From Siphonodentalium dalli (lineage: Eukaryota > Mollusca > Scaphopoda > Gadilida > Siphonodentaliidae): a stretch of DNA of 64,000 nucleotides. Below, piece by piece: positions 1 through 64,000 of this stretch; within the stretch, counting starts at the first letter, position 1, and every line of letters begins with the position of its first letter. The stretch is taken from the NCBI GenBank assembly GCA_032622095.1, contig CP136068.1:50400443-50464442 (forward strand). Reading direction: 5' to 3'. The notes below the pieces were generated by a model. The model was not told where the DNA came from. It was given only the letters and a program-made list of their open reading frames with translations, and made no database searches. Both the position numbers and the translations under genes were made by a program.

Positions 1-200
1 TAGCGTTTTGCTACACACATCGTCGACCGACTCGATCACTTTGTCGATCTCATCAAACAACGAGCAGTTGAAGAATGTGCTTCTATTTCCGGTCGCACCC
101 TCAGTAACAGTTTGTGACTTTAATTGTTCAATCGCTTTCCGATTCAACTCAGTTTTTGATGCAACGATGCCTATGATAAGCAGTAATATATATGTAAAAA
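1..200 (-). CDS. possible secreted-protein exon, cut by the window edge
   Basis: On the minus strand an open frame runs from about 200 to base 1. It begins with a hydrophobic stretch (about residues ILLLIIGIVAS) followed by polar, helix-prone sequence (KTELNRKAIEQLKSQ, then STFFNCSLFDEIDK). This is the pattern of a signal peptide plus mature chain. No ATG lies in this frame. An ATG that would supply the start of the signal peptide is in another frame just upstream (near 222), separated by a T-run, so either a 1-base indel has broken the start or the start lies in another exon. The amino-acid composition reads as coding, unlike the plus-strand frame over the same bases. I do not recognise the family. 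Confidence 0.3.
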
Positions 201-208
201 TAAGATGA

Positions 209-845
209 GTTTGTTGAACATTTTATTTTTTATTTTTGCACTTAAAATGTTTCAAAAAAGAGTCAAAATGAGAAAAATCGCTCACTTCATGACTGAGAAG
301 TCCCCCATCGGCTATAGGGGTACCATACCCACAAGCCCTAATGGAAACACTGGATAAATAGGGAAACCACCCATCACTAATGGTCACTGTTTATAAAAGA
401 CTGGGAAGACTCACTTTAGACTTACAATAAAACTCATGGCAGAAGTAGACAAGGGTTAACATGATCACGGTGACGTAGGTATGCATAAAGTCCTTCCGTA
501 TCAAAAACCCAAGAACAACCTGAAAAAACACAGTAGATATGTCAGTTGGTTTCATGGAAGACAGTCAGGCTATCATTTACAACAACACACTTTTTTTCAT
601 AATATGGAATAAGATAAATCGATATGCCTACACTGTACATATTTCCAAATCCGTATGACCCCCATGGGTGATACGCATTCCGATGACGGACGCTGAAGTC
701 TCATGAAGTAAATGACGCTCGCCTCTACCATGAAACCGAAACTATAAAATAAAAGCATCATCACACAGGACAAAACAAGCCAAATCTGATTTTGAATAAA
801 CCTTGTTAGTCTTTATTTTCAAGTAATAGATTCTAGGATTGGTGG
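209..845. other. non-coding stretch, nothing recognised
   Basis: No convincing reading frame, splice-bounded exon or repeat was seen here on either strand. It is the region upstream of the possible minus-strand exon at the left edge. Confidence 0.4.
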
Positions 846-849
846 CATG

Positions 850-1505
850 TAATAAACACAGAACAACACGTGTATGTATTAATGCCATTCTCACAGTCTG
901 TGTATACAAACACATGTAATAAACACAGAACAACACATGTATGTATTAATGTCATTCTCACAGTCTGTTTATATACGGGGTACTACGATTGAATGCTAGA
1001 TAATAAACACAGAACGACACATGTATGTATTAATGTCATTCTCACAGTATGTGTATATACGGGGTACTACGATTGGATGCTAGATACTAAACACAGAACA
1101 ACACGTGTATGTATTAATGTCATTCTCACAGTGTGTGTATATACGGGGTACTATGATTGAATGCTTGATAATAAAGACAGAACAACACGTGTATGTATTA
1201 ATGTCATTCTCACAGTCTGTGTATATACGGGGTACTACGATTGAATGTAATAAAGACAGAACAACACATGTATGTATTAATGTCATTCTCACAGTCTGTG
1301 TATATACGGGGTACTACGATTGAATGTAATAAACACAGAACAACACGTGTATGTATTAATGTCATTCTCACAGTCTGTGTATATACGGGGTACTACGATT
1401 GAATGCCAGATAATAAACACAGAACAACACATGTATGTACTAATGTCATTCTCACAGTCTGTGTATATACGGGGTACAACGATTGAATGCTAGATAATAA
1501 ATTAA
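850..1505. repeat. minisatellite, ~70-86 bp unit, about 8 copies
   Basis: The block GTATGTATTAATGTCATTCT recurs about eight times, near 870, 937, 1021, 1107, 1190, 1269, 1349 and 1431. Each is followed by a variant of TATACGGGGTACTACGATTG. Units come in longer and shorter forms depending on whether a CTAGAT-type spacer is present. Open frames across it are repeats of the unit and not genes. Confidence 0.9.
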
Positions 1506-1840
1506 TAAATTAAGAAGGAAATGAAGATCAAGCAATCCATCAGATTATGAAATTCTGCAAATTGACGGATTTTAACGAGGGCGTTGCTATCGATATGGGC
1601 TATTAATTTGTGTCCACCTAATCGAAGGGGCGTAACTCTAAATTAATTGTGTCCACCCAATCTGAGCAGGTCTGCGAATTTGAGTCAAACTGGTCGAACG
1701 AAAAATAGGATGCAAAATTATGAAATTTGCAGGGCTGTCTAAGTGGCGTAACTCTAATTTTATCGTAGTATACACCTCGCAATGATTACAGGTAAAATAT
1801 TGCTTTTATGACCCTTATTCGTTCACGACTTCAGCCCAAA
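1506..1840. other. intergenic stretch with low-copy repeat fragments
   Basis: No gene seen. The phrase GGCGTAACTCTAA occurs twice (about 1630 and 1743), and GTGTCCACC also occurs twice (about 1611 and 1651), so this is probably an old interspersed repeat. The right end grows into the start of module A. Confidence 0.4.
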
Positions 1841-2125
1841 TTTCGAAAACTTGGAAGGGGCTATATGATCGCGTCCCTGTCATATACATGTAGATGCCCG
1901 CTGGGTGGCACCGCACGAAATTGCAAGGATTTCCTAGTGGGCGCCATGGTTCTGGCTACGCAGTCGAGTTAGTAACAAAAAGTTTTATTTTGACACACCA
2001 TGCACGACTTCAGCCCAATTTTCGAAAATTTGGAAGGGGCTATATGGTCGCGTCCATGTCCAATAGATGCCCGCTGGGCGGCACCGCAAGAAATTGCAAG
2101 GATTCCCGGGTGGCGGCCATCTTTC
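1828..2125. repeat. ~170-bp direct repeat inside module A
   Basis: The block CACGACTTCAGCCCAA through GGCACCGCACGAAATTGCAAGG occurs at about 1,828-1,930 and again, diverged, at about 2,001-2,103. Both copies are followed by related GTGGGCGCCATGG / GTGGCGGCCATC sequence. The pair is inherited in every later copy of module A. Confidence 0.8.
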
Positions 2126-2773
2126 TGGTCACATAAATGATAAATGAAATACCATCTGAGAATAGGGAACTGGGAACTGGGCACTGGGATGGAATTCATG
2201 GAGATGTTTTTTGTGTGCAAAACTGTACTTTGTCATTGTGGGCATTAAATATATATTGCCCTAACTAATGCACACATGTGTTAAAATCGATAGTAAATAC
2301 TAACCTGCTTCCCCGACGTATTTTCAATTCTGTGACCTAACAAAACTTCCCAAATCCAAATTTAGCTCTTAGAGACTTTATGTTGTCTCCCGGAAGACGC
2401 CGATCCGCGGAGAGTACGATTTTAGTTTATACCGTGTGATAGTTGGACGTTCCGTTGCGCCTGTGAACGTGCCTGTATAGTTGCTTATGCAAATATTAGC
2501 AGATTTTCATTTCGTGCATGAAATATTTTCTTTCACCTGGCAAAACATAGGATTACATGTTTACCGAAGCACGCCATGAACTTAAATATCATCTCGATTT
2601 AATGGCACCGTATAGGCACCGTGTGATTTGGCTGTCATGGAAACAGTCACATAATAATAACATCGGCATAGGTGAAATTCTGCCCACGGCTGAGTAGGAG
2701 CACCGTCAATGCTAACGGCAACTGGGAGAAACAGCAGGCAGGATTTGGGGAAATGGTTAATTGTCTTTGTTAA

Positions 2774-3203
2774 CCCTTTCAGTGACAGGTGCCGATCTCA
2801 TCGGCCCTAATTTACGGTCTGTAAAATCGGCCCTAAATTTTTTTTTTTTTTTTTAAATGGGTTGAATGTTTTTGGGTATGCTTAAGCATGCTATAGCGAC
2901 TTTAAAAACAAACTGGATAAAACCTTAGGGCGTGTTTTAACTCAAAACTATCACCAAGTATTCATAGTATTAATTTGGATGCTCATTAAAAACGTAAGAT
3001 TCCCTGGCACTATATCTACAAAATAAGTCTGTTAAAGAATATAAGAATTTTTTTTTTTAAATAATAACAAATGATGAAAAATTGTTATGCCAATGCATTC
3101 TCTTATATATGCGAGTCGACGTATGGTCGACTCGCATATTTAAGAGAATGCATGGCACAGGGTATAAGGGTTGATACACAAATCGGACCTGGCATTGAAA
3201 GGG
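2774..3203. mobile_element. piggyBac-type MITE, copy 1
   Basis: The element is flanked on both sides by TTAA (2,770-2,773 and 3,204-3,207). Its ends are inverted: left CCCTTTCAGTGACAGGT, right (reverse complement) CCCTTTCAATGCCAGGT. A TTAA target duplication with CCC-starting ends is the known hallmark of the piggyBac superfamily. It is 430 bp long with no transposase frame, so it is a non-autonomous copy. Off-centre, a 27-bp palindrome with a GTCGAC-containing apex lies at about 3,093-3,153. Confidence 0.85.
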
Positions 3204-4189
3204 TTAAGGGGAAATTTTTCAACTTATGGCCACTTAACTTTAAAAGCTTGACTCACATTAGGGCATTTCGAACATACTATACACTCAAATATCAATATAA
3301 ATTATATCTGAACGTATATCAGGAAGCCAAGACAGTAGACAGTCGGTTTCATAGTGTTCAATGCGGCGTATCCAACTAGTATCCATATAATATAACATTT
3401 ATTTGATACATTTACTTGAAAAATGTACAAAAATTACTCGACAACGACAATTTATAATTTCGCATTCCGGCCAATCTGCCACCCGTAACATTACATCGTA
3501 CACAACAGACTTTAAAATAATGGAAATCCGGTTACCTTATTCTACGACTCAGATACTAAAGAAACCAACAACAACATTTGAGTACAATATCCCGTTAAGT
3601 TGTTACCCAGTCTATTCGTTCTATTTCTCAGCATCCCCCCTATCTCTGTGTTGCCTCTCTTTTTCCTTTTGTTTTGTTTTGAACACGTCTTAGTTTTCCC
3701 TCTATAGTTTATATATCGCTCTGTTCTTACATGTATAGCAACGTGTTTTTGTTCGTTTGTCATCATTTTGTATGTAATTATGTTCCTGTTGATTAGTGGT
3801 ATTTCAATATTCTCAATTATTCAAGGAAATCAATTACATAGTACAGCACTACTATGTCTCTCTGCATATGCATATAGAGCAATAAATAATAAAAATAAAA
3901 CATATAAAAAATGTATTATATTTAACAGCTAAATTTGCTTTGATGCGCCGAAGCGGCTTCCCATTTTTTTAACCCGTAACCACTTCAGTCGGTTGTAACA
4001 TCACGGGAACTTAATCAAATTGAGTAAAGTGTTCCATGAAAAGAACTCGCTAATTAGTTTAATAACGAGTCATGATCGAATTTTCGCTAATTAATTACAA
4101 GCGCCAGAAACCGTCGACGGTGCTAAGAAAGAATGTGGTGAATTTAGCACAAACGGCGCAAATAAATTATCACAATCAAAAGGCTTGTG

Positions 4190-4250
4190 TGTATAAATGA
4201 GTTCCCGATGCATATAAATAATACACCCTTCAGTCGAACTGGATCAATTC
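4190..4250 (+). promoter_or_regulatory. core promoter of the 91-residue gene, copy 1
   Basis: Two TATAAA boxes lie at 4,192-4,197 and 4,213-4,218. Initiator-like sequences follow (TTCAGTC near 4,229-4,235, TCAATTC near 4,244-4,250). The spacing fits transcription starts somewhere in 4,222-4,250. A strong splice donor lies about 150 bases downstream. The same arrangement is kept in the copy near 35,160-35,215. The exact start is inferred, not seen. Confidence 0.5.
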
Positions 4251-4398
4251 ACAAATTGCCAGGAGATTTGAGTTTTGAGCCACAGCATTCAATTAATGAG
4301 AATAGATGTGACAGCATAAACTACAAATTAAAGGTAGCCATTTATAAGCTGTTCTGAGCAAGTTATCTGGGGAGATCGTCGAAGTTAAAGTAACTCAG
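4225..4398 (+). other. predicted 5'UTR exon of the 91-residue gene, copy 1
   Basis: The stretch from the TATA-type promoter ends in CAG|GTAGGT, a good splice donor with GT at 4,399-4,400. The next good acceptor on this strand, a T-run followed by CAG at 5,603-5,605, lies just before an ATG. That pairs a non-coding first exon with the coding exon across a 1.2-kb intron. The copy near 35,193-35,366 keeps the donor. Confidence 0.45.
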
Positions 4399-5605
4399 GT
4401 AGGTTAGATATTAAAAATTACAATTAACTTTTAATATGCATTTGATTTAAGATTTTTGCCAAATAATTTCATCAGGATCCATGTTTATGATTTTTTTCTT
4501 AGATTAAAAAACCAAAAATCATAACGTTTTTAAATTTGTTTTGCTTTATAAATATCGACCAAACGTTGCAATGTCAAACGTCAATTTTGAATGATATGGT
4601 AATGAATTTTACGAGTTAATGTTTTCGCCCGTATAGCGTCTGCCGTATAAAAACACATTAACACCTTGGAAGAACAGAACGATGTTGGTGAACAGATATC
4701 GCTATCTACTAACACTTTAGTTGTTGTTTCTAACGGACATTCCAGATTTCAACACCCATGTCTTATCAGTACACTATCGATCTGCCCCAATCTGATTGAC
4801 ATTCTGATATGACCAAACTGAGTGTTAACATCATTTGTGACATATCTGAAATTGTACATAAACGCCGTTTACTACAACACTCCTCACAAAACACACATAT
4901 TTGCCACAAGTTGTCTGCGGGAGCCAGATTCAGGTACAGTATATATACTATTTGTTTGTGTCGTGATCTGAATGTCAAGTTGTTTGATGCAGTACAGAAG
5001 TTCGTTACTCGTATACTGGGCGCGTTTCTAAATAAAAAATATGGGAAGGTAGTTGGCACCGGGACACGCATACTATAGAAATAAATTATATGTTTTAAAT
5101 AGTTACTGATCGTGTTTTTGGCCCAAATGACCTCCTCCACTACCAATGCAGGTTTAATCATTGTACTGGTTCATCGGTTAATGCGGTCTGTGATTTTGTT
5201 ATTTACTAAATACTTTTAATTTAAGAGTTACACTAAATGTAAATATTCCTGATTACACCCAGTTCGCAATATCCCCCTGTAGTATTTCAGGGCGGTCGAA
5301 CAATAGAACATCTTGTAATTTCGATTTTCTTTGGTTATTGAAAATAATGACAATTTAACATCTTTCTGTGTTACCTTATGGACTTTATTTTCTGATGCAA
5401 GGGCAATAAGTCGTAACGGCCTGTTGCGCTTTGAACTTTAATATATATTATATACTTTCATCTTTATATTATTTGTGTTTTTGTTCTGTTTAGTTCAAAT
5501 ATAATATTGTTAAAACCAAATGAATACAGCATGCTGCGCCATTCTGCCAAAACATAAGAACACATAAAATGCAATGTAATAAACGGTTTGTTCCTTTTTT
5601 TTCAG

Positions 5606-7039
5606 TTCTTGAAAAATGGAAGACATCACTGCATCTCTAGGATTCCTTGATATAAGTTTGGATAATGTGATTATGGAAATAGAATTCATGGTAAGTGGTA
5701 ACCAATGAAATTTGGGGTGTCTAATAGTAATCCCCAACTTTAGTCAAAATTGTCAACAGTTGGAAATGTCATGCCCAAAACAACTGAAGTTGCTAATTTG
5801 AGACCAAATTTAGCTTGAGATTGTAAAGATAGTTTGAGAATCCAACCACAGATTGTGATAGTAAATGAGCTGATTAGCTTCCATTGTTTCAAAACATTTA
5901 ACATTTACCAGCAATTTACACAAAATGTAACCAGGAATGTACATATCTCTGTCTACCAACAAGTGGGAAAAGATCATGAAAATACTACGACATGCAAGTA
6001 CAACCAGAGTTATAATGCTCTGGAAGAATGACTTTACAGTTGTACACGTATCTCCAGTAGACATGATTAGATTGAGAACTTCTAACTTCATTCACTGGTA
6101 GCTACCTATAATGTAATCGTGAAGATTAGAATATTGATCCCCACTTTCATTCAAAATTTAGACTGACATGGCCATCAGAGGTGCGATTTTCCAGCGAAAT
6201 TAACCGTTTGTGAAGTTTCCCTCCTTCCATGAAACCGACATCCTCATAACATGGCCGAGAATTATTACGATTGTAAACCTTATAGCACGATCGTGGATAC
6301 CTGCAAGAGCCATACAAAAAGCGAATTAATACGATGCTTTGACAAAACACATGTGCAATAAATTTAGAAATCTTAACGAAGACATGGTTCTGCTCGATTG
6401 TCGAAACCGGACCAAACCGGTGTTGCGACAAAAAAATAACGCAGCCCATATTTAATCCAGGAAACTAAACACTTGCGCAAGGGATATTGCTCGGGTGGTT
6501 ATACGATTTCTAGATATGGCATATCAGAAATCAAGTCCACGTGGCAGTAGATCACTCCAAATGATCGTATTCTGGTTTATGTATATCATGATGGGTTATG
6601 ATGCTTTGTGTTGAATGCATACTATATAGACGGAATTCCACATGTCATATTGTAAATAAGGTATATATATTGTAACTGCATTATCTCTGTACCTATATAC
6701 GTACTATTTTAATTGAATTGCCCATAACGACTGAGATGAGATAATCCAGACCCCCATCATGTAACTATTTACTGGGTACGTCATATTTATATTTTGTTTA
6801 TATATTTTTATAATTTATACCATCTTCTAATTTTTTAGCCAATCTCTGAGCTGAAGTTCATTTACGTCGGAAAATATAAGCGATCGAGAACCAGAATGTC
6901 GAGAGCCAGACGCGCCTTGTTCGTGGACACACCGAAGACAGGTCGTGACGGAAATCGTCGGAAATCTCTACGGAAACGAACGATGGATGACGAAGACGAG
7001 CAAGTTTACAGCCAATCAAAACGAAGAAGAACGTGCTAA
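5606..7039 (+). CDS. 91-residue basic, probably nuclear protein, copy 1 (two coding exons)
   Basis: Coding exon 1 runs from ATG at 5,616 to 5,690 (25 codons) and ends at a GTAAGT donor. Exon 2 starts after a TTTTTTAG acceptor at 6,839 and stops at TAA 7,037-7,039 (66 codons). Both boundaries are in phase 0. AATAAA follows immediately at 7,040-7,045. The N-terminus is acidic and hydrophobic (MEDITASLGFLDISLD). The middle carries RRALF, which fits the RxL cyclin-binding consensus, then VDTPK, a TPxK type CDK site. The C-terminus has basic clusters (RRKSLRKR and SKRRR) around an acidic DDEDE patch, as in nuclear proteins. I recognise no family, so the cell-cycle link is inference from short motifs. 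The start is the first ATG after the acceptor. Confidence 0.6.
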
Positions 7040-7683
7040 AATAAAGTTAGTGTTTTATTTTTTTTCTCGTCGCAAATTGCATAATAGTGCAGTCTAACAA
7101 AAAACCTCTATGTAAAATCCGTGTCTCGGTCCTAAATTTCCGATAGTTAAATTTTCAATTCAATGAGAAATTTGTTGTTACAACAAAATTTGAATATTTT
7201 CCTATTTTTGAAATGTGCCATCATTTGGAAAATTTTCAACCATATTTTTTAACAGTTGGAAGGTTCAAATTACCAGTTTGTGCAAATTCTAACCAAATGG
7301 GAGGGGTGGGCTGTAAATGGGACTCACCGGACGCGAGGATCGATTATTGTTATATATCATAATTTATGTGTTATGCATTATATGTTTAATTTATCTGTCA
7401 TTTGCCACTGCCTGTATTGGTGTATTTGCAATAAACTATATATAATATCTATCTATCTATGTATCTATCCATACTATATGGATTCCACACAAATTGCGAT
7501 TAGGGGAAACGGTAATATGTGAAAACCAAACTTCTTTGAATTCAGAATTCATATTTATATTTCAGAGAAGTATTAATAAGTTGTTATATATACATTCTCC
7601 GTGATAGAAACAATGTGTAAATGATTACACAATTGCATGTCCCGTAGATATGGAAGCCCAGGGATCATAGTGTATTTATAACA

Positions 7684-8157
7684 TTAAAGGTACTCAATCC
7701 GTAAAGAGGGTCCCCATCTTAACAGATTCCAACAACAACAATCCGATCAGAGGGTCCTATATTACTATTTCTTTGGCTTTGGGGGTAAAAAATATTTGAT
7801 TCGAGTCGAGGAACCCATCAAACAAAGCTCAGAGTTAATAGATATTGATTTTTGAAATTTGTTATGTTCTCGAGATGAGTACTAATAACTGCCGTAATCT
7901 GCTCTGGATGTGTACTCCAAATCTATTCAACCAGACAAGGATGGATAACTCTAAAATCAAGTGGTAATTTTAACGCAATTTTGACTGAGTTCTGGGCCAG
8001 ATAGTATTCCCGATATGAAAAATAATAGATTTCTAAAATCGATATCTAACAAATCTGAGCTTTGATGGGTGACTTCCTCGACTCGAATCAAATATTTTTG
8101 ATCCCCGAAGCCATTGAAATAGTAATTGAGAGGAGTTTTATCGGATTGAGTACCTTT
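7684..8157. mobile_element. inverted-repeat (foldback/MITE-like) element, copy 1
   Basis: The left end AAAGGTACTCAATCCG is matched by the right end CGGATTGAGTACCTTT. The arms extend inward for about 180 bases with mismatches, including GATTCGAGTCGAGGAA on the left and TTCCTCGACTCGAATC on the right. No protein is encoded. The target duplication is unclear. Other copies are at 13,627-14,100, 22,838-23,140 (left arm missing) and 38,708-39,182. A ~60-bp end fragment lies near 63,740-63,791. Confidence 0.75.
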
Positions 8158-8435
8158 GACTGTTAACTTTAATCAGAGTCGACGAACCCCAGTGAACCCA
8201 ATCTATTTCTATAAATATATTATACACAGCACACACCCTTTCACTTAAAGGCCCACTTAATTTTCAAGTCACCGATTATTTTTTTTAAGTTCCTTGATAT
8301 ACGGTTTTAACAACAATCTATGCCATAAAATATGATTAAAATACTATAATTCATCACCATTTGAAACATAAGTGTCTCAGAAGACATAGTAAGGTCCCGG
8401 TTATGGCTCCCAGAACGCAACAGAATAACAAAAAA

Positions 8436-8508
8436 TGTATTTTCAATGGAAGGGGAATAACTATATCTTTAAGATATAAAGTTATTCCCTCTCCATTGAA
8501 AAAAATAC
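8436..8508. repeat. large near-perfect hairpin, copy 1
   Basis: The left arm GTATTTTCAATGGAAGGGGA continues through AATAACTATATCTT and pairs with the right arm AAGATATAAAGTTATTCCCT through CCATTGAAAAAAATAC. This gives about 33 paired bases with almost no loop. It is kept at 14,379-14,451, 23,419-23,491 and 39,459-39,532. It lies about 230 bases before the acceptor of the candidate 3' exon. Confidence 0.8.
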
Positions 8509-8740
8509 AATTTGCACTACAATCCAGATGAAACTGAAGCACAAAAACACGTCGATAACTCAACAAAAACAACATATTCACAGTTTATTCGACCGGATAA
8601 GTTGATAATACAATGCGTTGGAGTTTCCTCTTTCAAATGGAATCTAATAAGGCATATATTTTATATTTGTGATCTTGAGGTTCGAAATTTAAGTGTGCCT
8701 TTAAGTATATATATTATTTTACTCTTCCCTTTATTTGCAG

Positions 8741-8902
8741 TCAGGAAAACACAAAAGCAAGAAGGCGAACGAGGAACAGAACATCAGACGCAATGACGGC
8801 GCGTGCACGGGTGGATCCATGACACAGAATCGATGGGTATCCCCACAATGGAGACTGTTCGATATGAATCAATGGACAGGTTCAGTTTTACGCACTTTTT
8901 GA
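8741..8902 (+). CDS. candidate alternative 3' coding exon, copy 1
   Basis: A good acceptor (CCCTTTATTTGCAG, ending at 8,740) opens a phase-0 frame of 53 codons to TGA at 8,900-8,902. It begins SGKHKSKKANEEQ and ends WRLFDMNQWTGSVLRTF. The phase matches the donor of the 25-codon exon at 5,616-5,690, so it could be an alternative last exon of the 91-residue gene. It could also be the last exon of a separate gene. An AATAAA lies at 9,199-9,204. Sequence is unchanged over the frame in all four B copies, while indels appear soon after the stop in copy 4. No family recognised. Confidence 0.4.
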   Translation, partial: SGKHKSKKANEEQNIRRNDGACTGGSMTQNRWVSPQWRLFDMNQWTGSVLRTF

Positions 8903-9209
8903 CGACGCGTGACGTGTTGAAAACAATAGATGAAAAAGAAAGGGTTGTTTCAGTGGCTTGGCGACAGGAAGAGGGAAGAATAATCTCAGCTTCCAAAAAG
9001 AAAGAAAGGAAAAAGAACGAAAAGAACGACATACGGACAGCGAAGGAGGGAGACACGCGCAATCAACTACAGTTTTTGTGTCATGGCAAAAATATTATGT
9101 TAAAGTATATACATGTATATTCAATTGTTGACGATACTGCTTGTTGTCTGTTATTGTAATTTTATGCAAACATACGTGTAGTGCTTGCGATTCAGTAGAA
9201 TAAACCAAA

Positions 9210-9980
9210 AGCTTGTTATAATTTGATGGTCGATTTTTCATCCAAATAACACGCCTGTCCAACTGGTCCTGCTTCTGGTGACCCATTTCGGTAATGCGTA
9301 TAGCCTGTTGAACAATCCTATTCCAACGATGAAGTTGGTTCGTTTTCTACCACGCATGTGTCGTCAATTCCCAAACTCACCGAACTCATTGATGTACTTG
9401 GACTACTTCTGTAGGGTTCTGAAGTTTACTAACTTTTCCTTTGATTTGATTCCCTAAGACCATAATGTATACCCACGCTTCTTGGATTGGCCATTATCCT
9501 AAGCATCTTTGTGGCACCCAGCAGTCTCGTCGAAGAGCTACCACCAGATGCGAACAAAACTCGCGGTGCTAGTTTGTGGGCATGTGTCATGATAGAGGAA
9601 ATGAGATCTGATCACGAACCGTCCTATACCCTGGGGTAAGTTTCATACACAGACAGGATATTATGCGTGGCGGTCCTTTCTTTGTGTGCTAATGAAGGTT
9701 TGAGTTGTTATCATCCTCGCTCTGGGTAGTGGCCGGTATGATTCAAGAAAATATGAATGCCATCAGCAGAAATATGACGTGTTCAACACGAAGAACAGCC
9801 AGAGGAATGTTGTATTAATGAGATCTTGCAATCAGGGCAACACACATGTTGGGTACACCGAGTGGTTTCTTGGCAACACCACCATTCCGACCATATGCCG
9901 CAGACATAACATCAATATTCTAAGCTATCTTGCGGGATCATAATGGAACATCTCACGTTCGATCTTTGATGGATTTGCAG
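9210..9980. other. B-module tail, no gene recognised
   Basis: This is unique-looking sequence between the AATAAA near 9,200 and the minisatellite. A GGG|GTAAGT donor-like string is at about 9,635, but no exon could be attached to it. The same bases recur in B2 and B3, and as far as about 9,731 in B4. Confidence 0.4.
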
Positions 9981-10315
9981 TCATACGCGAGGTTGGTTCT
10001 CATATTATCCTCCGGTCATACGTGGGGGAGGTTCTGATATGAACACATTATTCACTGGTCATACGCAGTGGAGGTTCATACTATCCACCGGTCATACATG
10101 GTGGAAGTTCTCATATGAACATATAATCCGCCAGTCATACGCGGTGGAAGTGTATATTATCTGCCGGTCATACACGGTGGAGGTTCTCATATGAACATAT
10201 TATTCGCCGGATAATATGAACCTCCACCGCGTATGACCGGCAGATAATATGTTCATATGAGAACCCCCCCCCGCGTATGACTGGCAGATAATATGAGAAC
10301 CTCCACCGCATATGA
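9980..10315. repeat. minisatellite M, short copy
   Basis: Units of about 36-43 bases are built on GGTCATACGCGGTGGAGGTT and CATATTATCCGCC. The first ~225 bases run in one direction. At about 10,204 the units turn into the reverse complement. This copy holds about eight units, against roughly 35-45 in the copies at 15,924 and 24,960, and its ends match theirs. It therefore looks like an internal contraction. Confidence 0.9.
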
Positions 10316-10658
10316 ATGGCGGACACATAAGTTTTTAAGTCTATAAACACTATTTGATTTGAATATTCTTTTGAATAGTCTTACCATTGACATATTCATT
10401 CGTTCAAACCAGTTGATCTATTTTGTAACTTGGCTTTTAGTCGCTGGGCTCCGGCATCTGGGCTTTTAGTCACAACTGAAATAAAAATAAGTGAGAATAT
10501 CTTGGAGCGAATTTCTGCAACAATTTCACCGCCTGGTGGGACCCATTTAAAATAATACATTCCCTGTGTCTAATCCTACATTTTGATATACCATACGTCC
10601 CATTATATTGAATATACCAGCTGAAATCGATCCTGTAATTGTAAACATCGAGTCTATA
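10316..10658. repeat. module F plus first ~90 bases of E, copy 1
   Basis: This matches 17,373-17,705 and 26,605-26,937. The match to E stops at 10,658, where module B copy 2 begins. GGCTTTTAGTC occurs twice in it. No gene seen. Confidence 0.85.
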
Positions 10659-11548
10659 TTTAGTTGTTGTTTCTAACGGACATTCCAGATTTCAACACCC
10701 ATGTCTTATCAGTACACTATCGATCTGCCCCAATCTGATTGACATTCTGATATGACCAAACTGAGTGTTAACATCATTTGTGACATATCTGAAATTGTAC
10801 ATAAACGCCGTTTACTACAACACTCCTCACAAAACACACATATTTGCCACAAGTTGTCTGCGGGAGCCAGATTCAGGTACAGTATATATACTATTTGTTT
10901 GTGTCGTGATCTGAATGTCAAGTTGTTTGATGCAGTACAGAAGTTCGTTACTCGTATACTGGGCGCGTTTCTAAATAAAAAATATGGGAAGGTAGTTGGC
11001 ACCGGGACACGCATACTATAGAAATAAATTATATGTTTTAAATAGTTACTGATCGTGTTTTTGGCCCAAATGACCTCCTCCACTACCAATGCAGGTTTAA
11101 TCATTGTACTGGTTCATCGGTTAATGCGGTCTGTGATTTTGTTATTTACTAAATACTTTTAATTTAAGAGTTACACTAAATGTAAATATTCCTGATTACA
11201 CCCAGTTCGCAATATCCCCCTGTAGTATTTCAGGGCGGTCGAACAATAGAACATCTTGTAATTTCGATTTTCTTTGGTTATTGAAAATAATGACAATTTA
11301 ACATCTTTCTGTGTTACCTTATGGACTTTATTTTCTGATGCAAGGGCAATAAGTCGTAACGGCCTGTTGCGCTTTGAACTTTAATATATATTATATACTT
11401 TCATCTTTATATTATTTGTGTTTTTGTTCTGTTTAGTTCAAATATAATATTGTTAAAACCAAATGAATACAGCATGCTGCGCCATTCTGCCAAAACATAA
11501 GAACACATAAAATGCAATGTAATAAACGGTTTGTTCCTTTTTTTTCAG

Positions 11549-12982
11549 TTCTTGAAAAATGGAAGACATCACTGCATCTCTAGGATTCCTTGATATAAGT
11601 TTGGATAATGTGATTATGGAAATAGAATTCATGGTAAGTGGTAACCAATGAAATTTGGGGTGTCTAATAGTAATCCCCAACTTTAGTCAAAATTGTCAAC
11701 AGTTGGAAATGTCATGCCCAAAACAACTGAAGTTGCTAATTTGAGACCAAATTTAGCTTGAGATTGTAAAGATAGTTTGAGAATCCAACCACAGATTGTG
11801 ATAGTAAATGAGCTGATTAGCTTCCATTGTTTCAAAACATTTAACATTTACCAGCAATTTACACAAAATGTAACCAGGAATGTACATATCTCTGTCTACC
11901 AACAAGTGGGAAAAGATCATGAAAATACTACGACATGCAAGTACAACCAGAGTTATAATGCTCTGGAAGAATGACTTTACAGTTGTACACGTATCTCCAG
12001 TAGACATGATTAGATTGAGAACTTCTAACTTCATTCACTGGTAGCTACCTATAATGTAATCGTGAAGATTAGAATATTGATCCCCACTTTCATTCAAAAT
12101 TTAGACTGACATGGCCATCAGAGGTGCGATTTTCCAGCGAAATTAACCGTTTGTGAAGTTTCCCTCCTTCCATGAAACCGACATCCTCATAACATGGCCG
12201 AGAATTATTACGATTGTAAACCTTATAGCACGATCGTGGATACCTGCAAGAGCCATACAAAAAGCGAATTAATACGATGCTTTGACAAAACACATGTGCA
12301 ATAAATTTAGAAATCTTAACGAAGACATGGTTCTGCTCGATTGTCGAAACCGGACCAAACCGGTGTTGCGACAAAAAAATAACGCAGCCCATATTTAATC
12401 CAGGAAACTAAACACTTGCGCAAGGGATATTGCTCGGGTGGTTATACGATTTCTAGATATGGCATATCAGAAATCAAGTCCACGTGGCAGTAGATCACTC
12501 CAAATGATCGTATTCTGGTTTATGTATATCATGATGGGTTATGATGCTTTGTGTTGAATGCATACTATATAGACGGAATTCCACATGTCATATTGTAAAT
12601 AAGGTATATATATTGTAACTGCATTATCTCTGTACCTATATACGTACTATTTTAATTGAATTGCCCATAACGACTGAGATGAGATAATCCAGACCCCCAT
12701 CATGTAACTATTTACTGGGTACGTCATATTTATATTTTGTTTATATATTTTTATAATTTATACCATCTTCTAATTTTTTAGCCAATCTCTGAGCTGAAGT
12801 TCATTTACGTCGGAAAATATAAGCGATCGAGAACCAGAATGTCGAGAGCCAGACGCGCCTTGTTCGTGGACACACCGAAGACAGGTCGTGACGGAAATCG
12901 TCGGAAATCTCTACGGAAACGAACGATGGATGACGAAGACGAGCAAGTTTACAGCCAATCAAAACGAAGAAGAACGTGCTAA
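11549..12982 (+). CDS. 91-residue basic protein, copy 2 (no promoter)
   Basis: Coding exons at 11,559-11,633 and 12,782-12,982 are identical to copy 1 in sequence, splice sites and AATAAA. The upstream non-coding exon and TATA region are absent, because the duplication began between the donor of that exon and the first coding exon. About 890 bases of B precede the acceptor, and before that lies E/F sequence. Expression would need read-through splicing from copy 1 or a new promoter. The frame is intact. Confidence 0.55.
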
Positions 12983-13626
12983 AATAAAGTTAGTGTTTTA
13001 TTTTTTTTCTCGTCGCAAATTGCATAATAGTGCAGTCTAACAAAAAACCTCTATGTAAAATCCGTGTCTCGGTCCTAAATTTCCGATAGTTAAATTTTCA
13101 ATTCAATGAGAAATTTGTTGTTACAACAAAATTTGAATATTTTCCTATTTTTGAAATGTGCCATCATTTGGAAAATTTTCAACCATATTTTTTAACAGTT
13201 GGAAGGTTCAAATTACCAGTTTGTGCAAATTCTAACCAAATGGGAGGGGTGGGCTGTAAATGGGACTCACCGGACGCGAGTATCGATTATTGTTATATAT
13301 CATAATTTATGTGTTATGCATTATATGTTTAATTTATCTGTCATTTGCCACTGCCTGTATTGGTGTATTTGCAATAAACTATATATAATATCTATCTATC
13401 TATGTATCTATCCATACTATATGGATTCCACACAAATTGCGATTAGGGGAAACGGTAATATGTGAAAACCAAACTTCTTTGAATTCAGAATTCATATTTA
13501 TATTTCAGAGAAGTATTAATAAGTTGTTATATATACATTCTCCGTGATAGAAACAATGTGTAAATGATTACACAATTGCATGTCCCGTAGATATGGAAGC
13601 CCAGGGATCATAGTGTATTTATAACA

Positions 13627-14100
13627 TTAAAGGTACTCAATCCGTAAAGAGGGTCCCCATCTTAACAGATTCCAACAACAACAATCCGATCAGAGGGTCC
13701 TATATTACTATTTCTTTGGCTTTGGGGGTAAAAAATATTTGATTCGAGTCGAGGAACCCATCAAACAAAGCTCAGAGTTAATAGATATTGATTTTTGAAA
13801 TTTGTTATGTTCTCGAGATGAGTACTAATAACTGCCGTAATCTGCTCTGGATGTGTACTCCAAATCTATTCAACCAGACAAGGATGGATAACTCTAAAAT
13901 CAAGTGGTAATTTTAACGCAATTTTGACTGAGTTCTGGGCCAGATAGTATTCCCGATATGAAAAATAATAGATTTCTAAAATCGATATCTAACAAATCTG
14001 AGCTTTGATGGGTGACTTCCTCGACTCGAATCAAATATTTTTGATCCCCGAAGCCATTGAAATAGTAATTGAGAGGAGTTTTATCGGATTGAGTACCTTT
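13627..14100. mobile_element. inverted-repeat element, copy 2
   Basis: Full copy of the element at 7,684-8,157, with both AAAGGTACTCAATCCG-type ends. The 9,040-bp duplication starts inside it, at 13,798, near the end of its left arm. Confidence 0.75.
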
Positions 14101-14683
14101 GACTGTTAACTTTAATCAGAGTCGACGAACCCCAGTGAACCCAATCTATTTCTATAAATATATTATACACAGCACACACCCTTTCACTTAAAGGCCCACT
14201 TAATTTTCAAGTCACCGATTATTTTTTTTAAGTTCCTTGATATACGGTTTTAACAACAATCTATGCCATAAAATATGATTAAAATACTATAATTCATCAC
14301 CATTTGAAACATAAGTGTCTCAGAAGACATAGTAAGGTCCCGGTTATGGCTCCCAGAATGCAACAGAATAACAAAAAATGTATTTTCAATGGAAGGGGAA
14401 TAACTATATCTTTAAGATATAAAGTTATTCCCTCTCCATTGAAAAAAATACAATTTGCACTACAATCCAGATGAAACTGAAGCACAAAAACACGTCGATA
14501 ACTCAACAAAAACAACATATTCACAGTTTATTCGACCGGATAAGTTGATAATACAATGCGTTGGAGTTTCCTCTTTCAAATGGAATCTAATAAGGCATAT
14601 ATTTTATATTTGTGATCTTGAGGTTCGAAATTTAAGTGTGCCTTTAAGTATATATATTATTTTACTCTTCCCTTTATTTGCAG

Positions 14684-14845
14684 TCAGGAAAACACAAAAG
14701 CAAGAAGGCGAACGAGGAACAGAACATCAGACGCAATGACGGCGCGTGCACGGGTGGATCCATGACACAGAATCGATGGGTATCCCCACAATGGAGACTG
14801 TTCGATATGAATCAATGGACAGGTTCAGTTTTACGCACTTTTTGA
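14684..14845 (+). CDS. candidate alternative 3' coding exon, copy 2
   Basis: Same acceptor, phase, 53 codons and stop as the copy at 8,741-8,902. The hairpin at 14,379-14,451 precedes it. A private C-to-T-type change near 15,000 lies outside the frame. Confidence 0.4.
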   Translation, partial: SGKHKSKKANEEQNIRRNDGACTGGSMTQNRWVSPQWRLFDMNQWTGSVLRTF

Positions 14846-15923
14846 CGACGCGTGACGTGTTGAAAACAATAGATGAAAAAGAAAGGGTTGTTTCAGTGGC
14901 TTGGCGACAGGAAGAGGGAAGAATAATCTCAGCTTCCAAAAAGAAAGAAAGGAAAAAGAACGAAAAGAACGACATACGGACAGCGAAGGAGGGAGACACT
15001 CGCAATCAACTACAGTTTTTGTGTCATGGCAAAAATATTATGTTAAAGTATATACATGTATATTCAATTGTTGACGATACTGCTTGTTGTCTGTTATTGT
15101 AATTTTATGCAAACATACGTGTAGTGCTTGCGATTCAGTAGAATAAACCAAAAGCTTGTTATAATTTGATGGTCGATTTTTCATCCAAATAACACGCCTG
15201 TCCAACTGGTCCTGCTTCTGGTGACCCATTTCGGTAATGCGTATAGCCTGTTGAACAATCCTATTCCAACGATGAAGTTGGTTCGTTTTCTACCACGCAT
15301 GTGTCGTCAATTCCCAAACTCACCGAACTCATTGATGTACTTGGACTACTTCTGTAGGGTTCTGAAGTTTACTAACTTTTCCTTTGATTTGATTCCCTAA
15401 GACCATAATGTATACCCACGCTTCTTGGATTGGCCATTATCCTAAGCATCTTTGTGGCACCCAGCAGTCTCGTCGAAGAGCTACCACCAGATGCGAACAA
15501 AACTCGCGGTGCTAGTTTGTGGGCATGTGTCATGATAGAGGAAATGAGATCTGATCACGAACCGTCCTATACCCTGGGGTAAGTTTCATACACAGACAGG
15601 ATATTATGCGTGGCGGTCCTTTCTTTGTGTGCTAATGAAGGTTTGAGTTGTTATCATCCTCGCTCTGGGTAGTGGCCGGTATGATTCAAGAAAATATGAA
15701 TGCCATCAGCAGAAATATGACGTGTTCAACACGAAGAACAGCCAGAGGAATGTTGTATTAATGAGATCTTGCAATCAGGGCAACACACATGTTGGGTACA
15801 CCGAGTGGTTTCTTGGCAACACCACCATTCCGACCATATGCCGCAGACATAACATCAATATTCTAAGCTATCTTGCGGGATCATAATGGAACATCTCACG
15901 TTCGATCTTTGATGGATTTGCAG

Positions 15924-17372
15924 TCATACGCGAGGTTGGTTCTCATATTATCCTCCGGTCATACGTGGGGGAGGTTCTGATATGAACACATTATTCACTG
16001 GTCATACGCAGTGCTAATGGAGGAGAACCGCCGGTCATACGCGGTGGAGGTTCATATTATCTGCCGGTCATACACGGTGGAGGTTCTCATATGAACATAT
16101 TATCCACCGGTCATACGCAGTGGAGGTTCATATTATCCACCGGTCATACACGGTGGAAGTTCTCATATGAACATATTATCCGCCAGTCATACGCGGTGGA
16201 GGTTCATATTATCTGCCGGTCATATGCGAGGGAAGTTCTCATATTATCCTCTGATCATATGTGGGGGAGGTTCTGATATGAACATATTATCCGCCGGTCA
16301 TACGCGGTGGAGGTTCATATTATCCGCCGGTCATACGCGAGGGAGGTTCTCATATTATCCACCGGTCATACGCGAGGGAGGTTCTTATATTATCCTCCGG
16401 TCGTACATTGGGGAGGTTCTCATATGAACATATTATCCGCCGGTCCTACGCGGTGGAGGTTCATATTATCCGCCGGTCATACGCGAGGGAGGTTCTCATA
16501 TTATCCTCCGGTCATACGTTGGGGAGGTTCTCATATGAACATATTATCCGCCGGTCATACGTGGTGGAGGTTCATATTATCCGCCGATCATACGCGAGGG
16601 AGGTTCTCATATTATCCTTCGGTCATATGTGGGGGAGGTTCTGATATGAACATATTATCCGCCGGTCATACACGGTGGAGGTTCATATTATCCACCGGTC
16701 ATACGTAGGGGAGGTTCTCATATGAACATATTATCCGCCGGTCATACGCAGTGGAGGTTCTCATATGAACATATTATCCGCCGGTCATACGTGGTGGAGG
16801 TTCTCATATGAACATATTATCCGCCGGTCATACGCGGTGGAGGTTCATATTATCCGCGAGGGAAGTTCTCATATTATCCTTCGGTCATAGGTGGGGGAGG
16901 TTCTGATATGAACATATTATCTGCCGGTCATACGCGGTGGAGGTTCATATTATCCACCGGTCATATGCGGTGGAGGTTCTCATTTGAACATATTATCTGC
17001 CGGTCATATGCGAGGGAGGTTCTCATATTATCCACCGGTCACACCCGAGGGAGGATATGACCGGCGGATAATATGTTCATATGAGGACCTCCCCAACGTA
17101 TGACCAGAGGATAATATGAGAACCTCCCTCGCGTATGACCGGTGGATAATATGAACCTCCACCGCATATGACCGACAGATAATATGTTCATATCAGAACC
17201 TCCCCCGCATATGACCGGAGGATAAAATGAGAACTTCCCTCGCGTATGACCGGCGGATAATATGAACCTCCACCGCGTATGACCGGCAGATAATATGTTC
17301 ATATGAGAACCCCCCCCCCCGCGTATGACTGGCAGATAATATGAGAACCTCCACCGCATATGAATGGCGGAC
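15924..17372. repeat. minisatellite M, long copy with orientation switch
   Basis: About 1.45 kb of 36-43-base units. From 15,924 to about 17,045 the units read GGTCATACGCGGTGGAGG. At about 17,050 they flip and read CCTCCACCGCGTATGACC to the end. The flip point has little spacer. Open frames of up to 133 codons cross the array only because stops are rare in the unit. Confidence 0.95.
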
Positions 17373-17597
17373 ACATAAGTTTTTAAGTCTATAAACACTA
17401 TTTGATTTGAATATTCTTTTGAATAGTCTTACCATTGACATATTCATTCGTTCAAACCAGTTGATCTATTTTGTAACTTGGCTTTTAGTCGCTGGGCTCC
17501 GGCATCTGGGCTTTTAGTCACAACTGAAATAAAAATAAGTGAGAATATCTTGGAGCGAATTTCTGCAACAATTTCACCGCCTGGTGGGACCCATTTA
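17373..17597. repeat. module F, copy 2
   Basis: Same as 10,316-10,570 and 26,605-26,829. Runs from the end of M into E. No gene seen. Confidence 0.85.
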
Positions 17598-17913
17598 AAA
17601 TAATACATTCCCTGTGTCTAATCCTACATTTTGATATACCATACGTCCCATTATATTGAATATACCAGCTGAAATCGATCCTGTAATTGTAAACATCGAG
17701 TCTATTTTTAGCTGTTTTATCGGCGCGTGTTTGCGTGTTCGCCATTACAATATTCGCACTAAAACAGCCATATTCTATCTAAAAACGAATGCACAGTATT
17801 CCACTGCGTTATTTGATACCCACAACTTGTTGTTTGCTAGCGTATTCATCGAGAAATCTAAATTCTAAACATTAATGTCGAACGCAGTTTTTCGTGTTTG
17901 TGGCATTTTATGT

Positions 17914-18330
17914 TAGGTCAGTTGTCGACCGAATAATGTAACTTCCGGTGTCCGGTCAGTGACGGGGTTAATATGTGTGAATAGAGCGAATGTGGACCTT
18001 TCGTGAGACACCAAAAGGAGCCCTCTACGCGCTGTATTCCTCGAGATATCGGCCGTCCCACGCAATTTGAAAATCCCGTCCCGCAGATTGTCATGCTATC
18101 CCAAATTCCACCCCATGTTAGGTCAGTTATCGATCAAATAATGCAACTTCTGGTATCCGGTCAGTGGCGGGGTTAATATGTGTGGATAGGGCGAATGTGG
18201 GCCTTTCGTTAGACACCAAAATGAGCCCCCTACGGGCGTATTCCTCGAGATACCGGCCGTCCCACGCAATTTGAAATTTTGTCCCGCAGATTGTCGTTTT
18301 GTCCCATATCCCATCCCATCCCGCAGATTG
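17914..18330. repeat. ~205-bp direct repeat inside module E
   Basis: Two back-to-back diverged units start TTAGGTCAGTTGTCGACCG (17,914) and TTAGGTCAGTTATCGATCA (18,118). Both hold GGTTAATATGTGTG, CCTCGAGATA, CCGGCCGTCCCACGCAATTT-like and CCCGCAGATTGTC blocks. The pair recurs in all five copies of E. Confidence 0.85.
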
Positions 18331-19266
18331 TCAGATTCGAAAACTTGGAAGGGGCTATATGATCGCGTCCCTGTCATATACATGTAGATGCCCGCTGGGT
18401 GGCACCGCACGAAATTGCAAGGATTTCCTAGTGGGCGCCATGGTTCTGGCTACGCAGCCGAGTTAGTAACAAAAAGTTTTATTTTGACACACCATGCACG
18501 ACTTCAGCCCAATTTTCGAAAATTTGGAAGGGGCTATATGGTCGCGTCCATGTCCAAAAGATGCCCGCTGGGCGGCACCGCACAAAATTGCAAGGATTCC
18601 CGGGTGGCGGCCATCTTTCTGGTCACATAAATGATAAATGAAATAGCATCTGAGAATAGGGAACTGGGCACTGGGATGGAATTCATGGAGATGTTTTTTG
18701 TGTGCAACACTGTACTTTGTCATTGTGGGCATTAAATATATATTGCCCTAACTAATGCGCACATGTGTTAAAATCGATAGTAAATACTAACCTGCTTCCC
18801 CGACGTATTTTCAATTATGTGACCTAACAAAACTTCCCAAATCCAAATTTAGCTCTTAGAGACTTTCTGTTGTCTCCCGGAAGACGCCGATCCGCGGAGA
18901 GTACGATTTTAGTTTATACCGTGTGATAGTTGGACGTTCCGTTGCGCCTGTGAACGTGCCTGTTTAGTTGCTTATGCAAATATTAGCAGATTTTCATTTC
19001 GTGCATGAAATATTTTCTTTCACCTGGCAAAACATAGGATTACATGTTTACCGAAGCACTCCATGAACTTAAATATCATCTCGATTTAATGGTACCGTAT
19101 AGACACCGTGTGATTTGGCTGTCATGGAAACAGTCACATAATAATAACATCGGCAAGGGTGAAATTCTGCCCACGGCTGAGTAGGAGCACCGTCAATGCT
19201 AACGGCAACTGGGAGAAATGCTAACAGCAGGCAGGATTTGGGGAAATGGTTAAATGTATTTGTTAA

Positions 19267-19699
19267 CCCTTTCAGTGCCAGGTGCCGATCTCTTCGGCCC
19301 TAATTTACGGTCTGTAAAATCGGCCCTAAAAAAAACAAACAAACAAACAAATGGGTTGAATTTTTTTTGGGTATGCTTAAGCATGCTATAGCGAATTTAA
19401 AAACAAACTGGATAAAACCTTAGGGGCGTGTTTTAACTCAAAACTATCACCAAGTATTCATAGTAATAATTTTGATGCCCATGAAAAACGTAAGATTCCC
19501 TGGCACTAAACCTACAAAATAAGTCTGTTAAAGAATATAAGAAATGTTTTTTTTAAATAATAACAAATGATGAAAAATTGTTAGGCCAATGCATTCCCTT
19601 ATATATGCGAGTCGACCTATGGTCGACTCGCATATATAAGAGAATGCATTGGCACAGGGTATATGGGTTGATACAAAAATCGAACTGGCACTGAAAGGG
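19267..19699. mobile_element. piggyBac-type MITE in unit D1
   Basis: TTAA flanks at 19,263-19,266 and 19,700-19,703. Ends CCCTTTCAGTGCCAG / CTGGCACTGAAAGGG. 433 bp, with the internal palindrome intact (about 19,592-19,652). Present by duplication of module A, not by a new insertion. Confidence 0.85.
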
Positions 19700-20035
19700 T
19701 TAAGGGGAAATTTTTCAACTTATGGCCACTTAACTTTGAAAGCTTGACTCACATTAGGGCATTCGAACATACTATACACTCAAATATCAATATCAATTAT
19801 ATCTGAACGTATATCTGGAAGCCAAGACAGTAGACAGTCGGTTTCATAGTGTCCAATGCGGCGTATCCAACTAGTATCCATATAATATAACATTTATTTG
19901 ATACATTTACTTGAAAAATGTACAAAAATTACTCGACAACGACAATTTGTAATTTCGCATTCCGGCCAATCTGCCACCCGTAACATTACATCGTACACAA
20001 CAGACTTAAAATAATGGAAATCCGGTTACCTTAGT

Positions 20036-20377
20036 CTACGACTCAGATACTATAAAGAAACCAACATCAACATTTGAGTACAATATCCCGTTAAAGATAC
20101 GGTTGGCCTTTGCGGTGGGTATCCTGTGAAAATATCTCCACCCGTCAAAAACCGCCACAAACAGAAAGAACATCAAAATGTAGATAGACTTTGTCCGTAT
20201 ACAAATAAGAAATATCGCATAAACAGTATAAATAATACATTCCCTGTGTCTAATCCTACATTTTGATATACCATACGTCCCATTATATTGAATATACCAG
20301 CTGAAATCGATCCTGTAATTGTAAACATCGAGTCTATTTTTAGCTGTTTTATCGGCGCGTGTTTGCGTGTTCGCCAT
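20036..20377 (-). CDS. 113-codon frame across A-J-E junction, doubtful
   Basis: A minus-strand ATG in E (start MANTQTRADKTAKNRLDVYN) opens a frame that reads through the connector J, where it becomes strongly hydrophobic (IYILMFFLFVAVF), and ends in A. The same frame in units lacking J ends differently after 75 codons. It is repeated unchanged at 29,268-29,609 and 31,900-32,241. No family is recognised and no promoter or splice support was seen. It is most likely a by-product of the duplication junction. Confidence 0.15.
   Translation of the reverse strand: MANTQTRADKTAKNRLDVYNYRIDFSWYIQYNGTYGISKCRIRHRECIIYTVYAIFLICIRTKSIYILMFFLFVAVFDGWRYFHRIPTAKANRIFNGILYSNVDVGFFIVSES
20095..20229. other. 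connector J, copy 1
   Basis: 135 bases found only between consecutive E-A units (also 29,327-29,461 and 31,959-32,093). It joins A at CCCGTTAA and E at AAATAATAC. Its source elsewhere in the window was not found. It may be filler DNA or a piece of a lost part of the ancestral locus. Confidence 0.7.
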
Positions 20378-22837
20378 TACAATATTCGCACTAAAACAGC
20401 CATATTGTATCTAAAAACGAATGCACAGTATTCCACTGCGTTATTTGATACCCAAAACTTGTTGTTTGCTAGCGTATTCATCGAGAAATCTAAATTCTAA
20501 ACATTAATGTCGAACGCAGTTTTTCGTGTTTGTGGCATTTTATGTTAGGTCAGTTGTCGACCGAATAATGTAACTTCCGGTGTCCGGTCAGTGACGGGGT
20601 TAATATGTGTGAATAGAGCGAATGTGGACCTTTCGTGAGACACCAATAGGAGCCCTATACGCGCTGTATTCCTCGAGATATCGGCCGTCCCACGCAATTT
20701 GAAAATCCCGTCCCGCAGATTGTCATGCTATCCCAAATTCCACCCCATGTTAGGTCAGTTATCGATCAAATAATGCAACTTCTTATATCCGGTCAGTGGC
20801 GGGGTTAATATGTGTGGATAGGGCGAATGTGGGCCTTTCGTTAGACACCAAAATGAGCCCCCTACGGGCGTATTCCTCGAGATACCGGCCGTCCCACGCA
20901 ATTTGAAATTTTGTCCCGCAGATTGTCGTTTTGTCCCATATCCCATCCCATCCCGCAGATTGTCAGATTCGAAAACTTGGAAGGGGCTATATGATCGCGT
21001 CCCTGTCATATACATGTAGATGCCCGCTGGGTGGCACCGCACGAAATTACAAGGATTTCCTAGTGGGCGCCATGGTTCTGGCTACGCAGCCGAGTTAGTA
21101 ACAAAAAGTGTTATTTTGACACACCATGCACGACTTCAGCCCAATTTTCGAAAATTTGGAAGGGGCTATATGGTCGCGTCCATGTCCAAAAGATGCCCGC
21201 TGGGCGGCACCGCACAAAATTGCAAGGATTCCCGGGTGGCGGCCATCTTTCTGGTCACATAAATGATAAATGAAATAGCATCTGAGAATAGGGAACTGGG
21301 CACTGGGATGGAATTCATGGAGATGTTTTTTGTGTGCAACACTGTACTTTGTCATTGTGGGCATTAAATATATATTGCCCTAACTAATGCGCACATGTGT
21401 TAAAATCGATAGTAAATACTAACCTGCTTCCCCGACGTATTTTCAATTATGTGACCTAACAAAACTTCCCAAATCCAAATTTAGCTCTTAGAGACTTTCT
21501 GTTGTCTCCCGGAAGACGCCGATCCGCGGAGAGTACGATTTTAGTTTATACCGTGTGATAGTTGGACGTTCCGTTGCGCCTGTGAACGTGCCTGTTTAGT
21601 TGCTTATGCAAATATTAGCAGATTTTCATTTCGTGCATGAAATATTTTCTTTCACCTGACAAAACATAGGATTACATGTTTACCGAAGCACTCCATGAAC
21701 TTAAATATCATCTCGATTTAATGGTACCGTATAGACACCGTGTGATTTGGCTGTCATGGAAACAGTCACATAATAATAACATCGGCAAGGGTGAAATTCT
21801 GCCCACGGCTGAGTAGGAGCACCGTCAATGCTAACGGCAACTGGGAGAAATGCTAACAGCAGGCAGGATTTGGGGAAATGGTTAAATGTATTTGTTAACC
21901 CTTTCAGTGCCAGGTGCCGATCTCTTCGGCCCTAATTTACAGTCTGTAAAATCGGCCCTAAAAAAAAAAAAAAAACAAACAAATGGGTTGAATTTTTTTT
22001 GGGTATGCTTAAGCATGCTATAGCGAATTTAAAAACAAACTGGATAAAACCTTAGGGGCGTGTTTTAACTCAAAACTATCACCAAGTATTCATAGTAATA
22101 ATTTTGATGCCCATGAAAAACGTAAGATTCCCTGGCACTAAACCTACAAAATAAGTCTGTTAAAGAATATAAGAAATGTTTTTTAAAAATAATAACAAAT
22201 GATGAAAAATTGTTAGGCCAATGCATTCCCTTATATATGAGAATGCATTGGCACAGGGTATATGGGTTGATACAAAAATCGGACCTGGCACTGAAAGGGT
22301 TAAGGGGAATTTTTTCAACTTATGGCCACTTAACTTTAAAAGCTTGACTCACATTAGGGCATTTCGAACATACTATACACTCAAATATCAATATCAATTA
22401 TATCTGAACGTATATCTGGAAGCCAAGACAGTAGACAGTCGGTTTCATATTGTCCAATGTGGCGTATCCAACTAGTATCCATATAATATAACATTTATTT
22501 GATACATTTACTTGAAAAATGTACAAAAATTACTCGACAACGACAATTTGTAATTTCGCATTCCGGCCAATCTGCCACCCGTAACATTACATCGTACACA
22601 ACAGACTTTAAAATAATGGAAATCCGGTTACCTTAGTCTACGACTCAGATATTATAAAGAAACCAACAACAACATTTGAGTACAATATCCCGTTAAGTTG
22701 TTACCCAGTCTATTCGTTCTATTTCTCAGCATCTCCCATATCTCTGTTTTTGTGTTGCCTCTCTGTTTCCTTTTGTTTTGTTTTGAACACGTCTTAGTTT
22801 TCCCTCTATAGTTTATATATCGCTCTGTTCTTACATG
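20230..22837. repeat. 2,632-type unit D2, array 1 (runs on, then truncated)
   Basis: E at 20,230-20,966, then A up to CTTACATG at 22,837, past the point where D1 turned into J. D2-type bases are CATATTGTATC, CCCAAAACTTG, CACCAATAGGAG, CTTCTTATATCC, TTTACAGTCTG and CACCTGACAAAA. At 22,838 it is cut and joined to the middle of the inverted-repeat element of module B. Confidence 0.95.
21899..22299. mobile_element. piggyBac-type MITE in unit D2, palindrome lost
   Basis: TTAA-flanked copy, 401 bp. The central palindrome has collapsed: TTATATATGAGAATGCATT replaces about 33 bases of hairpin apex found in the other copies. The ends are intact. Confidence 0.85.
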
Positions 22838-24960
22838 AAATTTGTTATGTTCTCGAGATGAGTACTAATAACTGCCGTAATCTGCTCTGGATGTGTACTC
22901 CAAATCTATTCAACCAGACAAGGATGGATAACTCTAAAATCAAGTGGTAATTTTAACGCAATTTTGACTGAGTTCTGGGCCAGATAGTATTCCCGATATG
23001 AAAAATAATAGATTTCTAAAATCGATATCTAACAAATCTGAGCTTTGATGGGTGACTTCCTCGACTCGAATCAAATATTTTTGATCCCCGAAGCCATTGA
23101 AATAGTAATTGAGAGGAGTTTTATCGGATTGAGTACCTTTGACTGTTAACTTTAATCAGAGTCGACGAACCCCAGTGAACCCAATCTATTTCTATAAATA
23201 TATTATACACAGCACACACCCTTTCACTTAAAGGCCCACTTAATTTTCAAGTCACCGATTATTTTTTTTAAGTTCCTTGATATACGGTTTTAACAACAAT
23301 CTATGCCATAAAATATGATTAAAATACTATAATTCATCACCATTTGAAACATAAGTGTCTCAGAAGACATAGTAAGGTCCCGGTTATGGCTCCCAGAATG
23401 CAACAGAATAACAAAAAATGTATTTTCAATGGAAGGGGAATAACTATATCTTTAAGATATAAAGTTATTCCCTCTCCATTGAAAAAAATACAATTTGCAC
23501 TACAATCCAGATGAAACTGAAGCACAAAAACACGTCGATAACTCAACAAAAACAACATATTCACAGTTTATTCGACCGGATAAGTTGATAATACAATGCG
23601 TTGGAGTTTCCTCTTTCAAATGGAATCTAATAAGGCATATATTTTATATTTGTGATCTTGAGGTTCGAAATTTAAGTGTGCCTTTAAGTATATATATTAT
23701 TTTACTCTTCCCTTTATTTGCAGTCAGGAAAACACAAAAGCAAGAAGGCGAACGAGGAACAGAACATCAGACGCAATGACGGCGCGTGCACGGGTGGATC
23801 CATGACACAGAATCGATGGGTATCCCCACAATGGAGACTGTTCGATATGAATCAATGGACAGGTTCAGTTTTACGCACTTTTTGACGACGCGTGACGTGT
23901 TGAAAACAATAGATGAAAAAGAAAGAGTTGTTTCAGTGGCTTGGCGACAGGAAGAGGGAAGAATAATCTCAGCTTCCAAAAAGAAAGAAAGGAAAAAGAA
24001 CGAAAAGAACGACATACGGACAGCGAAGGAGGGAGACACGCGCAATCAACTACAGTTTTTGTGTCATGGCAAAAATATTATGTTAAAGTATATACATGTA
24101 TATTCAATTGTTGACGATACTGCTTGTTGTCTGTTATTGTAATTTTATGCAAACATACGTGTAGTGCTTGCGATTCAGTAGAATAAACCAAAAGCTTGTT
24201 ATAATTTGATGGTCGATTTTTCATCCAAATAACACGCCTGTCCAACTGGTCCTGCTTCTGGTGACCCATTTCGGTAATGCGTATAGCCTGTTGAACAATC
24301 CTATTCCAACGATGAAGTTGGTTCGTTTTCTACCACGCATGTGTCGTCAATTCCCAAACTCACCGAACTCATTGATGTACTTGGACTACTTCTGTAGGGT
24401 TCTGAAGTTTACTAACTTTTCCTTTGATTTGATTCCCTAAGACCATAATGTATACCCACGCTTCTTGGATTGGCCATTATCCTAAGCATCTTTGTGGCAC
24501 CCAGCAGTCTCGTCGAAGAGCTACCACCAGATGCGAACAAAACTCGCGGTGCTAGTTTGTGGGCATGTGTCATGATAGAGGAAATGAGATCTGATCACGA
24601 ACCGTCCTATACCCTGGGGTAAGTTTCATACACAGACAGGATATTATGCGTGGCGGTCCTTTCTTTGTGTGCTAATGAAGGTTTGAGTTGTTATCATCCT
24701 CGCTCTGGGTAGTGGCCGGTATGATTCAAGAAAATATGAATGCCATCAGCAGAAATATGACGTGTTCAACACGAAGAACAGCCAGAGGAATGTTGTATTA
24801 ATGAGATCTTGCAATCAGGGCAACACACATGTTGGGTACACCGAGTGGTTTCTTGGCAACACCACCATTCCGACCATATGCCGCAGACATAACATCAATA
24901 TTCTAAGCTATCTTGCGGGATCATAATGGAACATCTCACGTTCGATCTTTGATGGATTTG
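22838..24960. repeat. module B, copy 3 (5' part missing)
   Basis: Matches 13,798-15,923 at an offset of 9,040. It begins inside the inverted-repeat element, so the 91-residue gene is absent. The hairpin (23,419-23,491) and the candidate 3' exon remain. Confidence 0.95.
23724..23885 (+). CDS. candidate alternative 3' coding exon, orphan copy 3
   Basis: Acceptor, frame and stop are the same as in the other three copies. In this copy no upstream coding exon exists on the plus strand: what precedes is module A without its promoter. If transcribed at all it could only be used by splicing from outside the copy. Confidence 0.3.
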   Translation, partial: SGKHKSKKANEEQNIRRNDGACTGGSMTQNRWVSPQWRLFDMNQWTGSVLRTF

Positions 24961-26604
24961 CAGTCATACGCGAGGTTGGTTCTCATATTATCCTCCGGTC
25001 ATACGTGGGGGAGGTTCTGATATGAACACATTATTCACTGGTCATACGCAGTGGAGGTTCATACTATCCACCGGTCATACATGGTGGAAGTTCTCATATG
25101 AACATATAATCCGCCAGTCATACGCGGTGGAAGTGTATATTATCTGCCGGTCATACACGGTGGAGGTTCTCATATGAACATATTATTCGCCGGTCATACG
25201 CAGTGGAGGTTCATATTATCCACCGGTCATACACGGTGGAAGTTCTCATATGAACATATTATCCGCCAGTCATACGCGGTGGAGGTTCATATTATCTGCC
25301 GGTCATACACGGTGGAGGTTCTCATATGAACATATTATCCACCGGTCATACGCAGTGGAGGTTCATATTATCCACCGGTCATACACGGTGGAAGTTCTCA
25401 TATGAACATATTATCCGCCAGTCATACGCGGTGGAGGTTCATATTATCTGCCGGTCATATGCGAGGGAAGTTCTCATATTATCCTCTGATCATATGTGGG
25501 GGAGGTTCTGATATGAACATATTATCCGCCGGTCATACGCGGTGGAGGTTCATATTATCCGCCGGTCATACGCGAGGGAGGTTCTCATATTATCCACCGG
25601 TCATACGCGAGGGAGGTTCTTATATTATCCTCCGGTCGTACATTGGGGAGGTTCTCATATGAACATATTATCCGCCGGTCCTACGCGGTGGAGGTTCATA
25701 TTATCCGCCGGTCATACGCGAGGGAGGTTCTCATATTATCCTCCGGTCATACGTTGGGGAGGTTCTCATATGAACATATTATCCGCCGGTCATACGTGGT
25801 GGAGGTTCATATTATCCGCCGATCATACGCGAGGGAGGTTCTCATATTATCCTTCGGTCATATGTGGGGGAGGTTCTGATATGAACATATTATCCGCCGG
25901 TCATACACGGTGGAGGTTCATATTATCCACCGGTCATACGTAGGGGAGGTTCTCATATGAACATATTATCCGCCGGTCATACGCAGTGGAGGTTCTCATA
26001 TGAACATATTATCCGCCGGTCATACGTGGTGGAGGTTCTCATATGAACATATTATCCGCCGGTCATACGCGGTGGAGGTTCATATTATCCGCGAGGGAAG
26101 TTCTCATATTATCCTTCGGTCATAGGTGGGGGAGGTTCTGATATGAACATATTATCTGCCGGTCATACGCGGTGGAGGTTCATATTATCCACCGGTCATA
26201 TGCGGTGGAGGTTCTCATTTGAACATATTATCTGCCGGTCATATGCGAGGGAGGTTCTCATATTATCCACCGGTCACACCCGAGGGAGGATATGACCGGC
26301 GGATAATATGTTCATATGAGGACCTCCCCAACGTATGACCAGAGGATAATATGAGAACCTCCCTCGCGTATGACCGGTGGATAATATGAACCTCCACCGC
26401 ATATGACCGACAGATAATATGTTCATATCAGAACCTCCCCCGCATATGACCGGAGGATAAAATGAGAACTTCCCTCGCGTATGACCGGCGGATAATATGA
26501 ACCTCCACCGCGTATGACCGGCAGATAATATGTTCATATGAGAACCCCCCCCGCGTATGACTGGCAGATAATATGAGAACCTCCACCGCATATGAATGGC
26601 GGAC
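24960..26604. repeat. minisatellite M, longest copy
   Basis: Same unit and same orientation flip (about 26,285) as the copy at 15,924. It is 195 bases longer on the left because extra units replace a rearranged stretch at 16,012-16,030. A C-run in the inverted part is also shorter. Confidence 0.95.
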
Positions 26605-26829
26605 ACATAAGTTTTTAAGTCTATAAACACTATTTGATTTGAATATTCTTTTGAATAGTCTTACCATTGACATATTCATTCGTTCAAACCAGTTGATCTA
26701 TTTTGTAACTTGGCTTTTAGTCGCTGGGCTCCGGCATCTGGGCTTTTAGTCACAACTGAAATAAAAATAAGTGAGAATATCTTGGAGCGAATTTCTGCAA
26801 CAATTTCACCGCCTGGTGGGACCCATTTA
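26605..26829. repeat. module F, copy 3
   Basis: Same as 17,373-17,597. Leads into E. Confidence 0.85.
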
Positions 26830-29461
26830 AAATAATACATTCCCTGTGTCTAATCCTACATTTTGATATACCATACGTCCCATTATATTGAATATACCAG
26901 CTGAAATCGATCCTGTAATTGTAAACATCGAGTCTATTTTTAGCTGTTTTATCGGCGCGTGTTTGCGTGTTCGCCATTACAATATTCGCACTAAAACAGC
27001 CATATTCTATCTAAAAACGAATGCACAGTATTCCACTGCGTTATTTGATACCCACAACTTGTTGTTTGCTAGCGTATTCATCGAGAAATCTAAATTCTAA
27101 ACATTAATGTCGAACGCAGTTTTTCGTGTTTGTGGCATTTTATGTTAGGTCAGTTGTCGACCGAATAATGTAACTTCCGGTGGCCGGTCAGTGACGGGGT
27201 TAATATGTGTGAATAGAGCGAATGTGGACCTTTCGTGAGACACCAAAAGGAGCCCTCTACGCGCTGTATTCCTCGAGATATCGGCCGTCCCACGCAATTT
27301 GAAAATCCCGTCCCGCAGATTGTCATGCTATCCCAAATTCCACCCCATGTTAGGTCAGTTATCGATCAAATAATGCAACTTCTGGTATCCGGTCAGTGGC
27401 GGGGTTAATATGTGTGGATAGGGCGAATGTGGGCCTTTCGTTAGACACCAAAATGAGCCCCCTACGGGCGTATTCCTCGAGATACCGGCCGTCCCACGCA
27501 ATTTGAAATTTTGTCCCGCAGATTGTCGTTTTGTCCCATATCCCATCCCATCCCGCAGATTGTCAGATTCGAAAACTTGGAAGGGGCTATATGATCGCGT
27601 CCCTGTCATATACATGTAGATGCCCGCTGGGTGGCACCGCACGAAATTGCAAGGATTTCCTAGTGGGCGCCATGGTTCTGGCTACGCAGCCGAGTTAGTA
27701 ACAAAAAGTGTTATTTTGACACACCATGCACGACTTCAGCCCAATTTTCGAAAATTTGGAAGGGGCTATATGGTCGCGTCCATGTCCAAAAGATGCCCGC
27801 TGGGCGGCACCGCACAAAATTGCAAGGATTCCCGGGTGGCGGCCATCTTTCTGGTCACATAAATGATAAATGAAATAGCATCTGAGAATAGGGAACTGGG
27901 CACTGGGATGGAATTCATGGAGATGTTTTTTGTGTGCAACACTGTACTTTGTCATTGTGGGCATTAAATATATATTGCCCTAACTAATGCGCACATGTGT
28001 TAAAATCGATAGTAAATACTAACCTGCTTCCCCGACGTATTTTCAATTATGTGACCTAACAAAACTTCCCAAATCCAAATTTAGCTCTTAGAGACTTTCT
28101 GTTGTCTCCCGGAAGACGCCGATCCGCGGAGAGTACGATTTTAGTTTATACCGTGTGATAGTTGGACGTTCCGTTGCGCCTGTGAACGTGCCTGTTTAGT
28201 TGCTTATGCAAATATTAGCAGATTTTCATTTCGTGCATGAAATATTTTCTTTCACCTGGCAAAACATAGGATTACATGTTTACCGAAGCACTCCATGAAC
28301 TTAAATATCATCTCGATTTAATGGTACCGTATAGACACCGTGTGATTTGGCTGTCATGGAAACAGTCACATAATAATAACATCGGCAAGGGTGAAATTCT
28401 GCCCACGGCTGAGTAGGAGCACCGTCAATGCTAACGGCAACTGGGAGAAATGCTAACAGCAGGCAGGATTTGGGGAAATGGTTAAATGTATTTGTTAACC
28501 CTTTCAGTGCCAGGTGCCGATCTCTTCGGCCCTAATTTACGGTCTGTAAAATCGGCCCTAAAAAAAACAAACAAACAAACAAATGGGTTGAATTTTTTTT
28601 GGGTATGCTTAAGCATGCTATAGCGAATTTAAAAACAAACTGGATAAAACCTTAGGGGCGTGTTTTAACTCAAAACTATCACCAAGTATTCATAGTAATA
28701 ATTTTGATGCCCATGAAAAACGTAAGATTCCCTGGCACTAAACCTACAAAATAAGTCTGTTAAAGAATATAAGAAATGTTTTTTTTAAATAATAACAAAT
28801 GATGAAAAATTGTTAGGCCAATGCATTCCCTTATATATGCGAGTCGACCTATGGTCGACTCGCATATATAAGAGAATGCATTGGCACAGGGTATATGGGT
28901 TGATACAAAAATCGAACTGGCACTGAAAGGGTTAAGGGGAAATTTTTCAACTTATGGCCACTTAACTTTGAAAGCTTGACTCACATTAGGGCATTCGAAC
29001 ATACTATACACTCAAATATCAATATCAATTATATCTGAACGTATATCTGGAAGCCAAGACAGTAGACAGTCGGTTTCATAGTGTCCAATGCGGCGTATCC
29101 AACTAGTATCCATATAATATAACATTTATTTGATACATTTACTTGAAAAATGTACAAAAATTACTCGACAACGACAATTTGTAATTTCGCATTCCGGCCA
29201 ATCTGCCACCCGTAACATTACATCGTACACAACAGACTTAAAATAATGGAAATCCGGTTACCTTAGTCTACGACTCAGATACTATAAAGAAACCAACATC
29301 AACATTTGAGTACAATATCCCGTTAAAGATACGGTTGGCCTTTGCGGTGGGTATCCTGTGAAAATATCTCCACCCGTCAAAAACCGCCACAAACAGAAAG
29401 AACATCAAAATGTAGATAGACTTTGTCCGTATACAAATAAGAAATATCGCATAAACAGTAT
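26830..29461. repeat. 2,632-bp unit D1' (array 2)
   Basis: Offset 9,232 from D1 and carrying D1-type bases (CATATTCTATC, CCCACAACTTG, CTTCTGGTATCC, CACCTGGC). One private change is TGGCCGGTC near 27,181. At 27,707 it has AAGTGTTATT as in D2 instead of D1's AAGTTTTATT. Confidence 0.95.
28499..28931. mobile_element. piggyBac-type MITE in unit D1'
   Basis: 433 bp between TTAA sites, palindrome intact at about 28,824-28,884. Confidence 0.85.
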
Positions 29462-29609
29462 AAATAATACATTCCCTGTGTCTAATCCTACATTTTGATA
29501 TACCATACGTCCCATTATATTGAATATACCAGCTGAAATCGATCCTGTAATTGTAAACATCGAGTCTATTTTTAGCTGTTTTATCGGCGCGTGTTTGCGT
29601 GTTCGCCAT
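29268..29609 (-). CDS. 113-codon junction frame, second copy, doubtful
   Basis: Identical to the frame at 20,036-20,377. Kept by duplication, with no independent coding support. Confidence 0.12.
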   Translation of the reverse strand: MANTQTRADKTAKNRLDVYNYRIDFSWYIQYNGTYGISKCRIRHRECIIYTVYAIFLICIRTKSIYILMFFLFVAVFDGWRYFHRIPTAKANRIFNGILYSNVDVGFFIVSES

Positions 29610-32093
29610 TACAATATTCGCACTAAAACAGCCATATTGTATCTAAAAACGAATGCACAGTATTCCACTGCGTTATTTGATACCCAAAACTTGTTGTTTG
29701 CTAGCGTATTCATCGAGAAATCTAAATTCTAAACATTAATGTCGAACGCAGTTTTTCGTGTTTGTGGCATTTTATGTTAGGTCAGTTGTCGACCGAATAA
29801 TGTAACTTCCGGTGTCCGGTCAGTGACGGGGTTAATATGTGTGAATAGAGCGAATGTGGACCTTTCGTGAGACACCAATAGGAGCCCTATACGCGCTGTA
29901 TTCCTCGAGATATCGGCCGTCCCACGCAATTTGAAAATCCCGTCCCGCAGATTGTCATGCTATCCCAAATTCCACCCCATGTTAGGTCAGTTATCGATCA
30001 AATAATGCAACTTCTTATATCCGGTCAGTGGCGGGGTTAATATGTGTGGATAGGGCGAATGTGGGCCTTTCGTTAGACACCAAAATGAGCCCCCTACGGG
30101 CGTATTCCTCGAGATACCGGCCGTCCCACGCAATTTGAAATTTTGTCCCGCAGATTGTCGTTTTGTCCCATATCCCATCCCATCCCGCAGATTGTCAGAT
30201 TCGAAAACTTGGAAGGGGCTATATGATCGCGTCCCTGTCATATACATGTAGATGCCCGCTGGGTGGCACCGCACGAAATTACAAGGATTTCCTAGTGGGC
30301 GCCATGGTTCTGGCTACGCAGCCGAGTTAGTAACAAAAAGTGTTATTTTGACACACCATGCACGACTTCAGCCCAATTTTCGAAAATTTGGAAGGGGCTA
30401 TATGGTCGCGTCCATGTCCAAAAGATGCCCGCTGGGCGGCACCGCACAAAATTGCAAGGATTCCCGGGTGGCGGCCATCTTTCTGGTCACATAAATGATA
30501 AATGAAATAGCATCTGAGAATAGGGAACTGGGCACTGGGATGGAATTCATGGAGATGTTTTTTGTGTGCAACACTGTACTTTGTCATTGTGGGCATTAAA
30601 TATATATTGCCCTAACTAATGCGCACATGTGTTAAAATCGATAGTAAATACTAACCTGCTTCCCCGACGTATTTTCAATTATGTGACCTAACAAAACTTC
30701 CCAAATCCAAATTTAGCTCTTAGAGACTTTCTGTTGTCTCCCGGAAGACGCCGATCCGCGGAGAGTACGATTTTAGTTTATACCGTGTGATAGTTGGACG
30801 TTCCGTTGCGCCTGTGAACGTGCCTGTTTAGTTGCTTATGCAAATATTAGCAGATTTTCATTTCGTGCATGAAATATTTTCTTTCACCTGGCAAAACATA
30901 GGATTACATGTTTACCGAAGCACTCCATGAACTTAAATATCATCTCGATTTAATGGTACCGTATAGACACCGTGTGATTTGGCTGTCATGGAAACAGTCA
31001 CATAATAATAACATCGGCAAGGGTGAAATTCTGCCCACGGCTGAGTAGGAGCACCGTCAATGCTAACGGCAACTGGGAGAAATGCTAACAGCAGGCAGGA
31101 TTTGGGGAAATGGTTAAATGTATTTGTTAACCCTTTCAGTGCCAGGTGCCGATCTCTTCGGCCCTAATTTACGGTCTGTAAAATCGGCCCTAAAAAAAAC
31201 AAACAAACAAACAAATGGGTTGAATTTTTTTTGGGTATGCTTAAGCATGCTATAGCGAATTTAAAAACAAACTGGATAAAACCTTAGGGGCGTGTTTTAA
31301 CTCAAAACTATCACCAAGTATTCATAGTAATAATTTTGATGCCCATGAAAAACGTAAGATTCCCTGGCACTAAACCTACAAAATAAGTCTGTTAAAGAAT
31401 ATAAGAAATGTTTTTTTTAAATAATAACAAATGATGAAAAATTGTTAGGCCAATGCATTCCCTTATATATGCGAGTCGACCTATGGTCGACTCGCATATA
31501 TAAGAGAATGCATTGGCACAGGGTATATGGGTTGATACAAAAATCGAACTGGCACTGAAAGGGTTAAGGGGAAATTTTTCAACTTATGGCCACTTAACTT
31601 TGAAAGCTTGACTCACATTAGGGCATTCGAACATACTATACACTCAAATATCAATATCAATTATATCTGAACGTATATCTGGAAGCCAAGACAGTAGACA
31701 GTCGGTTTCATAGTGTCCAATGCGGCGTATCCAACTAGTATCCATATAATATAACATTTATTTGATACATTTACTTGAAAAATGTACAAAAATTACTCGA
31801 CAACGACAATTTGTAATTTCGCATTCCGGCCAATCTGCCACCCGTAACATTACATCGTACACAACAGACTTAAAATAATGGAAATCCGGTTACCTTAGTC
31901 TACGACTCAGATACTATAAAGAAACCAACATCAACATTTGAGTACAATATCCCGTTAAAGATACGGTTGGCCTTTGCGGTGGGTATCCTGTGAAAATATC
32001 TCCACCCGTCAAAAACCGCCACAAACAGAAAGAACATCAAAATGTAGATAGACTTTGTCCGTATACAAATAAGAAATATCGCATAAACAGTAT
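29462..32093. repeat. 2,632-bp unit D2' (array 2), chimeric
   Basis: The first part has D2-type bases (CATATTGTATC, CCCAAAACTTG, CACCAATAGGAG, CTTCTTATATCC, GAAATTACAAGG). The later part has D1-type bases (CACCTGGCAAAA at ~30,890, TTTACGGTCTG at ~31,170, intact palindrome, and connector J). This is what a product of unequal crossing-over between D1- and D2-type units looks like. Confidence 0.9.
31131..31563. mobile_element. piggyBac-type MITE in unit D2'
   Basis: 433 bp between TTAA sites, palindrome intact at about 31,456-31,516. Confidence 0.85.
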
Positions 32094-32241
32094 AAATAAT
32101 ACATTCCCTGTGTCTAATCCTACATTTTGATATACCATACGTCCCATTATATTGAATATACCAGCTGAAATCGATCCTGTAATTGTAAACATCGAGTCTA
32201 TTTTTAGCTGTTTTATCGGCGCGTGTTTGCGTGTTCGCCAT
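31900..32241 (-). CDS. 113-codon junction frame, third copy, doubtful
   Basis: Identical to the other two copies and again crosses A, J and E. Confidence 0.12.
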   Translation of the reverse strand: MANTQTRADKTAKNRLDVYNYRIDFSWYIQYNGTYGISKCRIRHRECIIYTVYAIFLICIRTKSIYILMFFLFVAVFDGWRYFHRIPTAKANRIFNGILYSNVDVGFFIVSES

Positions 32242-34702
32242 TACAATATTCGCACTAAAACAGCCATATTGTATCTAAAAACGAATGCACAGTATTCCAC
32301 TGCGTTATTTGATACCCAAAACTTGTTGTTTGCTAGCGTATTCATCGAGAAATCTAAATTCTAAACATTAATGTCGAACGCAGTTTTTCGTGTTTGTGGC
32401 ATTTTATGTTAGGTCAGTTGTCGACCGAATAATGTAACTTCCGGTGTCCGGTCAGTGACGGGGTTAATATGTGTGAATAGAGCGAATGTGGACCTTTCGT
32501 GAGACACCAATAGGAGCCCTATACGCGCTGTATTCCTCGAGATATCGGCCGTCCCACGCAATTTGAAAATCCCGTCCCGCAGATTGTCATGCTATCCCAA
32601 ATTCCACCCCATGTTAGGTCAGTTATCGATCAAATAATGCAACTTCTTATATCCGGTCAGTGGCGGGGTTAATATGTGTGGATAGGGCGAATGTGGGCCT
32701 TTCGTTAGACACCAAAATGAGCCCCCTACGGGCGTATTCCTCGAGATACCGGCCGTCCCACGCAATTTGAAATTTTGTCCCGCAGATTGTCGTTTTGTCC
32801 CATATCCCATCCCATCCCGCAGATTGTCAGATTCGAAAACTTGGAAGGGGCTATATGATCGCGTCCCTGTCATATACATGTAGATGCCCGCTGGGTGGCA
32901 CCGCACGAAATTACAAGGATTTCCTAGTGGGCGCCATGGTTCTGGCTACGCAGCCGAGTTAGTAACAAAAAGTGTTATTTTGACACACCATGCACGACTT
33001 CAGCCCAATTTTCGAAAATTTGGAAGGGGCTATATGGTCGCGTCCATGTCCAAAAGATGCCCGCTGGGCGGCACCGCACAAAATTGCAAGGATTCCCGGG
33101 TGGCGGCCATCTTTCTGGTCACATAAATGATAAATGAAATAGCATCTGAGAATAGGGAACTGGGCACTGGGATGGAATTCATGGAGATGTTTTTTGTGTG
33201 CAACACTGTACTTTGTCATTGTGGGCATTAAATATATATTGCCCTAACTAATGCGCACATGTGTTAAAATCGATAGTAAATACTAACCTGCTTCCCCGAC
33301 GTATTTTCAATTATGTGACCTAACAAAACTTCCCAAATCCAAATTTAGCTCTTAGAGACTTTCTGTTGTCTCCCGGAAGACGCCGATCCGCGGAGAGTAC
33401 GATTTTAGTTTATACCGTGTGATAGTTGGACGTTCCGTTGCGCCTGTGAACGTGCCTGTTTAGTTGCTTATGCAAATATTAGCAGATTTTCATTTCGTGC
33501 ATGAAATATTTTCTTTCACCTGACAAAACATAGGATTACATGTTTACCGAAGCACTCCATGAACTTAAATATCATCTCGATTTAATGGTACCGTATAGAC
33601 ACCGTGTGATTTGGCTGTCATGGAAACAGTCACATAATAATAACATCGGCAAGGGTGAAATTCTGCCCACGGCTGAGTAGGAGCACCGTCAATGCTAACG
33701 GCAACTGGGAGAAATGCTAACAGCAGGCAGGATTTGGGGAAATGGTTAAATGTATTTGTTAACCCTTTCAGTGCCAGGTGCCGATCTCTTCGGCCCTAAT
33801 TTACAGTCTGTAAAATCGGCCCTAAAAAAAAAAAAACAAACAAACAAATGGGTTGAATTTTTTTTGGGTATGCTTAAGCATGCTATAGCGAATTTAAAAA
33901 CAAACTGGATAAAACCTTAGGGGCGTGTTTTAACTCAAAACTATCACCAAGTATTCATAGTAATAATTTTGATGCCCATGAAAAACGTAAGATTCCCTGG
34001 CACTAAACCTACAAAATAAGTCTGTTAAAGAATATAAGAAATGTTTTTTAAAAATAATAACAAATGATGAAAAATTGTTAGGCCAATGCATTCCCTTATA
34101 TATGAGAATGCATTGGCACAGGGTATATGGGTTGATACAAAAATCGGACCTGGCACTGAAAGGGTTAAGGGGAAATTTTTCAACTTATGGCCACTTAACT
34201 TTAAAAGCTTGACTCACATTAGGGCATTTCGAACATACTATACACTCAAATATCAATATCAATTATATCTGAACGTATATCTGGAAGCCAAGACAGTAGA
34301 CAGTCGGTTTCATATTGTCCAATGTGGCGTATCCAACTAGTATCCATATAATATAACATTTATTTGATACATTTACTTGAAAAATGTACAAAAATTACTC
34401 GACAACGACAATTTGTAATTTCGCATTCCGGCCAATCTGCCACCCGTAACATTACATCGTACACAACAGACTTTAAAATAATGGAAATCCGGTTACCTTA
34501 GTCTACGACTCAGATATTATAAAGAAACCAACAACAACATTTGAGTACAATATCCCGTTAAGTTGTTACCCAGTCTATTCGTTCTATTTCTCAGCATCTC
34601 CCATATCTCTGTTTTTGTGTTGCCTCTCTGTTTCCTTTTGTTTTGTTTTGAACACGTCTTAGTTTTCCCTCTATAGTTTATATATCGCTCTGTTCTTACA
34701 TG
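32094..34702. repeat. unit D3' (array 2), reads on into full-length A
   Basis: Carries D2-type bases throughout, including CACCTGAC (~33,520), TTTACAGTCTG and the collapsed palindrome, at an offset of 11,865 from D2. Unlike D2 it is not cut after CTTACATG but continues through the rest of module A to the promoter and B4. Confidence 0.95.
33763..34164. mobile_element. piggyBac-type MITE in unit D3', palindrome lost
   Basis: 402 bp between TTAA sites, with the same collapsed palindrome as the copy at 21,899-22,299. Confidence 0.85.
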
Positions 34703-35154
34703 TATAGCAACGTGTTTTTGTTCGTTTGTCATCATTTTGTATGTAATTATGTTCCTGTTGATTAGTGGTATTTCAATATTCTCAATTATTCAAGGAAATC
34801 AATTACATAGTACAGCACTACTATGTCTCTCTGCATATGCATATAGAGCAATAAATAATAAAAATAAAACATATAAAAAATGTATTATATTTAACAGCTA
34901 AATTGCTTTGATGCGCCGAAGCGGCTTCCCATTTTTTTAACCCGTAACCACTTCAGTCGGTTGTAACATCACAGGAAATTAATCAAATTGAGTAAAGTGT
35001 TCCATGAAGAGAACTCGCTAATTAGTTTAATAACGAGTCATGATCGAATTTTCGCTAATTAATTACAAGCGCCAGAAACCGTCGACGGTGCTAAGAAAGA
35101 ATGTGGTGAATTTAGCACAAACGGCGCAAATAAATTATCACAATCAAAAGGCTT

Positions 35155-35366
35155 GTGTGTATAAATGAGTTCCCGATGCATATAAATAATACACCCTTCA
35201 GTCGAACTGGATCAATTCACAAATTGCCAGGAGATTTGAGTTTTGAGCCACAGCATTCAATTAATGAGAATAGATGTGACAGCATAAACTACAAATTAAA
35301 GGTAGCCATTTATAAGCTGTTCTGAGCAAGTTATCTGGGGAGATCGTCGAAGTTAAAGTAACTCAG
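35155..35366 (+). promoter_or_regulatory. promoter and 5'UTR exon of the 91-residue gene, copy 3
   Basis: Two TATAAA boxes, the CAGTCG initiator-like motif and the CAG|GTAGGT donor (exon end 35,366) are all kept from the first copy. This copy therefore has the same upstream structure as copy 1. Confidence 0.45.
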
Positions 35367-36635
35367 GTAGGTTAGATATTAAAAATTACAATTAACTTTT
35401 AATATGCATTTGATTTAAGATTTTTGCCAAATAATTTCATCAGGATCCATGTTTATGATTTTTTTCTTAGATTAAAAAACCAAAAATCATAACGTTTTTA
35501 AATTTGTTTTGCTTTATAAATATCGACCAAACGTTGCAATGTCAAACGTCAATTTTGAATGATATGGTAATGAATTTTACGAGTTAATGTTGTCGCCCGT
35601 ATAGCATCTTCCGTATAAAAACACATTAGCACCTTGGAAGAAGCAAACAATGTTGGTGAACAGATATCACTATCTACTAACACTTTAGTTGTTGTTTCTA
35701 ACGGACATTCCAGATTTCAACACCCATGTCTTATCAGTACACTATCGATCTGCCCCAATCTGATTGACATTCTGATATGACCAAACTGAGTGTTAACATC
35801 ATTTGTGACATATCTGAAATTGTACTTAAACGCCGTTTACTACATCACTCCTCACAAAACCAACATATTTACCCCAAGTTGTCTGCGGGAGCCAGATTCA
35901 GGTACAGTATATATACTATTTTTTTGTGTCGTGATCTGAATGTCAAGTTGTTTGATGCAGTACAGAAGTTCGTTACTCGTATACTGGGCGCGTTTCTAAA
36001 TAAAAAAACATGGGAAGGTAGTTGGCATCGGGACACGCATACTATAGAAATAAATTATATGTGTTAAATAGTTACTGATCGTGTTTTTGGCCCAAATGAC
36101 CTCGTTATTTTGTTAAGTAATGCCTTATTCTCAGCCACTACCAATGCAGATTTAATCATTGTACTGGTTCATCGGTTAACGCGGTCTGTGATTTTGTTAT
36201 TTATATTTATTACTAAATACTTTGAATTTAAGAGTTACACTAAATGTAAATATTCCTGATTACATGCATTTCGCAATATCCCCCTGTAGTCTGTCAGGGC
36301 GATCGAACTATAGAACATCTTGTAATTTCGATTTTCTTTGGTTATTGAAAATAATGACAATTTAACATGTTACAATACTCTCTTCTTTCTGTGTTACCTT
36401 ATGGACTTTATTTTCTGATGCAAGGGAAATAAGTCGTAACGGCCTGTTGCGCGATCCTCTTTTGAACTTTAACATATATTATATACTTTCATCTTTATAT
36501 TATTTGTGTTTTTGTTCTGTTTAGTTCAAATCAAATATTGTTAAAACCAAATGAATACAGCATGCTGTGCCATTATGCCAAAACATAAGAAAACATAAAA
36601 TGCAATGTAATAAACGGTTTGTTCCTGTTTTTCAG

Positions 36636-38068
36636 TACTTGAAAAATGGAAGACATCACTGCATCTCTAGGATTTCTTGACATAAGTTTGGATAATGTGA
36701 TTATGGAAATAGAATTCATGGTAAGTGGTAACCAATGAAATTTGGGGTGTCTAAGAGTAATCCCCAACTATAGTCAAAATTGTCAACAGTTGGAAATGTC
36801 ATGCCCAAAACAACTGAAGTTGCTAATTTGAGACCAAAATTAGCTTGATATTGTAAAGATAGTTTGAGAATCCAACCACAGATTGTGATAGTAAATGAGC
36901 TAATTAGCTTCCATTGTTTCAAAACATTTAATATTTACCAGCAATTTACACAAAATGTAACCAGAAATGTACATATCTCTGTCTACCAACAAGTGGGAAA
37001 AAATCATGAAAATGCTCCGACGTGCAAGTACAACCAGAGTTATAATGTTCTGAAGAATTACTTTACAGATGTACACGTATCTCCAATAGACATGATTAGA
37101 TTGAGAACTTCTAACTTCATTCACTTGTAGCTACCTATGATGTAATCGTGAAGATTAGAATATTGATCCCCACTTTCATTCAAAATTTAGACTGACATGG
37201 CCATCAGTGGTGCGATTTTCCAGCGAAATTAACCGTTTGTGAAGTTTCCCTCCTTCCATGAAACCGACATCCTCATAACTTGGCCGAGAATTATTACGAT
37301 TGTAAACCTTATAGCACGATCGTGGATACCTGCAAGAGCCATACAAAAAGCGATTTAATACGATGCTTTGACAAAACACATGTGCAATAAATTTAGAAAT
37401 CTTAACGAAGACATGGTTCTGCTCGATTGTCGAAACCGGACCAAACCGGTGTTGCGACAAAAAAATAACGCAGCCCATATTTAATCCAGGAAACTAAACA
37501 CTTGCGCAAGGGATATTGCTCGGGTGGTTATACGATTTCTAGATATGGCATATCAGAAATCAAGTCCACGTGGCAGTAGATCACTCCAAATGATCGTATT
37601 CTGATTTATGTATATCATGATGGGTTATGATGCTTTGTGTTGAATGCATACTATATAGACGGAATTCCACATGTCATATTGTAAATAAGGTATATATATT
37701 GTAACTGCATTATCTCTGTACCTATATACGTACTATTTTAATTGAATTGCCCATAACGACTGAGATGAGATAATCCAGACCCCCATCATGTAACTATTTA
37801 CTGGGTACGTCATATTTATATTTTGTTTATATATTTTTATAATTTATACCATCTTCTAATTTTTTAGCCAATCTCTGAGCTGAAGTTCATTTACGTCGGA
37901 AAATATAAGCGATCGAGAACCAGAATGTCGAGAGCCAGACGCGCCTTGTTCGTGGACACACCGAAGACAGGTCGTGACGGAAATCGTCGGAAATCTCTAC
38001 GGAAACGAACGATGGATGACGAAGACGAGCAAGTTCACAGCCAATCAAAACGAAGAAGAACGTGCTAA
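36636..38068 (+). CDS. 91-residue basic protein, copy 3
   Basis: Coding exons 36,646-36,720 and 37,868-38,068, with the same phase-0 splice sites and AATAAA. Against copies 1 and 2 the protein changes at one residue (Tyr to His in the QVYSQ segment). Two further coding differences (TTC/TTT and GAT/GAC) are silent. The surrounding introns have more changes and indels. That is compatible with constraint on the protein, though the sample is tiny. RRALF, VDTPK and the basic C-terminus are unchanged. Confidence 0.6.
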
Positions 38069-39766
38069 AATAAAGTTAGTGTTTTATTTTTTTTTCTCGT
38101 CGCAAATTGCATAATAGTGCAGTCTAACAAAAAAACTCTATGTAAAATCCGTGTCTCGGTCCTAAATTTCCGATAGTTAAATTTTCAATTCAATGAGAAA
38201 TTTGTTGTTACAACAAAATTTGAATATTTTCCTATTTTTGAAATGTGCCATCATTTGGAAAATTTTCAACCATATTTTTTAACAGTTGGAAGGTTCAAAT
38301 TACCAGTTTGTGCAAATTCTAACCAAATGGGAGGGTGTAAATGGGACTCACCGGACGCGAGGATCGATTATTGTTATATATCATAATTTATGTGTTATGC
38401 ATTATATGTTTAATTTATCTGTCATTTGCCACTGCCTGTATTGGTGTATTTGCAATAAACTATATATAATATCTATCTGTCTATGTATCTATCCGTACTA
38501 TATGGATTCCACACAAATTGCGATTAGGGGAAACGGTAATATGTGAAAACCAAACTTCTTTGATTTCAGAATTCATATTTATATTTCAGAGAAGTATTAA
38601 TAAGTTGTTATATATACATTCTCCGTGATAGAAACAATGTGTAAATGATTACACAATTGCATGTCCCGTAGATATGGAAGCCCATGGATCATAGTGTATT
38701 TATAACATTAAAGGTAGTCAATCCGTAAAGAGGGTCCCCATCTCAACAGATTCCAACAACAACAATCCGATCAGAGGGTCCTATATTACTATTTCTTTGT
38801 CTTTGGGGGTAAAAAATATTTGATTCGAGTCGAGGAACCCATCAAACAAAGCTCAGAGTTATTAGATATTGATTTTTGAAATTTGTTATGTTCTCGAGAT
38901 GAGTACTAATAACTGCCGTATTCTGCTCTGGATGTGTACTCCAAATCTATTCAAACAGACAAGGATGGATAACTCTAAAATCAAGTGGTAATTTTAACGC
39001 AATTTTGACTGAGTTCTGGGCCAGATAGTATTCCCGATAATGAAAAATAATAGATTTCTAAAATCGATATCTAACAAATCTGAGCTTTGATGGGTGACTT
39101 CCTCGACTCGAATCAAATATTTTTGACCCCCGAAGCCATTGAAATAGTAATTGAGAGGAGTTTTATCGGATTGAGTACCTTTAACTGTTAACTTTAATCA
39201 GAGTCGACGAACCCCAGTGAACCCAATCTATTTCTATAAATATATTATACACAGCACACACCCTTTCACTTAAAGGCCCACTTAATTTTCAAGTCACCGA
39301 TTATTTTTTTATAGTTCCTTGATATACGGTTTTAACAACAATCTATGCCATAAAATATGATTAAAATACTATAATTCATCACCATTTGAAACATAAGTGT
39401 CTCAGAAGACATAGTAAGGTCCCGGTTATGGCTCCCAGAATGCAACAGAATTAAAAAAAAATGTATTTTCAATGGAAGGGGAATAACTATATCTTTAAGA
39501 TATAAAGTTATTCCCTCTCCATTGAAAAAAATACAATTTACACTACAATCCAGATGAAACTGAAGCACAAAAACACGTCGATAACTCAACAAAAACAACA
39601 TGTTCACAGTTTATTCGACCGGATAAGTTGATAATACAATGCTTTGGAGTTTCCTCTTTCAAATGGAATCTAATAAGGCATATATTTTATATTTGTGATC
39701 TTGAGGCTCGAAAATTAAGTGTGCCTTTAATTATATATATTATTTTACTCTTCCCTTTATTTGCAG

Positions 39767-39928
39767 TCAGGAAAACACAAAAGCAAGAAGGCGAACGAGG
39801 AACAGAACATCAGACGCAATGACGGCGCGTGCACGGGTGGATCCATGACACAGAATCGATGGGTATCCCCACAATGGAGACTGTTCGATATGAATCAATG
39901 GACAGGTTCAGTTTTACGCACTTTTTGA
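39767..39928 (+). CDS. candidate alternative 3' coding exon, copy 4
   Basis: The frame is identical to the other copies even though B4 is otherwise diverged. Differences begin just after the stop (GTGTCGTG for GTGACGTG, and a lost A in the following A-run). This is the best internal evidence that the 53 codons are real. Confidence 0.45.
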   Translation, partial: SGKHKSKKANEEQNIRRNDGACTGGSMTQNRWVSPQWRLFDMNQWTGSVLRTF

Positions 39929-40742
39929 CGACGCGTGTCGTGTTGAAAACAATAGATGAAAAGAAAGGGTTGTTTCAGTGGCTTGGCGACAGGAAGAGGG
40001 AAGAAGAATCTCAGCTTCCAAAAAGAAAGAAAGGAAAAAGAACGAAAAGAACGACATACGGACAGTGAAGGAGGGAGACACGCGCAATCAACTACGGCAA
40101 AAATATTATGTTAAAGTATATATATTCAATTGTTGACGATACTGCTTGTTGTCTGTTATTGTAATTTTATGCAAACATACGTGTAGTGCTTGCGATTCAG
40201 TAGAATAAACCAAAATCTTGTTATAATTTGATGGTCGATTTTTCATCCAAATAACACGCCTGTCCAACTGGTCCTGCTTCTGGTGACCCATTTCGGTAAT
40301 GCGTATAGCCTGTTGAACAATCCTATTCCAACGATGAAGTTGGTTCGTTTTCTACCACGCATGTGTCGTCAATTCCCAAACTCACCGAACTCATTGATGT
40401 ACTTGGACTACTTCTGTAGGGTTCTGAAGTTTACTAACTTTTCCTTTGATTTGATTCCCTAAGACCATAATGTATACCCACGCTTCTTGGATTGGCCATT
40501 ATCCTAAGCATCTTTGTGGCACCCAGCAGTCGTCTCGTCGAAGAGCTACCACCAGATGCGAACAAAACTCGCGGTGCTAGTTTGTGGGCATGCATGTGTA
40601 ATGATAGAGGAAATGAAATCTGATCACGAACCTCCCTAACCCTGGGGTAAGTTTCATACACAGACAGGATATTATGCGTGGCGGTCCTTTCTTTGTGTGC
40701 TAATGGAGGTTTGAGTTGTTATCATCCTCGCTCTGGGTAGTG

Positions 40743-42805
40743 GTAGTACCAGATTGTAATAACCAGACAAGATGAAAAGGCAGATTTATTAAGTAATTAC
40801 TTTTGTAAAATATCCTCCATACCCGATGAAGATAAGTTAGAGTTACCCCTCTTTGATTGGTTGACGAATGAACGCCTAGACGAAATTGAAATAACTTATG
40901 AACGTGTACTAGAAAGTTTAAACTCAATCAAAACATCTAAAGCGGCCGGTTACGACGGTATTAGTCCCAACGTTTTAAAACATTGTTCTATATCGCTAGC
41001 CAAACCACTAGCATTTGCTTTCAAGATTTTCATTGAAAAATCGTACTTTCTATTAGAACGGAAAAAAGCAAACGTATGCCCAATTTTCAAAAAGGGAGAT
41101 CCCAGCAATCCATCCAATTATCGACCAGTATCTTTGCTTAGTTGTCTTTCTAAGGTTTTTTGAAAAATGCCTGTTCTATCATATATCGAAATACCTTCGA
41201 ACGAATAAGCTTTTAAGCGACCTACAGTCAGGATTTACACCGAATTATAGCACCGTATTCCAATTAATTGATATTTATCATTATATTATCTCATCCCTTG
41301 ATGACGGGAAGGAAATAAGGGGTCTATTCTGCGATATAAGCAAGGCGTTTGACAAAGTTTGGCACCGGGGTCTCATTTTCAAGCTTAAAAGAATGGGTAT
41401 AACAGGGAAGATTTTAAAACTCTTGGAAAATTATCTCGAAAATAGACACCAAAGAGTAACAATTTCTAATTTTAATTCTCCATGGAAAGAAGTTAAAACA
41501 GGAGTCCCTCAATGATCCATACTCGGCCCTCTTCTCTTTCTCGTGTATATAAACGACATAGTCGATGAAATTACATGTAACATACGTTTATTTGCGGATG
41601 ATACATCACTTTATATTGCTATAGAAGATCCCATAATTGCTGCAGAGGTGATAAATTCAGACCTACACAAAATATTCAACTGGTCGAAGACCTGGGCAGT
41701 TAAATTCAACCCATTGAAAACAGAATCCTTGCTTGTATCATGGAAACAAATACCCATACACCAACCAGTGTTAAACATGGTCAACGAGAGCATAGATGAG
41801 GTGGAAACACATAAACATTTGGGTCTGACATTCAACCGGCAGGGAAAATGGAAAGACCATATAGAAGATATTAAAAATCGAGCGACCAAAAGAATGTACA
41901 TACTGAGGAAATATAAATTTATCTTGACAGGACTTTAGAAAGAATCTATTTGTCTTATATTCAACCTGTCTTGGAATATGCTTCCTCAGTATGGGACAAC
42001 TGTACAGGCGAAGAAGCCGATTCTTTAGAAGATATTCAATATGAAGCAGCTAGACTAGTAACCGGTGGGACTAGAAGTTGTAATAAAGACATAGTTCTCC
42101 AAGAAGTTGGGTGGGACACATTATCAAAACGGAGAGAACATTCTAAACTTGTACTATATTTTAAAATGGCGAAAAAACTCACTCCCCCTTACTTATAAAA
42201 TGCTGTTCCGAATAAAGTAGCGCGTACAAGTGGACATGACACGAGATCAGATGACCTTAGAGTACCCTTCTGCAACTCAGTTACTTATCAGAAATCCTTC
42301 CTTCCACGATCAATCAATCTTTGGAACAAGTTAAAACCAGAAGCGAGGAACTGTGAAACACTCTCAGACTTTAAAGTTTTTCTGAATAGCGGTATCAAAG
42401 AACGTCCTCGATATCTGGAATTCGCATATACGAGAGCAAGCCATATATACCATTGTCGACTAAGATTGGAATGCAGTAATTTAAATCATGATCTTCACAG
42501 TAATCATTTGAGAGATAGCCCTTTATGCATATGTGGTGCCGAAGAAACGGCAGAACATTTTCTTTTTTATTGTCGCAGATTCTCTGTTAAAAGAAATAGG
42601 TGCTTCGCAGGATTAATAACCCGACCAGGCATAGCAACCCTGTTACATGGAAACAGCGAACCATCACTAGAAGAGAATATCGATATATTTCTGAGGGTTC
42701 AAAAATTTATATTGTTGTCTAAACGATTCTCAAATTGAACTTTACCTAAGTCGCTCTCTGTATAAATAAGTTTGAATAAGTATAAATAAATACAGATAAA
42801 TAAAT
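40743..42805 (+). mobile_element. 5'-truncated non-LTR retrotransposon, broken ORF2
   Basis: A reverse-transcriptase frame starts abruptly at about 40,745 (TRQDEKADLLSNYF). It contains SKAAGYDGIS, NYRPVSLLSCLSK, SKAFDKVWHRGL, LGPLLFLVYINDI and the catalytic FADDT (41,591-41,605). Downstream it ends with a Cys-His knuckle, CICGAEETAEHFLFYC, and a stop near 42,738. Breaks are a frameshift in the T-run near 41,158, a TGA at 41,513-41,515 where GVPQ-G is expected, and a frameshift near 41,935. The 3' end is a TAAATA-rich tail (42,760-42,805). The layout suits a Jockey/CR1/I-type element; the clade is not certain. The endonuclease half is missing. Confidence 0.85.
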
Positions 42806-43860
42806 GATCATTCCTGCCTATAAATGAAACAAGACGAGCGTACAAAAGCACATTGCCACATCGAGGTGACTATATATACAGTACAATTAAGACAATTCGA
42901 AAATATCTCATATCTCCTATTCGGTTTTCGGGCATTATCATCTGGAATTGCTCGTAATAAGTATATACATACGATACATCACTCTTGTCGTATCGATCTT
43001 GAAACGTTAATTATGCTATGATTATTGGAAACTGCTCGAGTGGGGTCAATGGTCAGGTCACAAACAAATGGTAGTAACAATTATGTTTATCTGATGCGTG
43101 GACTGCCCAACAGTGACCCATTATTATAGATTACTGTTGGACAGTCTATGCCCCAGACGACTGACAATTATAATAAGATAGAACAATTTAAATAAAAACT
43201 AAATCTAACTGGGAAAAGAACATTATGAAAAAGCAATAATAAAGACACCACCACATGTGTATGTCAAAGATGGGGAAATGGCTAATATTAGCATCACACT
43301 TTCTGCCAAATCCCATTCTCTAAAATAATTGTCTTTATATATATTATACAACTCTGTTAATTAATGTGCATGGTTTAGAGAAATGAATATGTTTACACCA
43401 ACAGGTTTTTGGACTATGCTATAAAGAATTAACTGTCTTATATATAGTCGTACTTCGTGTAAGTAATTGTACATTCGAATAATACTTCAATCTAAAAGTA
43501 GATAACAATGCCTTACTAAATGAACCTCTGAGCTGTCGTCTGCCATTATATTAATTGTTCTGATTCTTCCGGTGGTATATTGGCGTGCACTCAATACCTC
43601 TTTGTTGAAACAAATGGTTCCTGTACCGACGACGGCAAAATTGTACGACTATTTTATTAAAATATGCTATACTTTTATTTGTTTGCACCATTGTGCAATT
43701 AATGCATATTGTTTTGTTCGCATATTACACATTTAATTAGAAGAACAATATAGACTCTTGGAACTAAGCTGCGAAATTACCAAAAATGTAATACCATGCA
43801 GCATTCTTCACTTGATTCCCACCTTAAAAGCACATTTTTACATCTTTAAAATGATAATCG
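42806..43860. other. non-coding stretch with one hairpin
   Basis: No gene seen. At about 43,089-43,155 GTGGACTGCCCAACAGTGA pairs with the later TTACTGTTGGACAGTCTAT. The expected continuation of module B after the retrotransposon is not present here. Confidence 0.5.
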
Positions 43861-43863
43861 GTT

Positions 43864-44342
43864 CGCTTAGAAGTTTGCACGTGACAATAATTTATGATGT
43901 ATTGCTTGAGGATAAAATAACTCAACGATGCATATACTGTAAACTGCATACTCGGTCGTACTGGTCACAACCGAGATAATGATGTCACAATCAGTGAATA
44001 GCTCGAGCAGAGTGTACATGTACAGTTACATAATCCCTGACCACACTATGCTTTCGGTTTTCTTCGTTTTATGTAAGTATTTGCACTAAACCTTTCTTTG
44101 TTAAATGGATTCTCCCATGAGTTATACATGTGTACATTGGAATATATAATGTATTATTCATCTGGAGGTATGTTCAGAAAATTTAAACAGATGACATGCA
44201 GGCAGACGAAGAGATAATACAAGTGTAGAATAATTCCTATTCATTCATTGGTGGGAAATGTTCAGATAATAAGTTCAATGAACGACCTACGTATCTGAAC
44301 ATTTCCAAACGGAACTACTCGTCAATGAGTATTTAGTATACT
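43864..44342. repeat. 480-bp direct repeat, copy 1
   Basis: From GAAGTTTGCACGTGACAATA to CTCGTCAATGAGTATTTAGT. Repeated at 44,776-45,254 with about 5 percent differences. About 430 bases lie between the copies. No convincing coding frame. Confidence 0.9.
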
Positions 44343-44775
44343 TGTTGACCGTATGCGTTTCTAGTTCAAGATGACCCCCATATTTAGCAGCTGAATTATA
44401 CCATATATATGCTAGCATGGGGCGGCTTGTAATATAAATAACGAATCCGCCGATTTTGGAGCAAAATCGTGAGCTAGACACCGGAAAATGGATTGTTTGA
44501 AACATTCTGATTAGAGGAACCCTTCTCCCTGGAAGTGTTGAATATTTTGTTGGTGTGCTCGAGCGAGATTAATGAGACACAGAGATAGAAGCTGGTCACC
44601 ATAACTCCGAAAGCAGCAAATCAGAATCGGTTCTCATGTAATTGTTCTGAATCTTGCAAGTCATAATGTGACTATTCGGCACGTTACGGTTACGGACATT
44701 GTCGGCGCTTACTGGAGAATGGATTTCGAAATGTCACATCGTGATTGTTAATTATGGGTTTCCATCATTCATCAC

Positions 44776-45254
44776 GCTTAGGAAGTTTGCACGTGACAAT
44801 AATTTATGATGTATTGATCGACAAAGAAGAAATAACTCAACGATGCATATACTGTAAACTGCATACTCGGTCGTACTGGTCACAACCGAGATAATGATGT
44901 CACAATCAGTGAATAGCTCTAGCAGAGTGTACATGTATAGTTACATAAACCCTGACCACACTATGCTTTCGGTTTCTTCGTTTTATGTAAGTATTTGCAC
45001 TAAACCTTTCTTTGCTAAATGGATTCTCCCATGAGTTATACATGTGTACATTGGAATAAATAATGTACTGTTCGTCTGGAGGGATGTTCAGAAAATTTAA
45101 ACAGATGACATACAGACATCCGAAGAGATAATACAAGTGTAGAAGAATTCCTATTCATTCATTGGTGGGAAATGTTCAGATAATAAGTTCAATGAACGAC
45201 CTACGTATCTGAACATTTCCAAACGGAACTACTCGTCAATGAGTATTTAGTAAA
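44776..45254. repeat. 480-bp direct repeat, copy 2
   Basis: Second copy of 43,864-44,342, same orientation. One indel (TTGCTTGAGGAT versus TTGATCGACAAAGAAG) and scattered base changes separate them. Confidence 0.9.
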
Positions 45255-45329
45255 GTAAGGGTGAATAGAGATGTTATGTGAAATTACAGTAAGCAGTTAA
45301 CAATTGCAAACATCAAAGGCTCACTGACA

Positions 45330-45598
45330 TTCTTCAGACATCGGAACCTAATGAAGCACTCACTGACGTCACTGACGTAACCTCTAAACCACCGCTTGAG
45401 ACGTTATTGAACATAAGCCACTAATGTAATCTATAAACTACGGCTTCAGACGTTCAGGAACATACGTCACTAACATAATCTCTAAACCACCGCTTCGGAC
45501 GTTCTGAAACATACGTCACTGACATAATCTCTGAACCACCGCTTCAGACGTTCGGGAACCTACGTCATTAATGTAATCTCTGAACCACCGCTTCAATT
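45330..45598. repeat. 49-bp minisatellite, about 4-5 copies
   Basis: Units of the type AACCACCGCTTCAGACGTTC + GGGAACCTACGTCATTAATG + TAATCTCTG. The array stops at CCGCTTCA, where the tail of a minus-strand retrotransposon begins. Confidence 0.85.
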
Positions 45599-47440
45599 CA
45601 ATTCAATTTCAATTTCAATTATTTTTATTCAACATACATTATAACATTATTATAAAATAACAAAGGAACAGGAATGAGTATAGACAATCTGAAATATGAG
45701 ATAAAATACTTTAACACGAATAAAATTTGCTTTCATTTTGATGTTTTATAATTTTTATAATTGTGTGGAGAAAGGCGATACTCTGAAGTTTAAAACGTAT
45801 CAAGGAACATACATAAGTAAAGATAAATAACCAGTAACTATGAACAAAGTAACACAGAACTTAATTTAAATAATTACAATTTAACATTAATTTAAGTCTT
45901 AATCATTAACTCCATTTGATCCTAAAATTACAAGGACAATTTAACTCCCCTTTATTTCTAAGCAATAATCACTGCATGATCCAAAGACTAATTTAAGCTT
46001 TTCCAAAAATAAACTTAATTACTTAACATTTCCAACAATAATGGTCAACATCAACAACAATAATAACAACAACAGTACCAACAACTAAGTTGATTTATAA
46101 GTTATGGTATTTTTTTCACTGATTTAAAACACTAGTTCATGATAAAAAAAATTTAAATATCAGATCTTCTACATGTTAGTCTGTAATGATGTGCAGTCAT
46201 ACCTGTACTGATAGACAACCTATTCATAATTAATTTATTATATTATTTAAATTAATTTAAATACTTTTGGATGTTTTCTCTTGATAATTTATATGCGGCA
46301 GTATTAAGCTTCGATATAATTTCAAAACTGTTTGCCTTCAATAATATTCTGTATATGAGATAAAATATCTCACTACCCATATCTCGCTGGCATTTAATCA
46401 CTTGAATATGTTTCTACCAATTCAGCTGACTATCAATAACAACTCCCAGAAATGTTGTGTCAGTTACTCGTTCAATTTCATTCCCATTGATCATTGCTGT
46501 CAAATTATTTGGATTTTCTTCCATTTTACCTTTAAAAACCATATATTTTGATTTTAGAATAGTTAATGAAAGCTTGTTTAAATTAAACCATTCATTAAGT
46601 TTACTGACATCAGTACTCATTTCTTCTACAATCTTTTGTAAATTGGGCCCACAGTAAAAGAGATTTATAAATTTTGTCATCGCATACAAAATCGTTTTTA
46701 ACATTTGGACAGCATTAGGAAGATCATTAACATACATTATAAACAATGTATGCCCCAGTGATAATCCTCGCGGTACTCCACGTGTTATTGACGTATAATC
46801 ATAAATAGAGTTTTTGTGTGAGACATATTGACAACGATTTGATAGATAATTATATAACGAATTATATGCTACAGCGTATCTATTTTATCCCATACATATC
46901 TGACTTACGTAGTAATATGTTATGATCAATTGTAAAAAAAAAATTCAGGCTAATGAACAGTCCTACTAAATAATTATTTTTATCCAAAGACGAAGTTAAT
47001 TTTTCCATTAAATCCACCAAAGCATGTGAGGTAGACTTCCCTTTTCTGAATCCAAATAGAGATTCATTCAATATGCCATGTGTTTCCAAATGTTCCATAA
47101 GTCGTTTATTATAGAGTTTTTCAAGAATGTTTGATAGTCGAGGCAGCAGAGATATCGGCCTATAATTTGTTAGACTATCTGCATCTCCAGATTTAAAAAT
47201 AGGAAGGACTCTGTTTCATTTTGAATAAAGTTGGGAATACACCATTATTAAAAGACTTATTAAACAAAAATATTAACGGGAATGATATAAAGTTTATCAT
47301 CTTCTTAAGTAACTTCATGCTGATGCCATAGCAGTCCTCTGAATCACTTCTCCTTCTCTACTGATATTCAAATTACTTACTGATGTTCAACTTCCGTGAA
47401 TAAATTATTAAACCATTTGTAATATCATGTTCATTTGTTT
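45594..47440 (-). mobile_element. second non-LTR retrotransposon remnant
   Basis: Reading the minus strand from 47,340 down: YGISMKLLKKM, NNGVFPTLFKMK, then VLPIFKSGDADSLTNYRPIS, LFGFRKGKSTSHALVDLMEK and GVPRGLSLGHTLFIMYVNDL, all recognisable reverse-transcriptase blocks. The FADDT region is degraded (LYAMTKF). Later blocks include FNLNKLSLTILKSKYMVF and FLGVVIDSQLNW. There are several frameshifts and stops. The 3' end lies at the left as a (ATTGAA)n-like tail (45,594-45,635), a usual ending for CR1/L2/RTE-like elements. The 5' part is missing. Confidence 0.8.
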
Positions 47441-48790
47441 TTTATCATCACCTTCTCAGGACATTTTCGTTGCCTCGTTCTCATTAATGATTCATTCAGT
47501 ATTCCCCATGCATATTTATAAGTCTTTGCAAATCTTATAATTGAAGTAAGTTTATTTTTATATTTGTATAGCCCAATTCAGTGATATCCTGCCATTGTCC
47601 AATAGCTTATTATACAGTGACATTCTCCTTACATGCATTCTTCGGAATTTTCGGATGGCTGTTATTTGGAGCTTGATATCTGTTGTAGGGTTTATTGTTC
47701 TTATGAGTACTTATGAGGTAAAGTGATTATGTGCATTTTACGAACATCTGTTACATGGTTGAGGTGTGTTTGATGTTCAAATCGGTGGAAAATATTTATC
47801 TATTTTTCGTGTAAATTTCTATTATAACAATGATTTTTTAACAACTATTTATTTGTTAATGTGCATTGTGAATTTTCTCAGCCCATGTACTAGTTCATTC
47901 CATTAGTCAGATGATTATATATGTCTTAAACAAACTTAAAACAAAAACTCTTTGGGTTAGAAACTTGATTAATGACGTATGTTCCAGGCCCTGTGGAACA
48001 CCACTGATCGATAACTAAGAGAATTGCCTCATACGACCGGTATATAAGTATTTTCCAGAAAGCACTCGAATAAAACTTGTTTCAGTGGGTAGAGGGGTCA
48101 CTCTCACATAAGGCTATGATGGACGATTTTTATTCCCTGATTTGTCATTTAGCAAAAAACGCACTTTTTCGAGTAAAAGCCACCAAATTTAAATAATTCC
48201 ACTATTATCCTTGGTAGGCACACACAATCTGTCCGATATGAATTTACTTGGTAACATTTGAGAGTTAATTGGTGACACATAACGAATAAGACCATAAAAA
48301 CGCAATGAAATTTTGATTGGTAATTGATAAGAAACGTTATTGTTGATTGGTCAGCGACATAGAAATTCGGAAAACCGAGAACATCACGAAGTAGGTTCGT
48401 TGGTTTCCGACATCTATATTTAGTAATCAATTACTACATATATTACTATTTATAGATTTCCAGCCAAAACTGCAAACAATATAGCGTAGATCTCGACGTA
48501 AACATCTATAAGCCATTAGAACAAGACCAGCTTAGAATGACTATAAAACAAACCCAACGAACTATTTCGCTCTAAGCTGCACTCCGGTTTTTGCACGTCA
48601 TGAATGTTAATTAGTTTGCGTGAATGCAAGGGTGTCATCAAAATAGCGATTGTAAAACTGAGGAAAATGACAGATTTATTTCACAAAAGGCAAGTTTTGA
48701 GCGATGGAAAAAGAAAATATGTAGCTAATGTTGTCGCTGTTTATGTCCCTGGGGGAGATTTGAGCATCTATGGGGCGAGGTGAATACATT
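47441..48790. other. non-coding stretch, nothing recognised
   Basis: A 93-codon minus-strand frame (48,149-48,430) has no family resemblance or splice context that I can see and is not counted as a gene. No clear repeats were found. Confidence 0.4.
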
Positions 48791-48798
48791 TCAAATGC

Positions 48799-51722
48799 TC
48801 AAAATGGCCGCCGAAATGGCCACCGGAAGTGGGAAATATGACGCTGTTTCACTAATATCAGTTTCTGCTGTTGGGAACTGGTTGAGAATTATGACTTTAT
48901 TTTGTGTTTTTTATATTAACTGATCATGGGGGCAATGAAATAAGAAAATCTTTGAGTGCTAGCCCCTTCCGATCCCTCAAAAATTTGATTTTACAAAACG
49001 TGGTATAAAATTTTCACAAATAAATCACAATTGGGATTCTAGTCCCATTTCAATAAGGAATGAGCAAAACTGTTTTTTTTTTGGCTTATAATGGCCGCCA
49101 AATTATGGAACATTGTAAATATTGCCCCATCGTGCCCTGCAATCGGTTACAAGTTGTGGTTGATAATTAAAATTGCATATTCTGCCTTATATCCATTGAA
49201 AACTAACAAGCCTGATTCACCTTGGTTAATTGTTAGTATTATGACCACTCACATTACCAGAAATATTCGATTTGACTCTCACAAACTTGAATTAAATATC
49301 GGCAAAAATTAACTTTCAGGTTTGGACCATTGTTATAAAAGTAGACTAACTGACTTTTGCATGAAAGGGTGTTTATTGTTTTGATCTACTTTAAATGTGT
49401 CATACTAATGTGTTTATATAGACCAAATTACTCAAGATGGCTTCCAAAATGGCAAACAACTTGGATAAACAGTTCATTTTTCACATATATCCGGGACATT
49501 ATTCTCGGCTGTTCCGAAAAGTTAGCAAATTGTGACTCACTTGGTTATTATACAAGCTAGTTAATCAACTGACGACTAACTGTTATATCTGGTGGTCCCT
49601 GTTCCTTATGGGACATGACAAATTCATTTTAAAGTTGCAGTATGGAATTTTGCGGAAAACCTGTTTTGGGATTGGTCAAATATTTTAAAGGAAATGGGCA
49701 GAACTTTGAAACGGAACTGATATAATATGTGGCTATTCTGGCTCATTACGATAACAAATTATCAACTTGATACAAGAGGGAGGTCAAGCTGGCAGCGTTA
49801 CTGCAATGTCATAGGTGAGGTGAATATGTATACATTGAGTTATTTTATGGATGATGTGAATATATATACAATAAATGACTATATGATCATGGGTTGGGTT
49901 TCCATTGTGAGATGTATAGGTATACAAGTATTGGGTGTATGGTCATGAGTGAGGTGAATATGTTACAGGGAAAGAACGTATGGTTGTATGGTTATGTGTG
50001 GATGTACCGGTATGCACGGTGTAGCTGCATGGACAATAATGTGGTGTATAGATATAATGAGAGTAGCTACATTGTCGTCGCTGCGTGGTGTATGTATACA
50101 TGGAGTGAGTGTATGGTTATGTGTGTGATATACAGGTGTACCTTGGCTGGCTGTATGGCCACAGGTGGGTGCACATGTACACATGTGTTGTCTGTGTGAT
50201 CATGGGTGGGGTATATGGATAAATAGGTAGTAGTTGAATGACTATGTGTAATGTGTATATGTGTAAATGGAATGACAGTACGGTCATGTATATGCATACC
50301 TGGTGTATAGCTGGGTGGTCTTTGGCGAGCGTGTTTGTATATAGGGAGTGCCCTTGTGGTAATCGGTGAGATGTATATTTATATACGTCGTGGATGTGTT
50401 TGACATTGGTGGATGCATAGGTATACATGGAGTAGCTATATGATAAAGTATGGCGTGTATGAGTATACATCAAGTGGCTGAATTGTCATGTGTGGGGTGT
50501 ATATACAAGTCTGGAAGGTGTCATTTGTCGTGTGTGGTACATATGGTCATTGGTGATGTGTATATATATACCTGGAGTGATTCTATGGTCATGTGTGGGT
50601 GCATATGTATATACCGAGACGCTATATGGCCATGGATATGGCGAATATGTATACCGGGGGTGACTATGGCCATTGGTGAGAATAGGTGTACAAGGAGTGA
50701 CTGTGTGATCATGAATGTGGTGAATACGTGTACATGGAGTGACTATATGGTCATGGTCAGGTGTAGGAGTATACCAGGTGTGCATGTATGGTGACTCATG
50801 GCTGTGTGGCCATGTGTTATGTGTACGGGTATATTAAGTTCTCTCTCAATTCCGTTTCAAAGTTCTGCTCATTTCTTTTCAAAAACATGGCCAGAACCCA
50901 AAAAACGTTTTCGGCTCAATTCCACACTGCATACTTTGAAATTAAATATTCATGCCTCAAACTTTGCTAACTTTTCGGGAGATAATTATATTTCGGATAT
51001 ATGTGTAAATCAACTTTTTACACAATTTAGTTGTCATTTTGGAAGTAATTTGGTCATTAAACATATTATGGTGACTCATTTAAGATAGATCAAAGCAATA
51101 AGCACCTTTCATACCAAAGATATTTACATTTTACTTGAGAAAAAAAATGGTTCAAACATGAGAAGAGTTTTTTTTACCGATATTTATGTCAAGTTTGTAA
51201 GAATAAAATCAAATATTTCTGGTAATATCTTTGCTACAATAGTAACAGTTAAACAAAGTACATCAGGCATGTTAGTATTCAATGTATAGAAGGCAATTTT
51301 ATTAATCAACTACAACTTGTAAGAGATTGAGGGCAGACTGCGTGGGGGCAATATCTACCATTTTTTATATTTTGGCGGCCATTTTAGTGGCCATTTTGAG
51401 CCAAAGTAACAACTTGGAAAATCCATGGGCAATGGTATGCCTCACTTACATTCGACAGTTCTGCTCATTGCCAGTTGAAATATGACTAGAAACCCAATTG
51501 TGATTGTTTTTGTGTGAATTTTTATACTGCGTTCTGTAAAATCAAAATTGGAAGGGATAGAACCCCAATAATTGTCTTTTTCATTACCCCAAATGATCAG
51601 TTAATATAAAAAATACAAAAATAAGGTCACAATCCTCAAACAGTTTCAAACAGCAGAAACTGATCTAGAAGATATCAGTGAAAAAGCGTCATATTTTTCA
51701 TTTCCGGCGGCCATTTTGAATA
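48799..51722. mobile_element. foldback-like element: ~0.9-kb inverted arms and a tandem-repeat core
   Basis: The left arm (48,799-49,720) matches the reverse complement of the right arm (50,846-51,722) along nearly its whole length, with perhaps 20-25 percent differences and some indels. Landmarks: AAAATGGCCGCC near both outer ends, GACGCTTTTT/GACGCTGTTT, TTAACTGATCAT, CACAATTGGG and GGCAGAACTTTGAAACGGAA at the inner ends. Between them lies a ~1.1-kb tandem-repeat core. No transposase is seen. Long inverted arms around tandem repeats is the known plan of Foldback/Galileo-type elements. An old inverted duplication of one repeat is the alternative. Confidence 0.7.
49790..50835. repeat. ~42-bp minisatellite core of the foldback structure
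   Basis: About two dozen diverged units of the form GTGTATATGTATACATGGAG + TGACTATATGGTCATGTGTG. Both strands stay open over long stretches because of the unit's composition. These frames are not genes. Confidence 0.8.
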
Positions 51723-52115
51723 TATAAAATTTATTCATAACTATAAATAAGGAGTACTCAATTATCAATCGAATGACATATCGCACGACGTAATACCTCA
51801 TAAACTCCCTGAGTGATTGCAAATTAAAATTTACCAGGTCAGATGTTAAATTTTGGCGGCCATCTTGGATTCAATGGCCTCGAAATATGAATATGACTAT
51901 GATTATTTATTCATAACTCATTCATATAATATATACAAATTATCTACACAGTGTAATATTATAACATGCAATGAGCTACCGGGGACAACATAACCAAAAG
52001 GGTTGTATACCTGCCGTCCCCGTTGAAAAGTAATATAACTATACATGTAATAATAATTTGATTTTATCTAGGTTCTGTCTTGTTAACTCTAAACATTGGT
52101 ATATAAACGTCTGAT
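51723..52115. other. non-coding stretch with a further GGCGGCCAT motif
   Basis: AATTTTGGCGGCCATCTTGG at about 51,846-51,865 resembles the arm ends of the neighbouring foldback structure and may be a fragment of the same family. No gene seen. Confidence 0.4.
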
Positions 52116-52167
52116 TCTATAAATAATAGTAGAATTCGTTCGTCGTTCACCGTTCATCGCTCAGTTT

Positions 52168-52419
52168 GTGATGTGCTATATAAAGTACAAACATGTAGAA
52201 TGTGAATATGTGGATGAGGCCAGCGGAGAACTATACATCCATGTGCCCTTGGAATGTTATATACAGAAAACTTCCCTGGCCTATATTCTCGTGGAAAATC
52301 TTGGAAACATCGGTATTGTTCATAGTTTAATTACGTTATGCGTGCGTAAGTTGTACTTATCATCTAATTGTTTCCTAATTAATAACGAACCAAAGCCGGA
52401 CGCTTTGGTTCGTATATAG
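52168..52419 (+). CDS. 83-codon frame, unrecognised, possibly a first exon
   Basis: Begins MMCYIKYKHVECEYVDEASG, followed by ELYIHVPLECYIQKTSLAYI, which has the look of coding sequence. A CTATAAATAA TATA-like box lies about 50 bases upstream (52,117). The last residues run into an 11-bp hairpin (CGAACCAAAGC / GCTTTGGTTCG), so the 3' half may be non-coding or the true exon may splice out earlier. No family recognised. Confidence 0.25.
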   Translation: MMCYIKYKHVECEYVDEASGELYIHVPLECYIQKTSLAYILVENLGNIGIVHSLITLCVRKLYLSSNCFLINNEPKPDALVRI

Positions 52420-53277
52420 ACTATATCTGATTTAGTGACGTCACCAATTAATATATAATACGACGCTGCGGTTTTGAATTTGTACGACCACTTTTGTCGC
52501 ACAATAGATCGGTAGGCTTAAAGCATTAATGTCGTAATTGTAAAATCTTGTTACTGTGTCTTTTGTTTACTGGTATTGCAAATGAAAATTATGAATATTG
52601 AATTACAATGTAAGTTCATTCGTAGTGGTAGTTAAGGATAGTTTACTTTTTATTGAAAAAACAAGACACAATAAATAACGACACTATAATAACTACAGTC
52701 TACAACCTGCGGGACGAGTGAAATGTGATCGAAATTCGTGATAATATAATATAATAAGATTGACATCACAAATTTACAGATTACTGTGCGAATGTGGGCC
52801 TTTTATGTACATCACTTGGTACTGTACACTGTACAGTACTGCGTGGAACGAAATAATAATATATTTTAGTGGAATTAATTGTCATCATAAGACTATATAG
52901 TACATACATGCATGTGATAATCCATAAATATACTATTTTATGGAATCGAAGGGGAAAACACAATTATGAACAAAGCAGAATATACATCCATGCAGGTTCA
53001 GGCGAACTCAGTCAATGGGGAAAGTTACACGATGACGTTCGGCGATTTGCGATGAAATCGGCACGGTGACACCTTATGAATGAACCGAACAGCTATGAAC
53101 TGGACACAATGCTCCATATTATAGTATACATATGATAATCACCCCAGTAAACAGGCTTCATGTGAATCTTATTTGGTGGAAATACCAGGGAATCTATAAA
53201 CTAATTATGATAAAAAAAATTCAATTAAAAGCCGCAGCTACCCTCATACGTGAGTGGTTTAGCTTTGGTTCGTTATT
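52381..53277. mobile_element. possible small inverted-repeat element
   Basis: AATAACGAACCAAAGC at 52,381-52,396 is matched exactly in reverse complement by GCTTTGGTTCGTTATT at 53,262-53,277. A third, inverted copy of the core lies right beside the left end (52,401-52,411). The interval of about 0.9 kb shows no transposase. Target duplications are not clear. Confidence 0.4.
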
Positions 53278-53316
53278 GCGCTAGCGTATGGTCATATTAT
53301 TTGATAAATATGGTGA

Positions 53317-53529
53317 TTGGAAAAAAATTGCATTGCACATATTTTCCGACCTCGAACCACCCACCCTCACCTCCCTGTGTCTGGACTTTTTTCTGCCGAC
53401 TCCTTGATTTACGTGAATTACTCTGACCATAATTTGTTTGGTAAAATTTCGAAACATTTGGGGTTCTGGTTTGGGGACTGCCAACTGTTGAAAGCTGACA
53501 CAAAAGAGTGGGTCGCAGATGGAGTTTAA
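53317..53529 (+). CDS. 70-codon frame, unrecognised, weak
   Basis: The middle part (LIYVNYSDHNLFGKISKHLG) has a protein-like composition, but there is no promoter, splice or family evidence. May be chance. Confidence 0.12.
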   Translation: MEKNCIAHIFRPRTTHPHLPVSGLFSADSLIYVNYSDHNLFGKISKHLGFWFGDCQLLKADTKEWVADGV

Positions 53530-53799
53530 CTGTTTAAGAACTATCAGTCTGGTTGAAAGGGAAGGTTGTTGGAGTGGAAAATATTTAAAATTGATACAAC
53601 AAACTGAGACCCTTCAGCGACGTCCCTGGTTGATATCGATATCAATTTTATAATGTTTTGTCTGATTTTATTTCATTTTAGGTTTCGAACTCATTCAACA
53701 ACTTTTTCACCAATATGGTTAAGAAAAAACTAACTGTTTAAATTTTGTTCCGCCCATTTTTTTGGCTATTTTTTACCAAGTACGTTCCCGTTATCATTT

Positions 53800-54090
53800 G
53801 CTACATTTTCTAAAACAATTTGGACCGAGCACAGGGTCGAGTCATATTCGGACCACCTTTTCAAACTCGACCCAAAAATTGCTGTACCCCAAATGCTTCG
53901 CCCAGCTGGCCACTTACGAATTTGGGGTCATTTACCACATTTTGCCCAGCTGGCCACTTACGAATTTGGGGTCATTTACCACATATTCCAAAACAAAATC
54001 GGACATAGCACAGGGTCCTTGTCTTTTTCGGACCACTTTTTCAAACTCAACCCAAATATTTTTCGGCCCAAAATGTTCCGCCACAATTTC
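53800..54090. repeat. short tandem repeats (45 bp x2 within ~185 bp x2)
   Basis: GCCCAGCTGGCCACTTACGA plus ATTTGGGGTCATTTACCACA occurs twice in a row (53,899-53,984). The surrounding block with GCACAGGGTC, TTCGGACCAC and TTTTTCAAACTC is itself repeated (about 53,820-53,880 and 54,005-54,065). Confidence 0.8.
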
Positions 54091-54129
54091 CAATATTTTG
54101 CGAATAAGGAATAAGGAATAAGTAACGGA

Positions 54130-55000
54130 ATTCACGTTGCTACTGTTTATTGCTTGGCTTGTGAACACGTTGACTAAAATACTATGAGAAGAAAGGACTC
54201 AGTTTATTTTTTACAACTTGAGTAAAACATCTATAAAAAAAATAAAATATTTTGACATTTACACGTGGAGCCCGGGTATTCTCGTGCACTCCTGTCGTTG
54301 CTAAATAATCGGACATTTCTGATAGCGCGACGAATTGAAATTATCTGGAAAACAAGGATATATATCTCGTTGCTTTGACATTCAACGGACATCTGATGTA
54401 CGCATGTCTGATATCATCATGTTCACGAAAGTCTGCCCTCTATGCTAATATATACAAAATGTCCATTTGACCTAATCCGAAGACGTACAAGCCCACTATT
54501 CTGGGCATAAAGTCCGTTATAGAAGAGTAACGGGATGGGACTCGGTCCAAAACAACATCAACCCAACCGATATCCCAAGCTGTTTTGGACCGAGGAGATT
54601 TAGTCTAATCAAATATAGGTTTTGGACGAGACATTGCCGTAGACATTCCGTTATTGTAGCATTGATACTAAAGAGCAATGCTTCAGTTGAGAGCTGATTG
54701 AGAGATGTGCCATATATATTGGTATATATTTCACCTCACGCAGAATATTTATATACATCTCACACTAGCAGGGTTACCCGGCGTTGCTCAGGTTAAATTG
54801 AGGTGATACCATCTGCTGTGTAGTGTGGACATGCATGTGGTGGGAATAGACAATAGTCTTGATCAATATGATTTAAAGAAATGCCCTGTTGCTCATCTGT
54901 CATTGGTGTTGTTGTAGCCAATTATTCTCATTTTAAAACAAAAGTTGCTATATATATCAGCTACATGTAACCGACACAAGCGAGGTTTTAAGTTGTTTAT
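54130..55000. other. non-coding stretch with one 14-bp inverted repeat
   Basis: CTCGGTCCAAAACA (54,541-54,554) pairs perfectly with TGTTTTGGACCGAG (about 54,581-54,594). No gene recognised. A GGGTTACCCGGCGTTGCTC string at about 54,772 looks like an interspersed-repeat end but could not be assigned. Confidence 0.5.
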
Positions 55001-55006
55001 GTTAGG

Positions 55007-55390
55007 CTATGAGTCTGGTCTAAATCTGAAAGAAATTATCTGTATCTGGTGATATACCCTTGTCAGCTTCGAGTATTTCCATCTCTCTTGACAAATTGTA
55101 TCTATCTTGCGCAAAAATATCTTTAATGGGACAGACTCAATTGTGTTATAATACATTACCCAGTCTAGCATGCCATCCTCTAACGATTCAAGGTCCCTCA
55201 TTTTGCAAGGATATATGTATCTCTTAAATATAATGAATGTATGAAGGTCCTGATTCCCGTCCCCACACAAATGACAGTTGAGAAGATGTAATTGTTCAAG
55301 TGACTTGATTAGGTCACCACATGTCGAGGCTGTGAAACGTGAACGCCAAAAACTCCTTATAGAACAAATTAGATGGAGATGACTTTATAC
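55007..55390 (-). pseudogene. coding-like fragment, possibly the C-terminus of a retroelement protein
   Basis: A single minus-strand frame stays open from about 55,390 to the TAG at 55,007. It reads coding-like: FWRSRFTAS, LHLLNCHLCGDGNQDLHTFI, FKRYIYPCKMRDLESLEDGM, then VPLKIFLRKI. A CxxC followed by LH resembles the zinc knuckle at the end of non-LTR ORF2 proteins. The upstream reverse transcriptase is not visible. Other origins are possible. Confidence 0.3.
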
Positions 55391-55439
55391 AACTTTTGTT
55401 GATATTGGCGACTAAATCATTCTCATCATGTATATAAGC

Positions 55440-56215
55440 GTTCATTTTTTATGGAAATTAGTGCCAATAATATTTGTATCAGCTTTGGTGCGCATCCCTT
55501 CCACATTACTGACTCGAACGGTGCCCCTTTTCCCCATATCTAAACCACATCATTAGATTCCTGATATCACGGAGTTGATTAAGTATATGTGTGGTGGTAA
55601 TCGGCAACTAAACAAATTCTTATCAAATTTAGTGCCTCCCCCATCTCTCACCCAAGCGACCCCATTTAAATCACATGATTAAATTCCGCGTATCATGGGG
55701 AAGAATATGTATCAATTTGGAGGAAATGGGCCTTTAAATATATGTTGGTGCCCTATGTGCACTCCTGACTCGAACAACTCCATATCATGGAGATTATATT
55801 GTATCAGTTTGGGGAAATCCCCATTTTTTGCACCTGACACAAACAACATCTAATCTTTTAAGAAAAATTTAACCCACACCATTATCTTGCTCGTAATAAG
55901 TTACACGTGTTAATCCCTTTGGTGTCATTTTGATGGTCCACATGAAGGTATATGTGACACAGACAGACCCGACAATCGCAAATGTAGGCAACAACCTTGG
56001 CGTCTTCAACGGGTCCACACAATTTGATTCCTCGTATCATTGGAGAATAATGTGTATGAATTTGGTGGAAATTTGCGCTAAACATATTTATATAGATGTT
56101 GTCCCTCCCCGCCCTATCCTTGACTCAAATGGCGCCACTATGACATCTCTACTCATTACGAAGATGAATATATCTATATATAATTGATGGAAATCGGCGA
56201 CAAACATTATAGTCA
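55440..56215. repeat. diverged ~130-150-bp tandem repeat
   Basis: Phrases such as TATCATGGGGAAGAATATGT, ATTTGG(A/T)GGAAAT, ACTCGAAC and CCCTCCC recur about five times at 130-150-base spacing (for example near 55,570, 55,690, 55,790, 56,040 and 56,160). Strongly diverged; boundaries approximate. Confidence 0.5.
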
Positions 56216-57775
56216 CTTTTAAATTCATCTAGTTGCTGTTTTTCTGTAGATTTGGCCTTACATGATGGAGTTTTGAAAAGAGTGCATTTATTTCTTTTGA
56301 TAGGATCGTGAATGAAGACGGTTTTTCCAATAGTTACTTCTTGAATGTACTGTGCATATCTGTCCTTTCCTGTCTGTTCCATGTTTTGAAGAGTTCTTAC
56401 AACATCGGATGGAGCATAGGCATGCGTGTTGATTGCAATGAGTTCCTCCGACTCGTAGTGAATGGGTTTCCCATCGAATTAATTTTAGAACATAATGCAT
56501 CTGTTTGTCGTTTAAATGCATGTTGAGCCGAGACGCCATCACCAAAGGCAACATAATCAGAATGACTACTGTGAAATTACTGGTCTTGGAATTTAAATCA
56601 ATATCCGCACCTGTTCTGGGCCAGAAACCATCCACCTCTTTAGTGCTGCCGGACTGTCAGGCAATGGCTCCCCCGGCAGTCTTTTATTTTTGCATTATTC
56701 TGCTCGTGGGTTTGATCCAGTGGCATAGCTGAGAATGTCTTTACTGTTTTAGGGAAGCACCAGCATGACTGGAACTCTTCTTTTACCTCCTGTGTGGGGC
56801 GTTTCATATCCCGGCTGTGTACTGGTATCCAACGCGCGTAGTTCTGATGGTTCATAACAAAAAAATAAGGTACCAGCTCCTCCAAGACCTCGATATAAAG
56901 GGTGAAGTTGCGTTCCCGGTGTGCCCGCACGAACATCAAGTTGAGTTGTTCTAAACACAATATCAAGTTCCAGTATTGAAATGTTGGATATGCACCAGTC
57001 ATCTGGCCCACCCATTCATCAAAGTCTTCGATCATACTTTGTGGAGATTGCGATCGCCATGAATCTTTTTGCAACTTTTATAGCGCAAGGGTCGTCACTT
57101 GATGTGCGTGTCTCAAGCGCGTCAGGTGCGATGCGTGTAGAAATGAATCGGCAGTCCCCGCTGATGCAACATCTGCTTCAGTCAAAACCGTGGTCCAACC
57201 ACTTCCTTGCAAAATATCTACAAGCATTGACCATAGTACCATATCTACAAGCATTGACCATAGTGCCATATCTACAAGCATTGACCATAGTGCCATATCT
57301 ACAAGCATTGACCATAGTGCCATATCTACAAGCATTGACCATAGTACCATATCTACAAGCATTGACCATAGTGCCATATCTACGTGAAGACAACCGAGCA
57401 TGACGACAAAAGACGATTCCCCAAATAATGTTGGCCATTTCCACTGTACGTATTTTCACAGCGCAAAAAGTGGTTGATCCACTGCCATTACTGGTGTCTG
57501 TCCTGGATTTAGCTTTCCGGCCGTCTCCTTCACAATTGTCATTCCATGCCGAACCATTACTACTGTTGCTGCTTTCTCATAGAACAATGGCATCAAGACA
57601 CTAACCACAGCAGGAAATGTTGGTGGTATCTGATTTGATGCATGATATGAGAACCAAGTGATGTAGTCACATTTCTCTATCACATCCTTAGCGAGCAGTG
57701 TTACAGCTGTGTTCACCCATTTAGTTTCCTCCAACTTTGCCGCTTGAAGTTGATTTCCCATATTACTTGAACCTG
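56190..57775 (-). pseudogene. large 3' exon of a repetitive multi-exon protein family, broken
   Basis: One continuous minus-strand frame from the acceptor near 57,772 (TTTCAG) carries WFSYHASNQIPPTFPAVVSV, LMPLFYEKAATVVMVRHGM, VMAVDQPLFAL, KYVQWKWPTLFGE, then GSGWTTVLTEADVASAGTAD, HLTRLRHAHQVTTLAL, YWNLILCLEQLNLMFVRAHR and HQNYARWIPVHSRDM. It is broken by TGA after PLFAL (about 57,456), TAA after TTLAL (about 57,078) and a frameshift near 56,655. The frame then resumes with SPAALKRWMVSGPEQ and, further on, IHDPIKRNKCTLFK. I recall this as a long, multi-copy uncharacterised family in molluscs, cnidarians and fish. Its function is unknown to me, and a mobile-element origin is plausible. Confidence 0.7.
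57219..57383. repeat. 27-bp tandem repeat x6 inside the pseudogene frame
   Basis: ATCTACAAGCATTGACCATA + GTGCCAT repeats six times. On the coding (minus) strand this is a 9-residue unit VDMALWSML, so the repeat keeps the frame. Only a single MALWSML-type segment would be expected at this place in the family as I recall it. Confidence 0.9.
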
Positions 57776-57969
57776 AAATGTGATTAGACAATTGCAAATT
57801 GAAGGCCTTCAAAACATTCGATATCCGAAAAACCTATTGAAATTATGCTGCTCAAATAGAAATCACAATGCGTGCTGGAATTCCACCATAGTAGCATTAT
57901 TATATTATCTGAACATCATTGCTTATCAATGTGTCTACATTTTCTTAATTACGAAAATTATGCTGAGTG

Positions 57970-59165
57970 AACATACAAGTAATGTTTTCTGTTGCTTTAA
58001 TACCACAAAACGATTTAGAGCAATTTGAGTGCAGCAATTGCTGCTGCAAGTAAGTTAGTGATATTTAGTTATTATTCAATGCGGATAAAACTGACTGCTG
58101 TTACAGTAAATATTTAGAAACAATATTTACACTCACACGTGCATTCCTATTGTGGAACATGAATGCAGGATGTTGGTTGGTCGAAATTACGTCACATGAC
58201 GTCGCGAGCTGACCCCAACTTGCATCCATTTTTGTGTAGACGCAACTTGCTCCGAGCCACGATAATAACGTTGGAAATGGACTCTTAAAACTCTTTTAAT
58301 CTGCCAGTTGACTCGGTTGAGTGTAAATATAAGTAATGAATGTTGATTTTGTTGCGTTCTATAGAGTATGGATGCAAGTTGGTCTGACATTTTCATGTGT
58401 GGAACGCGAAAGCAAATCAACATCCATTTCTTAAATGGTTCCAATATGTAGATTCTGTTCACTTGAGGATTTTTGATGATTAAGTAACATCATATTTCTT
58501 TTGTTTTTCCAAATTGTTCTTGGCAATAACAGTTTAACAATTTGTAAAAAGATTGTTTAAATGTACATACACTGAACGCTCTGAGGCATCTCAACCGCCG
58601 CGATATTAAACGCAACATCTAGAACATGGCAATAGCTGTCTGGCAATGGTGTGTCGCTGGAATTATCCACAGGAATGTTTATAGATGATCCTGTTTTGTC
58701 CGGTTTCTCTGAAAATGGTAATTGAAACATGCTGATATATATTACTAAAAATAATACCGAGTGTTACAAGTAACGTTCTCTCGCTTTAATACCACGAAAG
58801 ATTTAGAGCAATTGCTGTTTTAAGTAAGTCAGTGATGAAATACACAGGACTTCGGTATCTCATCAAAATATTCGTCTGTAATGTTTAGTTAGTATTCAGT
58901 GCGGATAAAACTAACTGCTGTTACAGTAAATATTTACAAACAATGGTTTCAAAATGTAGCATCTCTTCACAATTTGTTAAAAGATTATTTATTTAAATGT
59001 ACCTACCTTCAACGCTCTGATGCACTTCAATCGCCGTGATATTGCATCCAACATCAGAAACATGGCAGTAGCTGTCTGGCAATGATGTGGTGCTGGGATT
59101 CTTCAAGGGTACATTTACAGATGATCATATTTTCCCAAGTTTCTCCGAAGATGGGAATTGAAACA
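57970..59165. repeat. tandem duplication of one exon and its intron flank (~435 bp), with an insertion
   Basis: The exon part at 59,008-59,165 (LPDSYCHVSDVGCNITAIEV, phase kept, donor GTAGGT) recurs at 58,570-58,730 (LPDSYCHVLDVAFNIAAVEM). The intron part at 58,760-58,950 recurs at 57,970-58,130. The left copy is split by about 0.4 kb of extra DNA (about 58,131-58,530), which contains the inverted pair AACTTGCATCCAT (58,213) / ATGGATGCAAGTT (58,368). Confidence 0.75.
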
Positions 59166-59660
59166 TGCTGATACTGTTTCCATGGAATAAACTTTGTGCA
59201 GTAGTGGATGATGCATTGTGATCAATATTGTCAAATGATCCAACTGTAAAGATGCCTTCTCTCAAACCTGTAGGACAGATCGAGTTCTCGTTTGCAAACC
59301 GTTCGCAGATGTCAGCCAATCCTCTAATTCTAGGAAGCGATCATAGCTGACACTGATTCCCAATTGTAATAGATTTGTCAATAATTTTTTACTTCTGTAT
59401 AAGCAATGTATATTCATCTCAATGTAAAGTGGTAGAGGCGGTTCGCGATTCTTTGCGTGGCGTTTCCTGGTGCTACCCAAAATGACTTGTGTGGAGTTAA
59501 AACATTATCAGCTGACAAATTGTGAGGCATGCCTGGCTTGGCATTGAACTATTATCCTTGGTATTGCTTCCATACAGAAGCATACTGACCAATGTTATTT
59601 AGTGCGGGGGCACCAAATCGCCCTGACAACCTGCTGGAAAATAACCACTGAACTTGAAGA
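59008..59660 (-). pseudogene. middle exon of the same family, frameshifted
   Basis: In order on the minus strand: a VPP-type segment near 59,620, then NREPPLPLYIEMNIHCLYRS, ISVSYDRFLELEDWL, a frameshift near 59,300, then FTVGSFDNIDHNASSTTAQS, ISMFQFPSSEK and SLPDSYCHVSDV. The order and spacing match the family region that precedes the large 3' exon. Confidence 0.65.
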
Positions 59661-59734
59661 AGGCCTTGCATATCATTCCTGATCGAGTCCACCATGCGCT
59701 GGACACACAACATTTCTTAGCCAAAATATCGAGA

Positions 59735-60390
59735 CGCAGCTATACTAATTCAGCAAAGACGCGTGACTGCAAAAATGTTTTCATCATTGTTTGTTGGTTT
59801 GTGAGCCTGCGTTGTTGACTTCTTTTCCGATTCTTGAATGACGACATACACTTGTTGTGATATTTGGCTTCAACAACAACCAAATCAGTGCCCGTAACTA
59901 ATGATATTATCTGTTCATCGCCAAGAGATATTGCAATTTTCTTAATTCCATGTCCAGCTCCAAAGTACAACAACTGTGTTGGCCTTCATCGGTTTTCGTG
60001 TGACAAAACATACAAGTCGTAGATATTCCATTTGACTGGCATCTATAGATTTTCTCTCGCGATCCTCTACGCTAGTGTTATTGACTAGCCGTTCTGTGAT
60101 CTCTCCAGTTTTGAAGTTGCATATGTCAATCGGCAAGATTTGTGCCACTTTGTACGATGATGGAACAGCATATCACCATCGACGGAACAAATCCAATGAA
60201 GTTTCGGAGGAAGTAAGCCAAGTTTGTGAAATCCTATCATATTTTGAAGAAAATCTGAGCAAGCGTGTTGTCCACCGCCATTTTTCTATCGGCTGGGCAC
60301 TCGACTCTCGGGGTCACCTCCAAATCCACAGATGATGCATGTTTCCCAGTTTATAGCAGCGCTTGATTCATAATTCGATTCCACCAGGCT
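59735..60390 (-). pseudogene. zinc-binding N-terminal exon of the same family, broken
   Basis: Starts after the acceptor TTTATTTCAG at 60,391. Its first base completes the codon left open by the upstream exon (phase 2). Segments: NWETCIICG, in-frame TAG at 60,286-60,288, then KWHKSCRLTYATSKLERSQ, a frame change, CMFCHTKTDEGQHSCC, another frame change near 59,940, and VVVEAKYHNKCMSS. Paired CxxC and HxxxC motifs suggest two zinc-binding modules. At least three inactivating changes are present. Confidence 0.65.
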
Positions 60391-60572
60391 GAAATAAAAT
60401 AAGGTTCTTGTCACGCTTAACATATACCCGTTACCGCGTTAACATAACTTTCTTTGAGCAGACTATATTTTCATTTTATATACATGTATGCAATCAAATA
60501 AAAGATTTGCTGGGAATTTTAGCAAACGCATGTAAATTTTCTACCACCCTGCCTACAATTTCAGAAATCATA

Positions 60573-60646
60573 TTCTCCGCGTCGTGTCATTTTGTTTTAT
60601 ACACCTGTTTCTCCGCGTCGTGTCATTTTGTTTTATACACCTGTTA
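60573..60646. repeat. 36-bp tandem repeat x2
   Basis: TCTCCGCGTCGTGTCATTTT + GTTTTATACACCTGTT twice in a row, inside the first coding intron of the pseudogene. Confidence 0.9.
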
Positions 60647-61099
60647 GCTCTAGTCGTTATGGTGCCCGAGCAATACTAGAGGGCTTTCACAAAAATCAAA
60701 TTACGATTAGGGTTATGATATATTGTCCTAGTAAGGTTGACACCATCACAATTTGCCCACGATGGCTAATTAGCGAAACGGACAATGTCCCCACTATATA
60801 TCCAGTTACATATATATTTTGATGGAAAAAGTAATGTCTCTTTCAGATCCCATGTTCTTATCCGTGTGTAATACACCACCCGGATAATGTTAGAGTTCCA
60901 CAAGCAGGACCAGTGGCACATCCTTGACACATCTGCACATAATTAAACTGTGTGTGGTATATTTCGTCTCACATAAGAACCACCATACTTAAAGGTCGAA
61001 TTTTGGCCGTACACAGGCAGGATATTTCATATCCGTAACCGTATTTGTGATTTTACGAAAGGTCTCTACTGATACACATCAAACTTATATCAGTTTTAC

Positions 61100-61263
61100 C
61101 TTTTAGTGTCATGTGTAGCAATCCGTTGATTGCATGGAGGGAACTGTTGTGTATGCTCTTCGGCTTCTGTGGCTACCAGTCCCTGCTCCGAGAAAACACG
61201 TTTCAGCTTTCGTGGTGGTGACCAATCTTCATCAGCGACACCCATGGGTAGTTATATATATTC
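61100..61263 (-). pseudogene. first coding exon of the family, itself intact
   Basis: Acceptor TTTTACAG (61,264-61,266), ATG at 61,245, then MGVADEDWSPPRKLKRVFSE and on to ATHDTK, ending AG|GTAAAA at 61,100 in phase 2. That fits exactly the phase-1-base start of the exon at 60,390. The kept splice sites show that this is a genomic copy with introns, not a processed retrocopy. An untranslated exon should lie further right. This exon has no stop, but the downstream ones do. Confidence 0.6.
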
Positions 61264-61266
61264 CTG

Positions 61267-61560
61267 TAAAATAGTAATTATCAAGATAAGTGACATTGAA
61301 AATCTTTAACACAATACTTATAAAACACATGTAGACAAACATTACGTCTCGAAATGTGATCAACATTCCAGGTCTAGAATGAAGAATTTCCAAATTCACC
61401 CGTCAGTCACAACATAACTATTGAGTATACCATGTCTGACAGACGATCAAGTCGAATGGTAGTTCTATTATAACCCGTTCACGAAACTGAGTTATGCTGA
61501 GTGTGCATATTACTGATTTAATAATAAGTCTATATGTAGTTTGGCATTTTATATGGAATA
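61267..61560. other. non-coding stretch, nothing recognised
   Basis: No gene, repeat or clear promoter seen. The 5' non-coding exon of the family copy to the left would be expected in or beyond this interval. Confidence 0.4.
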
Positions 61561-61599
61561 AAATAGTTGACCTGCACCCTCACACCCCCACCGGGCCAC

Positions 61600-62445
61600 A
61601 AAATATTTGGCAGCACTTCTTACAGGCCAGTAAATTTTTCTCCACCCACAATTTTTTTTAATTTGGGCAGCACTTCCCTTAGAAGGCGCTGGCCAGTAAA
61701 TCCCCCCCAACAATTGTTTTTTTTTAATTTGGGCAGCAATTCCTTTACAAGGTTCTGACCAGTAAAATTCCCCCACCCAATAAAAAATATATAATTTGGA
61801 CAGCACTTCCCTTAGAAGGCGCTGGCCAGTAAATCCCCCCAACAATTGTTTTTTTTAATTTGGGCAGCAATTCCTTTATAAGGTTCTGACCAGTAACATT
61901 CCCCCACCCAATAAAAAATATATAATTTGGGCAGCACTTCCCTTAGAAGGCGCTGGCCAGTAAATTTTTCCCCACCCACAATTTTTTTTAAATTTGGGCA
62001 GCACTACCCTTAAAAGGCACTGGCCAGTAAATCCCCCCCACATTTTTTTTTTGGCAGCAGTTCACTTAGAAGGCGCTGGCCATGACCTTTTCCCACCCAC
62101 AAAACAAATTTAAATTTTGGGTAGCACTTCCCTTAGAAGGCGCTGGCCAGTAAATTTTCCCACCCGCAAAACAATTGAAAAATTGGGCAGCACTTCCCTT
62201 AGTAAATTTTTCCCCACCCACAATGTTTTTCAATTTGGGCAGCACTTCCCTTCGAAGGCGCTGACCAGTAAATCCCCCCCCCACATTTTTTTAATTTGGG
62301 CAGCAATTCCCTTACAAGGTTCTGACCACTAAAATTTCCCCACCCAATAAAAGAAATGAAAATTTTGGCAGCACTGCATACATGTGCAGACCAGTAAATC
62401 CCCCACACACAAAACAAATTGAAAATTGGGCAGCCTTCCCTTCGA
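61600..62445. repeat. ~60-bp minisatellite, about 14 copies
   Basis: Units of the form TTTGGGCAGCACTTCCCTTA + GAAGGCGCTGGCCAGTAAAT + CCCCACCCACAATTTTTTT. A variant unit has CAATTCCTTTACAAGGTTCTGA and alternates with the main one in places. Frames on both strands are repeats of the unit. Confidence 0.95.
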
Positions 62446-63730
62446 AAACACCGATACGCTTAATTTGCGTCAATCAAAAATAAAATCTGTCCGCACAGGG
62501 TTATCGCAATCTCCTACTGCCTACATAGCGTTGATATCCCATTGGGTTACGTGTGAATAAATACTCAGCCATACTCTGTTTAACATTATACGACAGATGC
62601 ATATTGCTGATTACAGTTGTCGGTGGACCGCAATAGATTCATTCATTCTCTGTATCACATTGCTGGACAGGTGGGAGAGGGTGTGCCTATAAGTGAGACG
62701 AGAACTTGTCCTCCAATCCCAGTGTTTGTATAAAAGTGTTTGTGTTATACACATACACTCACGCACAATTTTTTGTATAAACATTAGACAAATAAATAAG
62801 TTTAAACTATATATAAAGCAGATGTATATGTGTCTGACCAGAACCTCACAGTTCCAGCGATCACAGTTGGCCGTAAAACCGTATCAGAGAAACACATTCT
62901 CTATATAAGCCTTGTCACTGGTTCGCGATTTTCAAGATGGCCGATGGTTCCATATGGTCCGATTCCTAGTATTAGAGACCTTTCGCATCCTCACGTTTAC
63001 GATTACGAATACGGATAGCTATTCGTAGTCGTAAGTCTATCCGTATGGCCAACAAGTCCTTTCGCAAAACGATTACGCGTAAGAGTTTTGACGAACACGT
63101 ACGATCATTATTTCGTACCACTTTTACAACTCAAAGCGTGTGTTTGGTATACCGTCCCTTAATACTTCACTTATCGTCTCATTTGCAACATTGCGATAAT
63201 CATGACCTGTTAATATTGTCAATAATTCGACCAGTCACAACGTACAACCCGGGATTATCGTGATATATTGTGGCAATACAGGTATAAATGCCAGGTAATA
63301 TGTGGTGGAAATACAGTCCGTTGTTAGCATGGATTACCAGATATACGTTATGCTGATGAGGAAGAGGGGTTCCTGAATTTGGACCTCACATCAACCACGA
63401 CGCCATCGTTCAAGCCCCTTCATGTCCGCGATTTGATTTCAATGCGATTTCGGCTTCACCTCTTTGGGTTTAGGAAATCCGACATAAGGTTGTGAGCTCG
63501 CTGATGTGCATCACTTCTGATTTGTTACTACCAAATCGAAACAAAGTCGACACGGTAGAAGCGATGTGCATCAAGTTGCTTTTTTGTCAGATATTTGACA
63601 AACCGGCAAAATGTCGTTGAACAAAATGTTGATAAATAACAGGTTTTGGGCAATTTTATAATATTGTTGACTGTGGTTAGCATTAATGTTGAGCAATTAC
63701 TCGATTCTGATAACAGAAGCGGCATTTCAA
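62446..63730. other. non-coding stretch with one hairpin
   Basis: TTACGATTACGAATA (about 62,999) pairs with TATTCGTAGTCGTAA (about 63,020) with one mismatch, and ACGGATAG / CTATCCGT repeat near it. No gene recognised on either strand. AAGATGGCCG occurs at about 62,934. Confidence 0.45.
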
Positions 63731-63739
63731 AAAAATATT

Positions 63740-63791
63740 GTTGTTGGAATCTGATGATATGGGGACATCTAATCGGATTGAGTACCTTTAA
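63740..63791 (-). mobile_element. end fragment of the inverted-repeat element of module B
   Basis: In reverse complement it reads AAAGGTACTCAATCCGATTA, then GTCCCCAT and AGATTCCAACAACAA, matching the left end of the element at 7,684. It shows that the family occurs outside the duplicated block. The rest of the element is not recognisable here. Confidence 0.6.
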
Positions 63792-64000
63792 ATGCCGCAT
63801 TTGTGCGTGTTTTTTAAATTAAAAATAAATGCAAAGACCAAACCTGACAGAGACTGCTGAGCTCTGGTGATATCGGTGGGTGTGCCAAATATTATTTTAG
63901 TTACGGCTCAGGAGCAGTAATTACTACTTACCAGTTGAATCGGGATCCAGGGTAGGTTCAGATTACTCAGACAGAGTACTTTATGTAACTTAGAACTCGG
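63792..64000. other. right edge of the window, nothing recognised
   Basis: No frame or repeat could be supported in the last 200 bases. Confidence 0.4.

Follow-up and report, generated by a model that had tools for sequence, protein, structure and literature searches.

Probable successive tandem duplications, with short joints and a hybrid unit, in a nested segmental array

The window analysed here, a stretch of 64,000 nucleotides, raises the question of how a few sequence modules came to recur in direct order across positions 1842-40743. A preliminary description had called this region a nested tandem segmental duplication with exact offsets of 5,943, 2,632 and 9,040 (9,232) and with some copies differing by only a few bases per 5 kb, and self-BLAST bears out each of these points. 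The 5,943 offset relates 4716-10070 to 10659-16013 without gaps and with 3 mismatches in 5,355 positions; the 9,040 offset, rising to 9,232, relates 13796-22696 to 22836-31958; and the 2,632 offset separates the starts 17598 and 20230, as well as 26830, 29462 and 32094. Offsets of 11,864 and 30,990 are composites of the others. At the lengths seen, chance is no concern for the repeats of the array. What the region appears to record is duplication and unequal crossing-over of an ordinary sort, not a novel type of element. GC content is 30-45% across the window.

The module names used below (P, Q, R, S, T, U, M, V, W1 and W2) are our own and were assigned from the self-comparison and from reading of the junctions; primes mark modules of the older paralogous series, m is a contracted form of the minisatellite M, and J1-J3 are the joints. 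Read from left to right, the array consists of the following parts.

1842-10658, plus strand: copy A, P Q R S T U m V W1, with the contracted minisatellite at 10000-10330
10659-17597, plus strand: copy B, S T U M V, beginning at J1, with the minisatellite at 15943-17371
17598-20229, plus strand: unit E1, type alpha, 2,632 bp, W1 W2 P' and a 136-bp filler at the end
20230-22835, plus strand: unit E2, type beta, 2,606 bp, W1 W2 P' Q', without filler; it continues beyond the equivalent of 3598 to that of 3733 (module Q')
22836-26829, plus strand: copy C, T U M V, beginning at J2, with the longest minisatellite (24983-26603)
26830-29461, plus strand: unit E3, type alpha, W1 W2 P' and filler
29462-32093, plus strand: unit E4, beta/alpha hybrid, W1 W2 P' and filler at the end
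32094-34701, plus strand: unit E5, type beta, W1 W2 P' Q'
34702-40742, plus strand: remainder of copy D, R' S' T', an old paralogue of copy A, adjoining a reverse-transcriptase fragment

W1 is the first 109 bases of the E unit, and the full ancestral unit, with the minisatellite counted as in copy B, sums to 10,551 bp. The large copies are all in direct orientation and adjacent; the oldest pair, A and D, is direct too, with the right end of D missing. At 40743 copy D breaks off with its unit incomplete, and the first duplication would therefore have been either tandem and then truncated, or spaced. The missing part (9732-10000) has no match in the window other than those in copies A, B and C.

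Five joints, at 10659, 20230, 22836, 29462 and 32094, can be read directly, and their positions differ by no more than 2 bases from the values given earlier. At J1 (10659), the joint of the 5,943-bp tandem duplication, the end of W1 is joined to S, with TTTAG (5 bp) common to both parents and base 10658 fitting neither. At J2 (22836), the joint of the 9,040-bp tandem duplication, Q' is joined to T, with two common bases, TG. At J3 (20230, 29462, 32094), P' is joined to W1 through the filler, for which no further match was found in a search of the window.

20095-20230, plus strand: 136-bp filler at J3, identical at 29327-29462 and 31959-32094

The parental ends thus share no extended homology at any of the three joints, and such short homology together with the filler points to end joining or template switching. 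An older joint, W2-P', occurs at 18336 and at four equivalent positions, and since it is present in all five E units, it predates their multiplication. We read it as the probable trace of the oldest duplication; its right parent lies outside the window, and the microhomology figures apply to J1-J3.

The edges of the duplicated units vary by event (1842, 3598, 3733, 4716, 7853, and the start and end of W1), and the J3 and J2 breakpoints are about 140 bp apart. J1-J3 have six breakpoints, and two pairs of these, each drawn from different joints, are no more than 142 bp apart. When breakpoints were placed at random on a circle of 10,551 bp, 3.4% of 200,000 trials (0.034) had two or more pairs this close, a weak statistic, as the 142-bp threshold was picked post hoc. 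Joints of this appearance could also have been produced by the closing of circles at J1, J2 and J3, followed by re-insertion in place by homology: circle-closing joints resemble those of tandem duplications, and both microhomology and filler fit them. This variant of the tandem-duplication explanation, which does not exclude it, would however require re-insertion at the same place in each event, which nothing in the sequence calls for, and we hold it to be improbable.

The preliminary description had proposed at least two waves of duplication. That duplication was repeated is supported, while the comparison of copies yields three divergence classes, plus an unequal crossover, in place of two waves. 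The oldest class comprises copy A versus D or the E units (1.2-3.8% by module). The middle class separates alpha (E1, E3) from beta (E2, E5) by 0.7-0.9% over the module corresponding to 1842-3598; the whole-unit figure of 2.3-2.7% is higher because the filler is then aligned against Q'. The youngest class contains copies A, B and C compared with each other, and E units of the same type (0.03-0.11%). In modules S and T the private substitutions number one in A, two in B and one in C, which lacks S. The pairwise alignment of A and D contains 150 mismatches in 7,803 positions (1.92%) and is patchy, with 2.68% divergence before 6110 and 1.03% after it; the index of dispersion of the mismatches, 2.57, exceeds the highest value (2.05) among 2,000 permutations. 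This patchiness fits either gene conversion or an origin of the two copies from different alleles.

The E units retain a further event, absent from the preliminary description. Within 17598-20094, 19 substitutions separate alpha from beta; four other positions (17951, 18478, a gap at 19340, and 19710) vary without distinguishing alpha from beta. In E4 the first seven of the 19 sites (7/7; 17775-18417 in E1 coordinates) are in the beta state and all 12 later ones (19027-20067) in the alpha state, with one switch. The chance of such a single switch is 2e-5 if the sites are taken as independent, and 5e-4 after sites within 10 bases are merged, which leaves 5 and 9. The types are further told apart by 36 gap columns, and E4 is alpha at every one of them. 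The unit is thus, to judge from its sites, a recombinant of alpha and beta, and the series of alpha (E3), hybrid (E4) and beta (E5) is the expected yield of one misaligned crossover between alpha-beta pairs. The same pattern would result if E4 had arisen by a separate duplication and its left part had then undergone gene conversion by a beta unit, a route that takes one more event than a single crossover. Site 18478, inside the switch interval, deviates from this order, with T in copy A and E1 and G in E2-E5; a single crossover does not explain it, and it would need a small conversion or a second mutation.

E1 differs from both E2 and E5 at 14 gap-free sites, among them 18478; copy A has the E1 base at nine of these, the beta base at three and neither at two, so beta appears to have changed more. 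A short palindrome in the E unit (19590-19650) is kept in copy A and in alpha, and 33 bp of it are lost in beta. The E units also contain a miniature inverted-repeat element (MITE), which we take to be piggyBac-like; it is placed away from the unit edges, and its 19-nt termini are exact in all five E units and not exact in copy A.

33759-34168, plus strand: MITE in E5, with perfect 21-nt inverted termini and TTAA at both ends

The earlier alternatives for the array were a very active duplication hotspot or an assembly error. Under the latter, a haplotype or a graph loop would have been written repeatedly, or two haplotypes, now A and D, falsely joined. Copy number in such arrays is often wrong in assemblies, the divergence of A and D is patchy as between alleles of an outbred species, and the remaining copies hardly differ from one another. 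A false join, however, should fall where homology is long, while the joints here have 2-5 shared bases or filler; moreover, the W2-P' joint recurs in all five E units and is older than their multiplication, copies A, B and C carry private substitutions, and E4 is an ordered hybrid. We therefore consider an assembly error unlikely and a real series of duplications better supported; the copy number itself is provisional, as read from the assembly. As for the hotspot, repeated duplication at one place is upheld, and its being very active is only suggested, by several structural events at or below about 0.1% divergence and by breakpoints near a palindrome.

Taken together, the locus, in which no coding content was detected, has probably grown by serial direct tandem duplications through non-homologous or microhomology-mediated joining, followed by homologous unequal crossing-over inside the array. 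In the order that we propose, an old direct duplication of a unit of about 10.5 kb would have come first, its copies now being 1-4% apart. A 2,632-bp tandem duplication with the 136-bp filler would then have given the two unit types, 0.7-0.9% apart. The tandem duplications of 9,040 and 5,943 bp (0.03-0.11% apart) may have followed; which of them came first is left free by copies A, B and C, as these are distinguished solely by private sites. One unequal crossover would next have produced the hybrid unit at 29462-32093, and two minisatellite contractions would complete the series. The joints would have been made by end joining or template switching, possibly at stalled forks, with homologous unequal exchange taking part once copies existed. 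Starting from P...W2 P'...T', the changes J3, J2 and J1, one added E unit and two contractions reproduce all 43 entries of the module string, flanks included, with the last three changes placed by hand and the order of J1 and J2 free. This module-level history is sufficient, though not necessarily the only possible one. The array is most likely real, a well-resolved new example of a known process, and a single locus would here keep the successive steps of the birth of an array (a first duplication, nested non-homologous duplications and a crossover hybrid), with readable joints and relative ages.

A possible promoter of these events is the minisatellite M, in which related units stand in one orientation and then in the opposite one, with periods of about 33-152 and longer (Tandem Repeats Finder). 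Its palindromic part is mostly absent from copy A.

16770-17343, plus strand: palindromic part of M in copy B, 81% self-complementary
26005-26575: equivalent in copy C, 82% self-complementary, within the folded stretch 25900-26620

As single-stranded DNA, the 721-base stretch of copy C that includes the palindrome folds at -291.7 kcal/mol, against a mean of -96.05 kcal/mol for 20 shuffles. Over the first ~210 bases of M, copies A and C agree, and the corresponding part of B contains a gap and a short stretch of odd sequence; beyond these bases copy A lacks nearly all of the middle of M. The rise of the period from 9,040 to 9,232 had been ascribed to minisatellite growth. Since A and C share these first bases, the 192-bp change is better explained by a loss in copy B than by growth in C.

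In copy B, W1 starts 227 bp and ends 336 bp beyond the end of M (17371). The palindrome thus lies near two duplication breakpoints, and fork stalling at it is a plausible but unproven cause. More tentatively, the palindromic minisatellite might be a natural germline fork barrier that repeatedly seeds kilobase-sized tandem duplications a few hundred bases away, that is, a persistent hotspot, probably with copy-number polymorphism within the species; this is a possibility that we would not favour at present. Should the palindrome prove to be the cause, it would do in nature what engineered fork barriers do when they give rise to small tandem duplications. The primary report of such duplications, at Tus/Ter in Brca1-mutant mouse cells, is said to be that of Willis in 2017. 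In these cells, according to the portion of the literature concerned with them, a stalled Tus/Ter fork gives tandem duplications of 2-6 kb with non-homologous or microhomology joints (PMC6067765). The array is similar in the small size of its duplications and in its joints, whereas the Tus/Ter events were induced in cell culture and those described here are inherited, span 2.6 to about 10.5 kb and have a fork barrier that is only proposed (PMC6067765). Long inverted repeats are described as more numerous at human deletion breakpoints than in controls (PMC4319165), and hairpins at inverted repeats have been proposed to stall forks in budding yeast (PMC12708500), at least in the relevant passages of these reports; by analogy, the palindrome of the array may stall forks too.

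Two natural arrays offer further comparisons. As outlined in part of the CUP1 study, yeast CUP1 arrays arose by several independent tandem duplications of one locus, with joint homology of 3 bp or less and clustered breakpoints, and changes in array size were ascribed to unequal crossover (PMC4232551). Several duplications of one locus, nearly homology-free joints, weakly clustered breakpoints and a probable unequal crossover are seen here as well; the CUP1 events, however, belong to different strains, involve a selected gene and have repeats of about 1.2-2 kb, whereas here they are nested on one sequence, with larger units and no gene found (PMC4232551). The sea urchin Sp185/333 cluster, in the sections of the source that treat its structure, is built of segmental duplications in tandem, 4.2-4.6 kb long and edged by simple repeats (PMC5103432). 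It is likewise an invertebrate case of tandem segmental duplication with simple repeats at the edges, but there most units carry immune genes and GAT repeats form the bounds, while here no gene was found and one group of edges is close to a palindromic minisatellite (PMC5103432).

The copies could also stem from a transposable element or from satellites able to move by themselves, such as those of the rolling-circle type; some rolling-circle elements have head-to-tail order and an internal minisatellite, as the array does. Constant termini in all copies were not found, and a transposon edge that sets the unit edges was rejected, as the edges differ between events. In the left flank, copy A and E1 (1-10660 and 17378-20230), a Pfam scan of 54 of the 62 open reading frames (ORFs) of at least 60 aa, eight being left out as lying in simple repeats or overlapping others, gave one weak hit to each of six families, the best at E = 0.007, and no transposition protein. 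Non-autonomous elements lack such a protein anyway. The differing edges, together with the lack of a protein domain in the scanned ORFs, make this origin very unlikely, and serial tandem duplication is preferred.

To the right of the array (40743-64000), the scan covered 64 of the 91 ORFs of at least 62 aa; the other 27, except 42824-43018, lie in simple repeats or overlap others. At these size limits (60 and 62 aa) short exons could escape. Reverse transcriptase was the only convincing match (4/64 ORFs); an AcrF8 match (E = 0.00072, one of the 64) was taken as chance. ARAGORN (bacterial code) found no tRNA in the window, and Rfam gave nothing at gathering scores; a 34-base minisatellite unit had 0 exact matches in viral contigs. 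The reverse-transcriptase fragments, the many minisatellites and a longest stop-to-stop ORF of 179 aa suggest that the window is eukaryotic.

An RVT_1 match at 41057-41512 (E = 2.8e-10) lies beside the end of copy D, and the region around it, about 40747-42735, is probably one piece of a LINE. A comparison of 40703-40752 with 42700-43000 gave a longest common string of 8 bases, which is unconvincing as a target-site duplication. In all there are two broken reverse-transcriptase regions, 40747-42735 on the plus strand and 46414-47215 on the minus strand, with best RVT_1 E-values of 2.8e-10 and 1.9e-10, respectively. Just outside the array is a direct duplication (43864-44338 and 44775-45252), with an aligned length of 479, 95% similarity and a spacing of 911 bp. 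An inverted repeat of about 70% identity (48814-49535 and 50957-51716) occurs in a region with a GC skew of 0.11-0.21 (48-52 kb). An ORF at 56643-57077 on the minus strand matches DUF6589 weakly (E = 0.024; 13.8 bits, where the cut-off is 27), with a 27-bp minisatellite nearby at 57214-57383. Other minisatellites outside the array are located at 846-1501 (periods 67-84) and 61625-62446 (periods 61-198 and multiples).
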